Source: Watersipora subatra (Eukaryota > Bryozoa > Gymnolaemata > Cheilostomatida > Watersiporidae). Taken from it: DNA of 64,000 nt. The notes beneath the pieces were generated by a model. It saw nothing but the letters and a program-made list of their open reading frames with translations, was not told the origin of the DNA and did not search any database. A program made the position numbers and the translations under genes. This document shows, one piece after another, positions 1 to 64,000 of this stretch. The stretch lies in NCBI RefSeq assembly GCF_963576615.1, contig NC_088717.1:26236013-26300012 (forward strand), read 5' to 3'. How positions within the stretch are numbered: the first letter of the stretch is position 1; each line of letters starts with the position of its first letter.

Positions 1-1230
1 AGCTTTTTTGTGTTTCAGTCAAACCTAGAATGATATCTCTGATCAGCTGGTTGGAGTGCCTCTTGCTGGAATTGAATCAGTTTAGAGCCTCAGTACAAAC
101 AGTAGTCGGCACTATTTTGGCTTCTGGCTAGAGCAGCTTTTACGAACCTGACATGAACATGTCAACAATTATAAGAGTCTTTTGCTGTAACCTCTTTCGG
201 CCTGCCTGTTTGTCCTGCAATTGTTAAACGTTGCTTCATCAACTGCTGCGCAATTAGTGTCAGCTGGCTGACAGTTTGGTTCTGTACTACTGCAGTCCGC
301 TCCCCTTGCCCTTCTTCCACAAATGAAACGATGTCGACTGACATTTTCCAAATTTAATCTGGAGGAACTCCGTGCCAGCTCAGACTGCATTGGTCAACAT
401 GGGTGTGAGCACTCTCAATAAGTGGCATTGTAGGGTGGAGTTGTTCAGGGTGCTGCAGAATGGTTGTTTAGTCAGGTTTGCTCAGTAGAATGCTAGCAAG
501 TCTCTGTACGCCACTTGGATTAGATATTCTACTTGGCCTGCATACTCCTGGAGGATGGTCGTCATGGCTTTTCTTAGCTTACTCAGTTTAGATCAAGCCT
601 GCTTAGGAGAGACCAAACTGAGCTTTCACCATGTCAACAACAGCTTTCACTTGGTTGGCTTGTTCACAGTTCTCTGCCTTCTTCCGCAAATTCTCTCAAA
701 GATGGAGAAAGCTGGTAGCCTCAGTCTATCTAATTGTCTCAGCCACTTCCTAGAAACTGCTGATGAAATACTTCACACTTCTCAAGCTTGAGTACTGATG
801 TGACTTGAAGTGGGGAGCTGGAACACCATCATCATCTTTTGTTTTACTTCTACCAGATGCTCTGTACTTCTATCTACGCTTTGAACATGTCTGGTGACCA
901 TCCTATTGCACTTCCCTACAAAACTACCTGTTAGACCTTTGGAGGCAGGCTGCCCTTAAGGCAGCTAAAGCTTTCCATAATCAGAAGGTGGTCTCACCTT
1001 GAAGTACTTGTTCTCTCTAGAACTCTTCTTTTTCTATCACTAAGCCTTAGTTAAAGCATCCAAGTGACTGTTGATTTTGTTGAGTTTCGCAATAATACTG
1101 CTGCCACCAGTGTTAAGGAACTGTCTGAGTTTTTCTACTTGCTCTCCAAGAAACAAAAACAGACCACTCAAGTAGAAAGCAAGGAGAGTATATATTTCAT
1201 CACAAACATATATAATAATGTATATGTTGC
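1..1230 (-). other. possible leader/gag fragment of another LTR retrotransposon
   Basis: No convincing gene. On the minus strand the string next to 1098-1112 matches the primer-binding-site/LTR junction of the large gypsy element at 9998-10017 (ctgctgccaccag followed by tg). That suggests an LTR beginning near 1111, with leader and the start of gag running leftward out of the window. Short minus-strand ORFs at 162-390 lack a recognisable domain. The assignment rests mainly on one short match, so it is tentative. Confidence 0.3.
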
Positions 1231-2493
1231 ATTATCCCACTTCTTTTGAGGTGGGATAATGCAAGGTTTTTGACACTTTATGGCAGCAACATTAGAAATA
1301 CAACACCTACAGCATTACTTTAAAACGTTTTGTCTAAACCAATAGAAAACTAATACTGAACTAGAAAAAAAACTTAACAAAGAAATAGATTTCTAAACTT
1401 TTCCAGGTTATTTAGTTTATGAAGAAGAAGTAAATAAGAAAATATCGGCATTTATACAGACATCATCTGTAAATAGAACCAATGTTGTATACTAGCAGAA
1501 AATCTATAGCCGTATTTCTAGTAAACTCTGATATTGTTTTATCAAGCGAGGGTCATTGCATCATTCGAATAGTTTCAAATTTGAAAGATTAGTTTAGGTA
1601 GGCGTGTATAAAGGAGTACAAGAACTACAATATAATAACTTTGTTGTAAGAAGAGTAAACAAAGGATTATTAAGGTAGTCTAATGATCTTGATTACTAAT
1701 TTTCATGGAAACACTGCTCCCTTTTCCTAGCTTAGTCTTTGTGAATGCAACAGCTGGGCGCTTGGGTACAGCCCTGTATGATCAATTTAGCTAGAGCGTG
1801 TTAGCTGGATATTCCATTGCATGACTATAAGTTATTTTAGCACTAAATAGTCACATTACTGGCTATAATTAATAGCATTTAAAAGCTCTGTAATAGGAGT
1901 AGGGTTGCATCATCCTCATCTACATGCTCCAAGCTTTAATAATAACCACTGAGCGAAGTTTACATAAATGCTCACATTTACCTAGTAACTATCTCTTATC
2001 TTTAAGATAAAACATCCATAGCTTTCATTTCACTCGTGAATGATAAGGTAGTAATACAGTAAATTGTGGCTGTTCAGTTTACATAGAAAATTCTAAAAGG
2101 GTGGCAACTACAAGATAATGGTACTCTTATGTGCTGTGGGTGACTAATAAGTTATAAAGAGGCCTTGCAAGTGCCATAGAGTTGCTATTAATGTCAGTAA
2201 ATGCAAATCCAGTCTTTCACTTGTGACTCCTTACGCTGAAGGTAATGCTGTTGTTGACGAAACTGTTATGCAAACACAGAGTACATTTCTTTCTTGGTTT
2301 TGGCTATTTTGGTGTATTATAGACTACCAGGAGAAAGTCAGAAAATTCTGTGTCACACGCTTCAGTGCTATGCATAAACTAATCTACCTTATCCATGATC
2401 AGTAACAATGCCAGTTTGCTACTAATTATGTCTATCAATGCAATATGATGAGGCTGTCAAGTCAGCTTTTCCATAATGCAAAACGTCTCATAT
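1231..2493 (+). repeat. dispersed repeat R1, diverged copy, left part
   Basis: Non-coding sequence similar over its length to 34.8-35.9 kb on the plus strand and to minus-strand copies near 41, 49 and 61.5 kb. Shared landmarks include a start near gcaaggtttttgacac, then ctgtatgatcaatt and ggatattccattgc. A short perfect hairpin (gcattatcccac and its complement) lies at about 1228-1262. The copy is interrupted at 2493 by insertion of the gypsy element. Confidence 0.7.
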
Positions 2494-2813
2494 TGTAAAG
2501 GTTTTGTGCCACCCTTAATTACTCTACCAGTATAAGACTCGATGCATAAGTTTATACATGTATTTCTGCTTTGTTCATAAGAGTACAAGAGTAATCAGGC
2601 CTGAACAGGCCTGAAACAGCTCTGCTCTCTACAACAAATGTTCAGGTTTATATAGCGGGTAGGCCCCTTCTCTTGTTCTACTTGGCTGGCCTCGGTTTGA
2701 CCCAGCTTGGCTCAGCTTTGGCTTGGCTTTGGCTTGGCTGCGCTTGACTCGGCTTGACTTTGGCTTGGCTCGACTCGGCTTGGCTTGGCTGCAGGTGGAC
2801 GCCATCCACCACA
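2494..2813 (-). repeat. 3' LTR of the gypsy element
   Basis: 320 bp matching 10016-10315. Both contain the segment around gactcgatgcataag and a run of irregular ggctt/ggctc tandem repeats near the inner end. Scattered substitutions and small indels separate the two, so the insertion is not recent. Confidence 0.9.
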
Positions 2814-2825
2814 CACTCCCCCATT
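2814..2825 (-). promoter_or_regulatory. polypurine tract
   Basis: Immediately upstream of the 3' LTR on the minus strand lies AATGGGGGAGTG, a purine-rich run directly abutting the LTR's TGTGG. Its position is that expected for the primer of plus-strand DNA synthesis in LTR elements. Confidence 0.7.
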
Positions 2826-4417
2826 GACGACTAGGGTCTCCAATTAATGTTTTGAGGAAGCACCAGTTGCGCCAGGGCTTCATGCTGGCGGGCTCTGTAG
2901 CGGAGGCACTCCACCTCGTCTAGTAACAGCTGGCATTTTTGGCCCTCCAATTGCCCTTGCCTCAGCACTTTCTGCATCATCTCTGCAGCCTTCCCCCAAT
3001 CTCGTGCATTCTGGGCCAGCAGCCGGGCCCGGCTACGCTGGGTTTGCAACAACGCCTGGCTGGCCGGGGTCTGTCCCACTATCTCGGCCAGAGTACGGTG
3101 TCCAGGTCGGTCTAGGGTCGTTTGGCTCTTCCTTGTCGAAACCCGGTGAGTCCGGGCTGGTGAACGGAGTCGTGTCATGGTCTGCTGGACTCCTCTGCAT
3201 GGGCTGCAGCCATCTCCTTTCTCGGGTAGTAGGAGTACATGTAGCCATCGTTAGGGAGCCCCGCATGTTCTCATGACAGAACTGCTCACAAGTGTTCTGA
3301 TCGACTAAATGCACCGCCGGCTCAACTTCTCCTTGCCGGTGTATAGCGTGGTGAATCAGCATCGGGTCCCACAACACATTTTGCTAGTCACAAGGGCAAA
3401 CAAATACTGCATAGTGTTGTAACACATAAAACCGGATCCGCCAGGTGCTGGTTGTGAACTGGCAAATTTGATAGCTCCCGTCCTTCACCTGATCTTCCAC
3501 TCGTGCGACAATCCGGGCAGACAGATATTTGGCAGTTTTTACTACTGTCTTCTTTGGTGCTTTGTTTTTCTTCGGCTTTAGTTCCTTGACAGGTGTGCTT
3601 TTCCTAATTGCAGCAGCCGGCAAAGAAAAGGGCAACTTCGGTGAGGGGGGGATGATCCGTCTCTTCTTGGTCTATATGGCAGCCACCCGGTACTCCTCCT
3701 CTCTCTCCTCAGTCAAATCTCGTCTAGCAGCGCCTCTGCTCCCTCCTCCATTATTTTTAATACGGCAGCGCCCGGTCTTCATGTCATTTCGATTTCCTCA
3801 TTGTCTCTCTGGTAGGCCATAACTTCTGCCGGTGTTGGCCTGTCTATCTCTTCCCCAGCTTCTTTCAATCTAATTGTGACCGAAGTCAATAAATCTTGTA
3901 GTGTGGTGTTACCTTCACTGTCCTCTTTCTCGATTGCTATAACGTCGTCCAGAGAAAACGAGTGCTTTAAAAGGAAAGCTTTAGTCACATCTGTGAGAGC
4001 CGTTTTACTGCTTTCTCGTTCGACCTCCGAACAATTTTCCGACAATTCCATGGAGTAGCATGTCCGGTCTTTGCACCGTTTCGGCTTTCTAGTGGTCTGG
4101 GCCGGCCTCGGAGTGTGCCGGACTGGAGCTGATGAGATTTTTGGCATCGCGGTTTCTCCGGCCTCCTCCGGGTTTAATTCCGGTTCTCTCAGGAACTTCT
4201 TCGAGTGGGACCGGATTGATTATTTCCGAGCTCGGTCTTTGCTGATTCCCTTCCTCCGGTCCAGCCGGGTTTTCTTTGAGAGTTGTTTCCTGCTCTTGTT
4301 TTTCTGTGGCCACCATCAACATTTTTTCCCAGTTGGGGGGTCGACATTACTGGTAATGGGTCATTCTTGACTTCCTCCGGCTTTCTTCCTGGCCTGCTGT
4401 GTCGAGCCCCCTTCATG
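2826..4417 (-). pseudogene. additional 3' ORF region of the gypsy element, function unknown
   Basis: About 1.6 kb lies between the integrase tail and the 3' LTR, more than a minimal gypsy element needs. Minus-strand open segments at 3779-4147 (122 codons, hydrophilic, mixed charge), 3384-3635 (Lys-rich), 3033-3377 and 2831-3178 (Arg/Gln-rich, helical in character) look coding but lie in different frames, so the original ORF has shifted or decayed. No signal peptide or membrane segment is seen, which argues against an envelope gene. It could be a C-terminal pol extension or a separate accessory ORF. Confidence 0.5.
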
Positions 4418-5600
4418 TTAATGCCCCTTCTTGGCTCTAGAGTGGCTGGAGTTTGCCCCAGCCTTTCTGGACAAGCATGGTAGGGCTTCAGCTTTGCTTC
4501 GTTCTGGATGGAGGACTGGATGATCCTGCTGCTCTACCAGATAGGTGTAGTTGCCCCAGGCTTTCAGGACTTGGTATGGTCCCATGAACTTTGCCTGTAG
4601 CTTGGGGTTTTCTCTCTGTCCCTGGCTTTTGTTAGTGAGCCACACCTAGTCGCCTGGGGCGTACAGCAGTGGTTCCTCTTAGTCCTCCTGCCTCACCTCT
4701 ATCTGGTTTCATCGAAGCGTTTTGTGCACGGTTTGCAACCTTCACTGCACTCCGACTGCATGCTCGTAGGTAGAGAAAAACTCGGTGGGTGGAGGTGACT
4801 CTCCAACTGGTCCGGGCAACCTCAGCTCTTGTCCCAGCATCAGCATACTGGCTGTTTCTTTGATTGCAAAATGGAGGGTGCCTCGGTATACCCTCATCAG
4901 CTAGAGCAGTGACAGGTCCCACTCGTCCTGTCCTTGGGCTAACAGTAACGTCCTCAGGGAATCCTAAGTCCACGGCTGTCTCGCTCCAAGATTCCGTTAG
5001 CCTGTGGGTGGTACGGAGTGGTATGCATCTTCACCACGTTTCAAAGTTGACACAGCTCGGTCATTAGTTGGCTCTAGAACAGCACCTCCTGGTCCGTGTA
5101 GATCTGCTCCAGTAATCTCAGGTAACTGAACACTCATTTGTTCAGAGCGTTTGCGACCACTGGTGCCATGGCGTCGAGCAGTGCCAGTGCGTCTTGCCAT
5201 TTGGTTAAGTGGTCTGTGAGGACCAGCACCCACTTGTTCTCCCTTGGAGTGGCTGGCAGCGGTCCGACCAGGTCCATGGCTACCTTCTGCTAGGGTCTCT
5301 TGGCGTAGAGCCTCTTTTTTCCTCCAGCCGCCTTCATCCCTCCGTTCTTTGCGGCTTGGCACACCTCGCAACTCTTTACGAGCCGTTTGACTGTGGATGT
5401 TAGTTCGAACCAGTACCAGGTCAACTGGAGGCAGCTTGTTGTCCTTCCCACCCCAGAGTGGGCCAGGGCGTGCGTTTGCCACACCGTGGTTTCTTGCATA
5501 GGCGGAGGGCAGATGGCACACCATCTAGCACGGCCCTGCGGGGTCACGCCTGCCTGCAGCAAGCCGCTCTGTCGGATGCGCAGGGAGCCCCGCATATGGC
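4418..5600 (-). pseudogene. gypsy integrase with GPY/F module, decayed
   Basis: Integrase inserts the element cDNA into the genome. Reading the minus strand from 5600: a zinc-binding Cys pair (CEVCQAAK, about 5340-5380), the core start (MDLVGPLP), a TDHLTKW segment, TDQE, then TTPYHPQANG near 5000-5020, followed by breaks. The ORF at 4418-4645 carries the GPY/F module (MGPYQVL...YLVEQ) and a trailing HPER. Stops and frameshifts interrupt it. It is continuous with RNase H upstream as part of one pol polyprotein. Confidence 0.85.
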
Positions 5601-5867
5601 TCAGTATGCTCAGCTATTTGCTCTTTACTTCCAGGTGTTCTGCTGACACCTCTTCTCCCATGGCAATTGCATGATACATGACGGCCACTGGTCTCTGTCC
5701 TGTGGCCTGTAATCTGGCCAGCTCGCCTTTCTGTTCTGACTTTCCTGACGGGGCTGGTAGCACCTCGGGGGTACCACTGGCACTCAGGTTCAATCTCGCC
5801 ACTATTGGGGCGGGAGTCCCATGCGAGTTGCTCGCCGGCCTTTCGGGGTATGCGACATTGCCCAGGG

Positions 5868-7150
5868 TCAATCCCGCTCTGTCGAGGCGGGAGTCAAATC
5901 CAGGCAACTGGTCGGTATCCATGCGGCTAACGGCCCTTGCTCCCTTGCCAACTCCTTCTGTGAGGGGCCTCCGTCCCTCTGTTCAATGCTTGCGCATTGT
6001 CGGCAGTCCTTGCAGGTTTGCCTACTCAACCCATCTGCGTTTCCGTGGCAAGTTCCTGACCAATGTTCCAGGATGTATCGAAACTCCACCAGAATCTCGA
6101 GCCACTTGGCCACCCTGTTCGAAGGTTCCCTCTTCCTACACAACCATCGAAGTGAGGCGTGATCTGTCCGTAAAAGGAACTCTTGTCCATACGGATAGGG
6201 CCAAAAGTGCTTCACCGCCTAAATCACCGCGCCCCTCAACCACTATAATTTTGCTCCGAGGGAAGTGAGGGTTTTGCTGTAATAGGCAATGACCCTCTCG
6301 CAGCCCTCTTGTACTTGAGACAGCACAGCCCCGACTCCACACCCACTGGCATCTGTGTCCAAGTTGTACTGCCTTGGGGGTCCGGGTAGCCCAAAATCAG
6401 GGCGGTGCTGATACTGTCCTTCAGTTTGTTGAAGGTCACCTGCTCCTCCTCCATCCATCTCCAGAACTCTCCCTTTGCATTCAGCCGGTGCAAGGAATAT
6501 GCTATGGTGGCAAACTTTAGAATATATTGTCGGTAGTAGCCAACTGTCTTGAGGAACCCTTGAAGTTCCTTAACTCTGCGTGGGTTCGGTCACTCTGTGA
6601 CTGCCTTGACCTTGTCGAGATCTGTAGAAACTCTGTCTTGGCTCACTATGTGATCTAAATAGTGGACCTGGGGGTTGCAATAGTTTGCATTTGAACGTCT
6701 TTAACTTTAATCCGGCCTTGTGGAGTCTCTGGAAGACCTCCGCCAGGCAGTGCAAGTGCATGTTGACATTCGGTGCAATGACTATGATGTCATCAAGATA
6801 TAACAACAGCATTATCTAGTGGAGGCCATGTAAGACACATTCCATGAGCCTTTGGAAGGTGGCTGGGGCAGAAGTCAGTTTAAAGGGTAGCACCTTCCAC
6901 TTCCATGACCTGGATTGTGTCAAAAAGGCCGATATCTTCTGTGCTTCCGCATCCAGGGACCTTTGCCAATACCTGCTCTCTAGGTCTAATATGCTAAAGT
7001 AGCGACTACCAGACAGCGCGTCTAGACTGTCGTCGATCCTAGATAGGAAGTAGGCGTCCTGCTTGGTGACGGCATTCAGTTGCCTGTAATCTATGCAGAA
7101 ATGCCACTTCTCACCTTTTTTTGAACCAGCACCGTGTGGGAGCTTCAAGC
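5868..7150 (-). pseudogene. gypsy reverse transcriptase and RNase H, decayed
   Basis: This part of pol copies element RNA into DNA. Minus-strand segments in order: FCIDYRQLNAVT, FSILDLESRYWQ, LPFKLTSAPATFQRLM (ORF 6816-7148), and the catalytic YLDD (ORF 6570-6812). RNase H follows with LDTDASGCGVGAVLSQ (about 6300-6365), FLLRTDHASLRWL and GNADGLSR (ORF 5868-6215). The frame changes between these blocks and a stop separates the palm motifs, so the enzyme cannot be made from this copy. Motif order and wording are typical of Ty3/gypsy elements. Confidence 0.92.
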
Positions 7151-7760
7151 TCCTCCAGCTGGTTTGATGAGTCCCTTTTTGACTAGGTCCTGGACCTGCT
7201 TTTCGGCCTCCGCCTCCTGTTCCGGCCCAAGCTTATGGGGAGGATTGCCAGATCGGCCAAGTGCTCTCCTTGAGTGGAATAAAATGTTCTACCTCAGAAG
7301 TTCTTCTTACGTCGTCGTCGCCCGTGCTGACTTCGTCTGACTCGCCCCTCACAGTTCGGTCGGGCCGACTGAAACACATCTTCAAGGTGAACTGGGACTT
7401 CATTGGTTGAAGTCGGACCGGCCTCATACGGCAAGTGGTCATCCTCCTTGACCTGTGGGGTATCCGCCCCCGTGTAAGTGCCAATGGTGGCTCCAGACAG
7501 AAGGTCAATCACCATTCCGTCGTGTTCATACAACGGGTGATGACCTGTTCTTTGGGTCCTGGCTGATTTAGGCTACTCGCCAGCAGGAGTTCGTTGAGAA
7601 ACCCTTCGATCAGCCCCATGGAGCAGTAATTTCATGCAGTGATGCAACAATGTATCGTCATCTCTGTCCGGGCTGGTACTACCACTCCCCTGATCACCTG
7701 CACTTTACTCTGTAACAGTCGTCTATGCCTGTCCGTGCAGACTAGCTGCCTGCTATCCAC
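7151..7760 (-). other. protease-RT linker region of gypsy pol
   Basis: Sequence between the protease and RT motifs on the minus strand. Open stretches at 7233-7508 and 7294-7533 overlap in different frames; they are rich in charged residues and hold no motif I recognise. Most likely this is the pol linker with frameshift damage. Confidence 0.5.
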
Positions 7761-8063
7761 TCAGACTACTGGTTGTTCAAACTCGAGAGAACACTGATGG
7801 GCCATGAAGAATGGCATTCCCAGGATGGCATCTTCACTTAGACGACTGACTACAAAAACTTCCTCTGTCCTTATGTCCCTCAGACGAATTGTCAACCAGA
7901 TTATCCAATAGAAAAGGAGCCGCGCCCCATCAGCCAACAAGCCGTGGCTGTCGCTCTCTTCGAGCCGGTTTTGTATGGCTCTGGTACAAGACCGTACCTG
8001 TTTATTTATCAGGTTTGTAGTGCACCCCATGTCTAAGAGAAACTGGATGGGCGGCCCCTCCAC
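7761..8063 (-). pseudogene. gypsy aspartic protease domain
   Basis: Retroviral-type aspartic protease that would process Gag-Pol. The minus-strand ORF reads FLLDMGCTTNLI, corresponding to the usual D-T/S-G active-site segment but with Met where Thr or Ser is expected, and later AILGMPF, the conserved ILG segment near the domain's end. About 100 codons remain open, a normal length. The altered active-site residue suggests loss of activity. Confidence 0.8.
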
Positions 8064-8589
8064 TCTTCCTGGAAGGAAATGGCTGGTGGAGTGAGGTCAG
8101 CTGAGGGCTTGTGCTATTGTGGTGCCTTCCAAGGCATTTTCTAAGTGGCCTGGAAGACTCTCTTTCCGTGAGGGGGTGAATCAGTCTTTATGTCCGCAGT
8201 AGACCCATGGTTCCTGAGGTTGCCACACCCAAGGCGGGGAAGGTGCCGATCCTGCCGCTTTTAAGGCAGGCTTTCGACTGTCTCATTCTGTAGGGGTGGT
8301 TCTCGGTGTCTTAGATAGAGGGGATTTGATAGTCATCCTCCTTCATTTTGGGTTCTGTCTTTGCTGGTCATACAAAGAGGCGTAGATGGTATCCGAGATT
8401 GGAAAAGCGTCGAGGCTGGCCTCACTCAAGGACTGATAGTAATTTCGTGTGTCGACAAGCCCTTCCTGTGCATGACATTTCCTTGGTCTACTCCTTGCTG
8501 GTTGAGACCATTCGTCAGCATTCACTAAATCCCGTGTGGATTTGGTACGTCGCCGGGGCTGTTTGGTTTTGGTACAGTCAGTAGCCGAA
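8064..8589 (-). other. gag-pro junction of the gypsy element
   Basis: No separate gene. The minus-strand ORF at 8343-8684 is basic and Ser/Arg-rich, as expected for the nucleocapsid tail of Gag or the Gag-protease linker. Frame disruptions prevent a single reading frame. Confidence 0.4.
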
Positions 8590-9440
8590 GCTACTGTTGT
8601 GGCCTTTCCTCGTTTTCCGAGGCCGGTTTCGAGTAGTGGGGGCAGTTCTATTGTGCATGCCCTGGTTGGCCACAACCCCAGCAAAGGGTAGTTGGCTGAT
8701 TTCTTCTTTTGGTCAGAGTGTGGACTTGCTCCTGGAGCTGTTCCATCTTCTCTGCGAAAGATTGAACTAGTCGGGCTAGTCGTCCAATGACGTCAATTTT
8801 GGCCAAGTTTACCTGGTCAGATGATCCTCCTTCCAAGGCTCGCACCAAAGATCCAGCGGATTTGCGTTCGCCCCTTAAATCTGGAAGTAGCCATTTCTGG
8901 CCCATACAGCGTCAGCTAGTGTGGGCATGTGTACGGCCAACAGATGCCGCGGCAGGGCAGGGTCCCTTAGCGAGCTGCAGAATTTCTCCATGGCAATGTT
9001 ATTCCAGTGACGGTTCGGCAGGTATTCGTACGCAATGCATACCAGCCTTTTGACCCCAACGACATGTTTCTGGAGTGACGTTCCCTTCTCTTGTCTATGA
9101 GCGTTAAGCCGGTTTAGCGCCTGTTTAGCGGACAGCCCGAATCTTGCTCGGAGGGCATTGAAGATGGCCTCCAGATCCTCTGCTGGTCCACAGTCCTCGG
9201 CCTGTTTGCCCAGTACCTCTCAAAAGTGCAACAGTGTTACCCCTTCCGTCCACTGGTTGGCGTCGGCCACCTCCAGGAAGTGGGCAATAAAATATTCCAC
9301 GTTTCTCTTTCCTGTGTACTGGGGAGTCCTGAAGCATGGTGCCGGTTTCTGAGTCCTTGGCATCAGTAGCTCCCGTTCTAGTGCTTTGACTCGCCGGTCG
9401 AGTCCCGGATCGGCATGTCGTGCCCTCCTATTGGCATGTT
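8590..9440 (-). pseudogene. gypsy gag (capsid plus zinc knuckle), decayed
   Basis: Gag forms the particle shell. From about 9430 on the minus strand, one frame reads through FIAHFLEVADANQWTEG, then (after one stop) LEAIFNALRARFG, LNRLNAHRQEKGTS, and FCSSLRDPALPRHL, the gypsy/retroviral capsid pattern. After a further stop and frameshift a zinc knuckle, CWGCGQPGHAQ, is visible at about 8650-8690. At least three disabling changes are present. The start is uncertain because the open frame runs back into the tandemly repeated leader. Confidence 0.8.
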
Positions 9441-9895
9441 TAGGGCTTTCAGTAGGTTTTTGCTTTTTTCCTAGGGCAGTATATTTACTGAGTATGCGGC
9501 CGTCAGCTCTTTCTGGGTTTTTTCCTGTTGCCAGGAAGTTTTTCCAGTAAGAGCTGTGCTGCCTTCTCAGGCAAGTCCTGTCGGAGCCTTCAGTAGGTTT
9601 CTGCTCCTAGAGCAATGCATCTACTGGATCCGTTGCTGCAGGGTTTTACACAGCTCTGGGTTTCTTCCTGTTGCCAAGAAGTTCCTCCAGTAGGAGCAGT
9701 GTCTGCCGTTTTTCAGGCAGACCCTGGCGGTTTTCAGTAGGTTTCTGCTCCTTTCTTAGAGCAGTGCATCTACTGAGTCCGCTCCTGTACGTAGGTTTTA
9801 CGCAGCTTTCTTGGGGTTTCTTCCTGTTGCCAGGAAGTTTTTTCAGTAGGAGTGATGCTGCCGTTTCTCAGGCAGGCTCTTGGTTTGTGTTGCTT
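9437..9895 (-). repeat. three ~148-bp tandem repeats in the gypsy leader/gag start
   Basis: Three imperfect copies of a unit of about 148 bp, at about 9440-9588, 9589-9732 and 9733-9888. Each contains ttcagtaggttt, a gcatctactg-like segment, cttcctgttgccaggaag, and a gcctgcctgagaa-like segment on the complement. They lie between the primer-binding site and the gag capsid region. The innermost copy is open in the gag frame, so part of the repeat may have been coding; a regulatory leader role is equally possible. Confidence 0.75.
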
Positions 9896-9997
9896 GGGTT
9901 TTTTCCTGCTGCCCCTTTTAAAGTAGTAGAAAAATCATCCAGAAATCCAGCGATCCAGTATGAGTCTCATGGTGGAGTTTTTTTGGGATTGTAGTTA

Positions 9998-10015
9998 TCC
10001 CACTGCTGCCACCAG
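9998..10015 (-). promoter_or_regulatory. primer-binding site of the gypsy element
   Basis: Directly inside the 5' LTR on the minus strand is CTGGTGGCAGCAGTGGGA. The TGG start fits pairing with the CCA end of a tRNA primer, offset by one base from the LTR. I cannot name the tRNA without a tRNA set. Confidence 0.65.
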
Positions 10016-10315
10016 TGTAAAGGTTTTGTGCCATCCTTACTTACTCCACCAGCACTAGACTCGATGCATAAGTTTATACATGTATTTCTGCTTTGTTCAT
10101 AAGAGTACCAGAGTAATCAAGCACATGCAATGAACAGGCTCAGAACAGCTCTGCTCTCTGCAACAAATGTTCAGGCTTATATAACGGGTACGCCTCGCTT
10201 TTGTTCTACTTGGCTGGGCTTGGCTTGACCCGGCTTGGCTCGGCTTTGACTTGGCTTGACTCAGCTCAGCTTTGGGTCAGCTCGGCTTGGCTGCAGGTTG
10301 ACGACATCCACGACA
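10016..10315 (-). repeat. 5' LTR of the gypsy element
   Basis: 300 bp matching 2494-2813, ending CA before the ATAT target duplication. It would hold promoter and polyadenylation signals for the element. Confidence 0.9.
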
Positions 10316-11240
10316 ATATGTCAGTCAAAAATTGTCTCTAGCTTTGTTAGTAATATGTATGACTTCTATTGAAGAGCCCTGCTAGCTGAAAGGGAAACCA
10401 ACTAGTGAACCCATATCCAATCAACCAGTATTTACCGGTTCAAGACACTAGCTCACCCCTGCTGTAAATAGATTTAAATGGCAGTGTTATTTTACTGGCT
10501 TAGCAGTAACAACAATAGCATTAGGAATAACATTATGACATCATTTGATAAATACATTGCAACATTGAGAACAATTGCTTATAGCTTTTCATGCAGCAGG
10601 TGGTTTAGACAGAATGATTAATTGCTGCACTGCAGAATTATTGCTAATATTTTGACCATAAAAGTGGCTAAGTAGCTCTACGTCTCCCAGTTATTTTTAA
10701 TAAGAACTCTTTGGCTTGGCTACTTTAGTCCCTACCTAAATAAAACCTATGCACCAAAATCAAACTGCAGCCAAATTCAAAGAATTAATCTTAAAACTAC
10801 CCAGCTACTAGATACAGTTTAACACTCTTGTTATGGTGAAGTGCCAAAACAAGCAGGTTGTAAGTTTTATATAGTATTTTTCTGGCTTAGTGTCAGATGT
10901 GTAGAAAACTCAATAACTAACACAACTATAATAATAACAACTAATAACTATAATAACTATAACTATAATAATTAAATAACTTTTAACAAGCTTTTTTAAG
11001 CTAAGATGTAAACAACTCCAACTCTGCAATATATTTTTAAAGAATTTATTTTTAGTTAGAACTTCAACAAAGTTTCATAACTAAAATGTGTCATCACAAT
11101 TAGGAACTTCTGTTTGGAGTTTTCAATTTGCAATTTTTTTTAGTTATCTCTGATGCATAGTCGACTAACATAAAGTTAATCATAAATGATTTAATTTGTG
11201 TTGCTTTTAGCTAGGCTCAATGATATTTGCAGTATACAAA
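10316..11240. other. no gene seen
   Basis: AT-rich sequence with no supported ORF or recognisable repeat apart from short ataata runs near 10920-10975. It resumes the host sequence interrupted by the gypsy insertion. Confidence 0.5.
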
Positions 11241-11242
11241 TT

Positions 11243-11940
11243 CTATCAGTAGATACCAAGTGGTATACCAGTAAATATGTGTAGTTAACTGCTAGTAATT
11301 ACTAAAGTCTACAGTCTTTGTAAAAGTGATGAACAGCTAGCTCACTACTATTAGTATTATTATCACCAACCTAGCTTTTGTAAAGAAGTTATAACCAAGG
11401 AAAAGTTTTCATTAAATAAGTTGTTTTGTCTGTTACCAAAAATAACTAAGATACTAAGAAGTACATTAGTAGATATTAAGTAGTATATCAGTAGATAATA
11501 AGTAGTATATCGGTAGATAGTAATTAGTATATTAGTAGATACTAAATAGTACATCAATAAATGCTAAGCAGTATAACAGTAAATACTACGTAGTAAATCA
11601 GTGGTTAGTGAGTAGTATATCAGGAGACACTAAGTAGTATATCAGTGGATACTTAGCAGTATACCAGTAGATACTAACCAGTACATTAGTAGATACTTAG
11701 TAGTATATCAGTAGATATTAAGCAGTATAACAGTAAATACTAAGTAGTAAATCAGTGGTTAGTAAGTAGTATACCAGTAAATATGGGTAGTTAACTGCTA
11801 GTAATTGCTGAACTCTACAGTCTCTGTAAAAGTGATGAACAGCTAGCTCACTAGTATTATTATAATTATCACCAACCTAACTTATGTAGAGATAATACAA
11901 CCAAGGAAAAGTTTTCAGTAAATGAAGTTGTTTCGTCTCC
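11243..11940. repeat. tandem ~22-bp repeats inside a local duplication
   Basis: A degenerate unit close to tcagtagatactaagtagta is repeated many times, mainly at 11460-11790. A 150-bp flank containing gtagttaactgctagtaatt and gatgaacagctagctcact occurs at both 11280-11430 and 11785-11940, so the repeat tract and flank were duplicated together. Confidence 0.8.
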
Positions 11941-12189
11941 TATGAAGAGCAACTAACATGCTATGAATTTAACAATGTTATGTTTACTTGACTCTATGCT
12001 CTACAACATATATGTATAAAATATTCAATGTCGTTTCTGCAAATATCTACACGTATGATACAATATCATGGTTGAATTATAAATTACATTACCAACTTTG
12101 ATAAGTACTAGGAATAGAATAAACTGAGATTGTTGCAGAAGTAAACTCTATTCTATTAAACGGCTCCTATTATACATGTATATAAGCAA

Positions 12190-13560
12190 AGATTGTTAAA
12201 CTTTGGCCTGTCATATAATTGTTTACTAGATCAGCAAAGGAATTTATTGATTATGAGATGCTCTCTTGTGTTTCTATATTGATTCAGCTAACAAGTCAGG
12301 GCAATGATAATTTATAGATTTTCTTTCTTAAAATAAAATATTTAGTAGCCATGCAGTGGTGCTGACTCACATAATGTTCTGTATAGTCTGGTTAATCAGT
12401 CAAATGTTTCCTGTAGTGATTTGGAGTTTGATGAAAGAGCTGCATATGATCTATTTAGATATATTTTGTATATTTAGTGTATTTCCAACATAATCATAAT
12501 AGGCAGCACCTATGACTGCAACAAGTAGCACCCGTGACAGTTGTATGGAGCACTGTGTCAGCATCAGAGGGTCATTTGTACCAGGCAGCATTTATTGTAG
12601 TGATAAGCAGCATCTGTAATAAGTAGTACAAGATAATCAAAACATGACTTTTGCTACTATCGGTATACTCTGAATGACATCAGTAGAAGCTTGGAGTCAG
12701 CTCAGGTTTTCACGGCACCTTGAGCATATTCTTACTGTGTCCCTGGAAACGAATTTAAAGTTCATGTTATAGCTGACCTTGTTCTACAAAACTAGCCAGT
12801 TATATGCTGTGTACATGTATCTTAATACTACACAATCATGAAGATTTTGAACACTCGTACCCTCATTGATTGTCTATCAGATCAACGATAACTTTTTAAT
12901 TGAATTATGAACAGGTCAGGGCAACTTATAGATTAAAACTTAAGTCAGTGATAACTTATGGATTTTCCTGCTTTGGATAGAATCCCTAGCATCAAAGGAA
13001 AACTATATAAGTGTATTTTAGAATATTCTAGAAGCAATGCAGAAAATCTGGCTCACATAACGATTGGTATATTCTGATTACTTAACTAGTTAATTACTGT
13101 GGCGATTTGGAGTTTGATTAAAGAACTGGATATGATTTGCTTAGACATGTCTTGTATTGCTGGTGTACACTGTATTTCTAACATGATCATAACAGGCAGC
13201 ACTCATGAGTACAACAACTTGCAGTAGACTTGGTCTTAGGTTTAGTCATGACAGAAGGCATTCTGCTGCAAACTGTATTTTTATTGAAAGGTTGTTTTCT
13301 GAAAAACCAGAGACTCAAATAAGCTGACTCAATTAGCAGCAGTTTCAGAAAGACTGCTAATCTGTATATTCTAAATAAAGCAGATAAAGATTTTGAGGTG
13401 GTAAGATTAACACAGCTCAGCATATATCAATCACTCTCAATATTAATTACACCATATCAGACGTAATCAATAAATCATAGTTAGTAGAAAGCTTGCTATA
13501 GCATGAAAACACTGCTCTTTCTGCACAATCGGAATAACAATAGCAAATATCAATCAAGCC
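12190..13560 (+). repeat. dispersed repeat R1, diverged fragments
   Basis: Matches the part of R1 at 36.75-37.2 kb and its continuation in the minus-strand copies near 47.3-47.7 and 59.7-60.2 kb (for example gttctgtatagtctggttaatcag and cctgtagtgatttggag). The end at 13430-13560 matches another R1 part (caatcactctcaat; gcatgaaaacactgctct). The order differs from the right-hand copies, so it is rearranged. No coding sequence is apparent. Confidence 0.65.
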
Positions 13561-15449
13561 AAATTATCCCACGACCAAACGAGTGGGCGGATGTTTGAGA
13601 GTTTTTATGATAAATGCATGGGCACACAACTCACAAAAATATTTCATCAACAACGTCGCAAACCCTCTTACCAAAATCTCATCAACAAATTTAACCACTT
13701 TTCTGTGTAGTCGTTTAAGTATAATAACGATACAAAACACATATAAACCTGTTTAAATATATTATCAAGTCTTTGAAAAGTGTCGGCAGTATCTTAAAAA
13801 TTACCCATCTTATTGGATGATACATAAATAGAAAGATTAATTTGGCCTAAAATTGCCATTAAAACCTGACAAGCCTTTTTAATCAAAATTAAGACCGGCC
13901 AACAAAACACCCATAAAGCCGTGCATGCATGAAGGGAAATTAGCACCCTAAAAACTCTCGTGAGAGAAGTCAAGAAAGCGCGATTGTGCCGCGTTATATG
14001 ACATTATCAAAACCAGAGCCGTATAGCTTCAGAGTCCTGAATCAAAAACTGGAAACAAAAACGCTTGTTTTCAAACTAACCCGATCGACATACTGATCTC
14101 TAATGGAATATTCTTACCTCGCCTTCAATATCTCACCTTTTTGCATCTACTTTTTTTTTTAATTTGTAGTTTCTGGTAGGAAATTTTGTCTTCTTTCAAA
14201 TGGTGTATGATACAACAATCAACTTTAAAGCAACTGCCAATCAGTGTAATTTTTGTTGGTTAATTTTGTGGCCTCTCCATTGTAACTTACGGTATTTAAA
14301 AATAGTTGGCGCGGCCTGTTTGTTTGGAAACGAGCGAGCTCCCATATACTCCCATACTCCCATAACTCTGTGAAACTGTACGGCTCTGATCAAAACAAGG
14401 AAGTAACTTTGTTGATATTTGGTACTCTGTCTTCCAAGCTTCAGTTCATGATTGAGCAGTTGTTTATAGAAAAATGCAATAGCGCTGCAGATTATGTAAA
14501 TTTGGGAACTGATCCTTTTTTTCTCAACGCCAAGAACAAAAATTAATCCAGTTTTTGTGTGTGTACCATCAAATGGAGTGAACTTACATGTATACTCTCA
14601 CTCTGGGTGGTAAGCTATGAAAACGCCTTTGGCTTGGATGATCTAATAAGGATTTACAAGTATTTACAGTGATGAATAGCACTGCTGGTATACAACTGGT
14701 GGAGAATTTTTACATGCCACAACTCACTTACACCTCGACATTTCATCATGTGACTTTTGAAACAGATCAGTTGTAATAGTAAGTAACAATATCAAACCAA
14801 TAATTCTTGATCAAATCAAGTCAGCTGTGACCTATATAGACAATTCTTGGCACAAATACAGGCATCAAACCATCAAGAGGCTCAGTTTTATCGTCAAGCT
14901 GTATCAATAAATATAAGTAAGACAATTGGTCAGGCTGTGTCTTTATATCTTTTTACAAATCCCAAAAGCGTCGTCATTCTTACTATTGCTAGAGGATAAA
15001 TTAGTAGTTTGACTAACAATGTCTGGTATTAACCATTAAAGAGACTCGTGTTTTTGCCTCATCCACAAATCATGTCTGCTTTATGATGTGGCGGATTAGG
15101 GGATAAAACGTGAGATGAAGTTTGAAAACACTTATATTCAGAATGTTCACTGTATTCTTTCAATAAGTTTTAATATATAAAAAACTTATTTTGAAATACC
15201 TAGCAAGATGCTATTCAGGATGTACGAGGATGGAGTCTCACACCTAACACACTTAAAATAATAGAATGAAATAATGCAGAAGGGTGAGCCTCTATATACT
15301 GGTGGTAATGATGATAATATTGTTTGTGATGTGATTTCTGGTTTAGGTTTGGTTGGGATAAAAATTAGATTGTGAGTAGTTTAGTAGCTGTTAGCATTTT
15401 AATGTTCTATTCTACCAAAGGTCCACTCATAGGGAACTACAATAATAAC
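13561..15449. other. no gene seen; weak inverted repeat
   Basis: Non-coding sequence. A short inverted repeat pairs 14005-14035 (containing agagccgtat) with 14365-14400 (containing gtacggctct), which could mark a small palindromic element. No ORF is convincing. Confidence 0.4.
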
Positions 15450-15452
15450 AAA

Positions 15453-15540
15453 AAGAAAGTATTACAAACAGAAAGTATTACAAACAGAAAGTATTACAAA
15501 CAGAAAGTATTACAAACAGAAAGTATTACAAACAGGAAGT
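15453..15540 (+). repeat. 16-bp tandem repeat
   Basis: About five copies of a 16-bp unit close to aaagtattacaaacag. An ORF runs through it only because the repeat lacks stops. Confidence 0.9.
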
Positions 15541-15545
15541 ATACA

Positions 15546-17040
15546 GAAGTGTTAACTAACAAATGAGACTTAAGATGTACTCACACGCATCTATCTTATC
15601 AACATCTCTTTTACTTTAAATTGAAAAAAAACAGATTTTAAAAAACAGATTCTGAGAACAGTATAACAACAAACACAAATTAAACATTGTGAAAACCATC
15701 CATTTCTACAGCTACAGTCAAAACCTATGCACATGTATCTAAACGTACTGTTTATCTGCCACCGTCTACATCCGTCTAATACTAACTTATCTAACAAAAC
15801 TATTTCTATTATTTTCTATATAAACTTTTTCGAAACACTTTATATGTCTCCTTTTCTATATTTCTATTATCATATATTTCCTTTGTTATTAGTTTGTATA
15901 CATAATACCTTACATATACTTATATAAGGCCTACATATAAATCTATTTACAACATTATTCCATATCATATACCATTATTCCATTTCTATTGCTTTATATA
16001 CAACTTTACATTCCCCATATACTTTCCATTATCAACATTCCTAACATTTTTTTATACTTACACTTCTAAAATAGAACTTTTTCACCTTTATATATCTATT
16101 TATATTGCACTACCAAATACAACTGTAATATCAACAATTAACCAATTACTCATATACCTTGTTTCAACCCAATTTTACCTCTAAAATAATTTGTTAATTG
16201 CACCTTTTTGGAGTCGTGCTGCCTCAAATTTATTTTATATATTCTCGAACAACTCTCATTTGCACTATACTCTGTCAATTCTTGCTGACAACTATTTTTT
16301 CAGCCAGCAGTACCCTTTTTTTTCATTATCACTTTGGTCGTGGGCTGTATGACAGGGGAATTTCTAGTTTTAATAATTTTTGTTATAACTAAATTACGTA
16401 TCTTCAGAAATTTATTTATAGCCCAATTTTACCTAACAGTGAGACAAATTTTTAAGTTAATGACCAAAAACTTGAAATCTTTAACTTTTTTCATTTCTGT
16501 AAACATACCTGTAGCAACGTTAAAATAAGATGAGTTTATCAACTTAAAATCGATGACTGCTTTTCAGATATTGTCAAATTACTGTAAAAGGTTTGAAATC
16601 TAGCAATTTACCACAAGCTATTAAAAGCAAGCATTTGTTATGTTTCTTTTTGCAATTTAAATTAAATTTAAAGCCTACTTTAAACGTGTTTAAAATTAAA
16701 GCAGCGTGTATACAACCAATATAATGCATGAAAGCATTTGGTTCCATATGACATTATTTTAGATGTAAAGTTTTACCTTGCTGACTCAAAGGAGATGCGT
16801 TAAAAGTTGATGCTTTGTTTTATGTTGATCATGACAAAAGTTTGTACGAAAGCTCATGTCAACTTGCTATTAAAATACAAATGTTTAAGTTTATCATCAT
16901 ATGTTGTAGTCTGATAGCTATAAAGACTTGTAGTAGACAAACAGAAGGACCAGCCAATATTTTATTTTGATTGTATTGATCTTTATCAAATAAGAAATAA
17001 TGAAATGAATCCATTTTTATCAATATATCTATTTGTTTTA
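15546..17040. other. low-complexity AT-rich region, no gene seen
   Basis: Pyrimidine- and AT-rich sequence with many tata/ctata runs, most marked at 15780-16150. Short ORFs here show no domain and have composition typical of low-complexity DNA. Confidence 0.5.
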
Positions 17041-17049
17041 TCTCATAGC

Positions 17050-17230
17050 AGACCTGTGGGCTAGGCTGTGGGCGAGACTGTGGGCCAAGCAGGCAAAAGA
17101 GCTCTAGAATTGGCGTTTCATTGGCACCCCTATCAGTGGCAATTTCTGCAGTGATTTAGACTAATTTTGGTATGGAACAACCAAAACCAAAAGTTGCCGC
17201 AGCCGCCAATCCCACTTCTATGAGAAATTT
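17050..17230. repeat. dispersed repeat fragment also present near 22.83-23.0 kb
   Basis: Contains gtgggccaagcag, ttcattggcacc and cagtggcaatt, resembling in the same order the minus strand of 22830-22990. The similarity is patchy. It probably represents a dispersed non-coding element. Confidence 0.4.
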
Positions 17231-17689
17231 AATAAAAATGATTTTTTAGAGTTATTTCCCCTGTACATAGGATTCTTCCTATAGAAGCATCAAATTTGCT
17301 ACTTTTTCTCATAATTGTTTTGCAGTGATTTAAGATGTCAGTTGTGAAGTCAAAATTCATCTTTTATGTATTTTCTAAAATTCCATATTCTGAGATTGTT
17401 GCACTTACATGTAAACTATATACATATATATGCAAGTTCATACATGTGTATATACTAGCTGGGTTACCCGGCGTTACTTGGGAATTAAAAATCAGCTTAA
17501 ACATTGAGAGGTGTTGAGAGTTCCCTGCCACTTGCTGTTAGCCTGGCACCTTGCCAGCGAAAAACTTGAGTAAGCTTACCACTAAGAGCTACGGTTTTTA
17601 CGGAGCTACACAATGACTTTACATTATGACCTAAAACGCTAGCCTATTTGTTTCCATATAGCGACATATATTGCTTAGCGAATCGATCA

Positions 17690-17830
17690 AGCTCTGTGGC
17701 TCAGTTAGTAAGGCAGTCGGCTGGCGAATAGGAGATGCCGAGATCAAGTCTTCTGCTTTGAGAATCCCAAGATTTTCATAGCTATAGCTGGACACGCATA
17801 TACACATACTCACAAACTTTGAGAAGTATA
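17690..17830 (+). mobile_element. tRNA-derived SINE, degenerate
   Basis: An A-box-like TGGCTCAGTTAGTAAGGC (17697-17714) and a degraded B-box (gagatcaagtc, 17740-17750) have tRNA spacing. The flanks hold gttacccggcgttac at 17462 and gttacccgtttacgg at 17843, which look like 3' ends of an interspersed retroelement, so the locus is probably composite. Confidence 0.5.
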
Positions 17831-18568
17831 TATATACTAGATGCGTTACCCGTTTACGGGAACAGATTCACGTTCAGCAAGTGGTTTATTGAAAGTTGTC
17901 TTTCATACTGTAAAACAACTCCAAATATGCAGTCTACCGAAATTGTTGTCCTGATCAGGGTTTGCATACACATATGCAGTCCTACATTTCAAGAATGGTG
18001 GGAGAACAATGGAAATTTGCAATGGGTTTTACAGCTAGTCTAAAATACATCAGTCTCAAACCACTCAAATTGGAGTTGTCTTACTTTTGTACAGAAAATT
18101 GATAATGAAATTGACATTGCTAAGCAAACTGAAGTTCTTCAAACTGGCAGTATTAAAAAATTTTGCAACTTTTAAGAAATTGTACAAAATATTTTGCTAT
18201 CACCAGTGTTTATTGAATGGAGTCTTCTACATGCTTAAAACACTGATCATGGCTCACCAGTTTTTTGTCTTTAGCCTGTGTTTTGACATGGTATATACAA
18301 GCAGTACAGCAGTAATGTGGTTGTGTTGATAAAATTTATATGTATAACAGCACAGACAGTATGATGTCAAGGCAGACACAGCATTATCACCTTACAATAA
18401 TAAAACAACGCCAACATGATAGCCTTTTTGTGAGATACAATGAGGAAAACCAATGCATGAAAATATATATATGTTAAAAATATGTTAGAAAATGCTGCAT
18501 GTGGAAAATATGTAGGTATGGCAGAACATGAAGAACATAGCATGACATAACAATAACATAATGTTTAT

Positions 18569-18725
18569 TCAGCGCCACACTTGCCCGTAGACTACATTTT
18601 ATGTTTTTCTGTCAGGTGTATGAACAAACAGTTTTTGGCTTGTGCCTACTTTTGAGCAGGCAACGTATAGCTGGCCATGGCTAAAACAGGATGACAGTAA
18701 GTTGATACCAGTTGCTCTCTTTCTT
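18569..18725 (-). pseudogene. Helitron helicase (Pif1-like) C-terminal relic
   Basis: Rolling-circle transposons of the Helitron group encode a Rep-helicase; this is the last part of its helicase. The minus strand reads ATGINLLSSCFSHGQLYV, then ACSKVG, and ends LFVHTPDRKT, stop, NVVYGQVWR. The HGQLYVAxSxVG block is the conserved C-terminal motif of Pif1-family helicases and the NVVY ending is typical of Helitron copies. One in-frame stop and the lack of any upstream helicase domain show a dead fragment. Confidence 0.8.
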
Positions 18726-20039
18726 TACACAATAGCTTATCGCAACGCTCGGAGTACTTGTGCAAGTTTGGTAGTAGCTGTAGTACTTGTAGCTAAAAAA
18801 AAAGTAACTCAGCTGCGGAGAGAAATGAACACGTTTACTATAACCAACAGTGGCAAATGCAACAATTATAAGTAGTGGACATGTGGCAATTCATAGACAT
18901 TACAACACTGAATAAGAAGCACTTACCTTTTTGAAGTAGAAATTTGGTGGGTAAATTTCGAAGCAAAAACAATTGTCTAGGTGGCCGGAATTGACAAACG
19001 TTCACGTAACCTTCCGTTGGCATTAAATATTAATTTACTACTCATTTACTAATTAAGTTTACTAATTGATTTTACTACTCATTAATTTATTTATTGAGTA
19101 GTAAATTTTATTTAATTTTATTGATTTATTTATTACTCATATTAATTTACCTTTGTATAAGCCGCAGAACTGAAGACGGTGCTTTTTTAACACAGCGGCA
19201 ACTTTGCTGTTTAAAACAGAACAGTGCCGCTAGGCACTGTTTCGTATTAACCGACGATTTTTAATCTAGTGCCTAACGGAACAGTATCGTTAGGCATTTA
19301 TAGTTTTTTCTTTCACCGCTAGAGACGCACTAACCAAATATTCTAGTTAATGTGCCCTAGTGGTGAAAAAACCACAGAATTGCCACACTCTAATATAAGC
19401 CGTACGGCTCAAATAATCAGATAAAAGTAGCGGCTAATAGTCTGAAAGGTACGGTGCTCCTATTAATTCAGTTTGCTTCTTATGACCGAATCAAAAAAAG
19501 GAAAGACCGCTCTATAAGGTGGACTAACACACACATACACACAAAAATATACAGACAAGCTTTTTTGCCGTTTATATAGTAGATAGATAGGGTTTACTAG
19601 CTTTATTTTCCAAATAATCCAAAACACTATAATTATGTTTTATAATTTAACACTGATGAATCATTGAAAATAATAAGAATGTTGCAAGCCGCGTAAACCT
19701 GGTGATTATTTTTAGCATCATCATTAGTAGTATTATTAGTAGCTAATATCAACAGTCTTACAAAATGAGCTGGAATATTTCAAAATATTGCATAGCCTAA
19801 CTATTTGTTCAATATGTTGGGTTTTTAATCATTGTTCTCACCATCAGCATCTTTTGCTCCTGCTGCTTCAGTTTTGTTTTAGTGCACGCATGTGCAAAGC
19901 TCTGTGTAAGGCAGCTTTGTCATGATACCGGCACATCAGTTTCCTCAGTAGCTGAATGTTCGACCCTCATATATAACCGCTTGTAGAATATCAGGTGGGA
20001 CGATGATTCTGGTATGACACTTTACTACATACTCATGTT
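18726..20039. other. no gene seen; low-complexity and possible SINE-like debris
   Basis: Contains a tract of ttactactcatt-type repeats (19025-19145), then GC-richer debris with imperfect repeats of gcctaacg/cgttaggc (19225-19300). The block ending at about 19590 (tttatatagtagatagatag) resembles the tail of an interspersed element. No supported ORF. Confidence 0.4.
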
Positions 20040-20880
20040 TTTTTTACCCAGTATCCATCCATGTAAAGAAAGATTTGGTGCATTGGCAAGTTGTTTTGCT
20101 GCCTCTTTTCATATGCATGTAAGTTGCTGCTACAAAATTGGCACAATCTACATGTTCTTTCAGCGATTGAAGGCAGGGAGAGAGGGCGAGACTGACTTGC
20201 CCCAGACGTGAACCAAAAAAGCCTGTACCATAGTCAGTTGAAGTCTGTCCCATTTTCCTATGTGCTATCTTCCTGGGCTTAGAGTCCGCATCTGTAAGTC
20301 TCACAGAGAGAATAAAGTTGTGACGAAACTTAAATGATTTTCAGAGTTTTTTTTATTGCCGGCTGAGGGTCTTCTGTTTTGTTGAGTTTCCTATGACTTT
20401 TTTCCTTTTGCCTGCAAAGGATGAAACTGCATCACAGCCAGAGAAACCGTGCAAACCTATGAGATTTTCACATAAGTAGATTATCTCCAAGCTTAGTAGC
20501 CATTGCACTGACATGTAACAGCCACTTCTTGTCTCTTTGTCCAGCATGAAAAACAGAGTCAGCAATTAACAATCTTACCATGGGCAAGTGCCATGCTAGC
20601 AACACCTATGTCAAAAGATTTGATTACCACCTGTGAATAGTCATCAGCAGCATGAGATGTATGCAGCACTAGGCGTGTGTCTGCCACTTTATAATCACAA
20701 GTCAAAGTAGGCGCCTCTATAGTGGTGTGTTGAGCATAAGGGTTAATATTAAGCCAGTAAAATGATCATTTTGTAGTGAAGAGTATCAGGGTATCATGCT
20801 TGACTGTAGTCTTCCAGTGTGAAACAATGAATGCAAACATCCCTTCCTTGTTACTTCCAGACTTTACAGAGACTTTTCAG
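20040..20880 (-). pseudogene. relic of a repetitive animal protein family with the LHxFxGCD motif
   Basis: Minus-strand segments, in order: a stretch near 20780-20860 (FAFIVSHWKTTVKHDTLIL), then ADTRLVLHTSHAADD followed by VVIKSFDIGVASMAL (20580-20706), then GLHGFSGCDAVSSFAGKRK (20353-20565), then SLKEHVDCANFVAATYM (20044-20304). I recall this order (EADTR, IKSPDTDV, LHAFTGCD, then ANY-AA) from a multi-copy, uncharacterised protein family common in cnidarian and mollusc genomes and probably mobile-element-derived. Frames change between segments and stops intervene, so it is dead. A further open segment at 21165-21380 may belong to its upstream part. Confidence 0.7.
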
Positions 20881-23764
20881 TTTGATATCTTTACAGCTTT
20901 ATTGCTAAAATGAAGATTGCTTTGCAGTTTCTTATCACTTTTGCTTAACTCATTTCTTTTTTATTCTATTCTTGCAACAGTTGTCGATCAGAAAATCTAC
21001 ACAAGCAGCCTTGTACTTCTTAGCATGAGTAATAAGCACATTAAAAATGGTAGCAGCAAGTTGACGGAATGTTGAAGTAATGGTGCTGACAGACGGGGCA
21101 TGGATAAGGGCCATGGTGTCCACAAAGATGGCCCTACATCCTCAATAGCTAAGAGTCACTGTGTTTAAGGTGGTTTGATCACGCCTGCTATAGACATGAA
21201 CTGGTCCTCTGAGAAGGTTTCTAACTCAGTTGCTCTCTGGGAACCTGGGCGTAATATCCAAAAAATACAGTTATAAGCACAGCTCTCTGCTTGTTTCTTC
21301 ATATAAAAAGTTCCAAGGCACATATATAAGTAGTGAACAATCTCCTTAATTGATTCTGTCGAGGCAAGATTGATCAACATTCTCCCCCCTTACGCAGTTG
21401 TGTATCGAGCATGACACAGATATACTCATCATAACACTTGTTATGAGAAGCTACCTCTAAAGCAACCACATCTTGATCAAAGTTCTATAAAGTATATTTA
21501 TCTTCCTGTTTGATGGTAGCAGCATTCTTTAATCCATCTGCATATGTAGGCAAATGCACCATTAGCAAAGTTAGCAAGTTGTTTACGCGAAACCATGCTT
21601 GAACATGTCAACAGGAGTTTAAATCAGCTGTGAGGACCATAGTTGCTTGTAGGGTGATATATCACTCATTGGTACCGTACCAGAAAAGTTGGACTGCAAA
21701 ACAATACAGAACACTACTTAATTATCAATTACTTAATCATAGTAAAAGCAACTGAAGAAATCATATCTCAAGTTAATTCACAGAACTGATGGACATACCA
21801 GCAGACACAGTTTTGACCACATGAAGGACAGCTTTATGAGTAGTTGATCTGTGTGAGTAGTACCAAACCTTCTTTTTACAAATCATGCATACATGTTTAA
21901 ATGTAGGTCTTGATGCGTATAAGTAGACAGCATAATTGGATCTTGTGATTTTCTTTGGTGGCTCATCTTCATCTTGACAAAGTGTATCATGAGTAGCAGG
22001 TTTCCGACTCTCTTCATGTACATGTAGCTAAATGAATGCCAGGACAACATTGACTGGGAAAATCACTATCACTTAGTTAGCTTATACCAATAAACTAGAG
22101 TGAATACATTAATGATTTTTCCATTTGATAAACAAGGGCAAGACTGATGATTAACGCCTTGCTGGATTGAAATTTAGTTATTTTTCAAACTGAATACAAG
22201 CATCTTGATCAGTAGCCACCGCTACTGGTTTGTACAGATTACAATTTAAGTATTCCTTCCATCTTAATAATGATTATTAATTAATAATTACGTAATTAAC
22301 TTATCTAATAATTATTTTGTACAATAATAATTATTGTAAGTCGTATTATTCCATGTTAAATGTTTGAGTGGTATAGTATTACAAATTTAAAGAAATACTC
22401 ATTCACCTCACTGCGTTTTTCTTAGCAAGTTCAATTTTGCTGTTGTTAGTCAGTCTCTGATAGCATGTTCTGTGAACCTGGAAACCCTTTGCAGACAAGT
22501 TGATGGCATACACCATAGGAAACCAATCTTTCAGGCTCTTTAAAAATGTTTTTTTCTAGCTTTTTAGACAGTGATTAAGTGTTTGACTTCTGTGCTTAGT
22601 CAACATTACCAAATTAATTTTTGAGAACCGTTTATGTGGGCTACACAAGCCATGCCAAATCTCAAACCATGAATGCATGACAAGAAAATACATTACAGCG
22701 AATGATGCTTTGACCTTGAACTTTGTAATAAATAGACAAACTGTGACATACTCCGTAACGAGCCAATTACATATCGATGTGAAAGAAGACAACTCCTTAA
22801 AACCAACTACACCTAAAACCGCAGAATCCTCCAACTAGTGGGAATGGTAGGCATGGCAACTCATTGAATCTAAATTTTACACCATCAAATCTATTTACTA
22901 AGGGTAAAGAATTGCCACTGTAAAAAGGTGCCAATGGAAATGCAAAATAAACTGCTTTGGCCCACGGCCTAGAATGTTTTTTCATGCATTGAAGAGGGAT
23001 TAACACGTCATATTGCTTTTCAATAAATACCAAATAATTTTGATTCAATTGGGAAATATTCTAAAAGTCAAATGAGAAGAAATCTACCCAGGTATAAAAC
23101 TATAACATGGTTAAGTGAATTAAAAAAGCACATATCCACAAGCCTATGAGGTTTAATAAAAATCTAGAAAGGTCTAACTTGATATTCAGAAAATAAAAAC
23201 AGACAACTGTGCTCTAAAACTTTTGTAGTCACATACTCAGTGTCGGGACTAGCTTTCAGATATTACACAAGTGATGCAACACTTGAAAAGTGCCATAATA
23301 TCTTGTACGTGTTTGTATGCATTTTGTTCACTCATACATCAGGATCATTAATGAATGCTGAAAATGATATCCTTATTTTATCCCCTTTAACTCAGAAGAC
23401 TTTGTCATCAGCAGATGCTCCTAGATAATAAACCTTTATTATTTTTGAAGGAGTGGATGAGACGGAGCACTGTTATAACTTTAAGGCTGACTTTAACCTT
23501 CAACACTCATTGTCACAGATAATCTCATTCAGTAGACATGATCAGATGACTCCAACAGCTTGTACGACTTAACCACCAGATTCATAGAGAAGTGCAGCAG
23601 TTAATGATGCTTTACAACCTGTTTAAATATGACCTTACAGGAAGTTTTAGTAATCTTATCAGAAAGTATTGGTATTATTGCATCATTAGTGATTGTTTTT
23701 GGTGTCTGAGGTGATCTGGCAGCCAGAGTGTTTCAAGATTAAAATTGTCAAAATTTGATTGCTC
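20881..23764. other. no intact gene; repeat debris
   Basis: 20.9-22.0 kb is probably the upstream, more decayed part of the LHxFxGCD relic. 22.8-23.0 kb (minus) shares a dispersed repeat with 17.1 kb. ORFs at 22556-22834, 22797-23048 and 23240-23428 have no recognisable domain. An attaattaattacgtaatta-like palindromic AT tract lies at 22270-22345. Confidence 0.4.
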
Positions 23765-23889
23765 TAGTAAGTAGTAATTTGGAGTTGTCTATGCCTATGC
23801 AATTATACTCATTGTATTTTATTGGAGTTGCCATGCCATTTTATGAATCTACATTTTGATTAAAATAAAGATTGCACGGTAACACATCA
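23765..23889 (+). repeat. 5' LTR (conserved part) of second gypsy element
   Basis: Shares tagtaagtagtaatttggag through aacacatca with 27240-27364. Weaker similarity may extend it left to about 23640. A tggcagtg string follows at 23893 and could be the primer-binding site. Confidence 0.7.
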
Positions 23890-23989
23890 AGGTGGCAGTG
23901 TAAACCTTTTGTAAATTTTGATTTGAGATAAGTAATACGGTGCAATCGAGTATGTCTAAGCTGAATCCTCTTTCTAATTTCAATTTTGC

Positions 23990-24687
23990 AGATGCCAGTA
24001 AGTTCACAGAGTAGATGAACACTTTTAATTTGTATCGCCTTGATTCTGAAGCTGAATAAAGAAGATGGTGATGTGCAAGTAGCAACGCTTTTGTACGAAA
24101 TGGGGAGAGAGGCAGAAACAATATTTAGCAGCTTTACATTCAATAAAGCTAATAATAAAAAAAATCTATGCTAAAGTAAGTCGGAAGTTTATTGATTACT
24201 CCATTAATAACTCCACAGAAGATATTGATAAATCTAAGAGCTCTCTTTCATTCGAGGTCACAAACTCTACAGGAGTCCAGCGAGAACTACATTAGAGAAT
24301 TGTATAAACTTCCTGCTGATGCAGAATTCGATAACAATGACGAACAAATACAAGATAGGTTAGAGGTTGGGATAATAGACAGACAACTATCTCGAAAGCT
24401 ACAACTCGAGGCTGATATAACATTAGCTAAAGCTATAACGATGATCAAACAGACTGAGCAATTGTAAAGTCAGAAATGTGCAAGCAGGAAATGTGAGAAA
24501 TAAAAGGCAACAAAGACCTGGTAAGAGTAACGAACTGAGAACTGGTAGAGAAGATAAACTTGGCAGAAAGGGCCATTCACAGAAACAAAAAGCTGACCCG
24601 ACTAATCACATGTGTAAATGCTGTGGTAAAAGTCATCCACCAAAGAAGTGTCCTGATACAATTCACAATGCCATAATTGTAACATGA
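23990..24687 (+). pseudogene. gag and zinc knuckle of second gypsy element
   Basis: Capsid-like sequence: ATLLYEMGREAETIFSSF near 24080, then after frame changes SSENYIRELYKLPADAEF and QIQDRLEVGIIDRQLSRKL (ORF 24192-24467), the standard order of gypsy Gag. The ORF at 24478-24687 is basic and ends with one zinc knuckle, CKCCGKSHPPKKC, for nucleic-acid binding. A second Cys cluster after the stop at 24685 suggests a second knuckle in the original. Frameshifts and stops separate the blocks. Confidence 0.85.
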
Positions 24688-24886
24688 AAGGACATTAGTC
24701 ATCATGTTGTTTTACTAAGCCTAATGACAATAATCAAGGACAGAAAGAACAGAGGAGCAGCAACGAAGTTGCAACCCATACTATTACTAGCAACAACAGT
24801 GCCAGAGACTATTATTATTTCTGTGACACAATGAAAGTTGAAGAGAACCTACACCAAACAAACAAAAATAAACCTAGAGCTATAAT

Positions 24887-25400
24887 TTGATGTACCTACT
24901 ACTTATCCAATTCAAGATTAATACAGGAGCAGATGTCACAGTGATGATTGAGGAGTCATTTGGTTTGTTGAATGTAAAACCTGACTTAAAACCTCCTGAC
25001 ATACAGTTAAGTAGTTCTAATCGTTCATTGATTGTATTAGGATGTTTTCATGTCAATGCTGTATTACAGGGCAAATCTTACTGTATCAAAATGTATGTTG
25101 TTAAGTGTCATAGCAACTTTTTGTCGAGGTTTACTGCAGTTAAAATTTATTTATTAGCCTGTGTAGGAGAGCTAGGCATGCTGAAAAGATTTTTGGCTCA
25201 TATACAGATCATAGAGAATGTAAAACCTGTGGCGGTATCTATGTCTAGGCAAGTTCCTTTTCCTCTGTTGTTTAGGGTTGATCAAGCCATTTATCGCATG
25301 CTGGAGGACAATGTGATTTATGCATTAACAGAGCCAACATAATCGTGCTCAAACATTGTTTCGGTTGAAAAACCAAATGGCACTATATACGTATAACCCA
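24887..25400 (+). pseudogene. gypsy protease and N-terminal RT fragment
   Basis: The ORF at 24887-25342 holds the protease active site (INTGADVTVM, with Asn in place of the usual Asp) and the following SSNRSLIVLGCF segment. It then reads VKPVAVSMSRQVPF and LEDNVIYALTEPT, the start of reverse transcriptase, continuing to VEKPNGTIYV near 25355-25390. RT then stops abruptly. The replaced active-site residue and the truncation mean no activity. Confidence 0.8.
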
Positions 25401-26612
25401 GTTGCCGTATATGTACCTGGTAGTAAGATGTATTTGTCTGATGAACTGTTTAGGGAACCTAGTGATACTGCTACAGCAGATGAAAAACCATTTTCTGAAA
25501 AGATTGAATTTTACGCTAGTTCTAAGGTTGGCAATTTTCCGGCTTCTCTGAGTAGGCTAGATAAGGTTAGGATCACATCTAAGGTTGACAATGTAATTGC
25601 TAGAGCTGTGCAGTACACTATACATGGCTGGCCAAAGCATATCAAAGACGTAGAGCCTGACCTGCACAAGCTGTTTTCTGAAAGAGGCTCACTTTCAGCA
25701 GCGGAAGGGTTGTTGCTTTACAATACTCACATCGTAGTACCTGTGACCATGAAACAAGATATACTGTCGTCTGCTCATGAAGGGCACTAGGGTATTAGTA
25801 AATGTAGAGAAAGAGCTGGTCAATTGGTTTGGTGGCCAGGCATGTCAAAGTATATAGACACTTTCTTTAAACTATGTGATCATTGCAATAAACATGCTAG
25901 TGCTAACCAACCTGAGCCAATGATCATAAGTGACCTTCTACCTTTTAAATGGTATCGCATATGTACTGATTTGTTTTATCATAAAGCTAAAAACTATCTG
26001 GTTGTGCAAGATCAGCATAGCAAGTACATTGAAATAGTTAACTTGTCTAGTATGCATACACATATAGTAATCCAGAAGCTGATGAGCATGTTTACTCGCT
26101 GGGGTTAACCAGTTGAGTTAGTTTCTGCCAATGAGCCACAGGATGCAAGTGACAAATTTAAACACTTTCTGAGGATGCATGAAATTACCCATATCACGAG
26201 CAGCCCATACTACTCACAAGCAAATGGCTCTGCAGCAAGGGAAGTGCAGACTGCTGAAAAAATTCTTAGATTTGAAAACCCAATGCTGGCTTTAATGGTG
26301 TGCAGGTCATCAAAAACTAATACTGGGTACACCCCTAATGAAATCATGCTAGGTCGTCAAATACGAACCAATGTTCCATGCCATGATTCTGCTCTGCACG
26401 ATGTTTTAGTAGATGACCAAGATGTACAAAACACAAATCGCGAGATGAAGCAAATAGCTAAACAAGCTTACGATTACACTGCTTTTTCAAGACCTCTAAA
26501 TGAACTAGCTACGAGTACGTTAGTTCAGATTCGTAGAGATGGCGAATGGTCTGACCAGAAATATGTGGTGATCGGTAAAGCCAACACACCGAGATCTTAT
26601 ATAGTAAAATAA
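25401..26612 (+). pseudogene. RNase H end plus integrase of second gypsy element
   Basis: After the RT fingers the sequence jumps directly to VYVPGSKMYLSDELFR, which belongs to the end of RNase H, so the palm with the catalytic YxDD and the RNase H core are deleted. Integrase follows: zinc-binding HEGH...CDHCNKHA (25770-25905), core start ICTDLFYH, VSANEPQD where a TDNGPQF-like segment is usual, then SPYYSQANGSAAREVQTAEK (26195-26255) and LGRQIRTNVP. A stop after HEGH, another at 26106, and loss of expected active-site residues show decay. Confidence 0.88.
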
Positions 26613-27239
26613 CCAGTTACAGGCTGTAGCTCTTGCAGAAATCGTAGACAGTTACTGAAATCTAATCATTGTAACTTGTCGGCTAGCAATATCATGAGTC
26701 CCAATGATGGTGAGTCAGGTGTTCTGCAACAATCAGGTTAACGTAGCTCATATCTCAACACCAGTTTTATAGATTGGGAATAAGCTGAGCCATCAGTACA
26801 TAATAATGGCCCAGAGAAAGGTGGTCGAATGGGACTTCTACCTAGACGTGACATTCAGCCACCTAAACGGTTAGCTGATCTTGACATGAGCCATAGATAG
26901 GTATTTCCAGAGAATAAATATTACATGCTAGCAATAAAATAATACATGGGCTGGCGTGTTGATGGTAGCAGACATGAAGCCCTTTCATGCTGCACGTTAC
27001 TATCGTCATGGTTTGACTCAGTGCTCATATGGCAATCACTCAAAAGGTCCTGATTTGACCTACTGCCTCCATGACAATCGATGTAGAATCTCATACTACA
27101 TTGTATTTTAGTGTGATTATATTATATAAAGTATTATATTCTTGTTTGTGTTTTGTCTTGCATAGTTAAGTGTTTCTTACTAGTCACAATTTCAGAATAC
27201 TTATAAAGCTTCTCATTTTTTTTAAACAGGTAGAATTTT

Positions 27240-27364
27240 TAGTAAGTAGTAATTTGGAGTTGGCTATCCTTATACAATTATACTCATTGTATTGTATTGG
27301 AGTTGTCATACCATCATAAACATCTATGTTTTGATTAAAATAGAGATTGCAGGGCAACACATCA
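27240..27364 (+). repeat. 3' LTR (conserved part) of second gypsy element
   Basis: Direct repeat of 23765-23889. No clear polypurine tract precedes it at this boundary, one reason to think the real LTR starts further left, near 27110. Confidence 0.65.
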
Positions 27365-27744
27365 TTGATCAAGGTTTAAACAATCAGGATTAAACAAGTA
27401 TGATTATGGTGTCTATAGCTAGAAGGAGACCAACAGAGTAGAGACAATATCAATAACGAGAGAGACAGGCAGCCAGCAGATAGTGACGGCATTTCGGCAT
27501 CTATTTTTGTTCTGTTTTAATAGCGATTAAGTTTCATTGATTTTAATCTTGAAACATTTTGGTAATCAGATAACCTCAAACACCACAACAGTCGCAAATG
27601 ATAGAAAGTTTCTGATACTTTTCGATAAAGTCTAGTAAAACTTTGTGAGCGGTCATCCTTAAAATAAAGCAAAAAAATTTGGAGTATAACTATAGCTATA
27701 GCTATAACTATAATTCTATATAGTGCTGTAACGCTGTTGATGAA

Positions 27745-27850
27745 AATAAACACACACGCACACACACACACACACGCACACACATATACTGTAATGCTAT
27801 ATATGCTATAATGCTATAACGCTATATATGCTAGAATGCTATAATGCTAT
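27745..27850. repeat. AC microsatellite and ~11-bp gctataat repeats
   Basis: An (AC)n tract with a few cg interruptions (about 27748-27783) is followed by repeats of ctataatgct/ctatatatgct to 27850. Confidence 0.95.
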
Positions 27851-27930
27851 TAAGGAATTATCCATTAGAAAACAAAATTCTAAGAGAGATCTATTAAAAA
27901 ATAATTTAGCCATTTTCAAAGAGCTTTATA

Positions 27931-28017
27931 ATGTCACACTCACTACCAGATTTGGATGATGAACACAGATACTTTTATACAGTTCCTGACTCATACTATA
28001 GAATGTTTAATTATTAA
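27931..28017 (+). pseudogene. A-like exon 1 relic, just upstream of A1
   Basis: A 28-codon frame begins MSHSLPDLDDE and stops with TAA after FNY. It parallels exon 1 of gene A (MPYSPLDSDDE in A1), and the bases before the ATG (attttcaaagagctttata) resemble the A1 leader (gttttcaaacaacttcatc). There is no Cys-aromatic end, no donor site in the right place, and no matching exons 2-3 before A1. It looks like a dead or truncated extra copy of the gene family. Confidence 0.6.
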
Positions 28018-28167
28018 GGCAATGTGTATACCTAAAAACTGGTGAAAACCCTTTAAGAACATTTCAAAAGCAAACAATGTGGATTGCATGGTGACTCAAC
28101 ACATTGCTTGCTGTATAACTATAGTTAACTGGCTATGGGTTTCCATCATCCTTTTGCGAAATTGTTT

Positions 28168-28330
28168 GGAAATTCCACCTTGAGAATATTCTAATTATAT
28201 ATAAGATTAGAAGCAGCAAAACATGAGTCATGTATATTTGTCTCATCAGCAAAACTTTTCCATGATAAATTTCCAAGTGATTTGGAAAATACATTTGGTA
28301 AACGAAAATTCCAGTGGCTCGGTATAAAAA
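28168..28330 (+). promoter_or_regulatory. A1 promoter: kB-like site and TATA box
   Basis: TATAAAAA at 28323-28330, 87-94 bp before the ATG. GGAAATTCC at 28168-28176 lies about 150 bp upstream of it. The same arrangement is found before the other five intact genes. The kB-like reading is inferred from sequence only. Confidence 0.6.
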
Positions 28331-28416
28331 GAAAGGTGAACTAAACACTTCCTTTTTTAAACAAGTGGAAGCAGCTCAACTTCTAAAGCACCTGAGAGTT
28401 TTCAAACAACTTCATC

Positions 28417-29045
28417 ATGCCGTACTCACCACTAGACTCGGATGATGAACCAAATGATCCATTTGGAAGGCAATACACATTTCAGACTGCAGTGGAAGTT
28501 CACAATGGGAACTGTTCCTTTGAAAAGTAAGGAAATTAATAATAATTGCTATGAAAATTAATAATACTTTTGTTTTCAAATTATTGTATAGATAATTATG
28601 TAAATCCTTTTGTAGAACCCTCATAGTCGGTGGTTTCCTATTCACAAGAATCTGCTTGTGCGGCAAATTGTAAGTGTGACTATCGATGTGGTCTAGTTCA
28701 CTTTAAGAATAAATTGTAGTTTCCTTGGTTTCCATTGTTACATTACTGCATGATACAGAAGCTCTCTGAGCAAGAAGTGTTAGTTTAGTAGCAAGGGTAA
28801 AGATTTACAAAAAGAGATGAGAAATTTTTTTGATGTTGACATTTGCAGTTATATCTATTCTTAAATTAATTAAGCCTAAATGATTTATTAGACTTACACA
28901 AAAGAATTATAATATTTAATATATTTACAGGGGAGGTCATAATTCTGAAACTCACTACAACTCTGACTGCAGGTGGAAAAAGATCATAGACAGAGTGTCT
29001 AATAAAGTCTACCTTGTGCGTCGCTGTGTTTGTTTTCCAAAGTGA
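28417..29045 (+). CDS. gene A1: 92-aa two-module cysteine protein, novel family
   Basis: Three exons: 28417-28526, 28616-28669 and 28931-29045, with GT-AG introns of 89 and 261 bp, both phase 2. I do not recognise the family. The protein starts with an acidic segment (PLDSDDE, residues 5-11) and has six Cys: 33, 50, 52, 68, 87, 89. They form two modules, C33-x-F...R-x-C50-L-C52 (exons 1-2) and C68-R-W...R-R-C87-V-C89 (exon 3). An in-frame TGA just upstream of the ATG rules out a longer start in this exon. No signal peptide or membrane segment. AATAAA at 29199. Closest relative here is A3. The six Cys could bind metal or form disulphides; function is unknown. Confidence 0.85.
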
Positions 29046-29049
29046 AAGT

Positions 29050-30236
29050 GAAAAATGTGACCAAGGTTAACAGCAGTCTTACTTTTGCCTCTGGATTCAG
29101 TCTAATTATTATGTAAAAATGTGTTGTTATCAGTTTTAACTGTGCCCAATTTATCTGTTTCTAGTAACTTCTACAAGAGCATGGCCAAATCTGTTCAGAA
29201 TAAATAAAATCTTGTCTCTAAATCTACACATGTAACATTGTTACAATAGTATCATCATCTGATGCTGCATAATTGTGTTGATATAATGAGTTTTGAAAAA
29301 TAAGTGATTTGCATAAAGGTTATAAAATAAATCAAAGTTTCAAACGGAATACAATTTGAGAGCTCACATAAGTATTAACTTGGAGCAGTTTTTGCCAGCT
29401 GAGTGAAAGATAACATAACAGGATGCAATAATATACCAGCACTTTGGGATCATCTTCTCCAAAGCATGTCTCATAGGCATAGCCATAGGCAAAATTGAGA
29501 CATTTTTTATATAAAAGCTTTCGACCTTTATATACTAAGCAACTAGATAGCTGACAAAGTGATATATCAGGTCTCTTACTGTCTTAAGCAAAGGTTTTGA
29601 CATGGCCAGGCCACAGAACACACAAAGACAGCCAGCTCTTTACTTACTGTCATGCAACAACAAATGATTGCATATTGTTGTGTAAAGTGGTAATGAGGGC
29701 TGTGCATAGTGTCTTTTCCACTGATGCTCTTTGGACAAAAACCTTGAAAGTGGTGACGTTAAGCCTGCATATTTGTAAAAAAAACTTGAAAGATTTTAAG
29801 TAGGGCATGGTGCTGTTAGTTGTGTGCACATGTAGATAACTAGCACATGGTTAGTTATATTCATCTCTACAGACTCATTAGATGTCCAAGTATACAGATG
29901 GCTCCACCTTCGACTTTTCTAGTTTCTTGTGTCATATGTAGACTACTTATGATGTCACATTATGAAAACTATTTTGTATTGAGCAGTGTGAATGAGTAAC
30001 CATATACCACAGCTATGTTAAGGCTTTAATATACCAGTGGAAGAGAAATAGAGACTCTAAAAATGAAATTATTTCTGCAGCTGGATGGTTACGAGTGAAA
30101 CTAAGTTAAGGTGTAGTGATGAGGCTAGGCATGCTATGCAGATGCATGATAAACCAGCTATTTAAAGGCGTGCATGTAAATGTTTAGTGATTATCACCGC
30201 ATGCTTTAGGAAAACGGAAAACAAAATTTCCTGTGA
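29050..30236 (+). other. A-B intergenic segment, duplicated
   Basis: No gene supported. Much of it is conserved in the minus-strand units (39.2-40.63 kb and 54.85-56.1 kb), for example around cccagctctttactt and the catgcggtgataatcacta complement. Duplicate copies share small ORFs (such as 29597-29803 here and 55465-55713), but their frames and ends differ, so I do not call them genes. Confidence 0.6.
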
Positions 30237-30238
30237 TC

Positions 30239-30404
30239 GGAAATTCCAAAGGTCATGCTGTTAGTGGATCAGTACTTTTATCATGACTAATGATCATTCT
30301 GGGAAACCCTTTTTTGGAATTCCGCAAACAAGTTTCATTTTTCCCTTCCTGGAAACTTTCTGAAATTTTGGATATCTCATTTAACTGTAGGCCTACTATA
30401 AAAA
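30239..30404 (+). promoter_or_regulatory. B1 promoter: kB-like, STAT-like sites and TATA box
   Basis: TATAAAAA at 30397-30404. Upstream lie GGAAATTCC (30239-30247), GGGAAACCC (30301-30309), and TTCCTGGAA (30346-30354), the last fitting a TTCN3GAA STAT-type palindrome. The block is largely conserved before B2 and B3. Binding factors are inferred only. Confidence 0.55.
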
Positions 30405-30493
30405 GGAAGCCATCCATATGATGGCATCAGAACTTTTGATAGTTTCGAACTGCTCACACCCGCTCTTTATAACGCATAAGACAAACATTAGAC

Positions 30494-32289
30494 ATGGCGC
30501 ATAGACCACTAGACAGTGATGATGAGATAGACCCAGGACAGACAGTTAGCAATCTACCTGTTGAAGTGCAAGAGCATGCACCTTCAAGATATCCGGGAAG
30601 AAAATGCCACTACAACAGGTAATTTTACATCGAAACTATTGTAATTGAGTTGTGTACTTGGGACATTAAAAATATTGAACCCTGAATTGGTAATTTGAAA
30701 CTAACTCTAAATAGTTCAGTAGCGTGTAAAAGGAATGTAACTTTGATTAAATTTTAAAACAGTTGCATCTTCTAAGGAAGTACCATTGGTAGATATTTTT
30801 ATAAGTTTTCAAATTAGGCTTTTGTCAACTAATAGAAAGCACTTGCCTCACTTGCCATGGTGACAGCCTTCATATTAATACTTAATAAACTGATACAGAG
30901 AGATACCAGTTGGCTCACAGCTGCTTAGATAAATAACCGCTGTTTTAGGTCACACAAATTTAAGACAATACGACAAAGTGGGTGCATGAGCTCTTGGAAG
31001 ATCAAAGAGTTCACCTTGACCCGAGAGTGCATATGCGGTAAATAGTAAGTACAAGTGAAACATTGTAACACTTTTTCAGTAGGTTTGTACATGAGCTTTT
31101 GTTATCGTTATATGATTGGATTTATGAAGAGACTGTTTATTATACTAGTGTAGAAACTTGTTCATCAAAACCATTGGAAACAATTTTTACACAGATTTTA
31201 TGTAAAAATTAAGCCATTAACATAACAAGGTATATCACCCTACTATTGTTAGCCTGTCATGACAAGCTGTTGTTTTTACGGAGTTGTCCCCGTCAAGCGA
31301 AGCGAGCAAAACAACAGCTTGTCACAATATGTACGCACTGCACCTGATGCATCAGCTGCACTGAAAAGGAGTTGTTCTCTTCCGTCTATGCGGCTTGGCT
31401 GTGATGTTATGTCGGTCGCTCCATTGGTAATCATACCGAATTTAGCCCAAAAATTTATGCAGAAAAAAAAAGATAAAAACAATCAACCAGAGACCAGTCT
31501 TTGCGATAAACTTTAGTAAAACTTAAGAAGGCAACAGCAGCAACTAAACATGTTGTTATTTGTGGGCTCAGTCAGTTTTATTTGTATTTTTGTATCAGTC
31601 AGTTTTAGTTGTTCTAAAGTGAATTCAGTTTCATTGCTGGCTCATTCATTGTTTTCAGTTAATTAGTTACAAATAGATAGGTTATATGGATGCCGAAATT
31701 CAGTTACCATGGCCTCTGCTACAGAAGTTCAACATTAGCCAGAACAGACCATTACACTATGACTTTTTGCAACCTCAGTTGCAGTTTGAAGATATGTTAA
31801 TGTTAACGTTTTTATCTTATTTTTTCTACATAAATTTTTGGGCTAAATGCGTTATGATTACCAATGGAGCGACCTACATAACATCGCAGCCAAGCTGCAT
31901 AGACGGAAGAAAACAACTCCCTTTCAGTGCAGCTGGCGCATCAGGTGCCGTGCGTATAGTGACAAGCTGTTGTTTTGCTCACTCTGCTCGATGAGGGACA
32001 ACTCCGCACAAACAACAGTTTGTCAAGACAGGCTATAATATAATTGTCTGAACCCATTGTTTACATTTCAAATTAGTTGGCACAGAAATTAGGTAGAAAT
32101 TATTAGCAGGTTATTGGCTACTCTACACAAAGGTTATCATATTATTTTGATTGTGTTTATTTTAGCCTAACTAGTGACTGGGAGAACCATTACAGTGATC
32201 AGTGTAAATGGAAAAGAATCACTGACCAGGTTACAAAAAAGGTCTATCTGATTCGAAAGTGCGTCTGTAAAAAACCATCCGGTGTATAG
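30494..32289 (+). CDS. gene B1: 114-aa two-module cysteine protein, novel family
   Basis: Exons 30494-30618, 30949-31044 and 32166-32289, introns phase 2 with GT-AG ends. Same design as A: acidic PLDSDDE start (residues 5-11), then two Cys modules. Seven Cys at 38, 54, 69, 71, 87, 106, 108. Module 1 (C38-H-Y ... R67-E-C69-I-C71-G-K) is longer than in A and has the extra C54; module 2 is C87-K-W...R104-K-C106-V-C108. Intron 2 (1121 bp) is enlarged by a 782-bp transposon; without it the length matches B2 and B3. No signal peptide. Candidate AATAAA at 32452. Function unknown; intactness of three paralogues argues for use. Confidence 0.86.
31252..32033. mobile_element. 782-bp non-autonomous element with ~228-bp inverted repeats
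   Basis: Terminal inverted repeats of about 228 bp (31252-31479 and 31806-32033) begin gcctgtc and are flanked by TA on both sides, as in elements that duplicate a TA target. Each arm holds its own hairpin (gacaagctgttgtttt and its complement). No transposase. It lies in intron 2 of B1 and is absent from the same intron of B2 and B3, so it inserted after those copies separated. ORFs inside (31259-31516 and others) are by-products of the repeat. Confidence 0.9.
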
Positions 32290-33660
32290 AGACGATATCA
32301 ACCATGGAGTGACTGTTATCTAAAAACATTAGTCTATATTTAACGGTTATAATATCAGTCACTAAATCATGCAATACCGTGATTAATTTACTAACTTTAA
32401 GTAAATTGAAAATCACACTGTCAGCAAATATAATAATTGAATATTATATATAATAAATGCTTATGAACAACATCTCTTGTTGTGAATGTGCCTTCGAACA
32501 CACATGTTTCAACTCGCAAATATGCATATGAATCTGATAAGAACAAGTGATATGCTTCAACAATAATAACAACCAAATAGGCATCTCTGACAGTACATTT
32601 GAAACTTTATAAAACTTTAGCATTTTAATTCCAAGCTGGAATAAGTTTTCATGGATCTGATGACTGACTGCAACTGGTCAAGGCTAGAAGTTCTTTATGT
32701 TAACCTGAACAAACATTCTATATTTAGTTCCTGATGGTCAGCAATATGATCTCTCAATAAGTGATCCAGAGCATGACATACAGTGTTGTGCATATCCAGT
32801 TCACTTTGGTTATCATGCTTTCCTTTATTTCACCAGTTATATACATATACAAATATAGACAACTATAAATAAACAAAATGACAGCTGGTGCCATAAAACC
32901 TAAAATTGTTCTATGAATTGGATGATGTAATAATATTATGCAATAAAAATTTTTGATTTCCAAAATCTTTGGAAACGAAAGCCTGGAATTTCCGATGCTC
33001 AGTGTGAAAGCAGAATATTGATTGATATCAATACATTCAGAGAGCTACTGTATGTTGACTATGAAATACCTTACACCACATTTGCTTCTTATGAAAACCT
33101 AGCGATGAAATTACAGTTTCCAACAGCATTGGAAGGATGAAGTATGAAAGCTAGCACTCTCATCTAGTCTTTTCAACTATGAACAACCAATCTAAAGTTT
33201 CGATAAAATTCCTGTAAAACCATTACATGCCATCACGTTGACCTTTGCATATATAGTACGTGCACAACAACTCTAGAGTTTCCATAAAATTCCTGTAAAA
33301 CCTTTACACTCCATCATGTTGACCTTTGCATACTATCATATTGCTGATAAACATTGACTGTGAGTTGACTTCTGTAAGCAAAGACAAAAGAGTCAAACCT
33401 CATGAGATATCTGAAGACGGTTTTAAAACAACAATAAAAACTGTCAGAGTTATTGTCTTTCAAACAATATACTTTGACAACACATGATTAGCAAATTAAT
33501 TTTGACCTTGAGGTGAAATAAGTTTGTTTTCTGCACATTGGTTCATTTCAATCATATATTTAATAAAATCAATTTTATAATAAAATATATTAACAAACGG
33601 TACAATATTATTATAGTTCAGCATAGCAGCCTTTGAAAATTTTGTTGATTTATTATTTGA
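32290..33660. other. B1 3' flank and D segment with ORF-like relic
   Basis: B 3' flank (to about 32580) is shared with 37.8-38.1 and 53.5-53.8 kb. The D segment follows, also present at 42.05-42.75, 50.9-51.75 and 62.2-62.9 kb. Its plus frame at 32973-33140 reads PGISDAQCESRILIDINTF, then ELLYVDYEIPYTTFASYENL, ending at a TGA where other copies have TGG. A divergent minus-strand ORF (32754-32963) has one hydrophobic stretch (AVILFIYSCLYLYM). I cannot say which, if either, was ever translated. Confidence 0.55.
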
Positions 33661-33669
33661 TTCATAGTT

Positions 33670-34583
33670 GCACACATGACTGTTAGCTGTTAGCTGTTAG
33701 TACACATGGCTGTTAGCTGGTAGCACACATGGCTGTTAGCTGTTAGGTGGTAGCACACATGGCTGTTAGCTGGTAGCACACATGGCTGTTAGCTGGTAGC
33801 ACACGAGGCTGTTAGCTGTTAGCTGGTAGCACACAAGACCGTTAGCTGTTAGCACACAGGGCTGTTAGCTGTTAGCTGGTAGCACACATGGCTGTTAGCT
33901 GGTAGCACACATGGCTGTTAGCTGTTAGCTGGTAGCACACATGGCTGTTAGCTGTTATCTGTGGTAGCACACATGGCTGTTAGCTGGTAGCACACGTGGC
34001 TGTTAGCTGTTAGCTGGTAGCACACAAGACTGTTAGCTGTTATCTGTGGTAGCACACATGGCTGTTAGCTGGTAGCACACGTGGCTGTTAGCTGTTAGCT
34101 GGTAGCACACAAGACTGTTAGCTGTTAGCTGGTAGCACACATGGCTGTTAGCTGTTAGCTGGTGGCACACATGGCTGTTAGCTGTTAGCTGGTGGCACAC
34201 ATGGCTGTTAGCTGTTAGCTGGTAGCAAACATGGCTGTTAGCTGGAAGCACACATGGCTGTTAGCTGTTAACTGGTAGCACACATGGCTGTTAGCTGTTA
34301 GCTGGTAGCACACATGGCTGTTAGCTGGTAGCTGGTAGCACACATGGCTGTTAGCTGTTAGCTGGTGGCACACATGGCTGTTAGCTGTTAGCTGGTGGCA
34401 CACATGGCTGTTAGCTGTTAGCTGGTAGCGCACATGCATGTTAGCTGTTAGCTGGTAGCACACATGGCTGTTAGCTGTTAGCTGGTGGCACACATGGCTG
34501 TTAGCTGGTGGCACACATGGCTGTTAGCCCTTAGCTGGTAGCTGGTGGCACACATGGCTGTTAGCTGTTAGCTGGTAGCACAG
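33670..34583 (+). repeat. minisatellite 1 (gctgttagctggtagcacacatg)
   Basis: About 0.9 kb of tandem repeats mixing 21-bp and about 30-bp units built from tagctgttagctggtagca and cacatggctgt. The reverse complement of the same tract is at 49971-50675, with matching flanks (attatttgattcatagttg). Long ORFs across it are a consequence of unit lengths divisible by three. Confidence 0.95.
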
Positions 34584-34799
34584 AGACAAAGACTATTAAA
34601 GTGTCTCTTCATTACCTACTTTAATTTTCACCCACAAAACGTATTAGACCATGTTTAGAAAGCTGCACTGCTTATAACCGTTTTAATAAATTGCTACCAA
34701 ATTATTTTATCTGTATAAACTTCATTTTAGTAAGTAGAGTTGATTGAAGTTACTAGACTAAATACTTTCAGCAAATGTGTGTCATATCTCTCTTTTGCA

Positions 34800-37188
34800 G
34801 CACACGGGGACAATGCAAGGTTTTTGACACTATGGCAGTAACAGCAGCAATATGTTGTTTGCAACACCACCTTAAAATCTACCATCTAAACTAATGTTCC
34901 TCTGTTATTATCTGTAGAGAGAGAGCAAGTGTTATAATACTAGCAGAGGATCTATGGCTGTATTTTTAGTCAGCTCTGAAGTCGTTTTATTGAACATAGG
35001 AATCATTGCGTCATTAAGAGGGTTTCAAATAAAAAATATGAGTTTAGACGAGGGCGTATAAGGAATGCAAGAACTACAATAAAATAACTCTTGTTTTATG
35101 AAGCACGAACAAAGGATACTTGAGATTGTTTCATGATCTGGATAATTCATTTAGTCAATGAATGACTAAGGGAGAGTAGCTTTCAACATGAAAACACTGC
35201 CTGCTTTCCCTAGCCTAGTCTTTGTTAACGCAACAGTGGGTCACCTGCGCATAGCCCTGTATGATCAATTAGCCAGAGGGCATGAGATGGATATTCCATT
35301 GCGTGACTATAGGTTGCGTGACTAAATACTCACATTGCTCGCTATAACTAATAGGACTTGATAGCTTTGTAATAGGAGTAGGATTGCATCATGCTTACTC
35401 ATCTACATGCTATAAACTCTAATGATAACCGCTGAGCAAAGTTTACAGATTATATTCACCTGTTAACTGTCTCTTTTCTCTAGAATAAAACATCTACAGT
35501 TATAGCTTTCATTTCACGCGTGAGTAATAAGGTAGTCACAGAAAAGTAATCATAAACTGAGTTCTTGCTAGTCGATTTACTAACTCAATAATGTAACAGG
35601 CTGTTGTTACTATTTATATCAGTTACTGAAAATATAGCTTTCACTTGTGACTTCATACACAGAAGGTAATGCAGTCGTCAACAAAACTGCTGGGTGAACA
35701 AAGAGCAAATGTATAGCCTTTTTCTTAGAATCACCAACTTTGGCATACAATAGGACAGAAGAACTCGAGAAAATTTTTTGTCACTCGATTCAGTCCTAGA
35801 CATAGACTAATCTAGCTCATCCGTGATCAGAAACCTTGACTGTTTGTTATTAAATGTCGCAGATACAGTCTTTGAAGTGATAATATTAACACAGTTCAGC
35901 ATATGCCAATCACTCTCAATACTGATTACATCATATCAGGTGTAATCAGTCAAACATACATGTAGCTAACAGAGCAGCTTGCAAAAGCATGAAAACACTG
36001 CTCTATTTATACAATCGAGATGTCACTAGCAATTATCATTTACAGTCAAATTGTATTATTTTACTTTAAAATACAAGTTGAACAGTTTTGTTTTTTTATA
36101 CTGAGCTAGACTTGTTTTTGGATGTAGCTGCTCAAATGATGATAAAATTCACCTTTTCCTCTATCTTTTGTTCTGGTGTGTCATAACTGCTCAGTTTTAA
36201 CCTTGCAAACATTTGCTTATTATGTTCGATCTAAAAATATAACCAATATTACATATAATTCAAGTGGTCAGGGTGGCCTAGTGGTAGTGTCTTTGACTAT
36301 CAACCATGGAGTTGGTGGTTCAAGCCCTGCTTAATGCCACAGTGACAAAAAGCTCTCACCACGTTTCAACCATTAGTTACTGGGTCTTTCAGATCTAGAC
36401 CATAACTTGGAGACCTCATGTACCACACTGACAATGTGAGCATGTTTAAGATCCTCCTCTGTCCTTCGCACATTGAACAAGTAAAATGACTACCTGGCTC
36501 TACCAGACTGGACGTGTTACAAAATGCATCCCTTCGCATTAATCTGACAGTTCCAGAAGAAGCACCTGATATGTATTAGAACCACCCAAAAAAGCTTATA
36601 AAAAGCTAGTCTTGGTGGTGTGTTTCTCTACTAGCACATGAGAGGGCTACCAAGCATTGGTAGTGTTCTCATGTAATATTACTAAATGTATAATATAAAT
36701 AATAATTGTAAATAATATAATAATATATGTTTATTAATTTATATATATAAACAAAGATTGTCAGACTTTGGTGTATCATATCATTAACATCACTCAGAAA
36801 TGCAATACAGTTTTATTGCTTTGAGTGAAGCAATATCTGTATGATGAGAGAAGACAAAAAACAACATTATGTTTAATATATTGTTATATATTTATTAATG
36901 TATATATATAAACAAAGATTGTCCAACTTTGGCATATCATATCATTGCTTACTAGATTAGCAGTTGGGTGTATTGAATACAAAATACTCTCGCTGGCTTC
37001 ATATCAATTCAGCCAACAAGTCAGGGCAATGATAACATGGATTTTCCTGCTTAAGGTGGAATCCCTACCAGCAAATGGAAACTAGACGGAAGTCTTTTAG
37101 AATATTCTAGAAGCAATGCAATAGTGCTGACTCATATAAAGTTCTGTATAGTCTGGTTAATCAGTCAAATGTTTCCTGTAGTTATTTG
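34800..37188 (+). repeat. R1 segment of duplication unit 1
   Basis: Longest plus-strand copy of R1, interrupted by a SINE at 36264-36690. Paralogous to minus-strand segments at 40.64-41.8, 47.25-49.83 and 59.6-62.05 kb, and to diverged pieces at 1.2-2.5 and 12.2-13.6 kb. No ORF is conserved among copies. It ends at the AT palindrome, where the equivalent minus-strand copies continue into E. Confidence 0.85.
36264..36690 (+). mobile_element. tRNA-derived SINE
   Basis: tRNA-like head with A box tggcctagtgg (36274-36284) and B box ggttcaagccc (36317-36327), which would drive RNA polymerase III transcription. A non-tRNA body of about 330 bp follows (containing ctacctggctctaccagact and acttggagacc). 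A related copy lies on the minus strand at 47900-48345 at the same position within R1, so it inserted before that R1 copy was duplicated. SINEs depend on a LINE partner, not seen here. Confidence 0.85.
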
Positions 37189-37365
37189 GATATATAATAT
37201 CCAAATATTATTTATATATATAATCTATATTATGTATAATATATTATATGTATAATATATTATATATATTATTAATATACTATATATTATATATAATATA
37301 TATGTAATATATTATATATATTATATATATAATATATTATATATATTATATATAATATAGACTAA
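37189..37365. repeat. AT-rich palindrome at the inversion junction
   Basis: About 175 bp made almost only of A and T, with nested inverted repeats of ataatatattatatat-type sequence. It sits where plus-strand unit 1 meets minus-strand unit 2. Confidence 0.85.
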
Positions 37366-38109
37366 ATATAACGTTCAGCAATGGTGACTCCTCCACCTCT
37401 TAAAAAGCACATATTGACAAACTGTACATTAGAGAAGATGTAAAAGGTAAAGGAATGGTTTCAATTGAGGAATGTGTGTGAATCGAGGAATTTTTGCTAA
37501 CCATAAAAAATTTAATTTTAATATTTAATTAAAATTTTAATATAAAATACTTGCTCAAATATTCTATATTTGATCTAACACTTTATATTACTGTTATGTT
37601 ATTTTTATATATGTATATATTTTGTTTCAAAATATATACTATTATTTAAAGTTATTAAATGTATATATTATTTTTATAGTGTCAACTAAGTGAAATAGTC
37701 ATTGTATTTCTTTATGTTAATTTACTATGGCTTGATTTGAAATGTTTAATTTTTAGACAAAGTTTTTAATAAATAATGGTGAGATACCTATTTTGTATGC
37801 TGAGACATATCGGTTGTTCTCATCAAATTCATATGCATATTTGCAAGTTGAAACATGTGGGTCTGATGGCACATTCACAACAGAAAAGATTAGTCCTTTA
37901 TAAACATTTATTATATACAATATTCAATTATTATATTTGCTAACAATGTGATACAATATAACATCAGCTATCATTTATAAAAAATAATCATTTTGCTTAA
38001 AATAAGTGATCTCAAACAAGGTATTGCATAATTCAGTGACTGATATTATAACCACTACATATAAAATCAATGCTGTTAGGTAACAGCCATTCAAGGGTTG
38101 GTATCATCT
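37366..38109 (-). other. B2 3' flank with remnant start of ORF C
   Basis: Matches 53.17-53.8 kb. A minus-strand ATG near 37515 opens MVSKNSSIHTHSS, equivalent to the start of the ORF at 52895-53212, but the downstream part differs and is cut off near the palindrome. Candidate polyadenylation signal for B2 (complement tttatt) at 37907-37912. Confidence 0.5.
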
Positions 38110-39151
38110 TTAGGCACCAGGGGGTTTGCGACAGATACATTTTCGAACCAGATAGACCTTTTTCGTAACCTGGTCAGTGATTCTTTTCCATTTACACTGA
38201 TTATTGTAATGGCTCTCCCAGTCACCAGAGGAGCTAAAATAAATATAATATAAGTAATATGGTGTTTAACCTTTGTGTACAGTAGCCGATAATCTGCTAA
38301 CAATTTTTAGCCAATTTCAGTGCCAACTAATTTTAAATGTGAACAGCGGGTTCAGACAATTATAGTAGAGCAATATACTTTGTTAGGGTAATTGTTGACT
38401 TGCTAAATAGTATTCTTGTGTAGACGACCATAAAATGTTTTTGATTGACAAGTTTCTAAACTAGTATAATAAACAGTTTTTTCATAAGTTCAACCGTATA
38501 ATGACAAGAAAAACTCTCTATAAACCTTTTAGAGAAGTAGGTGTGAGAATGTTTTACTTGTACTTACTATTTACCACAAACACACTCTCGGGTTAGGGTA
38601 AACTTTTCGAAAGTCATTGAGCCCATGCATCCACTTCGTCGTATCGTCTGAGGTTTGTGTGACCTTAAAAATATAGCATAGATTTACAAAGAAATACAGA
38701 GATGTATCTAAGCAGCTGTGAACCAACTGGTAGCTTTCTGCGTCAGTATTTTTGAGCATTGCATGAAAACTGTCTCCATAGCAAGTAAAACAGGTGCTTC
38801 ATTCGTTGACGAAACCAGGCTTGAAAACTTATAAAAATATCTAGTAACAGTAGCTATTTGCTTAGAGGATACAACTGTTTTGAAATTTTGTCAAAGTTAA
38901 ATATTTTTTTATTTGCTACTAATTGCCAATTTATTTTAAGTTGTTTTCAAATTACCAATTCAACATTCAATATTGTTAATGTCTCAAGTACAGAACTCAA
39001 TTACAATAGTTCCGATGTAAAATTACCTGTTGTAGTGGCATTTTCTTCCCGGATATCTTGGAGGCGCATGCTCTTGCACTTCAACAGCCAGATAGCCAAC
39101 TGTCTGTCCTGGATCTATCTCATCATCACTGTCTAGTGGTCTATGCGCCAT
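38110..39151 (-). CDS. gene B2: 114-aa two-module cysteine protein
   Basis: Exons (minus) 39027-39151, 38568-38663 and 38110-38233; introns 363 and 334 bp, phase 2. Donors are GTAATT and GTAAGT; the exon 2 acceptor is AAG rather than the TAG of B1, shared with B3. The first 42 residues are nearly those of B1 (acidic PLDSDDE start), and all seven Cys are kept. Exon 2 differs sharply from B1 at residues 58-62 (MTFEK against WKIKE) while its surroundings are conserved. C-terminus KPPGA. No signal peptide. Function unknown. The A gene that should precede it is missing, its place taken by R1/D sequence. Confidence 0.85.
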
Positions 39152-40635
39152 GTCTAATGATCGTCTTATGCGTTATAAAGAGCGAGTGTAAGCAGTTCGC
39201 AACTATCAAAGGTTTTGATGCCATCATATGGAAGGCTTCCTTTTTATAGTACCGACAGTTAAGGGATATCCAAGATTTCAGAAAGTTTCCAGGAAGGGAA
39301 AAATGAAACTTGTTTGCGGAATTCCAAAAAAGGGTTTCCCAGAATGATCATTAGTCATGATAAAAGTACTGAGCCACTAACAGCATGACTTTTGGAATTT
39401 CCGAGATCACAGGGAATTTTGTTTTCCGTTTTCCTAAAGCATGCGGTGATAATCACTAAACATTTACATGCACGCCTTTAAATAGCTGGTTTATCATGCA
39501 TCTGCATAGCATGCCTAGCCTCATCCCTACACCTTAACTTAGTTTCACTCGTAACCATCCAGCTGCAGAAATAATTTCATTTTTAGAGTCTCTCTTTCTC
39601 TTCCACTGGTATACTAAAGCTTTAACATAGCTGTGGTATATGGTTACTCATTCACACTGCCTGAGACAAGATGGTTTTCATAATGTGACATCATAAGTAG
39701 TCTACATATGACACAAGAAACTAGAGAAGTCAAAGGTGGAGCCATCTGTATACTTGGACAGCTAATGAGTCTGTAAAGATGAGAATAACTAACCATGTGC
39801 TAGTTATCTACAAGTGCACACAACTAACAGCACCATACCTTTTTTAAATATTTACATTTTTTCACATGTATGCAGGCATAATTATACCTATTTCTATAGG
39901 TTTTGTCTAATGAGCATCAGTTGAAAAAACACTATACACAGCCCTCATTACCACTTTACACAACATTATGTAATCATTTGTTGTTGCATGACAGCAAGTA
40001 AAGAGCTGGCTGTCTTTGTGTGTTATGTGACCTTGTTCTGGCCTTGCCAAAACTTTTGCTTAGGACAGTAAGTGTGGTATATGTTTTAATGTTTATATGT
40101 TTCAAACAGTTTTAATTTTCTACACTGATCTAGACCTGTTCGTGGTTGTAGCTGCTTAAAAGATGATGAAATTCACCTTTTCCTCTATCTTTTGTTTTGG
40201 TATATTCATAACTGTTCAGTTTTAACCTTGCACTGCTTGCTTATTATGTGTATATTATATATAAAATATTATCAATATTATATATAATACATTTATGTAT
40301 TATATATAAACAAAGGTTATCAAACTTTGGCACGTCATATCATTGTTTACTACATTAGCAATTGGGTGTATTGATTACTAGATACTAACTCTGGCTGGCA
40401 TATCAGGTCAGCCAACAAGCCAGGGCAACGATAACATGGAGTTTCCTGCTTGAGATGGAATCCCTAGCAGCATATGGAAACTAGATTGAAGTCTTTTAGA
40501 ATATTCTAGAAGCGATGCAGAGGTGCGATATATGAGTTTGACTGCTATCCAGTTGCTTAGTACATAAAAGTCACAAACTTTTATACGAAGAAATATTTCA
40601 TATTGGCCTATCAGAGACATGCTTTGGAATATTAC
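39152..40635 (-). other. B2 upstream segment with promoter and inserted R1 fragment
   Basis: Paralogous to the A-B intergenic segments of units 1 and 3. TATA (complement tttttata) at 39241-39248, ggaatttcc at 39394-39402, gggtttccc at 39332-39340, ttccaggaa at 39287-39295, mirroring B1. An R1 fragment in plus orientation (about 40085-40545) interrupts the segment, splitting agtaag from gtgcgatatatg. The small ORFs are not conserved. Confidence 0.6.
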
Positions 40636-40639
40636 ATGA

Positions 40640-41830
40640 CTTAGTATTATATACAGATTAGTACAGAGTTTTTTAAACCGCTATCATCTGATGCAGTTGT
40701 TTTAAGTCTCTGGTTTGCCAAATAACATGCTCATATTAAAAACACAATTTACAGTAAAATGCCTTTTGCTATGACTAAGACCAAGTCTGCTGCCTCTAGT
40801 AGCAGTAATGTATGCTGCCTATAATAAGTATTGTGGAAATACACCAACAATACATAATATTTCTAAATATATCATACACAGCTCTATTATCAAACTCCAA
40901 ATCACTACAGGAAACATTTGACTGAATAACCAGACTATACAGAACTTTATGTGAGTCAGCACAACTGTATCACTTCTATAATATTATAAAATACTTCCTT
41001 CTAGTTTCCATTTGCTGCTAGAGATTCCATCTTTTTTTCAACTCAGTTTTTGATTACTTTTCTGTGACTACCTTATCATTTACTAGTAAACTGAAAGCAA
41101 TGAATGTTTTATCCTAGAGAGAAGAGACAGTTACTAGGTGAATATGATATGTAAACTTTGCTCAGTGGTTATCATTAGAGTTTGGAGCATGTAGATGAGT
41201 AAGCATGATGCACTCCTACTCCCATTACAGAGCTATCAAGTCCAATTAGTTATAGTCAGCAATGTGGGTATTTAGTGCTAAAATAACCTATAGTCACGCA
41301 ATGGAATATCCAGCCTATGCACTATGGCTAAATTGATCATACAGGGCTATGCGCAGGTGACCCACTGTTGTGTTAACAAACACTAGGCTAGGGAAAGCAG
41401 GCAGTGTTTCCATGTTGGAAACTACCCTCGCTTGCTCATGCATTGACTAAATGAATTATCCAGATCATGAAACAATCTTAAGAATTCAAAGTACACTTCA
41501 CCTAAAACAAAAGTTATTATATTGTAGTTCTTGTATGCCTTTATACTCGCCCGCCTAAACTAGTCTTTCAAGTTTGAAACCTTCTTAATGATGCAATCAG
41601 TGTTAGTTTTCTAACCAATATCTCAAAGTTGACTAAAAATACAGCCATAGTTCCTCTGTTGGTATTATAACACTTGCTCTCTCTCTACAGATAATAACAG
41701 AGGAATATTAGTTTAGATAGTAGATTCTAAGGTGGTGCTGCAGACATCATATTACTAGTGCTGCCACTATGAAGTGTCAACAGCCTTACATCATCATGTT
41801 GCACTCAAAAATAGATTTCATTTATAAAAT
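40640..41830 (-). repeat. R1 segment, truncated copy without SINE or minisatellite 1
   Basis: Minus-strand R1, similar to 59.6-62.05 kb. It begins inside R1 at about 40640 and reaches the outer end near 41.8 kb; R1's middle part, where the SINE sits in other copies, is missing at about 41036. With the plus-strand fragment at 40085-40545 it forms an imperfect inverted repeat. Confidence 0.75.
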
Positions 41831-42049
41831 AGATGTAATTTATGAAATAAATAGACATTTATTGATTTTATTGAAATTATAATTGATATGAGCTAAAAAG
41901 CAAGCCTATTTAATGTCAAAGCAAAGTTATTTTGCAAACTATCTGTTGTCAAAAGATGTTATCACAAAAAAGTTAGATTGACAGTGTTAGATGCGGAGTT
42001 TTAAAACCCTCTTCAGATATCTCATGATATTTGATTATCTGTTTTTCCA

Positions 42050-42760
42050 TACAGGAATCAAATCACAGTCAATGCCTACCAGGAATATGATAGTATGCAA
42101 AGGTCAACATGATGGCGTGTAATGGTTTCACAGGAATTTTATCAAAACTCTAGATTGGTTGTTCATAGTTGAAAAGAATAGATGAGAGTGATAGTTTTCA
42201 TACTCCATTCTTCCAACGCTGTTGGCAACTCTAATTTCATCACTAGGTTTTCATAAGAAGCAAATGTTGTGTAAGGCATTTCATAGTCAACATAAAATAA
42301 CTCTATGAATGTATTGATATTAATAAATATTCTGCTTTCCATCTGCTGAGCATCGGGAATTCCAAGCTTCTGTTTCCAAAGTTCTTGGAAATCAAAAACT
42401 TTCATTGCAAATTCCTATTACATCATCCAATTCATACTGTAGAACAATTTTAGGTTTTATGGCATCAGCTATCATTTTATTTATTTATAGTTGTCTATAC
42501 TTGTCTGTGACTGATGAAATAAAGGAAAGCATGATAACCAAAAGAAACTGGATATACAAAACACCGTAGATCATGCCCTGAATGACATATTGAGAGATTA
42601 CTTTTGATAACCATAAGAAACTCAATGCAACTAAGTATAGAATACTTGTTCAGGTTATAATAGAGAATTGCTCATGCTAACCGATTACGATGGTCATCAC
42701 ATTTTTATAGTAACTTATTATGGATTGTGATTAAAATGTTAACTTTAGACAAAGTTTTAA
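42050..42760 (-). other. D segment copy with longest ORF-like relic
   Basis: The minus-strand ORF at 42163-42405 (80 codons) reads FQELWKQKLGIPDAQ, then FYVDYEMPYTTFASYENLV and ends IYSFQL. The same peptide is recognisable at 32973-33140, 51117-51410 and, broken, at 62440-62600. No known domain. The N-terminal end differs between copies, so the true start or splice site is not known. Confidence 0.5.
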
Positions 42761-42779
42761 ATGAACAGCCAAGAGATTC

Positions 42780-43130
42780 CCATTTAATATCACTTGTTTT
42801 TGTCAAAATCATATGCATGTTTGCAAGTTGATACATGCATGTTTGAAGGCACTTTCACAACAAAAATTGTTGGTCATTTAGAAACATTTGCTGTTTATAA
42901 TTTTGAAGTATAATATTTACTGACACATACTACAACTTTCAAAAAGTATCCAATTTACTTAAAGTTATGATCTCAAACAAGGTTTCGCATGGTTTAATCT
43001 GGATATCGCCCTCAACACAGTTGTTCAAGTTTGCTAATTGCTGTGGACATGTATACTTGAATAAATTATCTATCGAAATTACCCTTGTTGGTTTTTCCAG
43101 ACAATGCTAAAATAAGTAAAATAAACAGAG
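42780..43130 (-). pseudogene. B gene 3' relic directly downstream of A2
   Basis: On the minus strand the B 3' flank is recognisable (gatctcaaacaagg at 42970; ggcactttcacaac near 42848). Near 43100-43125 a decayed exon 3 start follows the ttttag acceptor, with WKN where B has WEN, then a stop. The rest of the exon and exons 1-2 are absent, and A2 ends only about 90 bp away, so the A-B interval and most of the B gene were deleted. Confidence 0.5.
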
Positions 43131-43220
43131 CTGAATTTCCAATAATATAATATTTTTATAGGAGAAATTATGAAACTATATATAACAGATAATCATTACA
43201 GAACTGTACAATTCTAGAGT

Positions 43221-43869
43221 TCAAGGTCGCTGACAAACGCATCGACGAGCAAGGTAGACTCTGTTGGTTTTCTGATCTTTAATCTTCCTCCATCTGCAGT
43301 CACGGCTGTAGTGGGTTTCAGGAGATCGTACAGTGCTGCAAGTCAATTCATCATTGTTATTATTTTCTCTACACATGACAGAATACGAGTAGGCTAGTCA
43401 CAGAAAGTGATTCACATTGAATTTCTTTGTGAACACGGCTAGAAAATAAAGATTGTACATGCGCTTATGAGTATTTTAATAATTTTTTGCCCGCTAATTA
43501 AAATGCATATACATGTATGAACAAACCAGAACTGATTAATAATTCACACTTACAATTTTCCTTGAGCCTCTTTACCGCATTTGCAACTTCTTGTGAACTC
43601 AAACATGTTGCAGGCAATTTGTTTTCTACAAATACAAAAGTATTTTATAACTTTCCAATCACTCAATTAGGAAATCAAGAAAGCTTTAAAATTTCACATA
43701 AAGCAAGAAACGTGCAAGCTGTTCAACGGATGATGATGAGACATTACCTTTTAAAGCGGCATGTGCCGCTGGTGACATAATCATGCTGTTCGACTTCAGT
43801 CTTAAATGTATATTGTCCGTACCGAGGAGGGGTCGGTTCATCATCCGAGTCTGGTGGTGAGTACGACAT
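43221..43869 (-). CDS. gene A2: 102-aa two-module cysteine protein, most diverged A copy
   Basis: Exons (minus) 43748-43869, 43554-43625 and 43221-43335; introns 122 and 218 bp, phase 2. Starts MSYSPPDSDDE. Seven Cys at 37, 46, 55, 57, 78, 97, 99: module 1 is C37-R-F...C46...R53-S-C55-K-C57-G-K, module 2 is C78-R-W...R95-R-C97-V-C99. C46 has no counterpart in A1 or A3 (Gly there) but parallels C54 of B, so A2 resembles the link between A and B. Exon 2 is 18 bp longer than in A1. No signal peptide. Ends QRP. Function unknown. Confidence 0.85.
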
Positions 43870-43958
43870 GATGAAGTTGTTTTAAACTCTCAGTGGCTTA
43901 GGAAGTTCAGCTGCTTCTCTTTTCTTTCAAATATGATGGAGTTTCAGCTAAACGCTGC

Positions 43959-44120
43959 TTTTTATATCGAGTCTCTGGAATTTTTGTTTACCAAATCTTT
44001 ATTCCAAATCTCTTGGAAATTTATCATGGAAATGTTTTGCTAACGAAACAAATATATATGACTCATGCTTTGCAGCTTCCAACTAGTCTATAATCAAAGT
44101 ATTCCCAGGGCGGAAATTCC
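43959..44120 (-). promoter_or_regulatory. A2 promoter: TATA box and kB-like site
   Basis: TATA (complement tttttata) at 43959-43966, 90-97 bp before the ATG; ggaaattcc at 44112-44120, about 150 bp further upstream, the spacing seen in the other genes. Confidence 0.6.
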
Positions 44121-44867
44121 AAACAGTTTGGGAAATGATGATGGAAACCCATGGCTGGTCAATTACACGTAGCTATACAAAAAAACAGGAAATTCTTAAG
44201 CCAACACGTACCAATTATGATATTCTGGAATTTAATATATATAAATATTTTCAAAATATTGATCAATGTTTTTATATTACATACTCTAGAACTCATTGTT
44301 TGCTTTTAAAATGTCTTATCTTTTTTATCAGATTTTAGATGTACACACTGACTCACCAACTAAACATGCTAAAGTATGTTTCTGAACCCGTATTATCTGT
44401 TTATTTACTCAATGCCTATTGAAGGATTCTCAGTAAGGAATAAAAATAAATATATTACTGTGATAGAGATATGCAACAAAAAACCTTTTACAAAATCGTT
44501 CTCAGGAATGCCTAAAATAGATCATAATGTTATATAAAAAAGGATGTTTTTCAAACACTATGAGAATTTTGCCAACTACGCTCTTTTATGGGTGTAAAGA
44601 AAAACATAATGTCCTCAAATGTCAGATTTCTTTCCCTACCCAGCGCTGATGATTTCGGGTGTTACCCATCAATCCTAACATTACAAATACATTCTTTTTC
44701 TTATCGGAGTCTTCATGTCTGATGAAAAGGTGCTTCTTAGAAATCAAAACTTACAAATTTCAATTGTTGCTGACTATTATATTTTTAATCTAGAAAATAT
44801 ACACAGATCATCAACCTTGATAAGACATACAGTTGTGTTCATACAATTTGATGATTGATACAGAGAA
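44121..44867. other. A2 upstream segment, duplicated, no gene
   Basis: Paralogous to 57.15-57.75 kb and, more loosely, to sequence before A1. It ends at minisatellite 2. No supported ORF. Confidence 0.5.
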
Positions 44868-45262
44868 TTATTGATACAAATAGACATATTGATAACAATA
44901 GACATATTGATACAAATAGACATATTGATACAAATAGACATATTGATACAAATAGACATATTAATACAAATAGAGATATTGATACAAATAGACATATTGA
45001 TACAAATAGACATATTGATACAAATAGACGTATTGATACAAATAGACGTATTGATACAAATAGACATATTGATACAAATAGACATATGAATACAAATAGC
45101 CATATTGATACTAATAGACATATGGATACAAATAGACATATTGATACAAATAGACATATGAATACAAATAGCCATATTGATACTAATAGACATATGGATA
45201 CAAATAGACATATTGATACAAATAAACATATTGATACAAATAGACATATTAATACAAATACA
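44868..45262 (+). repeat. minisatellite 2 (18-bp gatacaaatagacatatt), copy 1
   Basis: About 22 units of 18 bp with small variants (gatatgaatagacatatt, aatacaaatagccatatt). Because 18 is divisible by three, all frames of one or both strands stay open. The flank after 45262 (ttgtgggctcacatttggaag) matches that after 63462. Confidence 0.97.
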
Positions 45263-45663
45263 TTTGTGGGCTCACATTTGGAAGATTATTAGTTGCACTC
45301 CCAGTTTGCCCCCAATTCATCATAAATTTTGTACGGGTTGATGAAGATGTGGATGTGGCATGGTGATATGGTTATGGTATATAGTTTTAAAACTTTATTC
45401 TCTATATTAGATATTTTTTGTGCTATCGACATTTGTTGTTCATGCCTTGGCTTGGGCTTATTTTTGTAGGTGTATGAAGGCATTGACATCATAATCAAAT
45501 CAATACAGTTTCAGTGTTCTGAGTGGTCCTATATCCGTATGTTGACAGAGAAAAGGCTGATGTATAATGTATAGCAAATGAGTCCAGCCTTCATACAATA
45601 TGGAACCAAATACTTTATACATTCTATTTACTTGTGTACAAGCTGTAATATATCTACACAAGT
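45263..45663. other. segment shared with 63.46-63.87 kb, no gene
   Basis: Nearly the same sequence as 63463-63867, differing by scattered substitutions. It links minisatellite 2 with E in the duplication unit. Confidence 0.6.
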
Positions 45664-45667
45664 TTAA

Positions 45668-46729
45668 CCCTTTCGCGGGCGAATTTTCAAAACTAAATCA
45701 GACTCCCATAGGCGAATTAATTTTCCAAAAATTCAATTTTTTTTAAAGGTTCATACTTTTTTCTGTGCGTTATTATGTGCATATATCTATGTTTAAAGGT
45801 GCATATGTATACATGTATATGTCCATAGGCATATATATATATTATAAACAAATAAAAATGTATAACATAAAATATATGCTTTTCATAATAATTGTCTATT
45901 TACGAATGATATTTTCGAAAGCATTCCTCTTTACAAAGGCCCACATCGCAGTCTTTGCACCATGTACTTATCCGTGTAACAAAGAGCTCCCCCAAAGATG
46001 TACTTCCTGGATTGACAGGCTCAAAAAACTTCTCAAAATACTCTACTGGTTGAGCATCTACTGGAGTAAATACTGAGCCTGTCACTGCTATAAACTGCTG
46101 AATTGTAGGAGATTTATCTCTGTTTATGTTGGTTATATTCTTCCAGGCACTGGCATCACTCCTACTCACATTCTCATCATTACTGCTACTAGCCTTTTCA
46201 TCACTGTAACTTCCAGATGTAAAGTCATTTCAATCACAATCCGAACCTGATTCACTGTCATCTCTTGCTACTAAATCTAAAAAGTCACTGTCAGCTCTGA
46301 ATCTCTTAGTTATTTCGGTACTAGTACTTGCTTTATTAGAATAACCTCGGGAGGTTCTTTTAGAAGTCGCCATGACGGTAAACTAAAGTCAAACTCTCGA
46401 AAAATTCAGTAAATAAAAGCTAAAACCGAAGCAAGAAAAATAAAAGTTGTTAAATTATTTAGAACAATTTTCTAATTTTTTTCTAAAGTTTATTTATTCA
46501 TCACTGCTAAAAACGATCGTTTTATTTTCAACCTTAAAGTCAATTTTTGAGGCTAACCGAAACTACTATATCGTAGCTTGCTATTGGTAAAAAAAGTAAA
46601 CAAAAAACGGCATTTAGCTAACCAGAAGCTGCAATAATAAAATAAGTTACCGAAACGACAAAAACGTCGCACTGCCCATTAGCAGCCGTATCGCAAAGCG
46701 ACAAAAACGTCGCTCTGCCCGCGAAAGGG
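45668..46729 (-). mobile_element. piggyBac internal-deletion derivative (1.06 kb)
   Basis: 13-bp terminal inverted repeats CCCTTTCGCGGGC, flanked on both sides by TTAA (45664-45667 and 46730-46733), the piggyBac target. Subterminal repeats of gacaaaaacgtcgc lie at about 46657 and 46702. It carries a truncated transposase (next entry). The paralogous segment near 63865 lacks it and has acaagtccaaagtag where the filled site has acaagt-TTAA...TTAA-agtag, the empty site with two changes. Confidence 0.93.
45900..46373 (-). pseudogene. piggyBac transposase, N- and C-terminal ends joined, DDD core missing
   Basis: From the ATG at 46373 the frame reads an acidic Ser/Asp-rich N-terminus, one TGA (46230-46232), then FIAVTGSVFTPVDAQPVEYF, the start of the piggyBac domain. 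Within about 25 residues it passes to WCKDCDVGLCKEECFRKYH, the Cys-rich C-terminal finger. The catalytic core of roughly 400 residues is missing. The frame stays open across the junction, so the deletion was in frame; the stop came before or after. A product, if made, could bind ends but not cut. Confidence 0.88.
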
Positions 46730-46807
46730 TTAAAGTAGTCTGATTCAGGCTGCTAAAAAGAATCACGACAAACATTTCTGTTTGTTACAATCATGAGATA
46801 CCTTACC

Positions 46808-47078
46808 TTATGTTTTCCAAGGATCAGGGCGAGTTCTTTTTATTAAAGTATATCTATAGAAACCCTGATGCAAGGCTTCACTCATCCGCACAGCAGTCTT
46901 AAATAATCCTTTTTGATGGCTCAAATAATCCATATTGTAGAGTTTCATAACCTACATTTATTTTTAAGTTACTTCTAATTCTTTCAACAACAAACATAGA
47001 ATTTTTGCCGTAAGTTACATTGCAATAATCGAAGTTCATGCTAGACAATTCAGAAGGAGTGTGAGGGTAAGTTACCAT
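46808..47078 (-). pseudogene. ORF E, copy 1 (about 90 codons, one frameshift)
   Basis: Minus-strand ATG at 47078 (context caATGG) opens MVTYPHTPSELSSMNFDY, followed by FVVERIRSNLKINVGYETLQ and GLFEPSK. A one-base shift then leads to KTAVRMSEALHQGFYRYTL and RPDPWKT-stop. Copies at 59215-59486 and 63944-64000 share start or end and reading. A TATA-like tatataat lies just upstream of the ATG. I do not recognise the protein. It looks coding because the frame, not just the DNA, is recoverable in two copies, but each seen in full is broken. Confidence 0.55.
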
Positions 47079-47249
47079 TGCTGATCATTATATATAATCT
47101 AGCTTAAGTCAGAATTTCCATTAGTAATGGAAAATACCAACTATCTTGCTTCAAATACCTCAAGTCATGCTAACATGTAAATAAGAGCATGGAATATTTA
47201 CTTGTAAGTATAGGTGTTATAACAACCAATACTCAGACCCAATATTACA

Positions 47250-49830
47250 TGTGTTAGTAAGATATACAGATTAGTGGAGAGTTTTTGTTAAGCCGCTGTC
47301 ATCTGGCTCCCCTTTGTTAAGCCTCTGATTTGCCAAAAACATGCTCTAAATAAAAACACAATTTACAGAAAAGTGCTTTCTGCTATGAATAAGGCCAAGT
47401 CTGCTGCCGCAAGTTGTAGTAATGGATGCCACCTATAATAATTATGTTGGACATACAACAACAATACATAATATGTCTAAATATATCATATGCAGCTCTT
47501 TCATCAAACTCCAAATAACTACAGGAAACATTTGACTGATTAACCAGACTATACAGAACTTTATATGAGTCAGCACTAATGCATTGCTTCTAGAATATTC
47601 TAAAAGACTTCCTTCTAGTTTCCATTTGCTGCTAGGGATTCCATCTTAAGCAGGAAAATCCATATTATAATTGCCCTGACTTGTTGGCTGAATTGATATG
47701 AAGCCAGAAAGAGTATCTTTTAATTAATACACCCAATTGCTAATCTAGTAAACAATGATATAACACGCCAAAGTTTGACAATTTAATATTATATATAACC
47801 TATATATATATAATTATATATATATGACAACTATATATAATAAACATAGATTAATATAATTTATATGTAATAAAAGTAATGGTATGCTTTTGTCATGTAG
47901 CGACAATGCTTGCTAGTGTTCTTATGTTCTAGTGCCACCAAGACTAGTTTTTTACAAGCTATGTTAGGTGGTCCTATAAGCTATGTAGGGTGGTCCTATA
48001 AGCTATGTTGAGTGGTCCTTTAAGCTATGTAGGGTGGTCCTATAACTGATTAAGGGCTTCTTCTGGAGCTGCCAGATTAATCCATTTTGCAACACATCTA
48101 GTCCGACAGAGCCAGGTAGTCATTTCATTTGTCCAATGTGCGAGATACAGAAGTGGATCTTTAATACGCCAACAATGTCAGTGTGGTGTGCAAGTTATGG
48201 TCTAGATCCGAAAGACTCGACAAGTTAGGGTTGAAAGCTCGCTGAGAGCTTTTTATCAGTTCAGCAGTAAGCAGAGCTTGCTCCACTAACTCCATGGTTG
48301 ACAGTCAAAGACACCACCAATAGGCCATCTTGACCCAATGAATTACATATAATATTGGTAATATTTTAGATCTAACATGCACATAACAAGCAAATGTTTG
48401 CAAGGCTACAACTGAGCATTTTTGATCATACCAAAACAAAAGATAGAGGAAAAGGTAAATTTTATTATCTTTTAAGCAGCTGCACCCAAGAACAGGTCTA
48501 GCTCAGTATAAAAAAGGTAAAACTTTTCAACTTGTATTTTAACTAAAAATAATACAATTTGACGGTAAATTATATTTGTTATCAACATCTCGATTGTGTA
48601 GAAAAAGCAGTGTTTTCATGAGATAGCATGCTTTCCTACTAGCTATGATTTATTGATTACATCTGATATGGTGTAATCAATATTGAGAGTGATTGGCATA
48701 TGCTGAGCTGTGATAATCTTATCACCTCAAAGACTGTATCAGCTTCATTTAATAACAAACAGTCATTGTTACTGATCACGGATTAGCTAGATTAGCTAGA
48801 TTAGTTCAAGTCTAGAATTGAATCGAGTGACAAAAAACTTTCTCGAGTTTTTCTGTCTTGTTCTATGCCAAAGTGGGGGATTCTAAGAAAAGGAGTATAG
48901 ATTTCCTTTTTGTTCACCCAGCAGTTTTGTTGGCAACTGCATTACCTTCTGCGTATGAAGCCACAAGCTCAAGACTAGATTTTCCGTTACAGATATAAAT
49001 ATTAACAACAACGCTGCTACATTATTGTGTTAGTAAATTTACTAGCAAGAACTCAGTTTTTGATTATTTTTCTGTGACTACCTTATCACTCACTAGTAAA
49101 CTGAAAGCAGTGGATTTTTTATCCTAGAGAGAAGAGACAGTTACTAGGTGAATGTGATATGTAAACTTTGCTCAGTGGCTATCATTAGAGTTTGGAACAT
49201 GTAGATGAGTAAGCATGATGCAATCCTGCTCCCATTACAAAGCTATCAAGTCCAATTAGTTATAGCCAGCAATGTGGGTGTTTAGTGCTAAAATAACCTA
49301 TAGTCACGCAATGGAATATCCAGCCTATGCACTATGGCTAAATGATCATACAGGGCTATGCCCAAGTGCCCATCTGTTGTGTTAACAAACATTAGGCTAG
49401 GGAAAGCGTGCAGTGTTTTCATGTTAAAAACTAGGCTCGCTTAGTCATGCATTGACTAAATGAATTATCCAGATCAGGAAACAATCTCAAGTTGTCTACG
49501 CTTCATAAAACAAGAGTTATTCTATTGTAGTTCTTGCATTCCTTTGTACACACTCGCCTAAACTTATATTTTATAATTGAAACCCTCTTAATGACACAAT
49601 GATTCCTATGTTCAATAAAACGATTTCAGAGCTGACTAAAAATACAGCCAAAACCTTTTTGCAGTATTATAACACTGGCTCTATCTACAGATAATAGCAG
49701 AGGAATATTAGTTTAAACAGCAAATTCTAAGGTGGTGCTGCAGACAACATATTGCTGCTGTTGCTGCCATAAACTGTCAAAAACCTTGCATTGTCCCACT
49801 GTGCTGCAAAAAGAGAGATATGACATACAT
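47250..49830 (-). repeat. R1 segment with SINE, unit between B3 and A2
   Basis: Minus-strand counterpart of 34.8-37.2 kb, containing the SINE at 47900-48345 and the R1 part beyond the palindrome that unit 1 lacks. It adjoins minisatellite 1 on the right and E on the left. No gene. Confidence 0.85.
47900..48345 (-). mobile_element. tRNA-derived SINE, paralogue of the copy at 36.3 kb
   Basis: Head on the right (minus strand: gatggcctattggtggtgtc, then gtcaaccatggagttagtgg), body leftward with tacctggctctgtcggacta. Its left end contains three or four repeats of agctatgttgggtggtcct-type sequence (47965-48045), absent from the other copy. It occupies the same R1 position as the SINE at 36264, hence inserted once and was then duplicated. 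Confidence 0.8.
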
Positions 49831-49970
49831 TTGCTGAAAGTATTTTGGTCTTGTAACTTCAATTAACTCTATTTACTAAAATAAAGTTTACACAGATAAA
49901 ACAATTTAGTAACACACAAAGACACTCTGATAGTCCTTGTCACTAATTACAGCCTTTTTTATTTTCTTAC

Positions 49971-50675
49971 CAGCTAACAGCCATGTGTGCTACCAGCTAA
50001 CAGCCATGTGTGCTACCAGCTAACAGCTAACAGCCATGTGTGCTACCAGCAACCAGCTAACAGCAATGTGTGCTACCAGCTAACAGCCATGTGTGCTACC
50101 AGCTAATAGCTAACAGCCATGTGTGCTACCAGCAACCAGCTAACAGCAATGCGTGCTACCAGCTAACAGCCATGTGTGCTACCAGCTAACAGCTAACAAG
50201 CATGTGCGCTACCAGCTAACAGCCATGTGCGCTACCAGCTAACAGCAATGTGTGCTACCAGCAACCAGCTAACAGCAATGTGTGCTACCAGCTAACAGCC
50301 ATGTGTGCTACCAGCTAACAGCCATGTGTGCTACCAGCAACCAGCTAACAGCCATGTGCGCTACCAGCTAACAGTCATGTGTGCTACCAGCTAACAGCAA
50401 TGTGTACTACCAGTTAACAGCTAACAGTCTTGTGTGCTACCAGCTAACAGCCATGTGTCCTACCAGCTACCAGCTACCAGCTATGTGTGCTAACAGCTAA
50501 CAGCCATGTGTGCTACCAGTTAACAGCTAACAGCAATGTGTGCTACCAGCTAACAGTTAACAGCTATGTGTGCTACCAGCTAACAGCCATGTGTGCTACC
50601 AGCTAACAGCCATGTGTGCTACCAGCTAACAGCCATGTGTGCTACCAGCTAACAGCTAACAGCCATGTGTACAAC
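49971..50675 (-). repeat. minisatellite 1, inverted copy
   Basis: Reverse complement of the 33670-34583 tract, built from ccagctaacagccatgtgtg units with caaccagcta variants. It sits between D and R1, as in unit 1. Confidence 0.95.
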
Positions 50676-50799
50676 TATGAATCAAATAATAAATCAACTA
50701 AATGTTTAAAGACTGCTATGCTGGAGTTTATCATAATATTGTACTGTGTGTTAGTATCTTTTGTTGTAAAATATTATTAATAGTTATTTATTCATTTTA

Positions 50800-51760
50800 T
50801 TAAAATTATGATTGATATGAACCAATGCGCAGAAAACCAACTTATTTCATATCAAGGTCAATATTAATTTGCTAATTATGTGTTGTCAAAAGATATTGTT
50901 AGAAAGAAAATCAGCCTGTCAGTTTTTATTGTTATGTTTAAAACCGTCTTCAGGTATTTCATGAGTCTTCACTCATTTGTCTTTGCTTACAGAAGTCAAA
51001 TCGCAGTCGATGTCTACCAGCAATGTGATAGTATGCAAAGGTCAACATGATGGCGTGTAATGGTTTCACAGGAATTTTTATCAAAACTCTAGATTGGTTG
51101 TTCATAAGTGAAAAGACTAGGTGGGAGGGCTAGTTTTCATACTCCATCCTTCCAAGGCTGTTGGCAACTCTATTTTTATCGCTAGGTTTTCATAAGAAGC
51201 AAATGTTGTGTAAGGCATTTCATAGTCAACATACAGTAGCTCTATGAATGTATTGATATCAATCAATATTCTGCTTTCACACTGAGCATCGGGAATTCCA
51301 AGCTTCTGTTTCCAAAATATATGTGAATGTCTTCTTACTAAACAATATAATGCGTACAGAGTGTAGATTGGGAATTTCAATGTTTTGCCTCTAAACTTTT
51401 TGGAGATCAAAATTTGTTATTGTGTACTATTTTTACATCATCCATTTCATAGAAAAATTGTAGGTTTTATGGCACCAGCTGTCATTCTGTTTATTTATAG
51501 TTGTTTATACTTGTTTATGACTGGTGAAATAAAAAAACATGATAACCAAAGTAAACTGGATACACACAACACTGTATGTTATGCCCCGGATCTCTTACTA
51601 AAAGATCGCTTTTGTTGACCATCAGGAACCAAATATAGAATATTTGTCTAAACTAACATAAAAAACTCTTAGCCTCGACCAGTTGCAGTCAGTCATCAGA
51701 TACACAAAAACTTATTCCAGCTTGGAATTAAAATGTTTAAGTTTTAGAAAGTTTTAAATG
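50800..51760 (-). other. D segment copy of unit 3
   Basis: The minus-strand ORF at 51117-51410 contains WKQKLGIPDAQCESRI and LLYVDYEMPYTTFASYENLA, ending KTSPPT. Its N-terminal part differs from the 42.4 kb copy and may be a local insertion. The opposite-strand ORF (51385-51618) shares AVILFIYSCLYLF with unit 1. Confidence 0.55.
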
Positions 51761-52894
51761 AACTGTCAGAGATACCTATTTGGTTGTTGTCGCATATCGC
51801 TTGTTCCTAGCAAATTAATTTGCATGTTTTTATGTTTAATATTATGTTTGATGGCGCATTCACAACAGAAGAGGTGGGGGTCCTACCACACAAAGTTGTC
51901 GTCAGAATAGTCACTTTTAAAATCACTGTTGTCACTTTTAAAATCATTGTCGTCACTTTTAAAATCACTGTCACCTTTTTCAAGTTGGCAACCAAATCAA
52001 CTTTTTTCTTCACATTCGTTATTTTAATACAAATATCTATTCTGGTGGCACTGGGTTGCGTTAAAAATCTGAAACTCGCTCAGTTTGAACTTCTGCTAAC
52101 CAAAAGCATGACTCAACCAGCGACCTTCACAACTTATTAATGATGTTTGGGAGCGTTGCTGATTACTCCGCGAAAGGTGACAGCCGTGTTAGGTTTTTAG
52201 GGCTATATTTCTTGTACTGAAAATAGACCGAGATTGTCTTTAATAATCACTGTCAGTCACAGACTTGGAAACGGATTTGCTGTCAATGTCGTGGCATTTC
52301 ATTGCTTTAACTTTTTGGCAGTCTATAAATGCTGGGCCAGATGCTTCAAACCAAAACTTGACCAAACTCGGTTGACCGTGGTGATTTATGAACAAATAAA
52401 AAGTTAGTTAAGGTACGGCTACATGTAACAAAATTTCCGTTGGTTCTAACCAAAATCACGAAATGATTGAAACACAGAATTATTCTGCGCTGCTAGAATC
52501 GTGCTAGCGAGCACGATTCCAGCAGCTTTTGCAATTAGAGAGACGTATGATGACGTCCAACAGACGTATAATGACACACAATAAAAGTATAAGTGCAATT
52601 CAACATAGTACACACGATGCAACTGCTTAGATTGCGTTATTGAATGTATTTATTGTTTGGACGCTATAGCTACAAATTGTTTATTTTTTACAGAAAATGT
52701 TGACATCTCTAGCGCAATCAAGTCGGTTGCATCGTATTTACTATGGTAACTTTCTGTAATATTTTTCTTGTGTGTCGCATTATGTTCTCGGACTACATAT
52801 ATCTTAAAATTTGCTAGAGTCGTGCTCGTTAACCAACAATAGCGTGACCTAAACAGTTACATCGTGTGTTCTATGTTGAAATACTTATGTATTT
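51761..52894. other. C segment: partial B 3' flank, 24-bp repeats, palindromes
   Basis: 51.76-51.88 kb repeats part of the B 3' flank (ggcgcattcacaacag). At 51908-51980 a 24-bp unit (cacttttaaaatcactgttgt) occurs three times; on the minus strand it would read as DSDFKSD-type acidic repeats. A 38-bp hairpin with few mismatches lies at 52489-52526. Two direct repeats (52773-52835 and 52901-52964) share tgtgtcg...ctagaatcgtgctcg. I see no known element. Confidence 0.5.
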
Positions 52895-53212
52895 TTATTG
52901 TGTGTCGCGATATATGTCTTGGACTATACTAATTGCTAAAGCTGCTAGAATCGTGCTCGCTAATAATTTGTTTAATCTGTTAATTAAAAGCGTTTCGTCG
53001 ACGAACTCGGTGGGCATGCACAGCTCAAATAATTCTTTTAATTTCGACCGATTAATTCTGCGTTTTTCGTGATTTCGGTCAGAACTCAGAACCGACGAAG
53101 AATTCGTTACATGCAGCCGTACCTTTAGTAATGAATAGTAGCTTTGAGTACCTTTAGTAGCCGTACCTTCACTTGATGAATGTGTGAGAATCGAAGAACT
53201 TTTGCTAACCAT
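52895..53212 (-). CDS. ORF C, 105 codons, hypothetical
   Basis: ATG at 53212 opens MVSKSSSILTHSS; the body is Ser-rich, then basic and helical (EKRRINRSKLKELFELCMPT), with a hydrophobic C-terminal part (LLASTILAALAISIV). The start is also present at about 37515 next to B2, then diverges. No known domain or signal peptide. The C-terminal end lies in one of the two direct repeats, so it may be an accidental fusion of host sequence with repeat. The acidic N-terminus of A/B is not shared. Low confidence that it is expressed. Confidence 0.3.
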   Translation of the reverse strand: MVSKSSSILTHSSSEGTATKGTQSYYSLLKVRLHVTNSSSVLSSDRNHEKRRINRSKLKELFELCMPTEFVDETLLINRLNKLLASTILAALAISIVQDIYRDTQ

Positions 53213-53808
53213 AAAAAATTTAATGCAGTTAAATATAAAATATTTCAGTCAAATATTTTATATTTGATCTAATACTTTATATTACTTTTACGTTAGTTTT
53301 ATATAAGTATATACTTTGTTTCAAAATATATATATTATTATTATTTAAAATTGTTAAATTTAGATGTTATTTCCAGAACCAACTGAATGAAATAGTTATC
53401 ATATTTCTACATGATAATTTATTATGGCTTCGATTTAAAATGTTTAATTTTTAGACAAATGTTTAAATAAGCGACGTTGTGATATCTATTCGGTATGCTG
53501 AGACATATCAGTTATTCTTATCAAATTCATATGCATATTTGTGAGTTGAAACATGTGGGTCTGATGGCACATTCACAACATAAGAGTTTGATTCTTTATA
53601 AACATTTATTATATACAATATTCAATTATTATATTTGCTAACAATGTGATACAATATAACATCAGCTATCATTTATAAAAAAATAATCATTTTGCTTAAA
53701 ATTAATAATCTCAAACAAGGTATTGCGTGATTTAGTGACTAATATTATAACCGCTATATATAGACTCGATGCTGTTAGGTAACAGCCATTCAAGGATCGG
53801 TATCATCT
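53213..53808 (-). other. B3 3' flank
   Basis: Paralogous to 37.48-38.1 kb. Candidate polyadenylation signal for B3 (complement tttatt) at 53605-53610, the position matching B2. No gene. Confidence 0.6.
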
Positions 53809-54815
53809 TTATACATTAGGTGGTTTTTGACAGACGCACTTTCGAATCAGATAGACTTTTTTCGTAACCTGGTCAGTGATTCTTTTCCATTTACACAGCT
53901 TGCTGTAATGATTCTCCCAGGCACCAGGGGTGCTAAAATAAACACAATCAAAATAAAATAGTATGCAGTCTGTGTGTACAGTCACCGATAATCTGCTGTT
54001 TTTAGCCCATTTCTGTGCCAACTAATTTGGAATATAAACAATAGATTCAGCTGAGCATAGATTTAAAAGCGATATACTTTGTTATGTCAATGTGGAAAAG
54101 TCCATAAAACGTTTTTGATGGACAAGTTTTTTAATTAGTATAATAAACAGTCTTTTCATAAATTCAACCATATAATAATAACAAAAACTCGCGTATGAAC
54201 CTGCTAAAAAGCAAGCTAGCCCAAATTAGAATGTTTTGTTTATACTTACTATTTCCCGCATACACACTCTAGGGTCAGGGTGAACTGGTCGATAATTACG
54301 GAGCCCATGCATCCACTGCGTCGTATTTTCTGAGGTTTGTGCAACCTTAAAAATATAGCAGAGGTTTATTTAATCAGTTGTAAACTGACTGGCAGCTCTC
54401 TGTCAGTATTTATGAGTATTACAAGAAAGCTGTCACCATAGCAAATGAGGCAGGTGCTTCTATTAGCTGACAAAACGAAGGCTTAACAACTTATAATACA
54501 AATATATACTAACATTATTACTTAGAAAATGCAACTGCTTTGAAACTAATTTTATCAAACTTGAATATTTTTTTATTTTTTACTGATTAGTAATTTATTT
54601 TAAGTTGTTTTCAAATTACCAATTCAACATTCAGTATTTTTAATGTCCCAAGTACACAACTCAATTACAGTAGTTGCGATGTAAAGTTACCTGTTGTAGT
54701 GACATTTCCTTCCCGGATATCTTGGAGGCGCATGCTCTTGCACTTCAACAGCCAGATAGCCAACTGTCTGTCCTGGGTCTATCTCATCATCACTGTCTAG
54801 TGGTCTATGTGCCAT
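53809..54815 (-). CDS. gene B3: 114-aa two-module cysteine protein
   Basis: Exons (minus) 54691-54815, 54250-54345 and 53809-53932; introns 345 and 317 bp, phase 2. Exon 1 encodes the same 42 residues as B2. All seven Cys are kept. Exon 2 carries VIIDQ at residues 58-62, different from both B1 and B2, and Leu at 67 where other modules have Arg (TLTLECVC). Module 2 is C87-K-W...R-K-C106-V-C108, ending QKPPNV. It lacks a signal peptide. Preceded by A3 at the same spacing (about 1.4 kb) as A1-B1, the only other complete A-B pair. Function unknown. Confidence 0.86.
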
Positions 54816-54904
54816 GTCTAGTGTTCGTCTTATGCGTTATATAGAGCGAGTGTAAGCAGTTCGCAACTATCAAAGGTTTTGATGCCATCATATGGAAGGC
54901 TTCC

Positions 54905-55065
54905 TTTTTATAGTACCGACAGTTAAGGGATATCCAAGATTTCAGAAAGTTCCCAGGAAGGGGAAAATGGAACTTGTTTGTGGAATTCCCAAAAAGAGTT
55001 TTCCAGAATGATCATTAGTCATGATAAAAGTACTAGGCCACTAAAACATGACTTTTGGAATTTCT
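54905..55065 (-). promoter_or_regulatory. B3 promoter: TATA box and kB-like site
   Basis: TATA (complement tttttata) at 54905-54912; ggaatttct at 55057-55065 is the position equivalent of the B2 site with one change. The STAT-like site has one inserted base (ttcccaggaa). Confidence 0.5.
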
Positions 55066-56257
55066 GATCACAGGAAATTTTGTTTCCCATTTTCCTAAGG
55101 CATGCGGTGATAATCACTAACTATTTACATGCATGCCTTTAAATTGCTGGTTTATCATGCATCTGCGTAGCATGCCTAGCCTCATCACTACATCTTTACT
55201 TAGTTTCACTCGCAACCATCTGGCTGCAGAAATAACTTCTTTTTTAGAGTCTCTTTTTCTCTTCCACTGGTATACTAAAGTTTTAACATAGCTGTGGTAT
55301 ATGGTTACTCATTCACACTGCTTGAGACAAGATGGTTTTCATAACGTGACATCATCAGTAGTCTACATATGACACAAGAAACTAGAGAAGTCAAAGGTGG
55401 AGTCGTCTGTATACTCTTACAGCTAATGAGTCTGTAGAGATGAGAATAACTAACCATGTACTAGTTATCTACATGTGCACACAGCTAACAGCATTATTCC
55501 CTTTATAAAATCTCTCAGTTTTCTTATATAAAAATGTAAGTATAATGTTACTACTTCAATGTTTTTTGTCCAAAGAGCATCAGTTGAAAAGACACTATGC
55601 ACAGCCCTCATTACCACTTTACACAACATTATGTAATCATTTGTTGTTGCATGACAGCAAGTAAAAAGCAGGCTGTGTTTGTGTGTTCTGTGACCTTGTT
55701 CTAGCCTTGCCAAAAACCTTTGCTTAGGACAGTAAGAGGTGCAGTATATGACTTTGACAACTATCTAGTTGCTTAGTATTTAAAGGTCACAAACCTTTTT
55801 TATGGAAAAATATCTTAATTTGTACTATCGGAGACATGTCTTAAAGAATATTGTCCTAAAGTGCTGGTATATTAATTGCATTCTGTTATATTATCTTCTA
55901 CTCAGTTGGCAAAAACTGCTCCAAGTTAATATTTATGTAAGCTCTCAAATTGTACGTGGTTTGAAAATTTGATTTGGTTTTTTCTCTATGCAAACCATTT
56001 GCTTTTCAATGTTCATTAATTAAATAAACACAATTAAAAGCATAGGATGATGATACTGTTTTAACAATGTCAAATGTGTGAGTTCAAAGACAATATTTTC
56101 TTTATTCTGAACAGATTTGGCTATGCTCTTGTAAAAGTGACTAAAAACAGATAAATTGAGCACAGTAAAAATAATAACAACATATTTTTACACAACATTT
56201 ATACTGAATCCAAAAGCCAAAATATGTCTGCTGTAACCTTGGTCATATTTTTCATTA
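55066..56257 (-). other. A3-B3 intergenic segment, duplicated
   Basis: Matches the A1-B1 interval and the part upstream of B2. No gene supported; the ORF at 55465-55713 is antisense to sequence whose other copies carry different frames. Candidate A3 polyadenylation signal (complement tttatt) at 56101-56106, about 150 bp after the stop as in A1. Confidence 0.6.
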
Positions 56258-56901
56258 TTAGTTTGAAAAACAAACACAGCGACGCACAAGGTAGACTTTC
56301 TTAGAAACCCTGTCTTTGATCCTTTTCCACCTGCAGTCGGGGTTGTAATGGGCTTCAGAATTGTGGCCCCCACTGTAAATATATTAAATCTCATAATTAT
56401 TTTATGTAAGTTCAATACCTCACTTAAGTTCAATTAATTTAAGAATAAATACATGTATAACTGCAAATGTCAATTTTTAAAAAATTTCCCAACTCTTTTT
56501 GTAGTTCTTAAAGTTTTTATGCAGCACCCAACTATCAAACTAAAAACTCTTAAAGCTTCTGTATCATGCAGTAACATAAAAATAATAACCGTGGCAACTA
56601 CAATGTGTTCTAAAAGGGATTTAGACCACACCCATAGTCATACTTACAGTTTGCCGCACAAGCAGATTTTTGTGAATAAGAAGCCACCAACTATTTGGGT
56701 TCTACAAAAGGAATTACGTAATTATCAATAAAACAGTTTTAAACTAGAAAACAGTATTGGTTTTCTTAACAGTTATTAGTAATGTCCTTACTTGTTAAAG
56801 TAACATTTTCCCTGGTGAACTTCCACCTCAGTCTGAAATGTGTATTGTCTTCCAGGCGGAGGAATTGGTTCATCATCCGAGTCTAGTGGTGGGTACGACA
56901 T
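56258..56901 (-). CDS. gene A3: 92-aa two-module cysteine protein
   Basis: Exons (minus) 56792-56901, 56648-56701 and 56258-56372; introns 90 and 275 bp, phase 2. Closest to A1: same length, six Cys at 33, 50, 52, 68, 87, 89, and the same GGFLFT before C50. Differences concentrate in residues 12-16 after the acidic start and at the C-terminus (CFSN against CFPK). No signal peptide. Function unknown. Confidence 0.86.
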
Positions 56902-56986
56902 AATGAAGTTGTATAAAAACTTTCAGTGGCTTTAGAAATTCAACTTATAATTTTTTCATAAATATCGAGTTTCTGGTTGGCCTTCC

Positions 56987-57149
56987 TTTTTATACCGAGC
57001 CACTGAAAATTCCATTTACCAAATTTTCATTCCAAATCACTTGGAAATTTATCATGGGAAAGTTTTGCTGATGAAACAAATATACATGACTCATGCTTTG
57101 CAGCTTCCAACTAATCCATAATTAAAGTATTCTCAAGGTGGGAAATTCC
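56987..57149 (-). promoter_or_regulatory. A3 promoter: TATA box and consensus kB-like site
   Basis: TATA (complement tttttata) at 56987-56994. At 57140-57149 lies GGGAAATTCC, a full match to the GGGRNNYYCC NF-kB consensus, 150 bp upstream of the TATA box. Confidence 0.65.
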
Positions 57150-58091
57150 AAACAATTTGGAGAATGAAGACAGAAACCCATGGCTAGTCAATTAGCTATA
57201 CAGGAAACAGAGTGTTGAGTCAACAAGTATAAATTATGATATTCTTGATTATAATATATATAAATACTTTCAATATATTGATAAATCTATTTATATTAAA
57301 TACTCTGTTAAATCTTATTGTTTGTTTTTTGACATATCCTTTAGATGTGACTGACTCAATAATTAAACTTGCTAAAGAATTTGCCTGAAACCGTATGATT
57401 ATTTACTATATTGGTTATATAGTGAAAATATGTTTAGAAAAAGTTATGAGAAACTAGCTAAGTATACTGGTTTATGAGTGATTGCTCTCTTTAATCAGAG
57501 CTGATGATCTCGGTTGTTATAACTCAATCCTAACATGTTGAATATATCTTCTTCTTATCAGAGTCTTCATGTATGATGAAAATGATGGCTTCATAGACAT
57601 CAAAAATTACAAATATCAACTGTTGCTGACTATTATATTCGTATTATAAAAAGTCTACACTGATCATCTACCTTGATAGGATATTTATTAGTTTTTTGTA
57701 CATTTTGCTGATTGAAACAGACAGATAAGAGAGCTCTGCTCTTGCAGATATTTCACTTTTAATGACTGTTCACTTTTATTTGACTTTATAAAGATCTGCA
57801 AACAAATGAGTTTTCTCCGAGCATCAGAACTCTTTAGTATTTTCTCAATACCATTTAGAATTTTTTAGACTTTTGTCAATACACACATGATGCTATGTGA
57901 TTATATGTATGCATTTACTTGTGATATAATTTTACAACATAATAAATTGTACTTTAGTTAACTTTCAGAAAACCGTATCGTAAACTTAAATTTGTTTGGT
58001 ATTCATAGAAAAACAATATGGCATGCTAGTCAGTCTTTAGTGTACAAAAAGAAACGCTATCAAAGCGAACTAAGAAATGCCAGCCATCAAC
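57150..58091. other. A3 upstream segment, no gene
   Basis: Partly paralogous to 44.1-44.85 kb; 57710-58090 also matches 62930-63235 kb next to minisatellite 2 (for example agctctgctcttgcagatatt). No supported ORF. Confidence 0.5.
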
Positions 58092-58697
58092 TAAAACAAA
58101 TAGACATTATGATACAAATAGACATATTGAAACAAATTGACATATTGATAGAAATAGACATATTGATACAAATAAACATATTGATACGAATAGGCATATT
58201 GATACGAATAGACATATTGAAACAAATAGACATATTGATATAAATAGACATATTGATACAAATAGACATATTGATACAAATAGGCATATTGATACGAATA
58301 GATATATTGATACAAATAGACATATTGATACAAATAGACATATTGATACGAATAGATATATTGATACAAATAAACATATTGATACGAATAGGCATATTGA
58401 TACGAATAAACATATTGAAACAAATAGACATATTGATATAAATAAACATATTGATACGAATAGGCATATTGATACGAATAGACATATTGAAACAAATAGA
58501 CATATTGATATAAATAGACATATTGATATGAATAGACATATTGATACAAATAGACATATTGATACAAATAGATATATTGATACAAATAGACATATTGATA
58601 CAAATAGGCATATTGATACAAATAGACATATTGATACAAATAGACATATTGATACAAATAGACATATTGATACGAATAGACATATTGATACAAATAC
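58092..58697 (+). repeat. minisatellite 2, copy 2
   Basis: About 33 units of the 18-bp repeat with gatacgaataggcatatt and gaaacaaatagacatatt variants in higher-order blocks of roughly 108 bp. Both strands are open for more than 190 codons; a repeat artefact. Confidence 0.97.
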
Positions 58698-59214
58698 ACC
58701 CATGGGCTCATGTTGGAAGGTTATGAGTTGCCACTCCCAGCAAATGAGTCCAGCCTTCATACAATATGGAACCAAATACATTATACATTATATTTACTTG
58801 TATACACACTGCTTTAACTTTAAACACAACTAATGTAGTCGGATTTGTCCAGCAAAAGAGAAAGACAACAAACGTTTTCTTTTAAATTCTTGTGGTGAGT
58901 TGCAAAGGTCTAGAATTCTGACAGCTATCTCTAAATGTTTACAAAGCATTGAATTATTTTAAGTTGACTATCTTTGCACATCTTGTTTTAAATTTGCAAC
59001 GAGTGTGTATACAGAAACGTAAAGAAAGTTCAAGATTTCAAGTTTTTTGTCGTTAACTTAAAAATATTTGTCATTCTTAAGTAAAAATAGACTTCAAGTA
59101 AGCTTCTGATAATACGCAGTTTAGTTATAACAAACATTTTAATGTAAATATAATATATAATCAGTTTACACCTTTGGCATTTAAGTTCTGAGCCAGATCA
59201 TGAGATACCTTACC
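58698..59214. other. spacer between minisatellite 2 and E, no gene
   Basis: Starts with cagcaaatgagtccagcctt, also at 45575 and 63774. The rest is AT-rich without ORFs. Confidence 0.4.
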
Positions 59215-59486
59215 TTACGTCTTCCAAGGATCAGGGCGAGTTCTTTTTATAAAAGTAAATCTATAGAAAGTCTAATGCAAGGCTTCACTCATCCACACAG
59301 CAGTCTTAGATAATTCTCTTTTTGCTGGCTCAAATAATCCATATTGTAGAGTTTCATAACCTACATTTGTTTTAAATCATTTCTAAATCTTTCAACCACA
59401 AACATACAATTTCTGCAATAAGTCACAGTGCAATAATCGAAGTTTATTCTAGAGAGGTAAGAAGAAGTGTGAGGATAAGTTACCAT
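59215..59486 (-). pseudogene. ORF E, copy 2, broken
   Basis: ATG at 59486 opens MVTYPHTSSYLSRINFDY; after FVVERFRNDLK a shift is needed to reach GYETLQYGLFEPAKRE and KTAVWMSEALH-stop-TFYRF, ending RPDPWKT-stop. One frameshift and one TAG. Differences from copy 1 leave most of the peptide alike. Confidence 0.55.
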
Positions 59487-59559
59487 TGTTGATCATTATA
59501 TATAGTATAGCTTATCTAAGTCAGAATTTCCATTAGTAATGGAAATTAACAGCTGTCTG

Positions 59560-62050
59560 ACTTCAAATACCTCAAGTCATGCTTACATGTATGTAAATAA
59601 GAGCATGGATTATGTACTGGTGAGTAGGTGTTATAACAACCAATACTCAGACCCAATATTACATGACATGCTGAGATACACAGATTAGTACAAAGTTTTT
59701 GTTAAACCGCTGTCATCTGAATCAGCTGTTTTAAGCCTCTGACTTGCCAAAAACATCTTCTAAATAAAAGCACAATTTAGAATAAAATGGCTTCTGCTAG
59801 GACTAAGACCAAGTCGGCTGCTAGTTGCAGTAATGGATGCTGCCTATAATAAGTATGTTGGAAATATACCAAAAATACAAATTATGTCTAAATAGATCAT
59901 ACGCAGCTCTTTCATCAAACTTCAAATCACTACAGGAAACATTTAACTGATTAACCAGACTATACAGAACTTTTATGTGAGTCAGCACAACTGTATTGCT
60001 TCTAGAATATTCTAAAAGACTTCCTTCTAGTTTCCATTTGCTGCTAGGGATTCCATCTTAAGAAGGAAAATCCATGTTATCATTGCCCTGACTTGTTGGC
60101 TGAATCAATATGGAAGCCAGTGAGAGTATCTAGTAATCAATACACCCAATATATCCTAATCTAGTAAGCAATGATATGATATGCCAAAGTTTGACAACCT
60201 TTGTTTCTACATGTATATGATAAATATATTTTAAATATATTATATATAATATTGACAATATTTTATATATAATATACACATAATAAGCAAACAGTGCAAG
60301 GTTAAAACTGAGCAGTTATGGTCATACCAAAACAAAAGATAGAGGGAAAGGTGAATTTTATCATTTTTTGAGCAGCTACAATCAAGAACAGAGCTAGCTC
60401 AGTGTAATGAAATAAAATTGTTTAACCTTTAGTTTTGAATAAAATAATACAATTTGAATGTAAATGATAATTTCTATCGACATCCTGATTGTGCAGAAAG
60501 AGCAGTGTTTTCATGCCATAGCAAGCTTGCTTGCTAGCTATGATTTATTGATTACATCTGATATGGTGTGATTAATATTGAGAGTGATTGGCATAATATG
60601 CTGAGCTGTGTTAATCTTATCACCTCAAAGACTGTATCTGCTTTATTTAATAACAAACAGTCATTGTTTCTGATCACGGATGAGCTATATTAGTTAGATT
60701 AGTTTATGCCTCAAAGTAGAGCTGAATCATCTGAAAAAAATTTCTGGAGTTTTTCTGCCTTATTCTATGCCAAAGTGGGTGATTCTAAAAAAGGAGTATG
60801 CATATAGTTTTTGTGTACCCAGCAGTTTTGTTGGGTATGGTGACGCCTGATATGGTGTAATCAATATTGAGAGTGATTGGCATATGCTGAGCTGTGATAA
60901 TCATATCACTCCAAAGATTAATATTGAGAGTGATTGGCATATGCTGAGCTGTGTTAATCTTATCAATCCAAAGACTGTATCAGCTTCATTTAATAACAAA
61001 CAGTCATTGTTACTGATCACGGATTAGCTAGATTAGCTAGATTAGTTTAAGTCTAGAATTGAATCGAGTGACAAAAACTTTTCTCGAGTTCTTCTGTCTT
61101 GTTCTATGCCAAAGTGGGGGATTTTAAGGAAAGGAGTATACATTTGCTTTTTGTTCACCCAGCAGTTTTGTTGGCAACTGCATTACCTTCTGCGTATGAA
61201 GCCACGAGCTAAAAACTAGATTTTCAGTAACTGATACAAATAGTAACAACAACGCTGCTACATTATTGTGTTAGTAAATCGACTAGTAAGAACTCAGTTT
61301 TTGATTACTTTTCTGTAACTACCTTATTACTCACGAGTAAAATGAAAGCAGTAGATGTTTTATCCTAGAGAGAAGAGACAGTTACTAGGTGAATATGATC
61401 TGTGAACTTTGCTCAGTGGTTATCATTAGAGTTTGGAGCATGTAGATGAGTAAGCATGATGCAATCTTACTCCTATTACAAAGCTATCAAGTCCAATTAG
61501 TTATAGCCAGCAATGTGGGTATTTAGTGCTAAAATAACCTATAGTCACGCAATGGAATATCCAGCCTATGCACTATGGCTAATTGATCATACAAGGCTAT
61601 GCCCAAGTGCCCCGCTGTTGTGTTAACAAACACTAGGCTAGGGAAAGCAGGCAGTGTTTCCATGTTGGAAACTACCCTCGCTTACTCACGCATAAACAAA
61701 TCAATTATCCAGATCATGAAACAATCTTAAGAATTCAAAGTACGCTTCATCTAAAACAAGAGTTATTCTATTGTTGTTCTTGCATTCCTTATACGCCCTC
61801 GCCTAAACTCATATATTTTATTTGAAACCCTCTTAATGACGCAATGATTCCTATGTTCAATAAAACGACTTCAGAGCTGTCTAAAAATACAGCCATAGAT
61901 CCTCTGCTAGTATTATAACACTTGCTCTCTCTCTCTACAGATAATAACAGAGGAATATTAGTTTAGATAGTAGATTCTAAGGTGTAGCTGCAGATAACAT
62001 ATTACTAGTGCTGCCGCTATGACATGTCAACAGCCTTGCATCATCCTGTT
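59560..62050 (-). repeat. R1 segment without SINE or minisatellite 1
   Basis: Full-length minus-strand R1, class shared with 40.64-41.8 kb. Contains a local duplication (next entry). No conserved ORF. Confidence 0.85.
60540..61170 (-). repeat. ~310-bp tandem duplication within R1
   Basis: The stretch from ctgatatggtgtaat... through cccagcagttttgttgg occurs at about 60557-60835 and again at about 60848-61170. In the second copy a short piece (attgagagtgattggcatatg) is repeated once more. Other R1 copies have it once. Confidence 0.8.
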
Positions 62051-62199
62051 GCACTCAAAAGTAGATTTCATTATAAAATAGATGTCATTTATGAGAAACA
62101 TAGCCATTTATTGATTTTATTGAAATTATAATTGATATGAGCTAAAAAGCAAGCCTATTTTATGTCAAAGCAAAGCTTACTTTGCTGATTATGTGTTGT

Positions 62200-62930
62200 C
62201 AAAAAATGTTATTACAAAAAAAGTCAGATTGACAGTGTTTGATGCGGAGTTTTAAAACCGTCTTCAGATATCTCATGATATTTTATTATCTTGTCTTTCC
62301 ATACAGAAGTTAAATCACAGTCAATGCCTACCAGGAATATGATAGTATGCAAAGGTCAACATGATGGCTTGTAATGGTTTCACATAAATTTTGTAAAAAG
62401 TCCCGATTGGCTGTTCATAGTTGAAAAGACTAGATGAGAGTGATAGTTTTCATACTGGTTTTCATAAGAATCGAGTGTTGTGTAAGGCATTTCATACTCA
62501 ACATAAAATGGCTCTATGAATGTATTGATATCAATAAATATTCTGCTTTCACGCTGAGCATCGGAAATTCCAAGCTTCTGTTTCCAAAGATTTTGGAAAT
62601 CAAAAACTTTTATTGCATAATCCTATTACATCATTCAATTCATAGAACAATTTTAGGTTTTATGGCACCAGCTGTCATTTTGTTTATTTATAGTTGTCTA
62701 TATTTGTATATGTATATGACTGGTGAAATAAAGGAAAGCATGAGAACCAAAAGAAACTGGATACACACAACACTGTATGTCATGCCCTGGATGACATATT
62801 GAGAGATAACTTTTGCTGACCATCAGGAACTCAATGCAACTAAATATAGAATGTTTGTTGAGGTTAAAATAGAGAGTTGCTCATGCTAACCAATTTTGAT
62901 AGGACATTCACTAATTTTCATACTTTTTGC
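62200..62930 (-). other. D segment copy, most decayed
   Basis: The D peptide is broken: the minus strand has TTTGGAAACAGAAGCTTGG and YEMPYTT-like codons but lacks the end (deletion near 62455). The plus-strand ORF 62434-62802 includes AVILFIYSCLYLYMYM, shared with units 1 and 3. No intact gene. No B gene lies upstream in this unit. Confidence 0.5.
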
Positions 62931-63237
62931 TGATCAAAACAGACAGCTAAGAAAGCTCTGCTCTTGCAGATATTTCACTTTTATTGTTTACTTTTATTTG
63001 ACTTCACAAAGATCTGCAAAAAAGTTGAGTTTTCTCCAAGCATCAGAACTTTGTAGTATTTTCTAAATATCACTTTATAACTTTCTAAACCTTTGTCAAA
63101 ACTCGCATGTTGCTATGAGCTTATATGCATGCATTTAGTTGTGATATCACTTCATAACATAATAAATTGTACTCTAACTTTCAGAAATGAAAGAAATGCT
63201 ATCAAAGCGCACCAAGAAATGCCAGCCATCAAATAAA

Positions 63238-63462
63238 ACAAACAAACATATTGATTCAATTATGCGTATTGATACAAATAAACATATTAATACAAATAGA
63301 CATATTGATGCAAATAGACATATTGATATGAATAGACATATTGATACAAATAGACATATTGATACAAATAGACATATTAATACAAATAGGCATATTGATA
63401 ACAATAGACATATTGATACAAATAGACATATTGATACAAATAGACATATTAATACAAATACA
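63238..63462 (+). repeat. minisatellite 2, copy 3
   Basis: About 12 units of the 18-bp repeat, the shortest of the three tracts. Flanks match copy 1 on the right and copy 2 on the left. Confidence 0.97.
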
Positions 63463-63943
63463 TTTGTGGGTTCACGTTTGGAAGATTATTAGTTGCACTC
63501 CCAGTTTGCCCCCAACTCATCATAAATTTTGTACGTGTTGATGAAGATGTGCATATGGCATGATGATATGTTTATGGTATATAGTTTTAAAACTTTATTC
63601 TCTATATTAAGATATGTTTTGTGCTATTGACATTTGTTGTTCATGCCTTGGCTTGGGTTTATTTTTGTAGGTGTATAAAGGCATTGACATCATAATCAAA
63701 ACAAATATAGTTCCATTGCTCTGAGTGGTGCTATATCCGTATGATGACAGAGAAAAGGCTGATGTATAATGTATAGCAAATGAGTCCAGCCTTCATACAA
63801 TATGGAACCAAATACTTTATACATTCTATTTACTTGTATACAAGTTGTAATATATCTACACAAGTCCAAAGTAGTCTGATTCAGGCTGCTAAAAAGAATC
63901 ATGACAAACATTTCTGTTTGTTACAATCATGAGATACCTTACC
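63463..63943. other. paralogue of 45.26-45.66 kb with piggyBac empty site
   Basis: Near-identical to the left flank of the piggyBac derivative and, from acaagtccaaagtag (about 63862-63876), to its right flank, without the element. No gene. Confidence 0.7.
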
Positions 63944-64000
63944 TTAAGTTTTCCAAGGATCAGGGTGAGTTCTTTTTATAAAAGTATATCTATAGAAACC
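63944..64000 (-). pseudogene. ORF E, copy 3, cut by the window end
   Basis: The minus strand reads GFYRYTFIKRTHPDPWKT then TAA at 63944-63946. The rest lies beyond the window, so whether this copy is intact is not known. Confidence 0.5.

Follow-up and report, generated by a model that had tools for sequence, protein, structure and literature searches.

Six small two-module cysteine genes form an apparently orphan family in the bryozoan Watersipora subatra

Two kinds of described system come closest to the gene cluster analysed in this work. With inducible invertebrate antimicrobial peptide clusters it has in common a set of clustered small cysteine genes with TATA boxes and a kappaB-like site near the start, but it differs from them in that no signal peptide is seen and the number of cysteines is odd in five of seven family members. 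With small multi-module zinc-binding proteins it shares a duplicated His/Cys module, the lack of a leader and a basic character, while its order of residues, H-x(n)-C...C-x-C, gave no convincing match in Pfam and none among the PDB sequences. Among the matches listed in a search of the literature on bryozoan immunity and lineage-specific genes, no title concerned a bryozoan immune effector.

The cluster occupies positions 28417-56901 of a 64,000-nt stretch of W. subatra DNA, all of which was analysed and which we call the window. It consists of six genes with three coding exons each, named A1, B1, B2, A2, B3 and A3 in their order along the sequence:

28417 to 29045, plus strand: gene A1, coding exons 28417-28526, 28616-28669 and 28931-29045; 92 aa; no public protein found
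30494 to 32289, plus strand: gene B1, coding exons 30494-30618, 30949-31044 and 32166-32289; 114 aa; identical to public protein P0002
38110 to 39151, minus strand: gene B2, coding exons 39151-39027, 38663-38568 and 38233-38110; 114 aa; no public protein found
43221 to 43869, minus strand: gene A2, coding exons 43869-43748, 43625-43554 and 43335-43221; 102 aa; identical to public protein P0003
53809 to 54815, minus strand: gene B3, coding exons 54815-54691, 54345-54250 and 53932-53809; 114 aa; identical to public protein P0001
56258 to 56901, minus strand: gene A3, coding exons 56901-56792, 56701-56648 and 56372-56258; 92 aa; no public protein found

A first-pass annotation of the window had proposed six genes with intact frames, three coding exons, phase-2 introns and products of 92-114 aa, and all six were found where it had placed them. 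Both introns are of the GT-AG type and of phase 2 in every one of the six genes; intron 2 of B1 contains an inverted-repeat insertion. A search over splice sites returned a single in-frame model for each of A1 and A3, nine each for B1 and A2, four for B2 and six for B3. From these, the A2, B1 and B3 models were chosen as the ones matching public proteins exactly and the B2 model by its homologous splice sites. The three models chosen in the former way (B3, B1 and A2) are letter-for-letter identical to the uncharacterized W. subatra proteins P0001, P0002 and P0003, respectively, so that the closest described proteins are members of this family themselves. The Ensembl annotation of W. subatra, taken as a whole, is described in PMC12902671 as relying mainly on transcript alignment, with RNA-seq from one colony.

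The first-pass annotation had counted six family members. Six is the number in the window, but the family as a whole has at least seven, the additional one being encoded elsewhere. Of the 77 candidates in a profile search, four reached E<=10 (P0001-P0004), all of them from W. subatra and encoded on a contig of 61.08 Mb. Searching with A1, A3 and B2 recovered only P0001, P0002 and P0004 (3 of 33 candidates), A1, A3 and B2 themselves not being among the public proteins found, and searching with P0004 returned this protein together with P0001 and P0002 (3 of 3 candidates). P0004, a protein of 115 aa, is a seventh paralog, and since its best matches in the window reach at most 87.5% by exon, it is not encoded there. 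In an alignment of the seven proteins it is nearest to A3 over columns 1-29 (21/29) and nearest to B2 or B3 elsewhere (20/31 and 45/55), and so has the appearance of a mosaic, A-like in one part and B-like in the other. No relative from outside W. subatra was found among the 5.8 billion proteins searched; these searches required shared 5-residue words, and a diverged relative in another bryozoan may therefore be missed.

Comparison with family collections was consistent with the earlier description of the family as undescribed, in that no convincing match appeared in Pfam, NCBIfam or PDB. The six proteins gave only two chance-level matches in Pfam (E 0.85 and 1.7, both to DUFs) and two module-2 pieces gave none; neither the whole profile nor a module-2 profile matched anything in PDB at E<=10. 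Two NCBIfam matches, to RiPP_SkfA (E 0.0017) and to an HHHH-motif protein (E 0.16), each arose in one of the six members and were taken as probable chance matches of short Cys- or basic-rich proteins. Patterns run against viral and prokaryote collections matched 46 and 19 stretches, none of which was a relative by tblastn, and Rfam returned nothing at gathering score over the window. These results bear on the idea that the proteins are very diverged members of a cystine-knot or other cysteine family (e.g. neurotrophin/Spaetzle) that have lost their leader. The C-terminal W..I....R-x-C-x-C of the family resembles the last strand of neurotrophin/Spaetzle, which also ends in C-x-C. With PDB giving no match at E<=10 and Pfam chance-level matches only, we consider this descent quite improbable.

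The genes are arranged as three A-then-B units, the first of which (A1-B1) lies on the plus strand and the other two (A2-B2, A3-B3) on the minus strand. These units can be aligned with one another over kilobases, at 77-85% in the main blocks, and the family has expanded through duplication of A-B pairs. Upstream of A1, a stretch of 34 bases is 85% identical to A2 exon 1 and is probably the remnant of exon 1 of one more A-type copy, as judged by this likeness. The units are separated by recurring repeats, repeat R among them:

27931 to 27964, plus strand: probably a decayed exon 1 from a further A-type copy (blastn E 1e-5 to A2 exon 1)
32419-33573, 42925-41861, 51875-50642 and 62875-62110: the four copies of repeat R

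Repeat R was considered as a third gene and rejected; an open stretch is shared, but it has no confident family match and one copy is without a piece. The match that tblastn gave at 25369-25446 (E 0.066) was put down to chance; it falls in a retroelement-like stretch and, as judged by eye, in a frame other than the open frame of that stretch.

The position of the units among repeats, and the finding of no public model for three of the six genes, would suit a reading of the cluster as mobile-element relics or chance frames. Against this stand the pattern of coding change, the retained splice sites, the TATA boxes common to the genes and the identity of three models to public proteins. Across the six within-class pairs dN/dS lay between 0.27 and 0.46, and the numbers of bootstrap replicates with dN/dS >=1 were 0, 0, 0, 1, 2 and 4 of 500, the pairs sharing genes so that the pair counts are not independent. 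Over 1872 aligned coding bases these pairs show 6 gaps, of which none shifts the frame; over 2862 aligned bases in the two introns, which are longer, 42 gaps do so. Exon by exon, in the three B pairs and A1/A3 (12 values), dN exceeded dS in no exon; the closest approach was in A1/A3 exon 1 (0.185 and 0.203). Taken from aligned sequence, these measures point clearly to purifying selection on the A and B coding sequences. They largely contradict an origin as mobile-element relics or chance frames, which we regard as extremely unlikely, and they agree with the earlier argument that the genes are in use: selection speaks for all six, and B1, B3 and A2 are in addition public proteins, leaving selection as the one indication of use for A1, A3 and B2. 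Overall, the A and B genes almost certainly constitute a real, selected and apparently orphan family.

All seven proteins, P0004 included, begin with an invariant acidic DSDDE, as the first-pass annotation had noted for the window genes, and all seven contain two H-x(n)-C...C-x-C modules. When the Cys...C-x-C parts of modules 1 and 2 were aligned with each other by hhalign (E 1.5e-4, probability 51%), the score of 20.6 was reached by none of 300 shuffles of module-1 columns, the largest of which scored 16.4. This alignment, which like the conserved set of His and Cys is new in this analysis, indicates that the Cys part of one module arose from that of the other by duplication within the protein. 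One His and three Cys are kept per module in each of the seven proteins, with 3 to 9 residues from His to the first Cys in module 1 and 4 residues in module 2 (7/7); the conserved His fall beyond the part of the module aligned by hhalign. The modules had been described as ending in R-x-C-x-C with an exchange of R for L in module 1 of B3 alone. The motif and this exchange are indeed present, but B3 is not the sole exception, the position being R in five members, L in B3 and K in A3. AlphaFold, run on four-row alignments, produced uninformative models (mean pLDDT 36.9 for B1 and 38.7 for A2); both B1 modules contain a hairpin of low confidence, and A2 has one in its second module only.

In one alternative reading the proteins may be made in the cytosol without a leader, held by disulfides and released by lysis or unconventional export to act as antimicrobial or cytokine-like molecules; their small size, basic modules and C-x-C closing a low-confidence predicted strand would fit, as would the even number of cysteines (6) in A1 and A3 and, as in antimicrobial peptide genes, a multi-copy cluster with TATA and kappaB-like promoters. 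In the other five members there are seven cysteines, and an odd number disfavours pairing of all of them in disulfides; three shared cysteines per module point in the same direction, and the module His would be left without a role. None of the seven members has a hydrophobic N-terminus: the best 15-residue stretch among the first 45 residues has a Kyte-Doolittle value of -0.77 to 0.72 across the seven proteins, so that hydropathy supports the earlier statement that a signal peptide is absent. The public proteins matching A2, B1 and B3 have the same start Met as our models. The part ahead of the first Cys carries a net charge of -3 to -6 and the modules one of +2 to +7. Because of the odd cysteine number, the His in each module and the lack of a leader, metal binding in the cytosol would fit better than disulfides, and we consider secreted disulfide proteins unlikely, at about one chance in four.

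The promoters share several elements. Conserved TATA boxes had been claimed for the cluster, and TATAAAAA does occur at -93 to -97 in all six genes, among 28 matches over both strands of the window. A longer pattern fitted to these six sites, TATAAAAAGVARS, has six matches in the window (0.07 expected), one per gene:

28323 to 28335, plus strand: TATA box of A1, match to TATAAAAAGVARS
30397 to 30409, plus strand: TATA box of B1, match to TATAAAAAGVARS
39236 to 39248, minus strand: TATA box of B2, match to TATAAAAAGVARS
43954 to 43966, minus strand: TATA box of A2, match to TATAAAAAGVARS
54900 to 54912, minus strand: TATA box of B3, match to TATAAAAAGVARS
56982 to 56994, minus strand: TATA box of A3, match to TATAAAAAGVARS

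Further upstream, five of the six genes carry the sequence GGAAWTTCC, which we take to resemble NF-kappaB sites, at -248 to -255:

28168 to 28176, unstranded: kappaB-like GGAAWTTCC of A1, at -249
30239 to 30247, unstranded: kappaB-like GGAAWTTCC of B1, at -255
39394 to 39402, unstranded: kappaB-like GGAAWTTCC of B2, at -251
44112 to 44120, unstranded: kappaB-like GGAAWTTCC of A2, at -251
57141 to 57149, unstranded: kappaB-like GGAAWTTCC of A3, at -248

Seven such sites occur in the window (0.29 expected), the other two within repeat R. Placement of five of the seven at promoters has a binomial P of 5e-7, a value that ignores both shared descent, through which paralogs have promoter sites in common, and the choice of the motif, which was made after the promoters had been inspected. 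The B3 promoter is without an exact GGAAWTTCC but carries GGGAATTCC at -175; of the six promoters, only that of A3 contains the ten-base kappaB consensus GGGRNWYYCC. Among the literature matches listed, 19 papers contain GGAATTTCC together with the name NF-kappaB. AP-1-like ATGAGTCAT occurs three times in the window (0.97 expected, a count of three being reached by 7 of 100 shuffles), each time in an A promoter:

28223 to 28231, plus strand: AP-1-like ATGAGTCAT in the A1 promoter
44058 to 44066, minus strand: AP-1-like ATGAGTCAT in the A2 promoter
57086 to 57094, minus strand: AP-1-like ATGAGTCAT in the A3 promoter

The promoters were also scanned for AP-1 TGASTCA and for STAT-like, GATA and ISRE-like patterns.

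Conservation upstream of the A genes was compared with that of their introns. A1 and A2 agree at 44 of 50 positions in each of the two bins that cover -200 to -101 (88/100), falling to 20/50 by -400, and at 29-58% per bin in intron 2; for A2 and A3 the bins between -450 and -101 are 76-90% identical, and the introns about 31-66%. The upstream regions of A genes are thus kept better than introns in both comparisons that involve A2. Between A1 and A3 the differences are about equally frequent upstream (72/326) and in the introns (19/89 and 50/255), and a sharp upstream footprint among the A genes appears in one of the three comparisons. In the B promoters the conserved region extends from about -700 to +200. 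This permits no claim of a footprint in them, and recent duplication or conversion could account for their likeness.

A further reading takes the proteins to be regulatory or structural components that work in a tissue or stage specific to bryozoans (calcification, larval attachment or polypide regression) with no part in defence, the promoter motifs pointing to Rel/AP-1-type factors of another kind or to tissue factors. Orphan genes frequently underlie traits peculiar to one lineage, and the purifying selection seen here is in keeping with such a role; the kappaB-like and TATA features, on the other hand, slightly favour induction. We give this reading the same low standing as that of leaderless secreted proteins, and both come close behind an intracellular zinc effector. 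The Toll receptor counts given in PMC8609888 for two surveyed bryozoans are 0 in the Bugula neritina transcriptome and 6 in Membranipora. Bryozoan Toll signalling is uneven by these counts, and the lack of receptors in one of the two species weighs against the intracellular effector reading.

The reading that we prefer, with a probability of roughly 0.35 as a whole, is that the A and B proteins are inducible, cytosolic, possibly zinc-binding and lineage-restricted effectors of defence or stress responses. On this proposal the proteins would remain in the cytosol or nucleus, and each module would form a two-strand hairpin, with His-x(n)-Cys before the first strand and Cys-x-Cys ending the second. 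One His and three Cys would hold a single metal ion, most likely zinc, at the base of the hairpin, a putative site to which the AlphaFold models (mean pLDDT 37-39) lend no support. The basic modules could then bind an acidic partner, either nucleic acid or an acidic protein, and the acidic head, whose DSDDE fits the casein kinase 2 consensus, might tune or shield this binding. Infection or stress would induce the genes through TATA promoters with kappaB-like and, in the A genes, AP-1-like sites, and A and B would serve inside the cell as effectors of defence or stress responses, from genes that are duplicated and lost over time.

A stronger form of this proposal, which we hold to be improbable, is that the tandem H-C...C-x-C modules represent a new zinc-hairpin fold in a leaderless, Rel/NF-kappaB-induced intracellular defence effector that was born within bryozoans and is turning over in gene clusters. 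If true, it would add an immune effector class as yet not seen in any other phylum. The cluster itself provides a defined, selected and apparently orphan family with recognisable promoters, and so makes the birth of effector genes, their induction and possibly a new small metal-binding module testable by ordinary experiments.

Repeat R, which recurs between the A-B units of the cysteine-protein family, carries an open frame common to three of its copies:

32934-33140 (+), open frame in repeat R
42163-42414 (-), open frame in repeat R
51117-51416 (-), open frame in repeat R

Two kinds of tandem array and an inverted repeat were also seen:

33670-34582 and 49968-50670, tandem repeat of a 23-30 base unit (GCACACATGGCTGTTAGCTG...), in opposite orientation
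44869-45260, 58096-58696 and 63238-63460, three arrays built from a single 18-base unit (ACAAATAGACATATTGAT)
31250-31480 and 31808-32035, the two arms (88% alike) of an inverted repeat within intron 2 of B1

Both GCACACATGGCTGTTAGCTG sites adjoin copies of repeat R. Of the three ACAAATAGACATATTGAT arrays, one precedes A2 and one A3, each at a distance of 1.0-1.2 kb upstream; the third (63238-63460) is close to a repeat R copy, at a place where no gene of the family was found. Intron 2 is 1121 bases long in B1, compared with 334 bases in B2 and 317 in B3, and this difference suggests that a foldback element or MITE has inserted in B1.

Three open frames (24878-26612) resemble, by eye, parts of an LTR retroelement, namely a protease, the end of an RNase H and an integrase, and none had a Pfam match at E<=1. 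The same was true of both frames of at least 150 aa within 2001-10000, a block whose G+C content is 48-55%, while most of the window has 28-40%.

The residues common to the repeat R frame are ..ESRI.I.INTF.EL.YVDYE.PYTTFASYENL... Among the copies, one differs by a complete codon, and a fourth copy of the repeat lacks a piece. Pfam returned nothing confident for this frame (one match, E 0.19). The frame may belong, as an exon, to a further duplicated gene.
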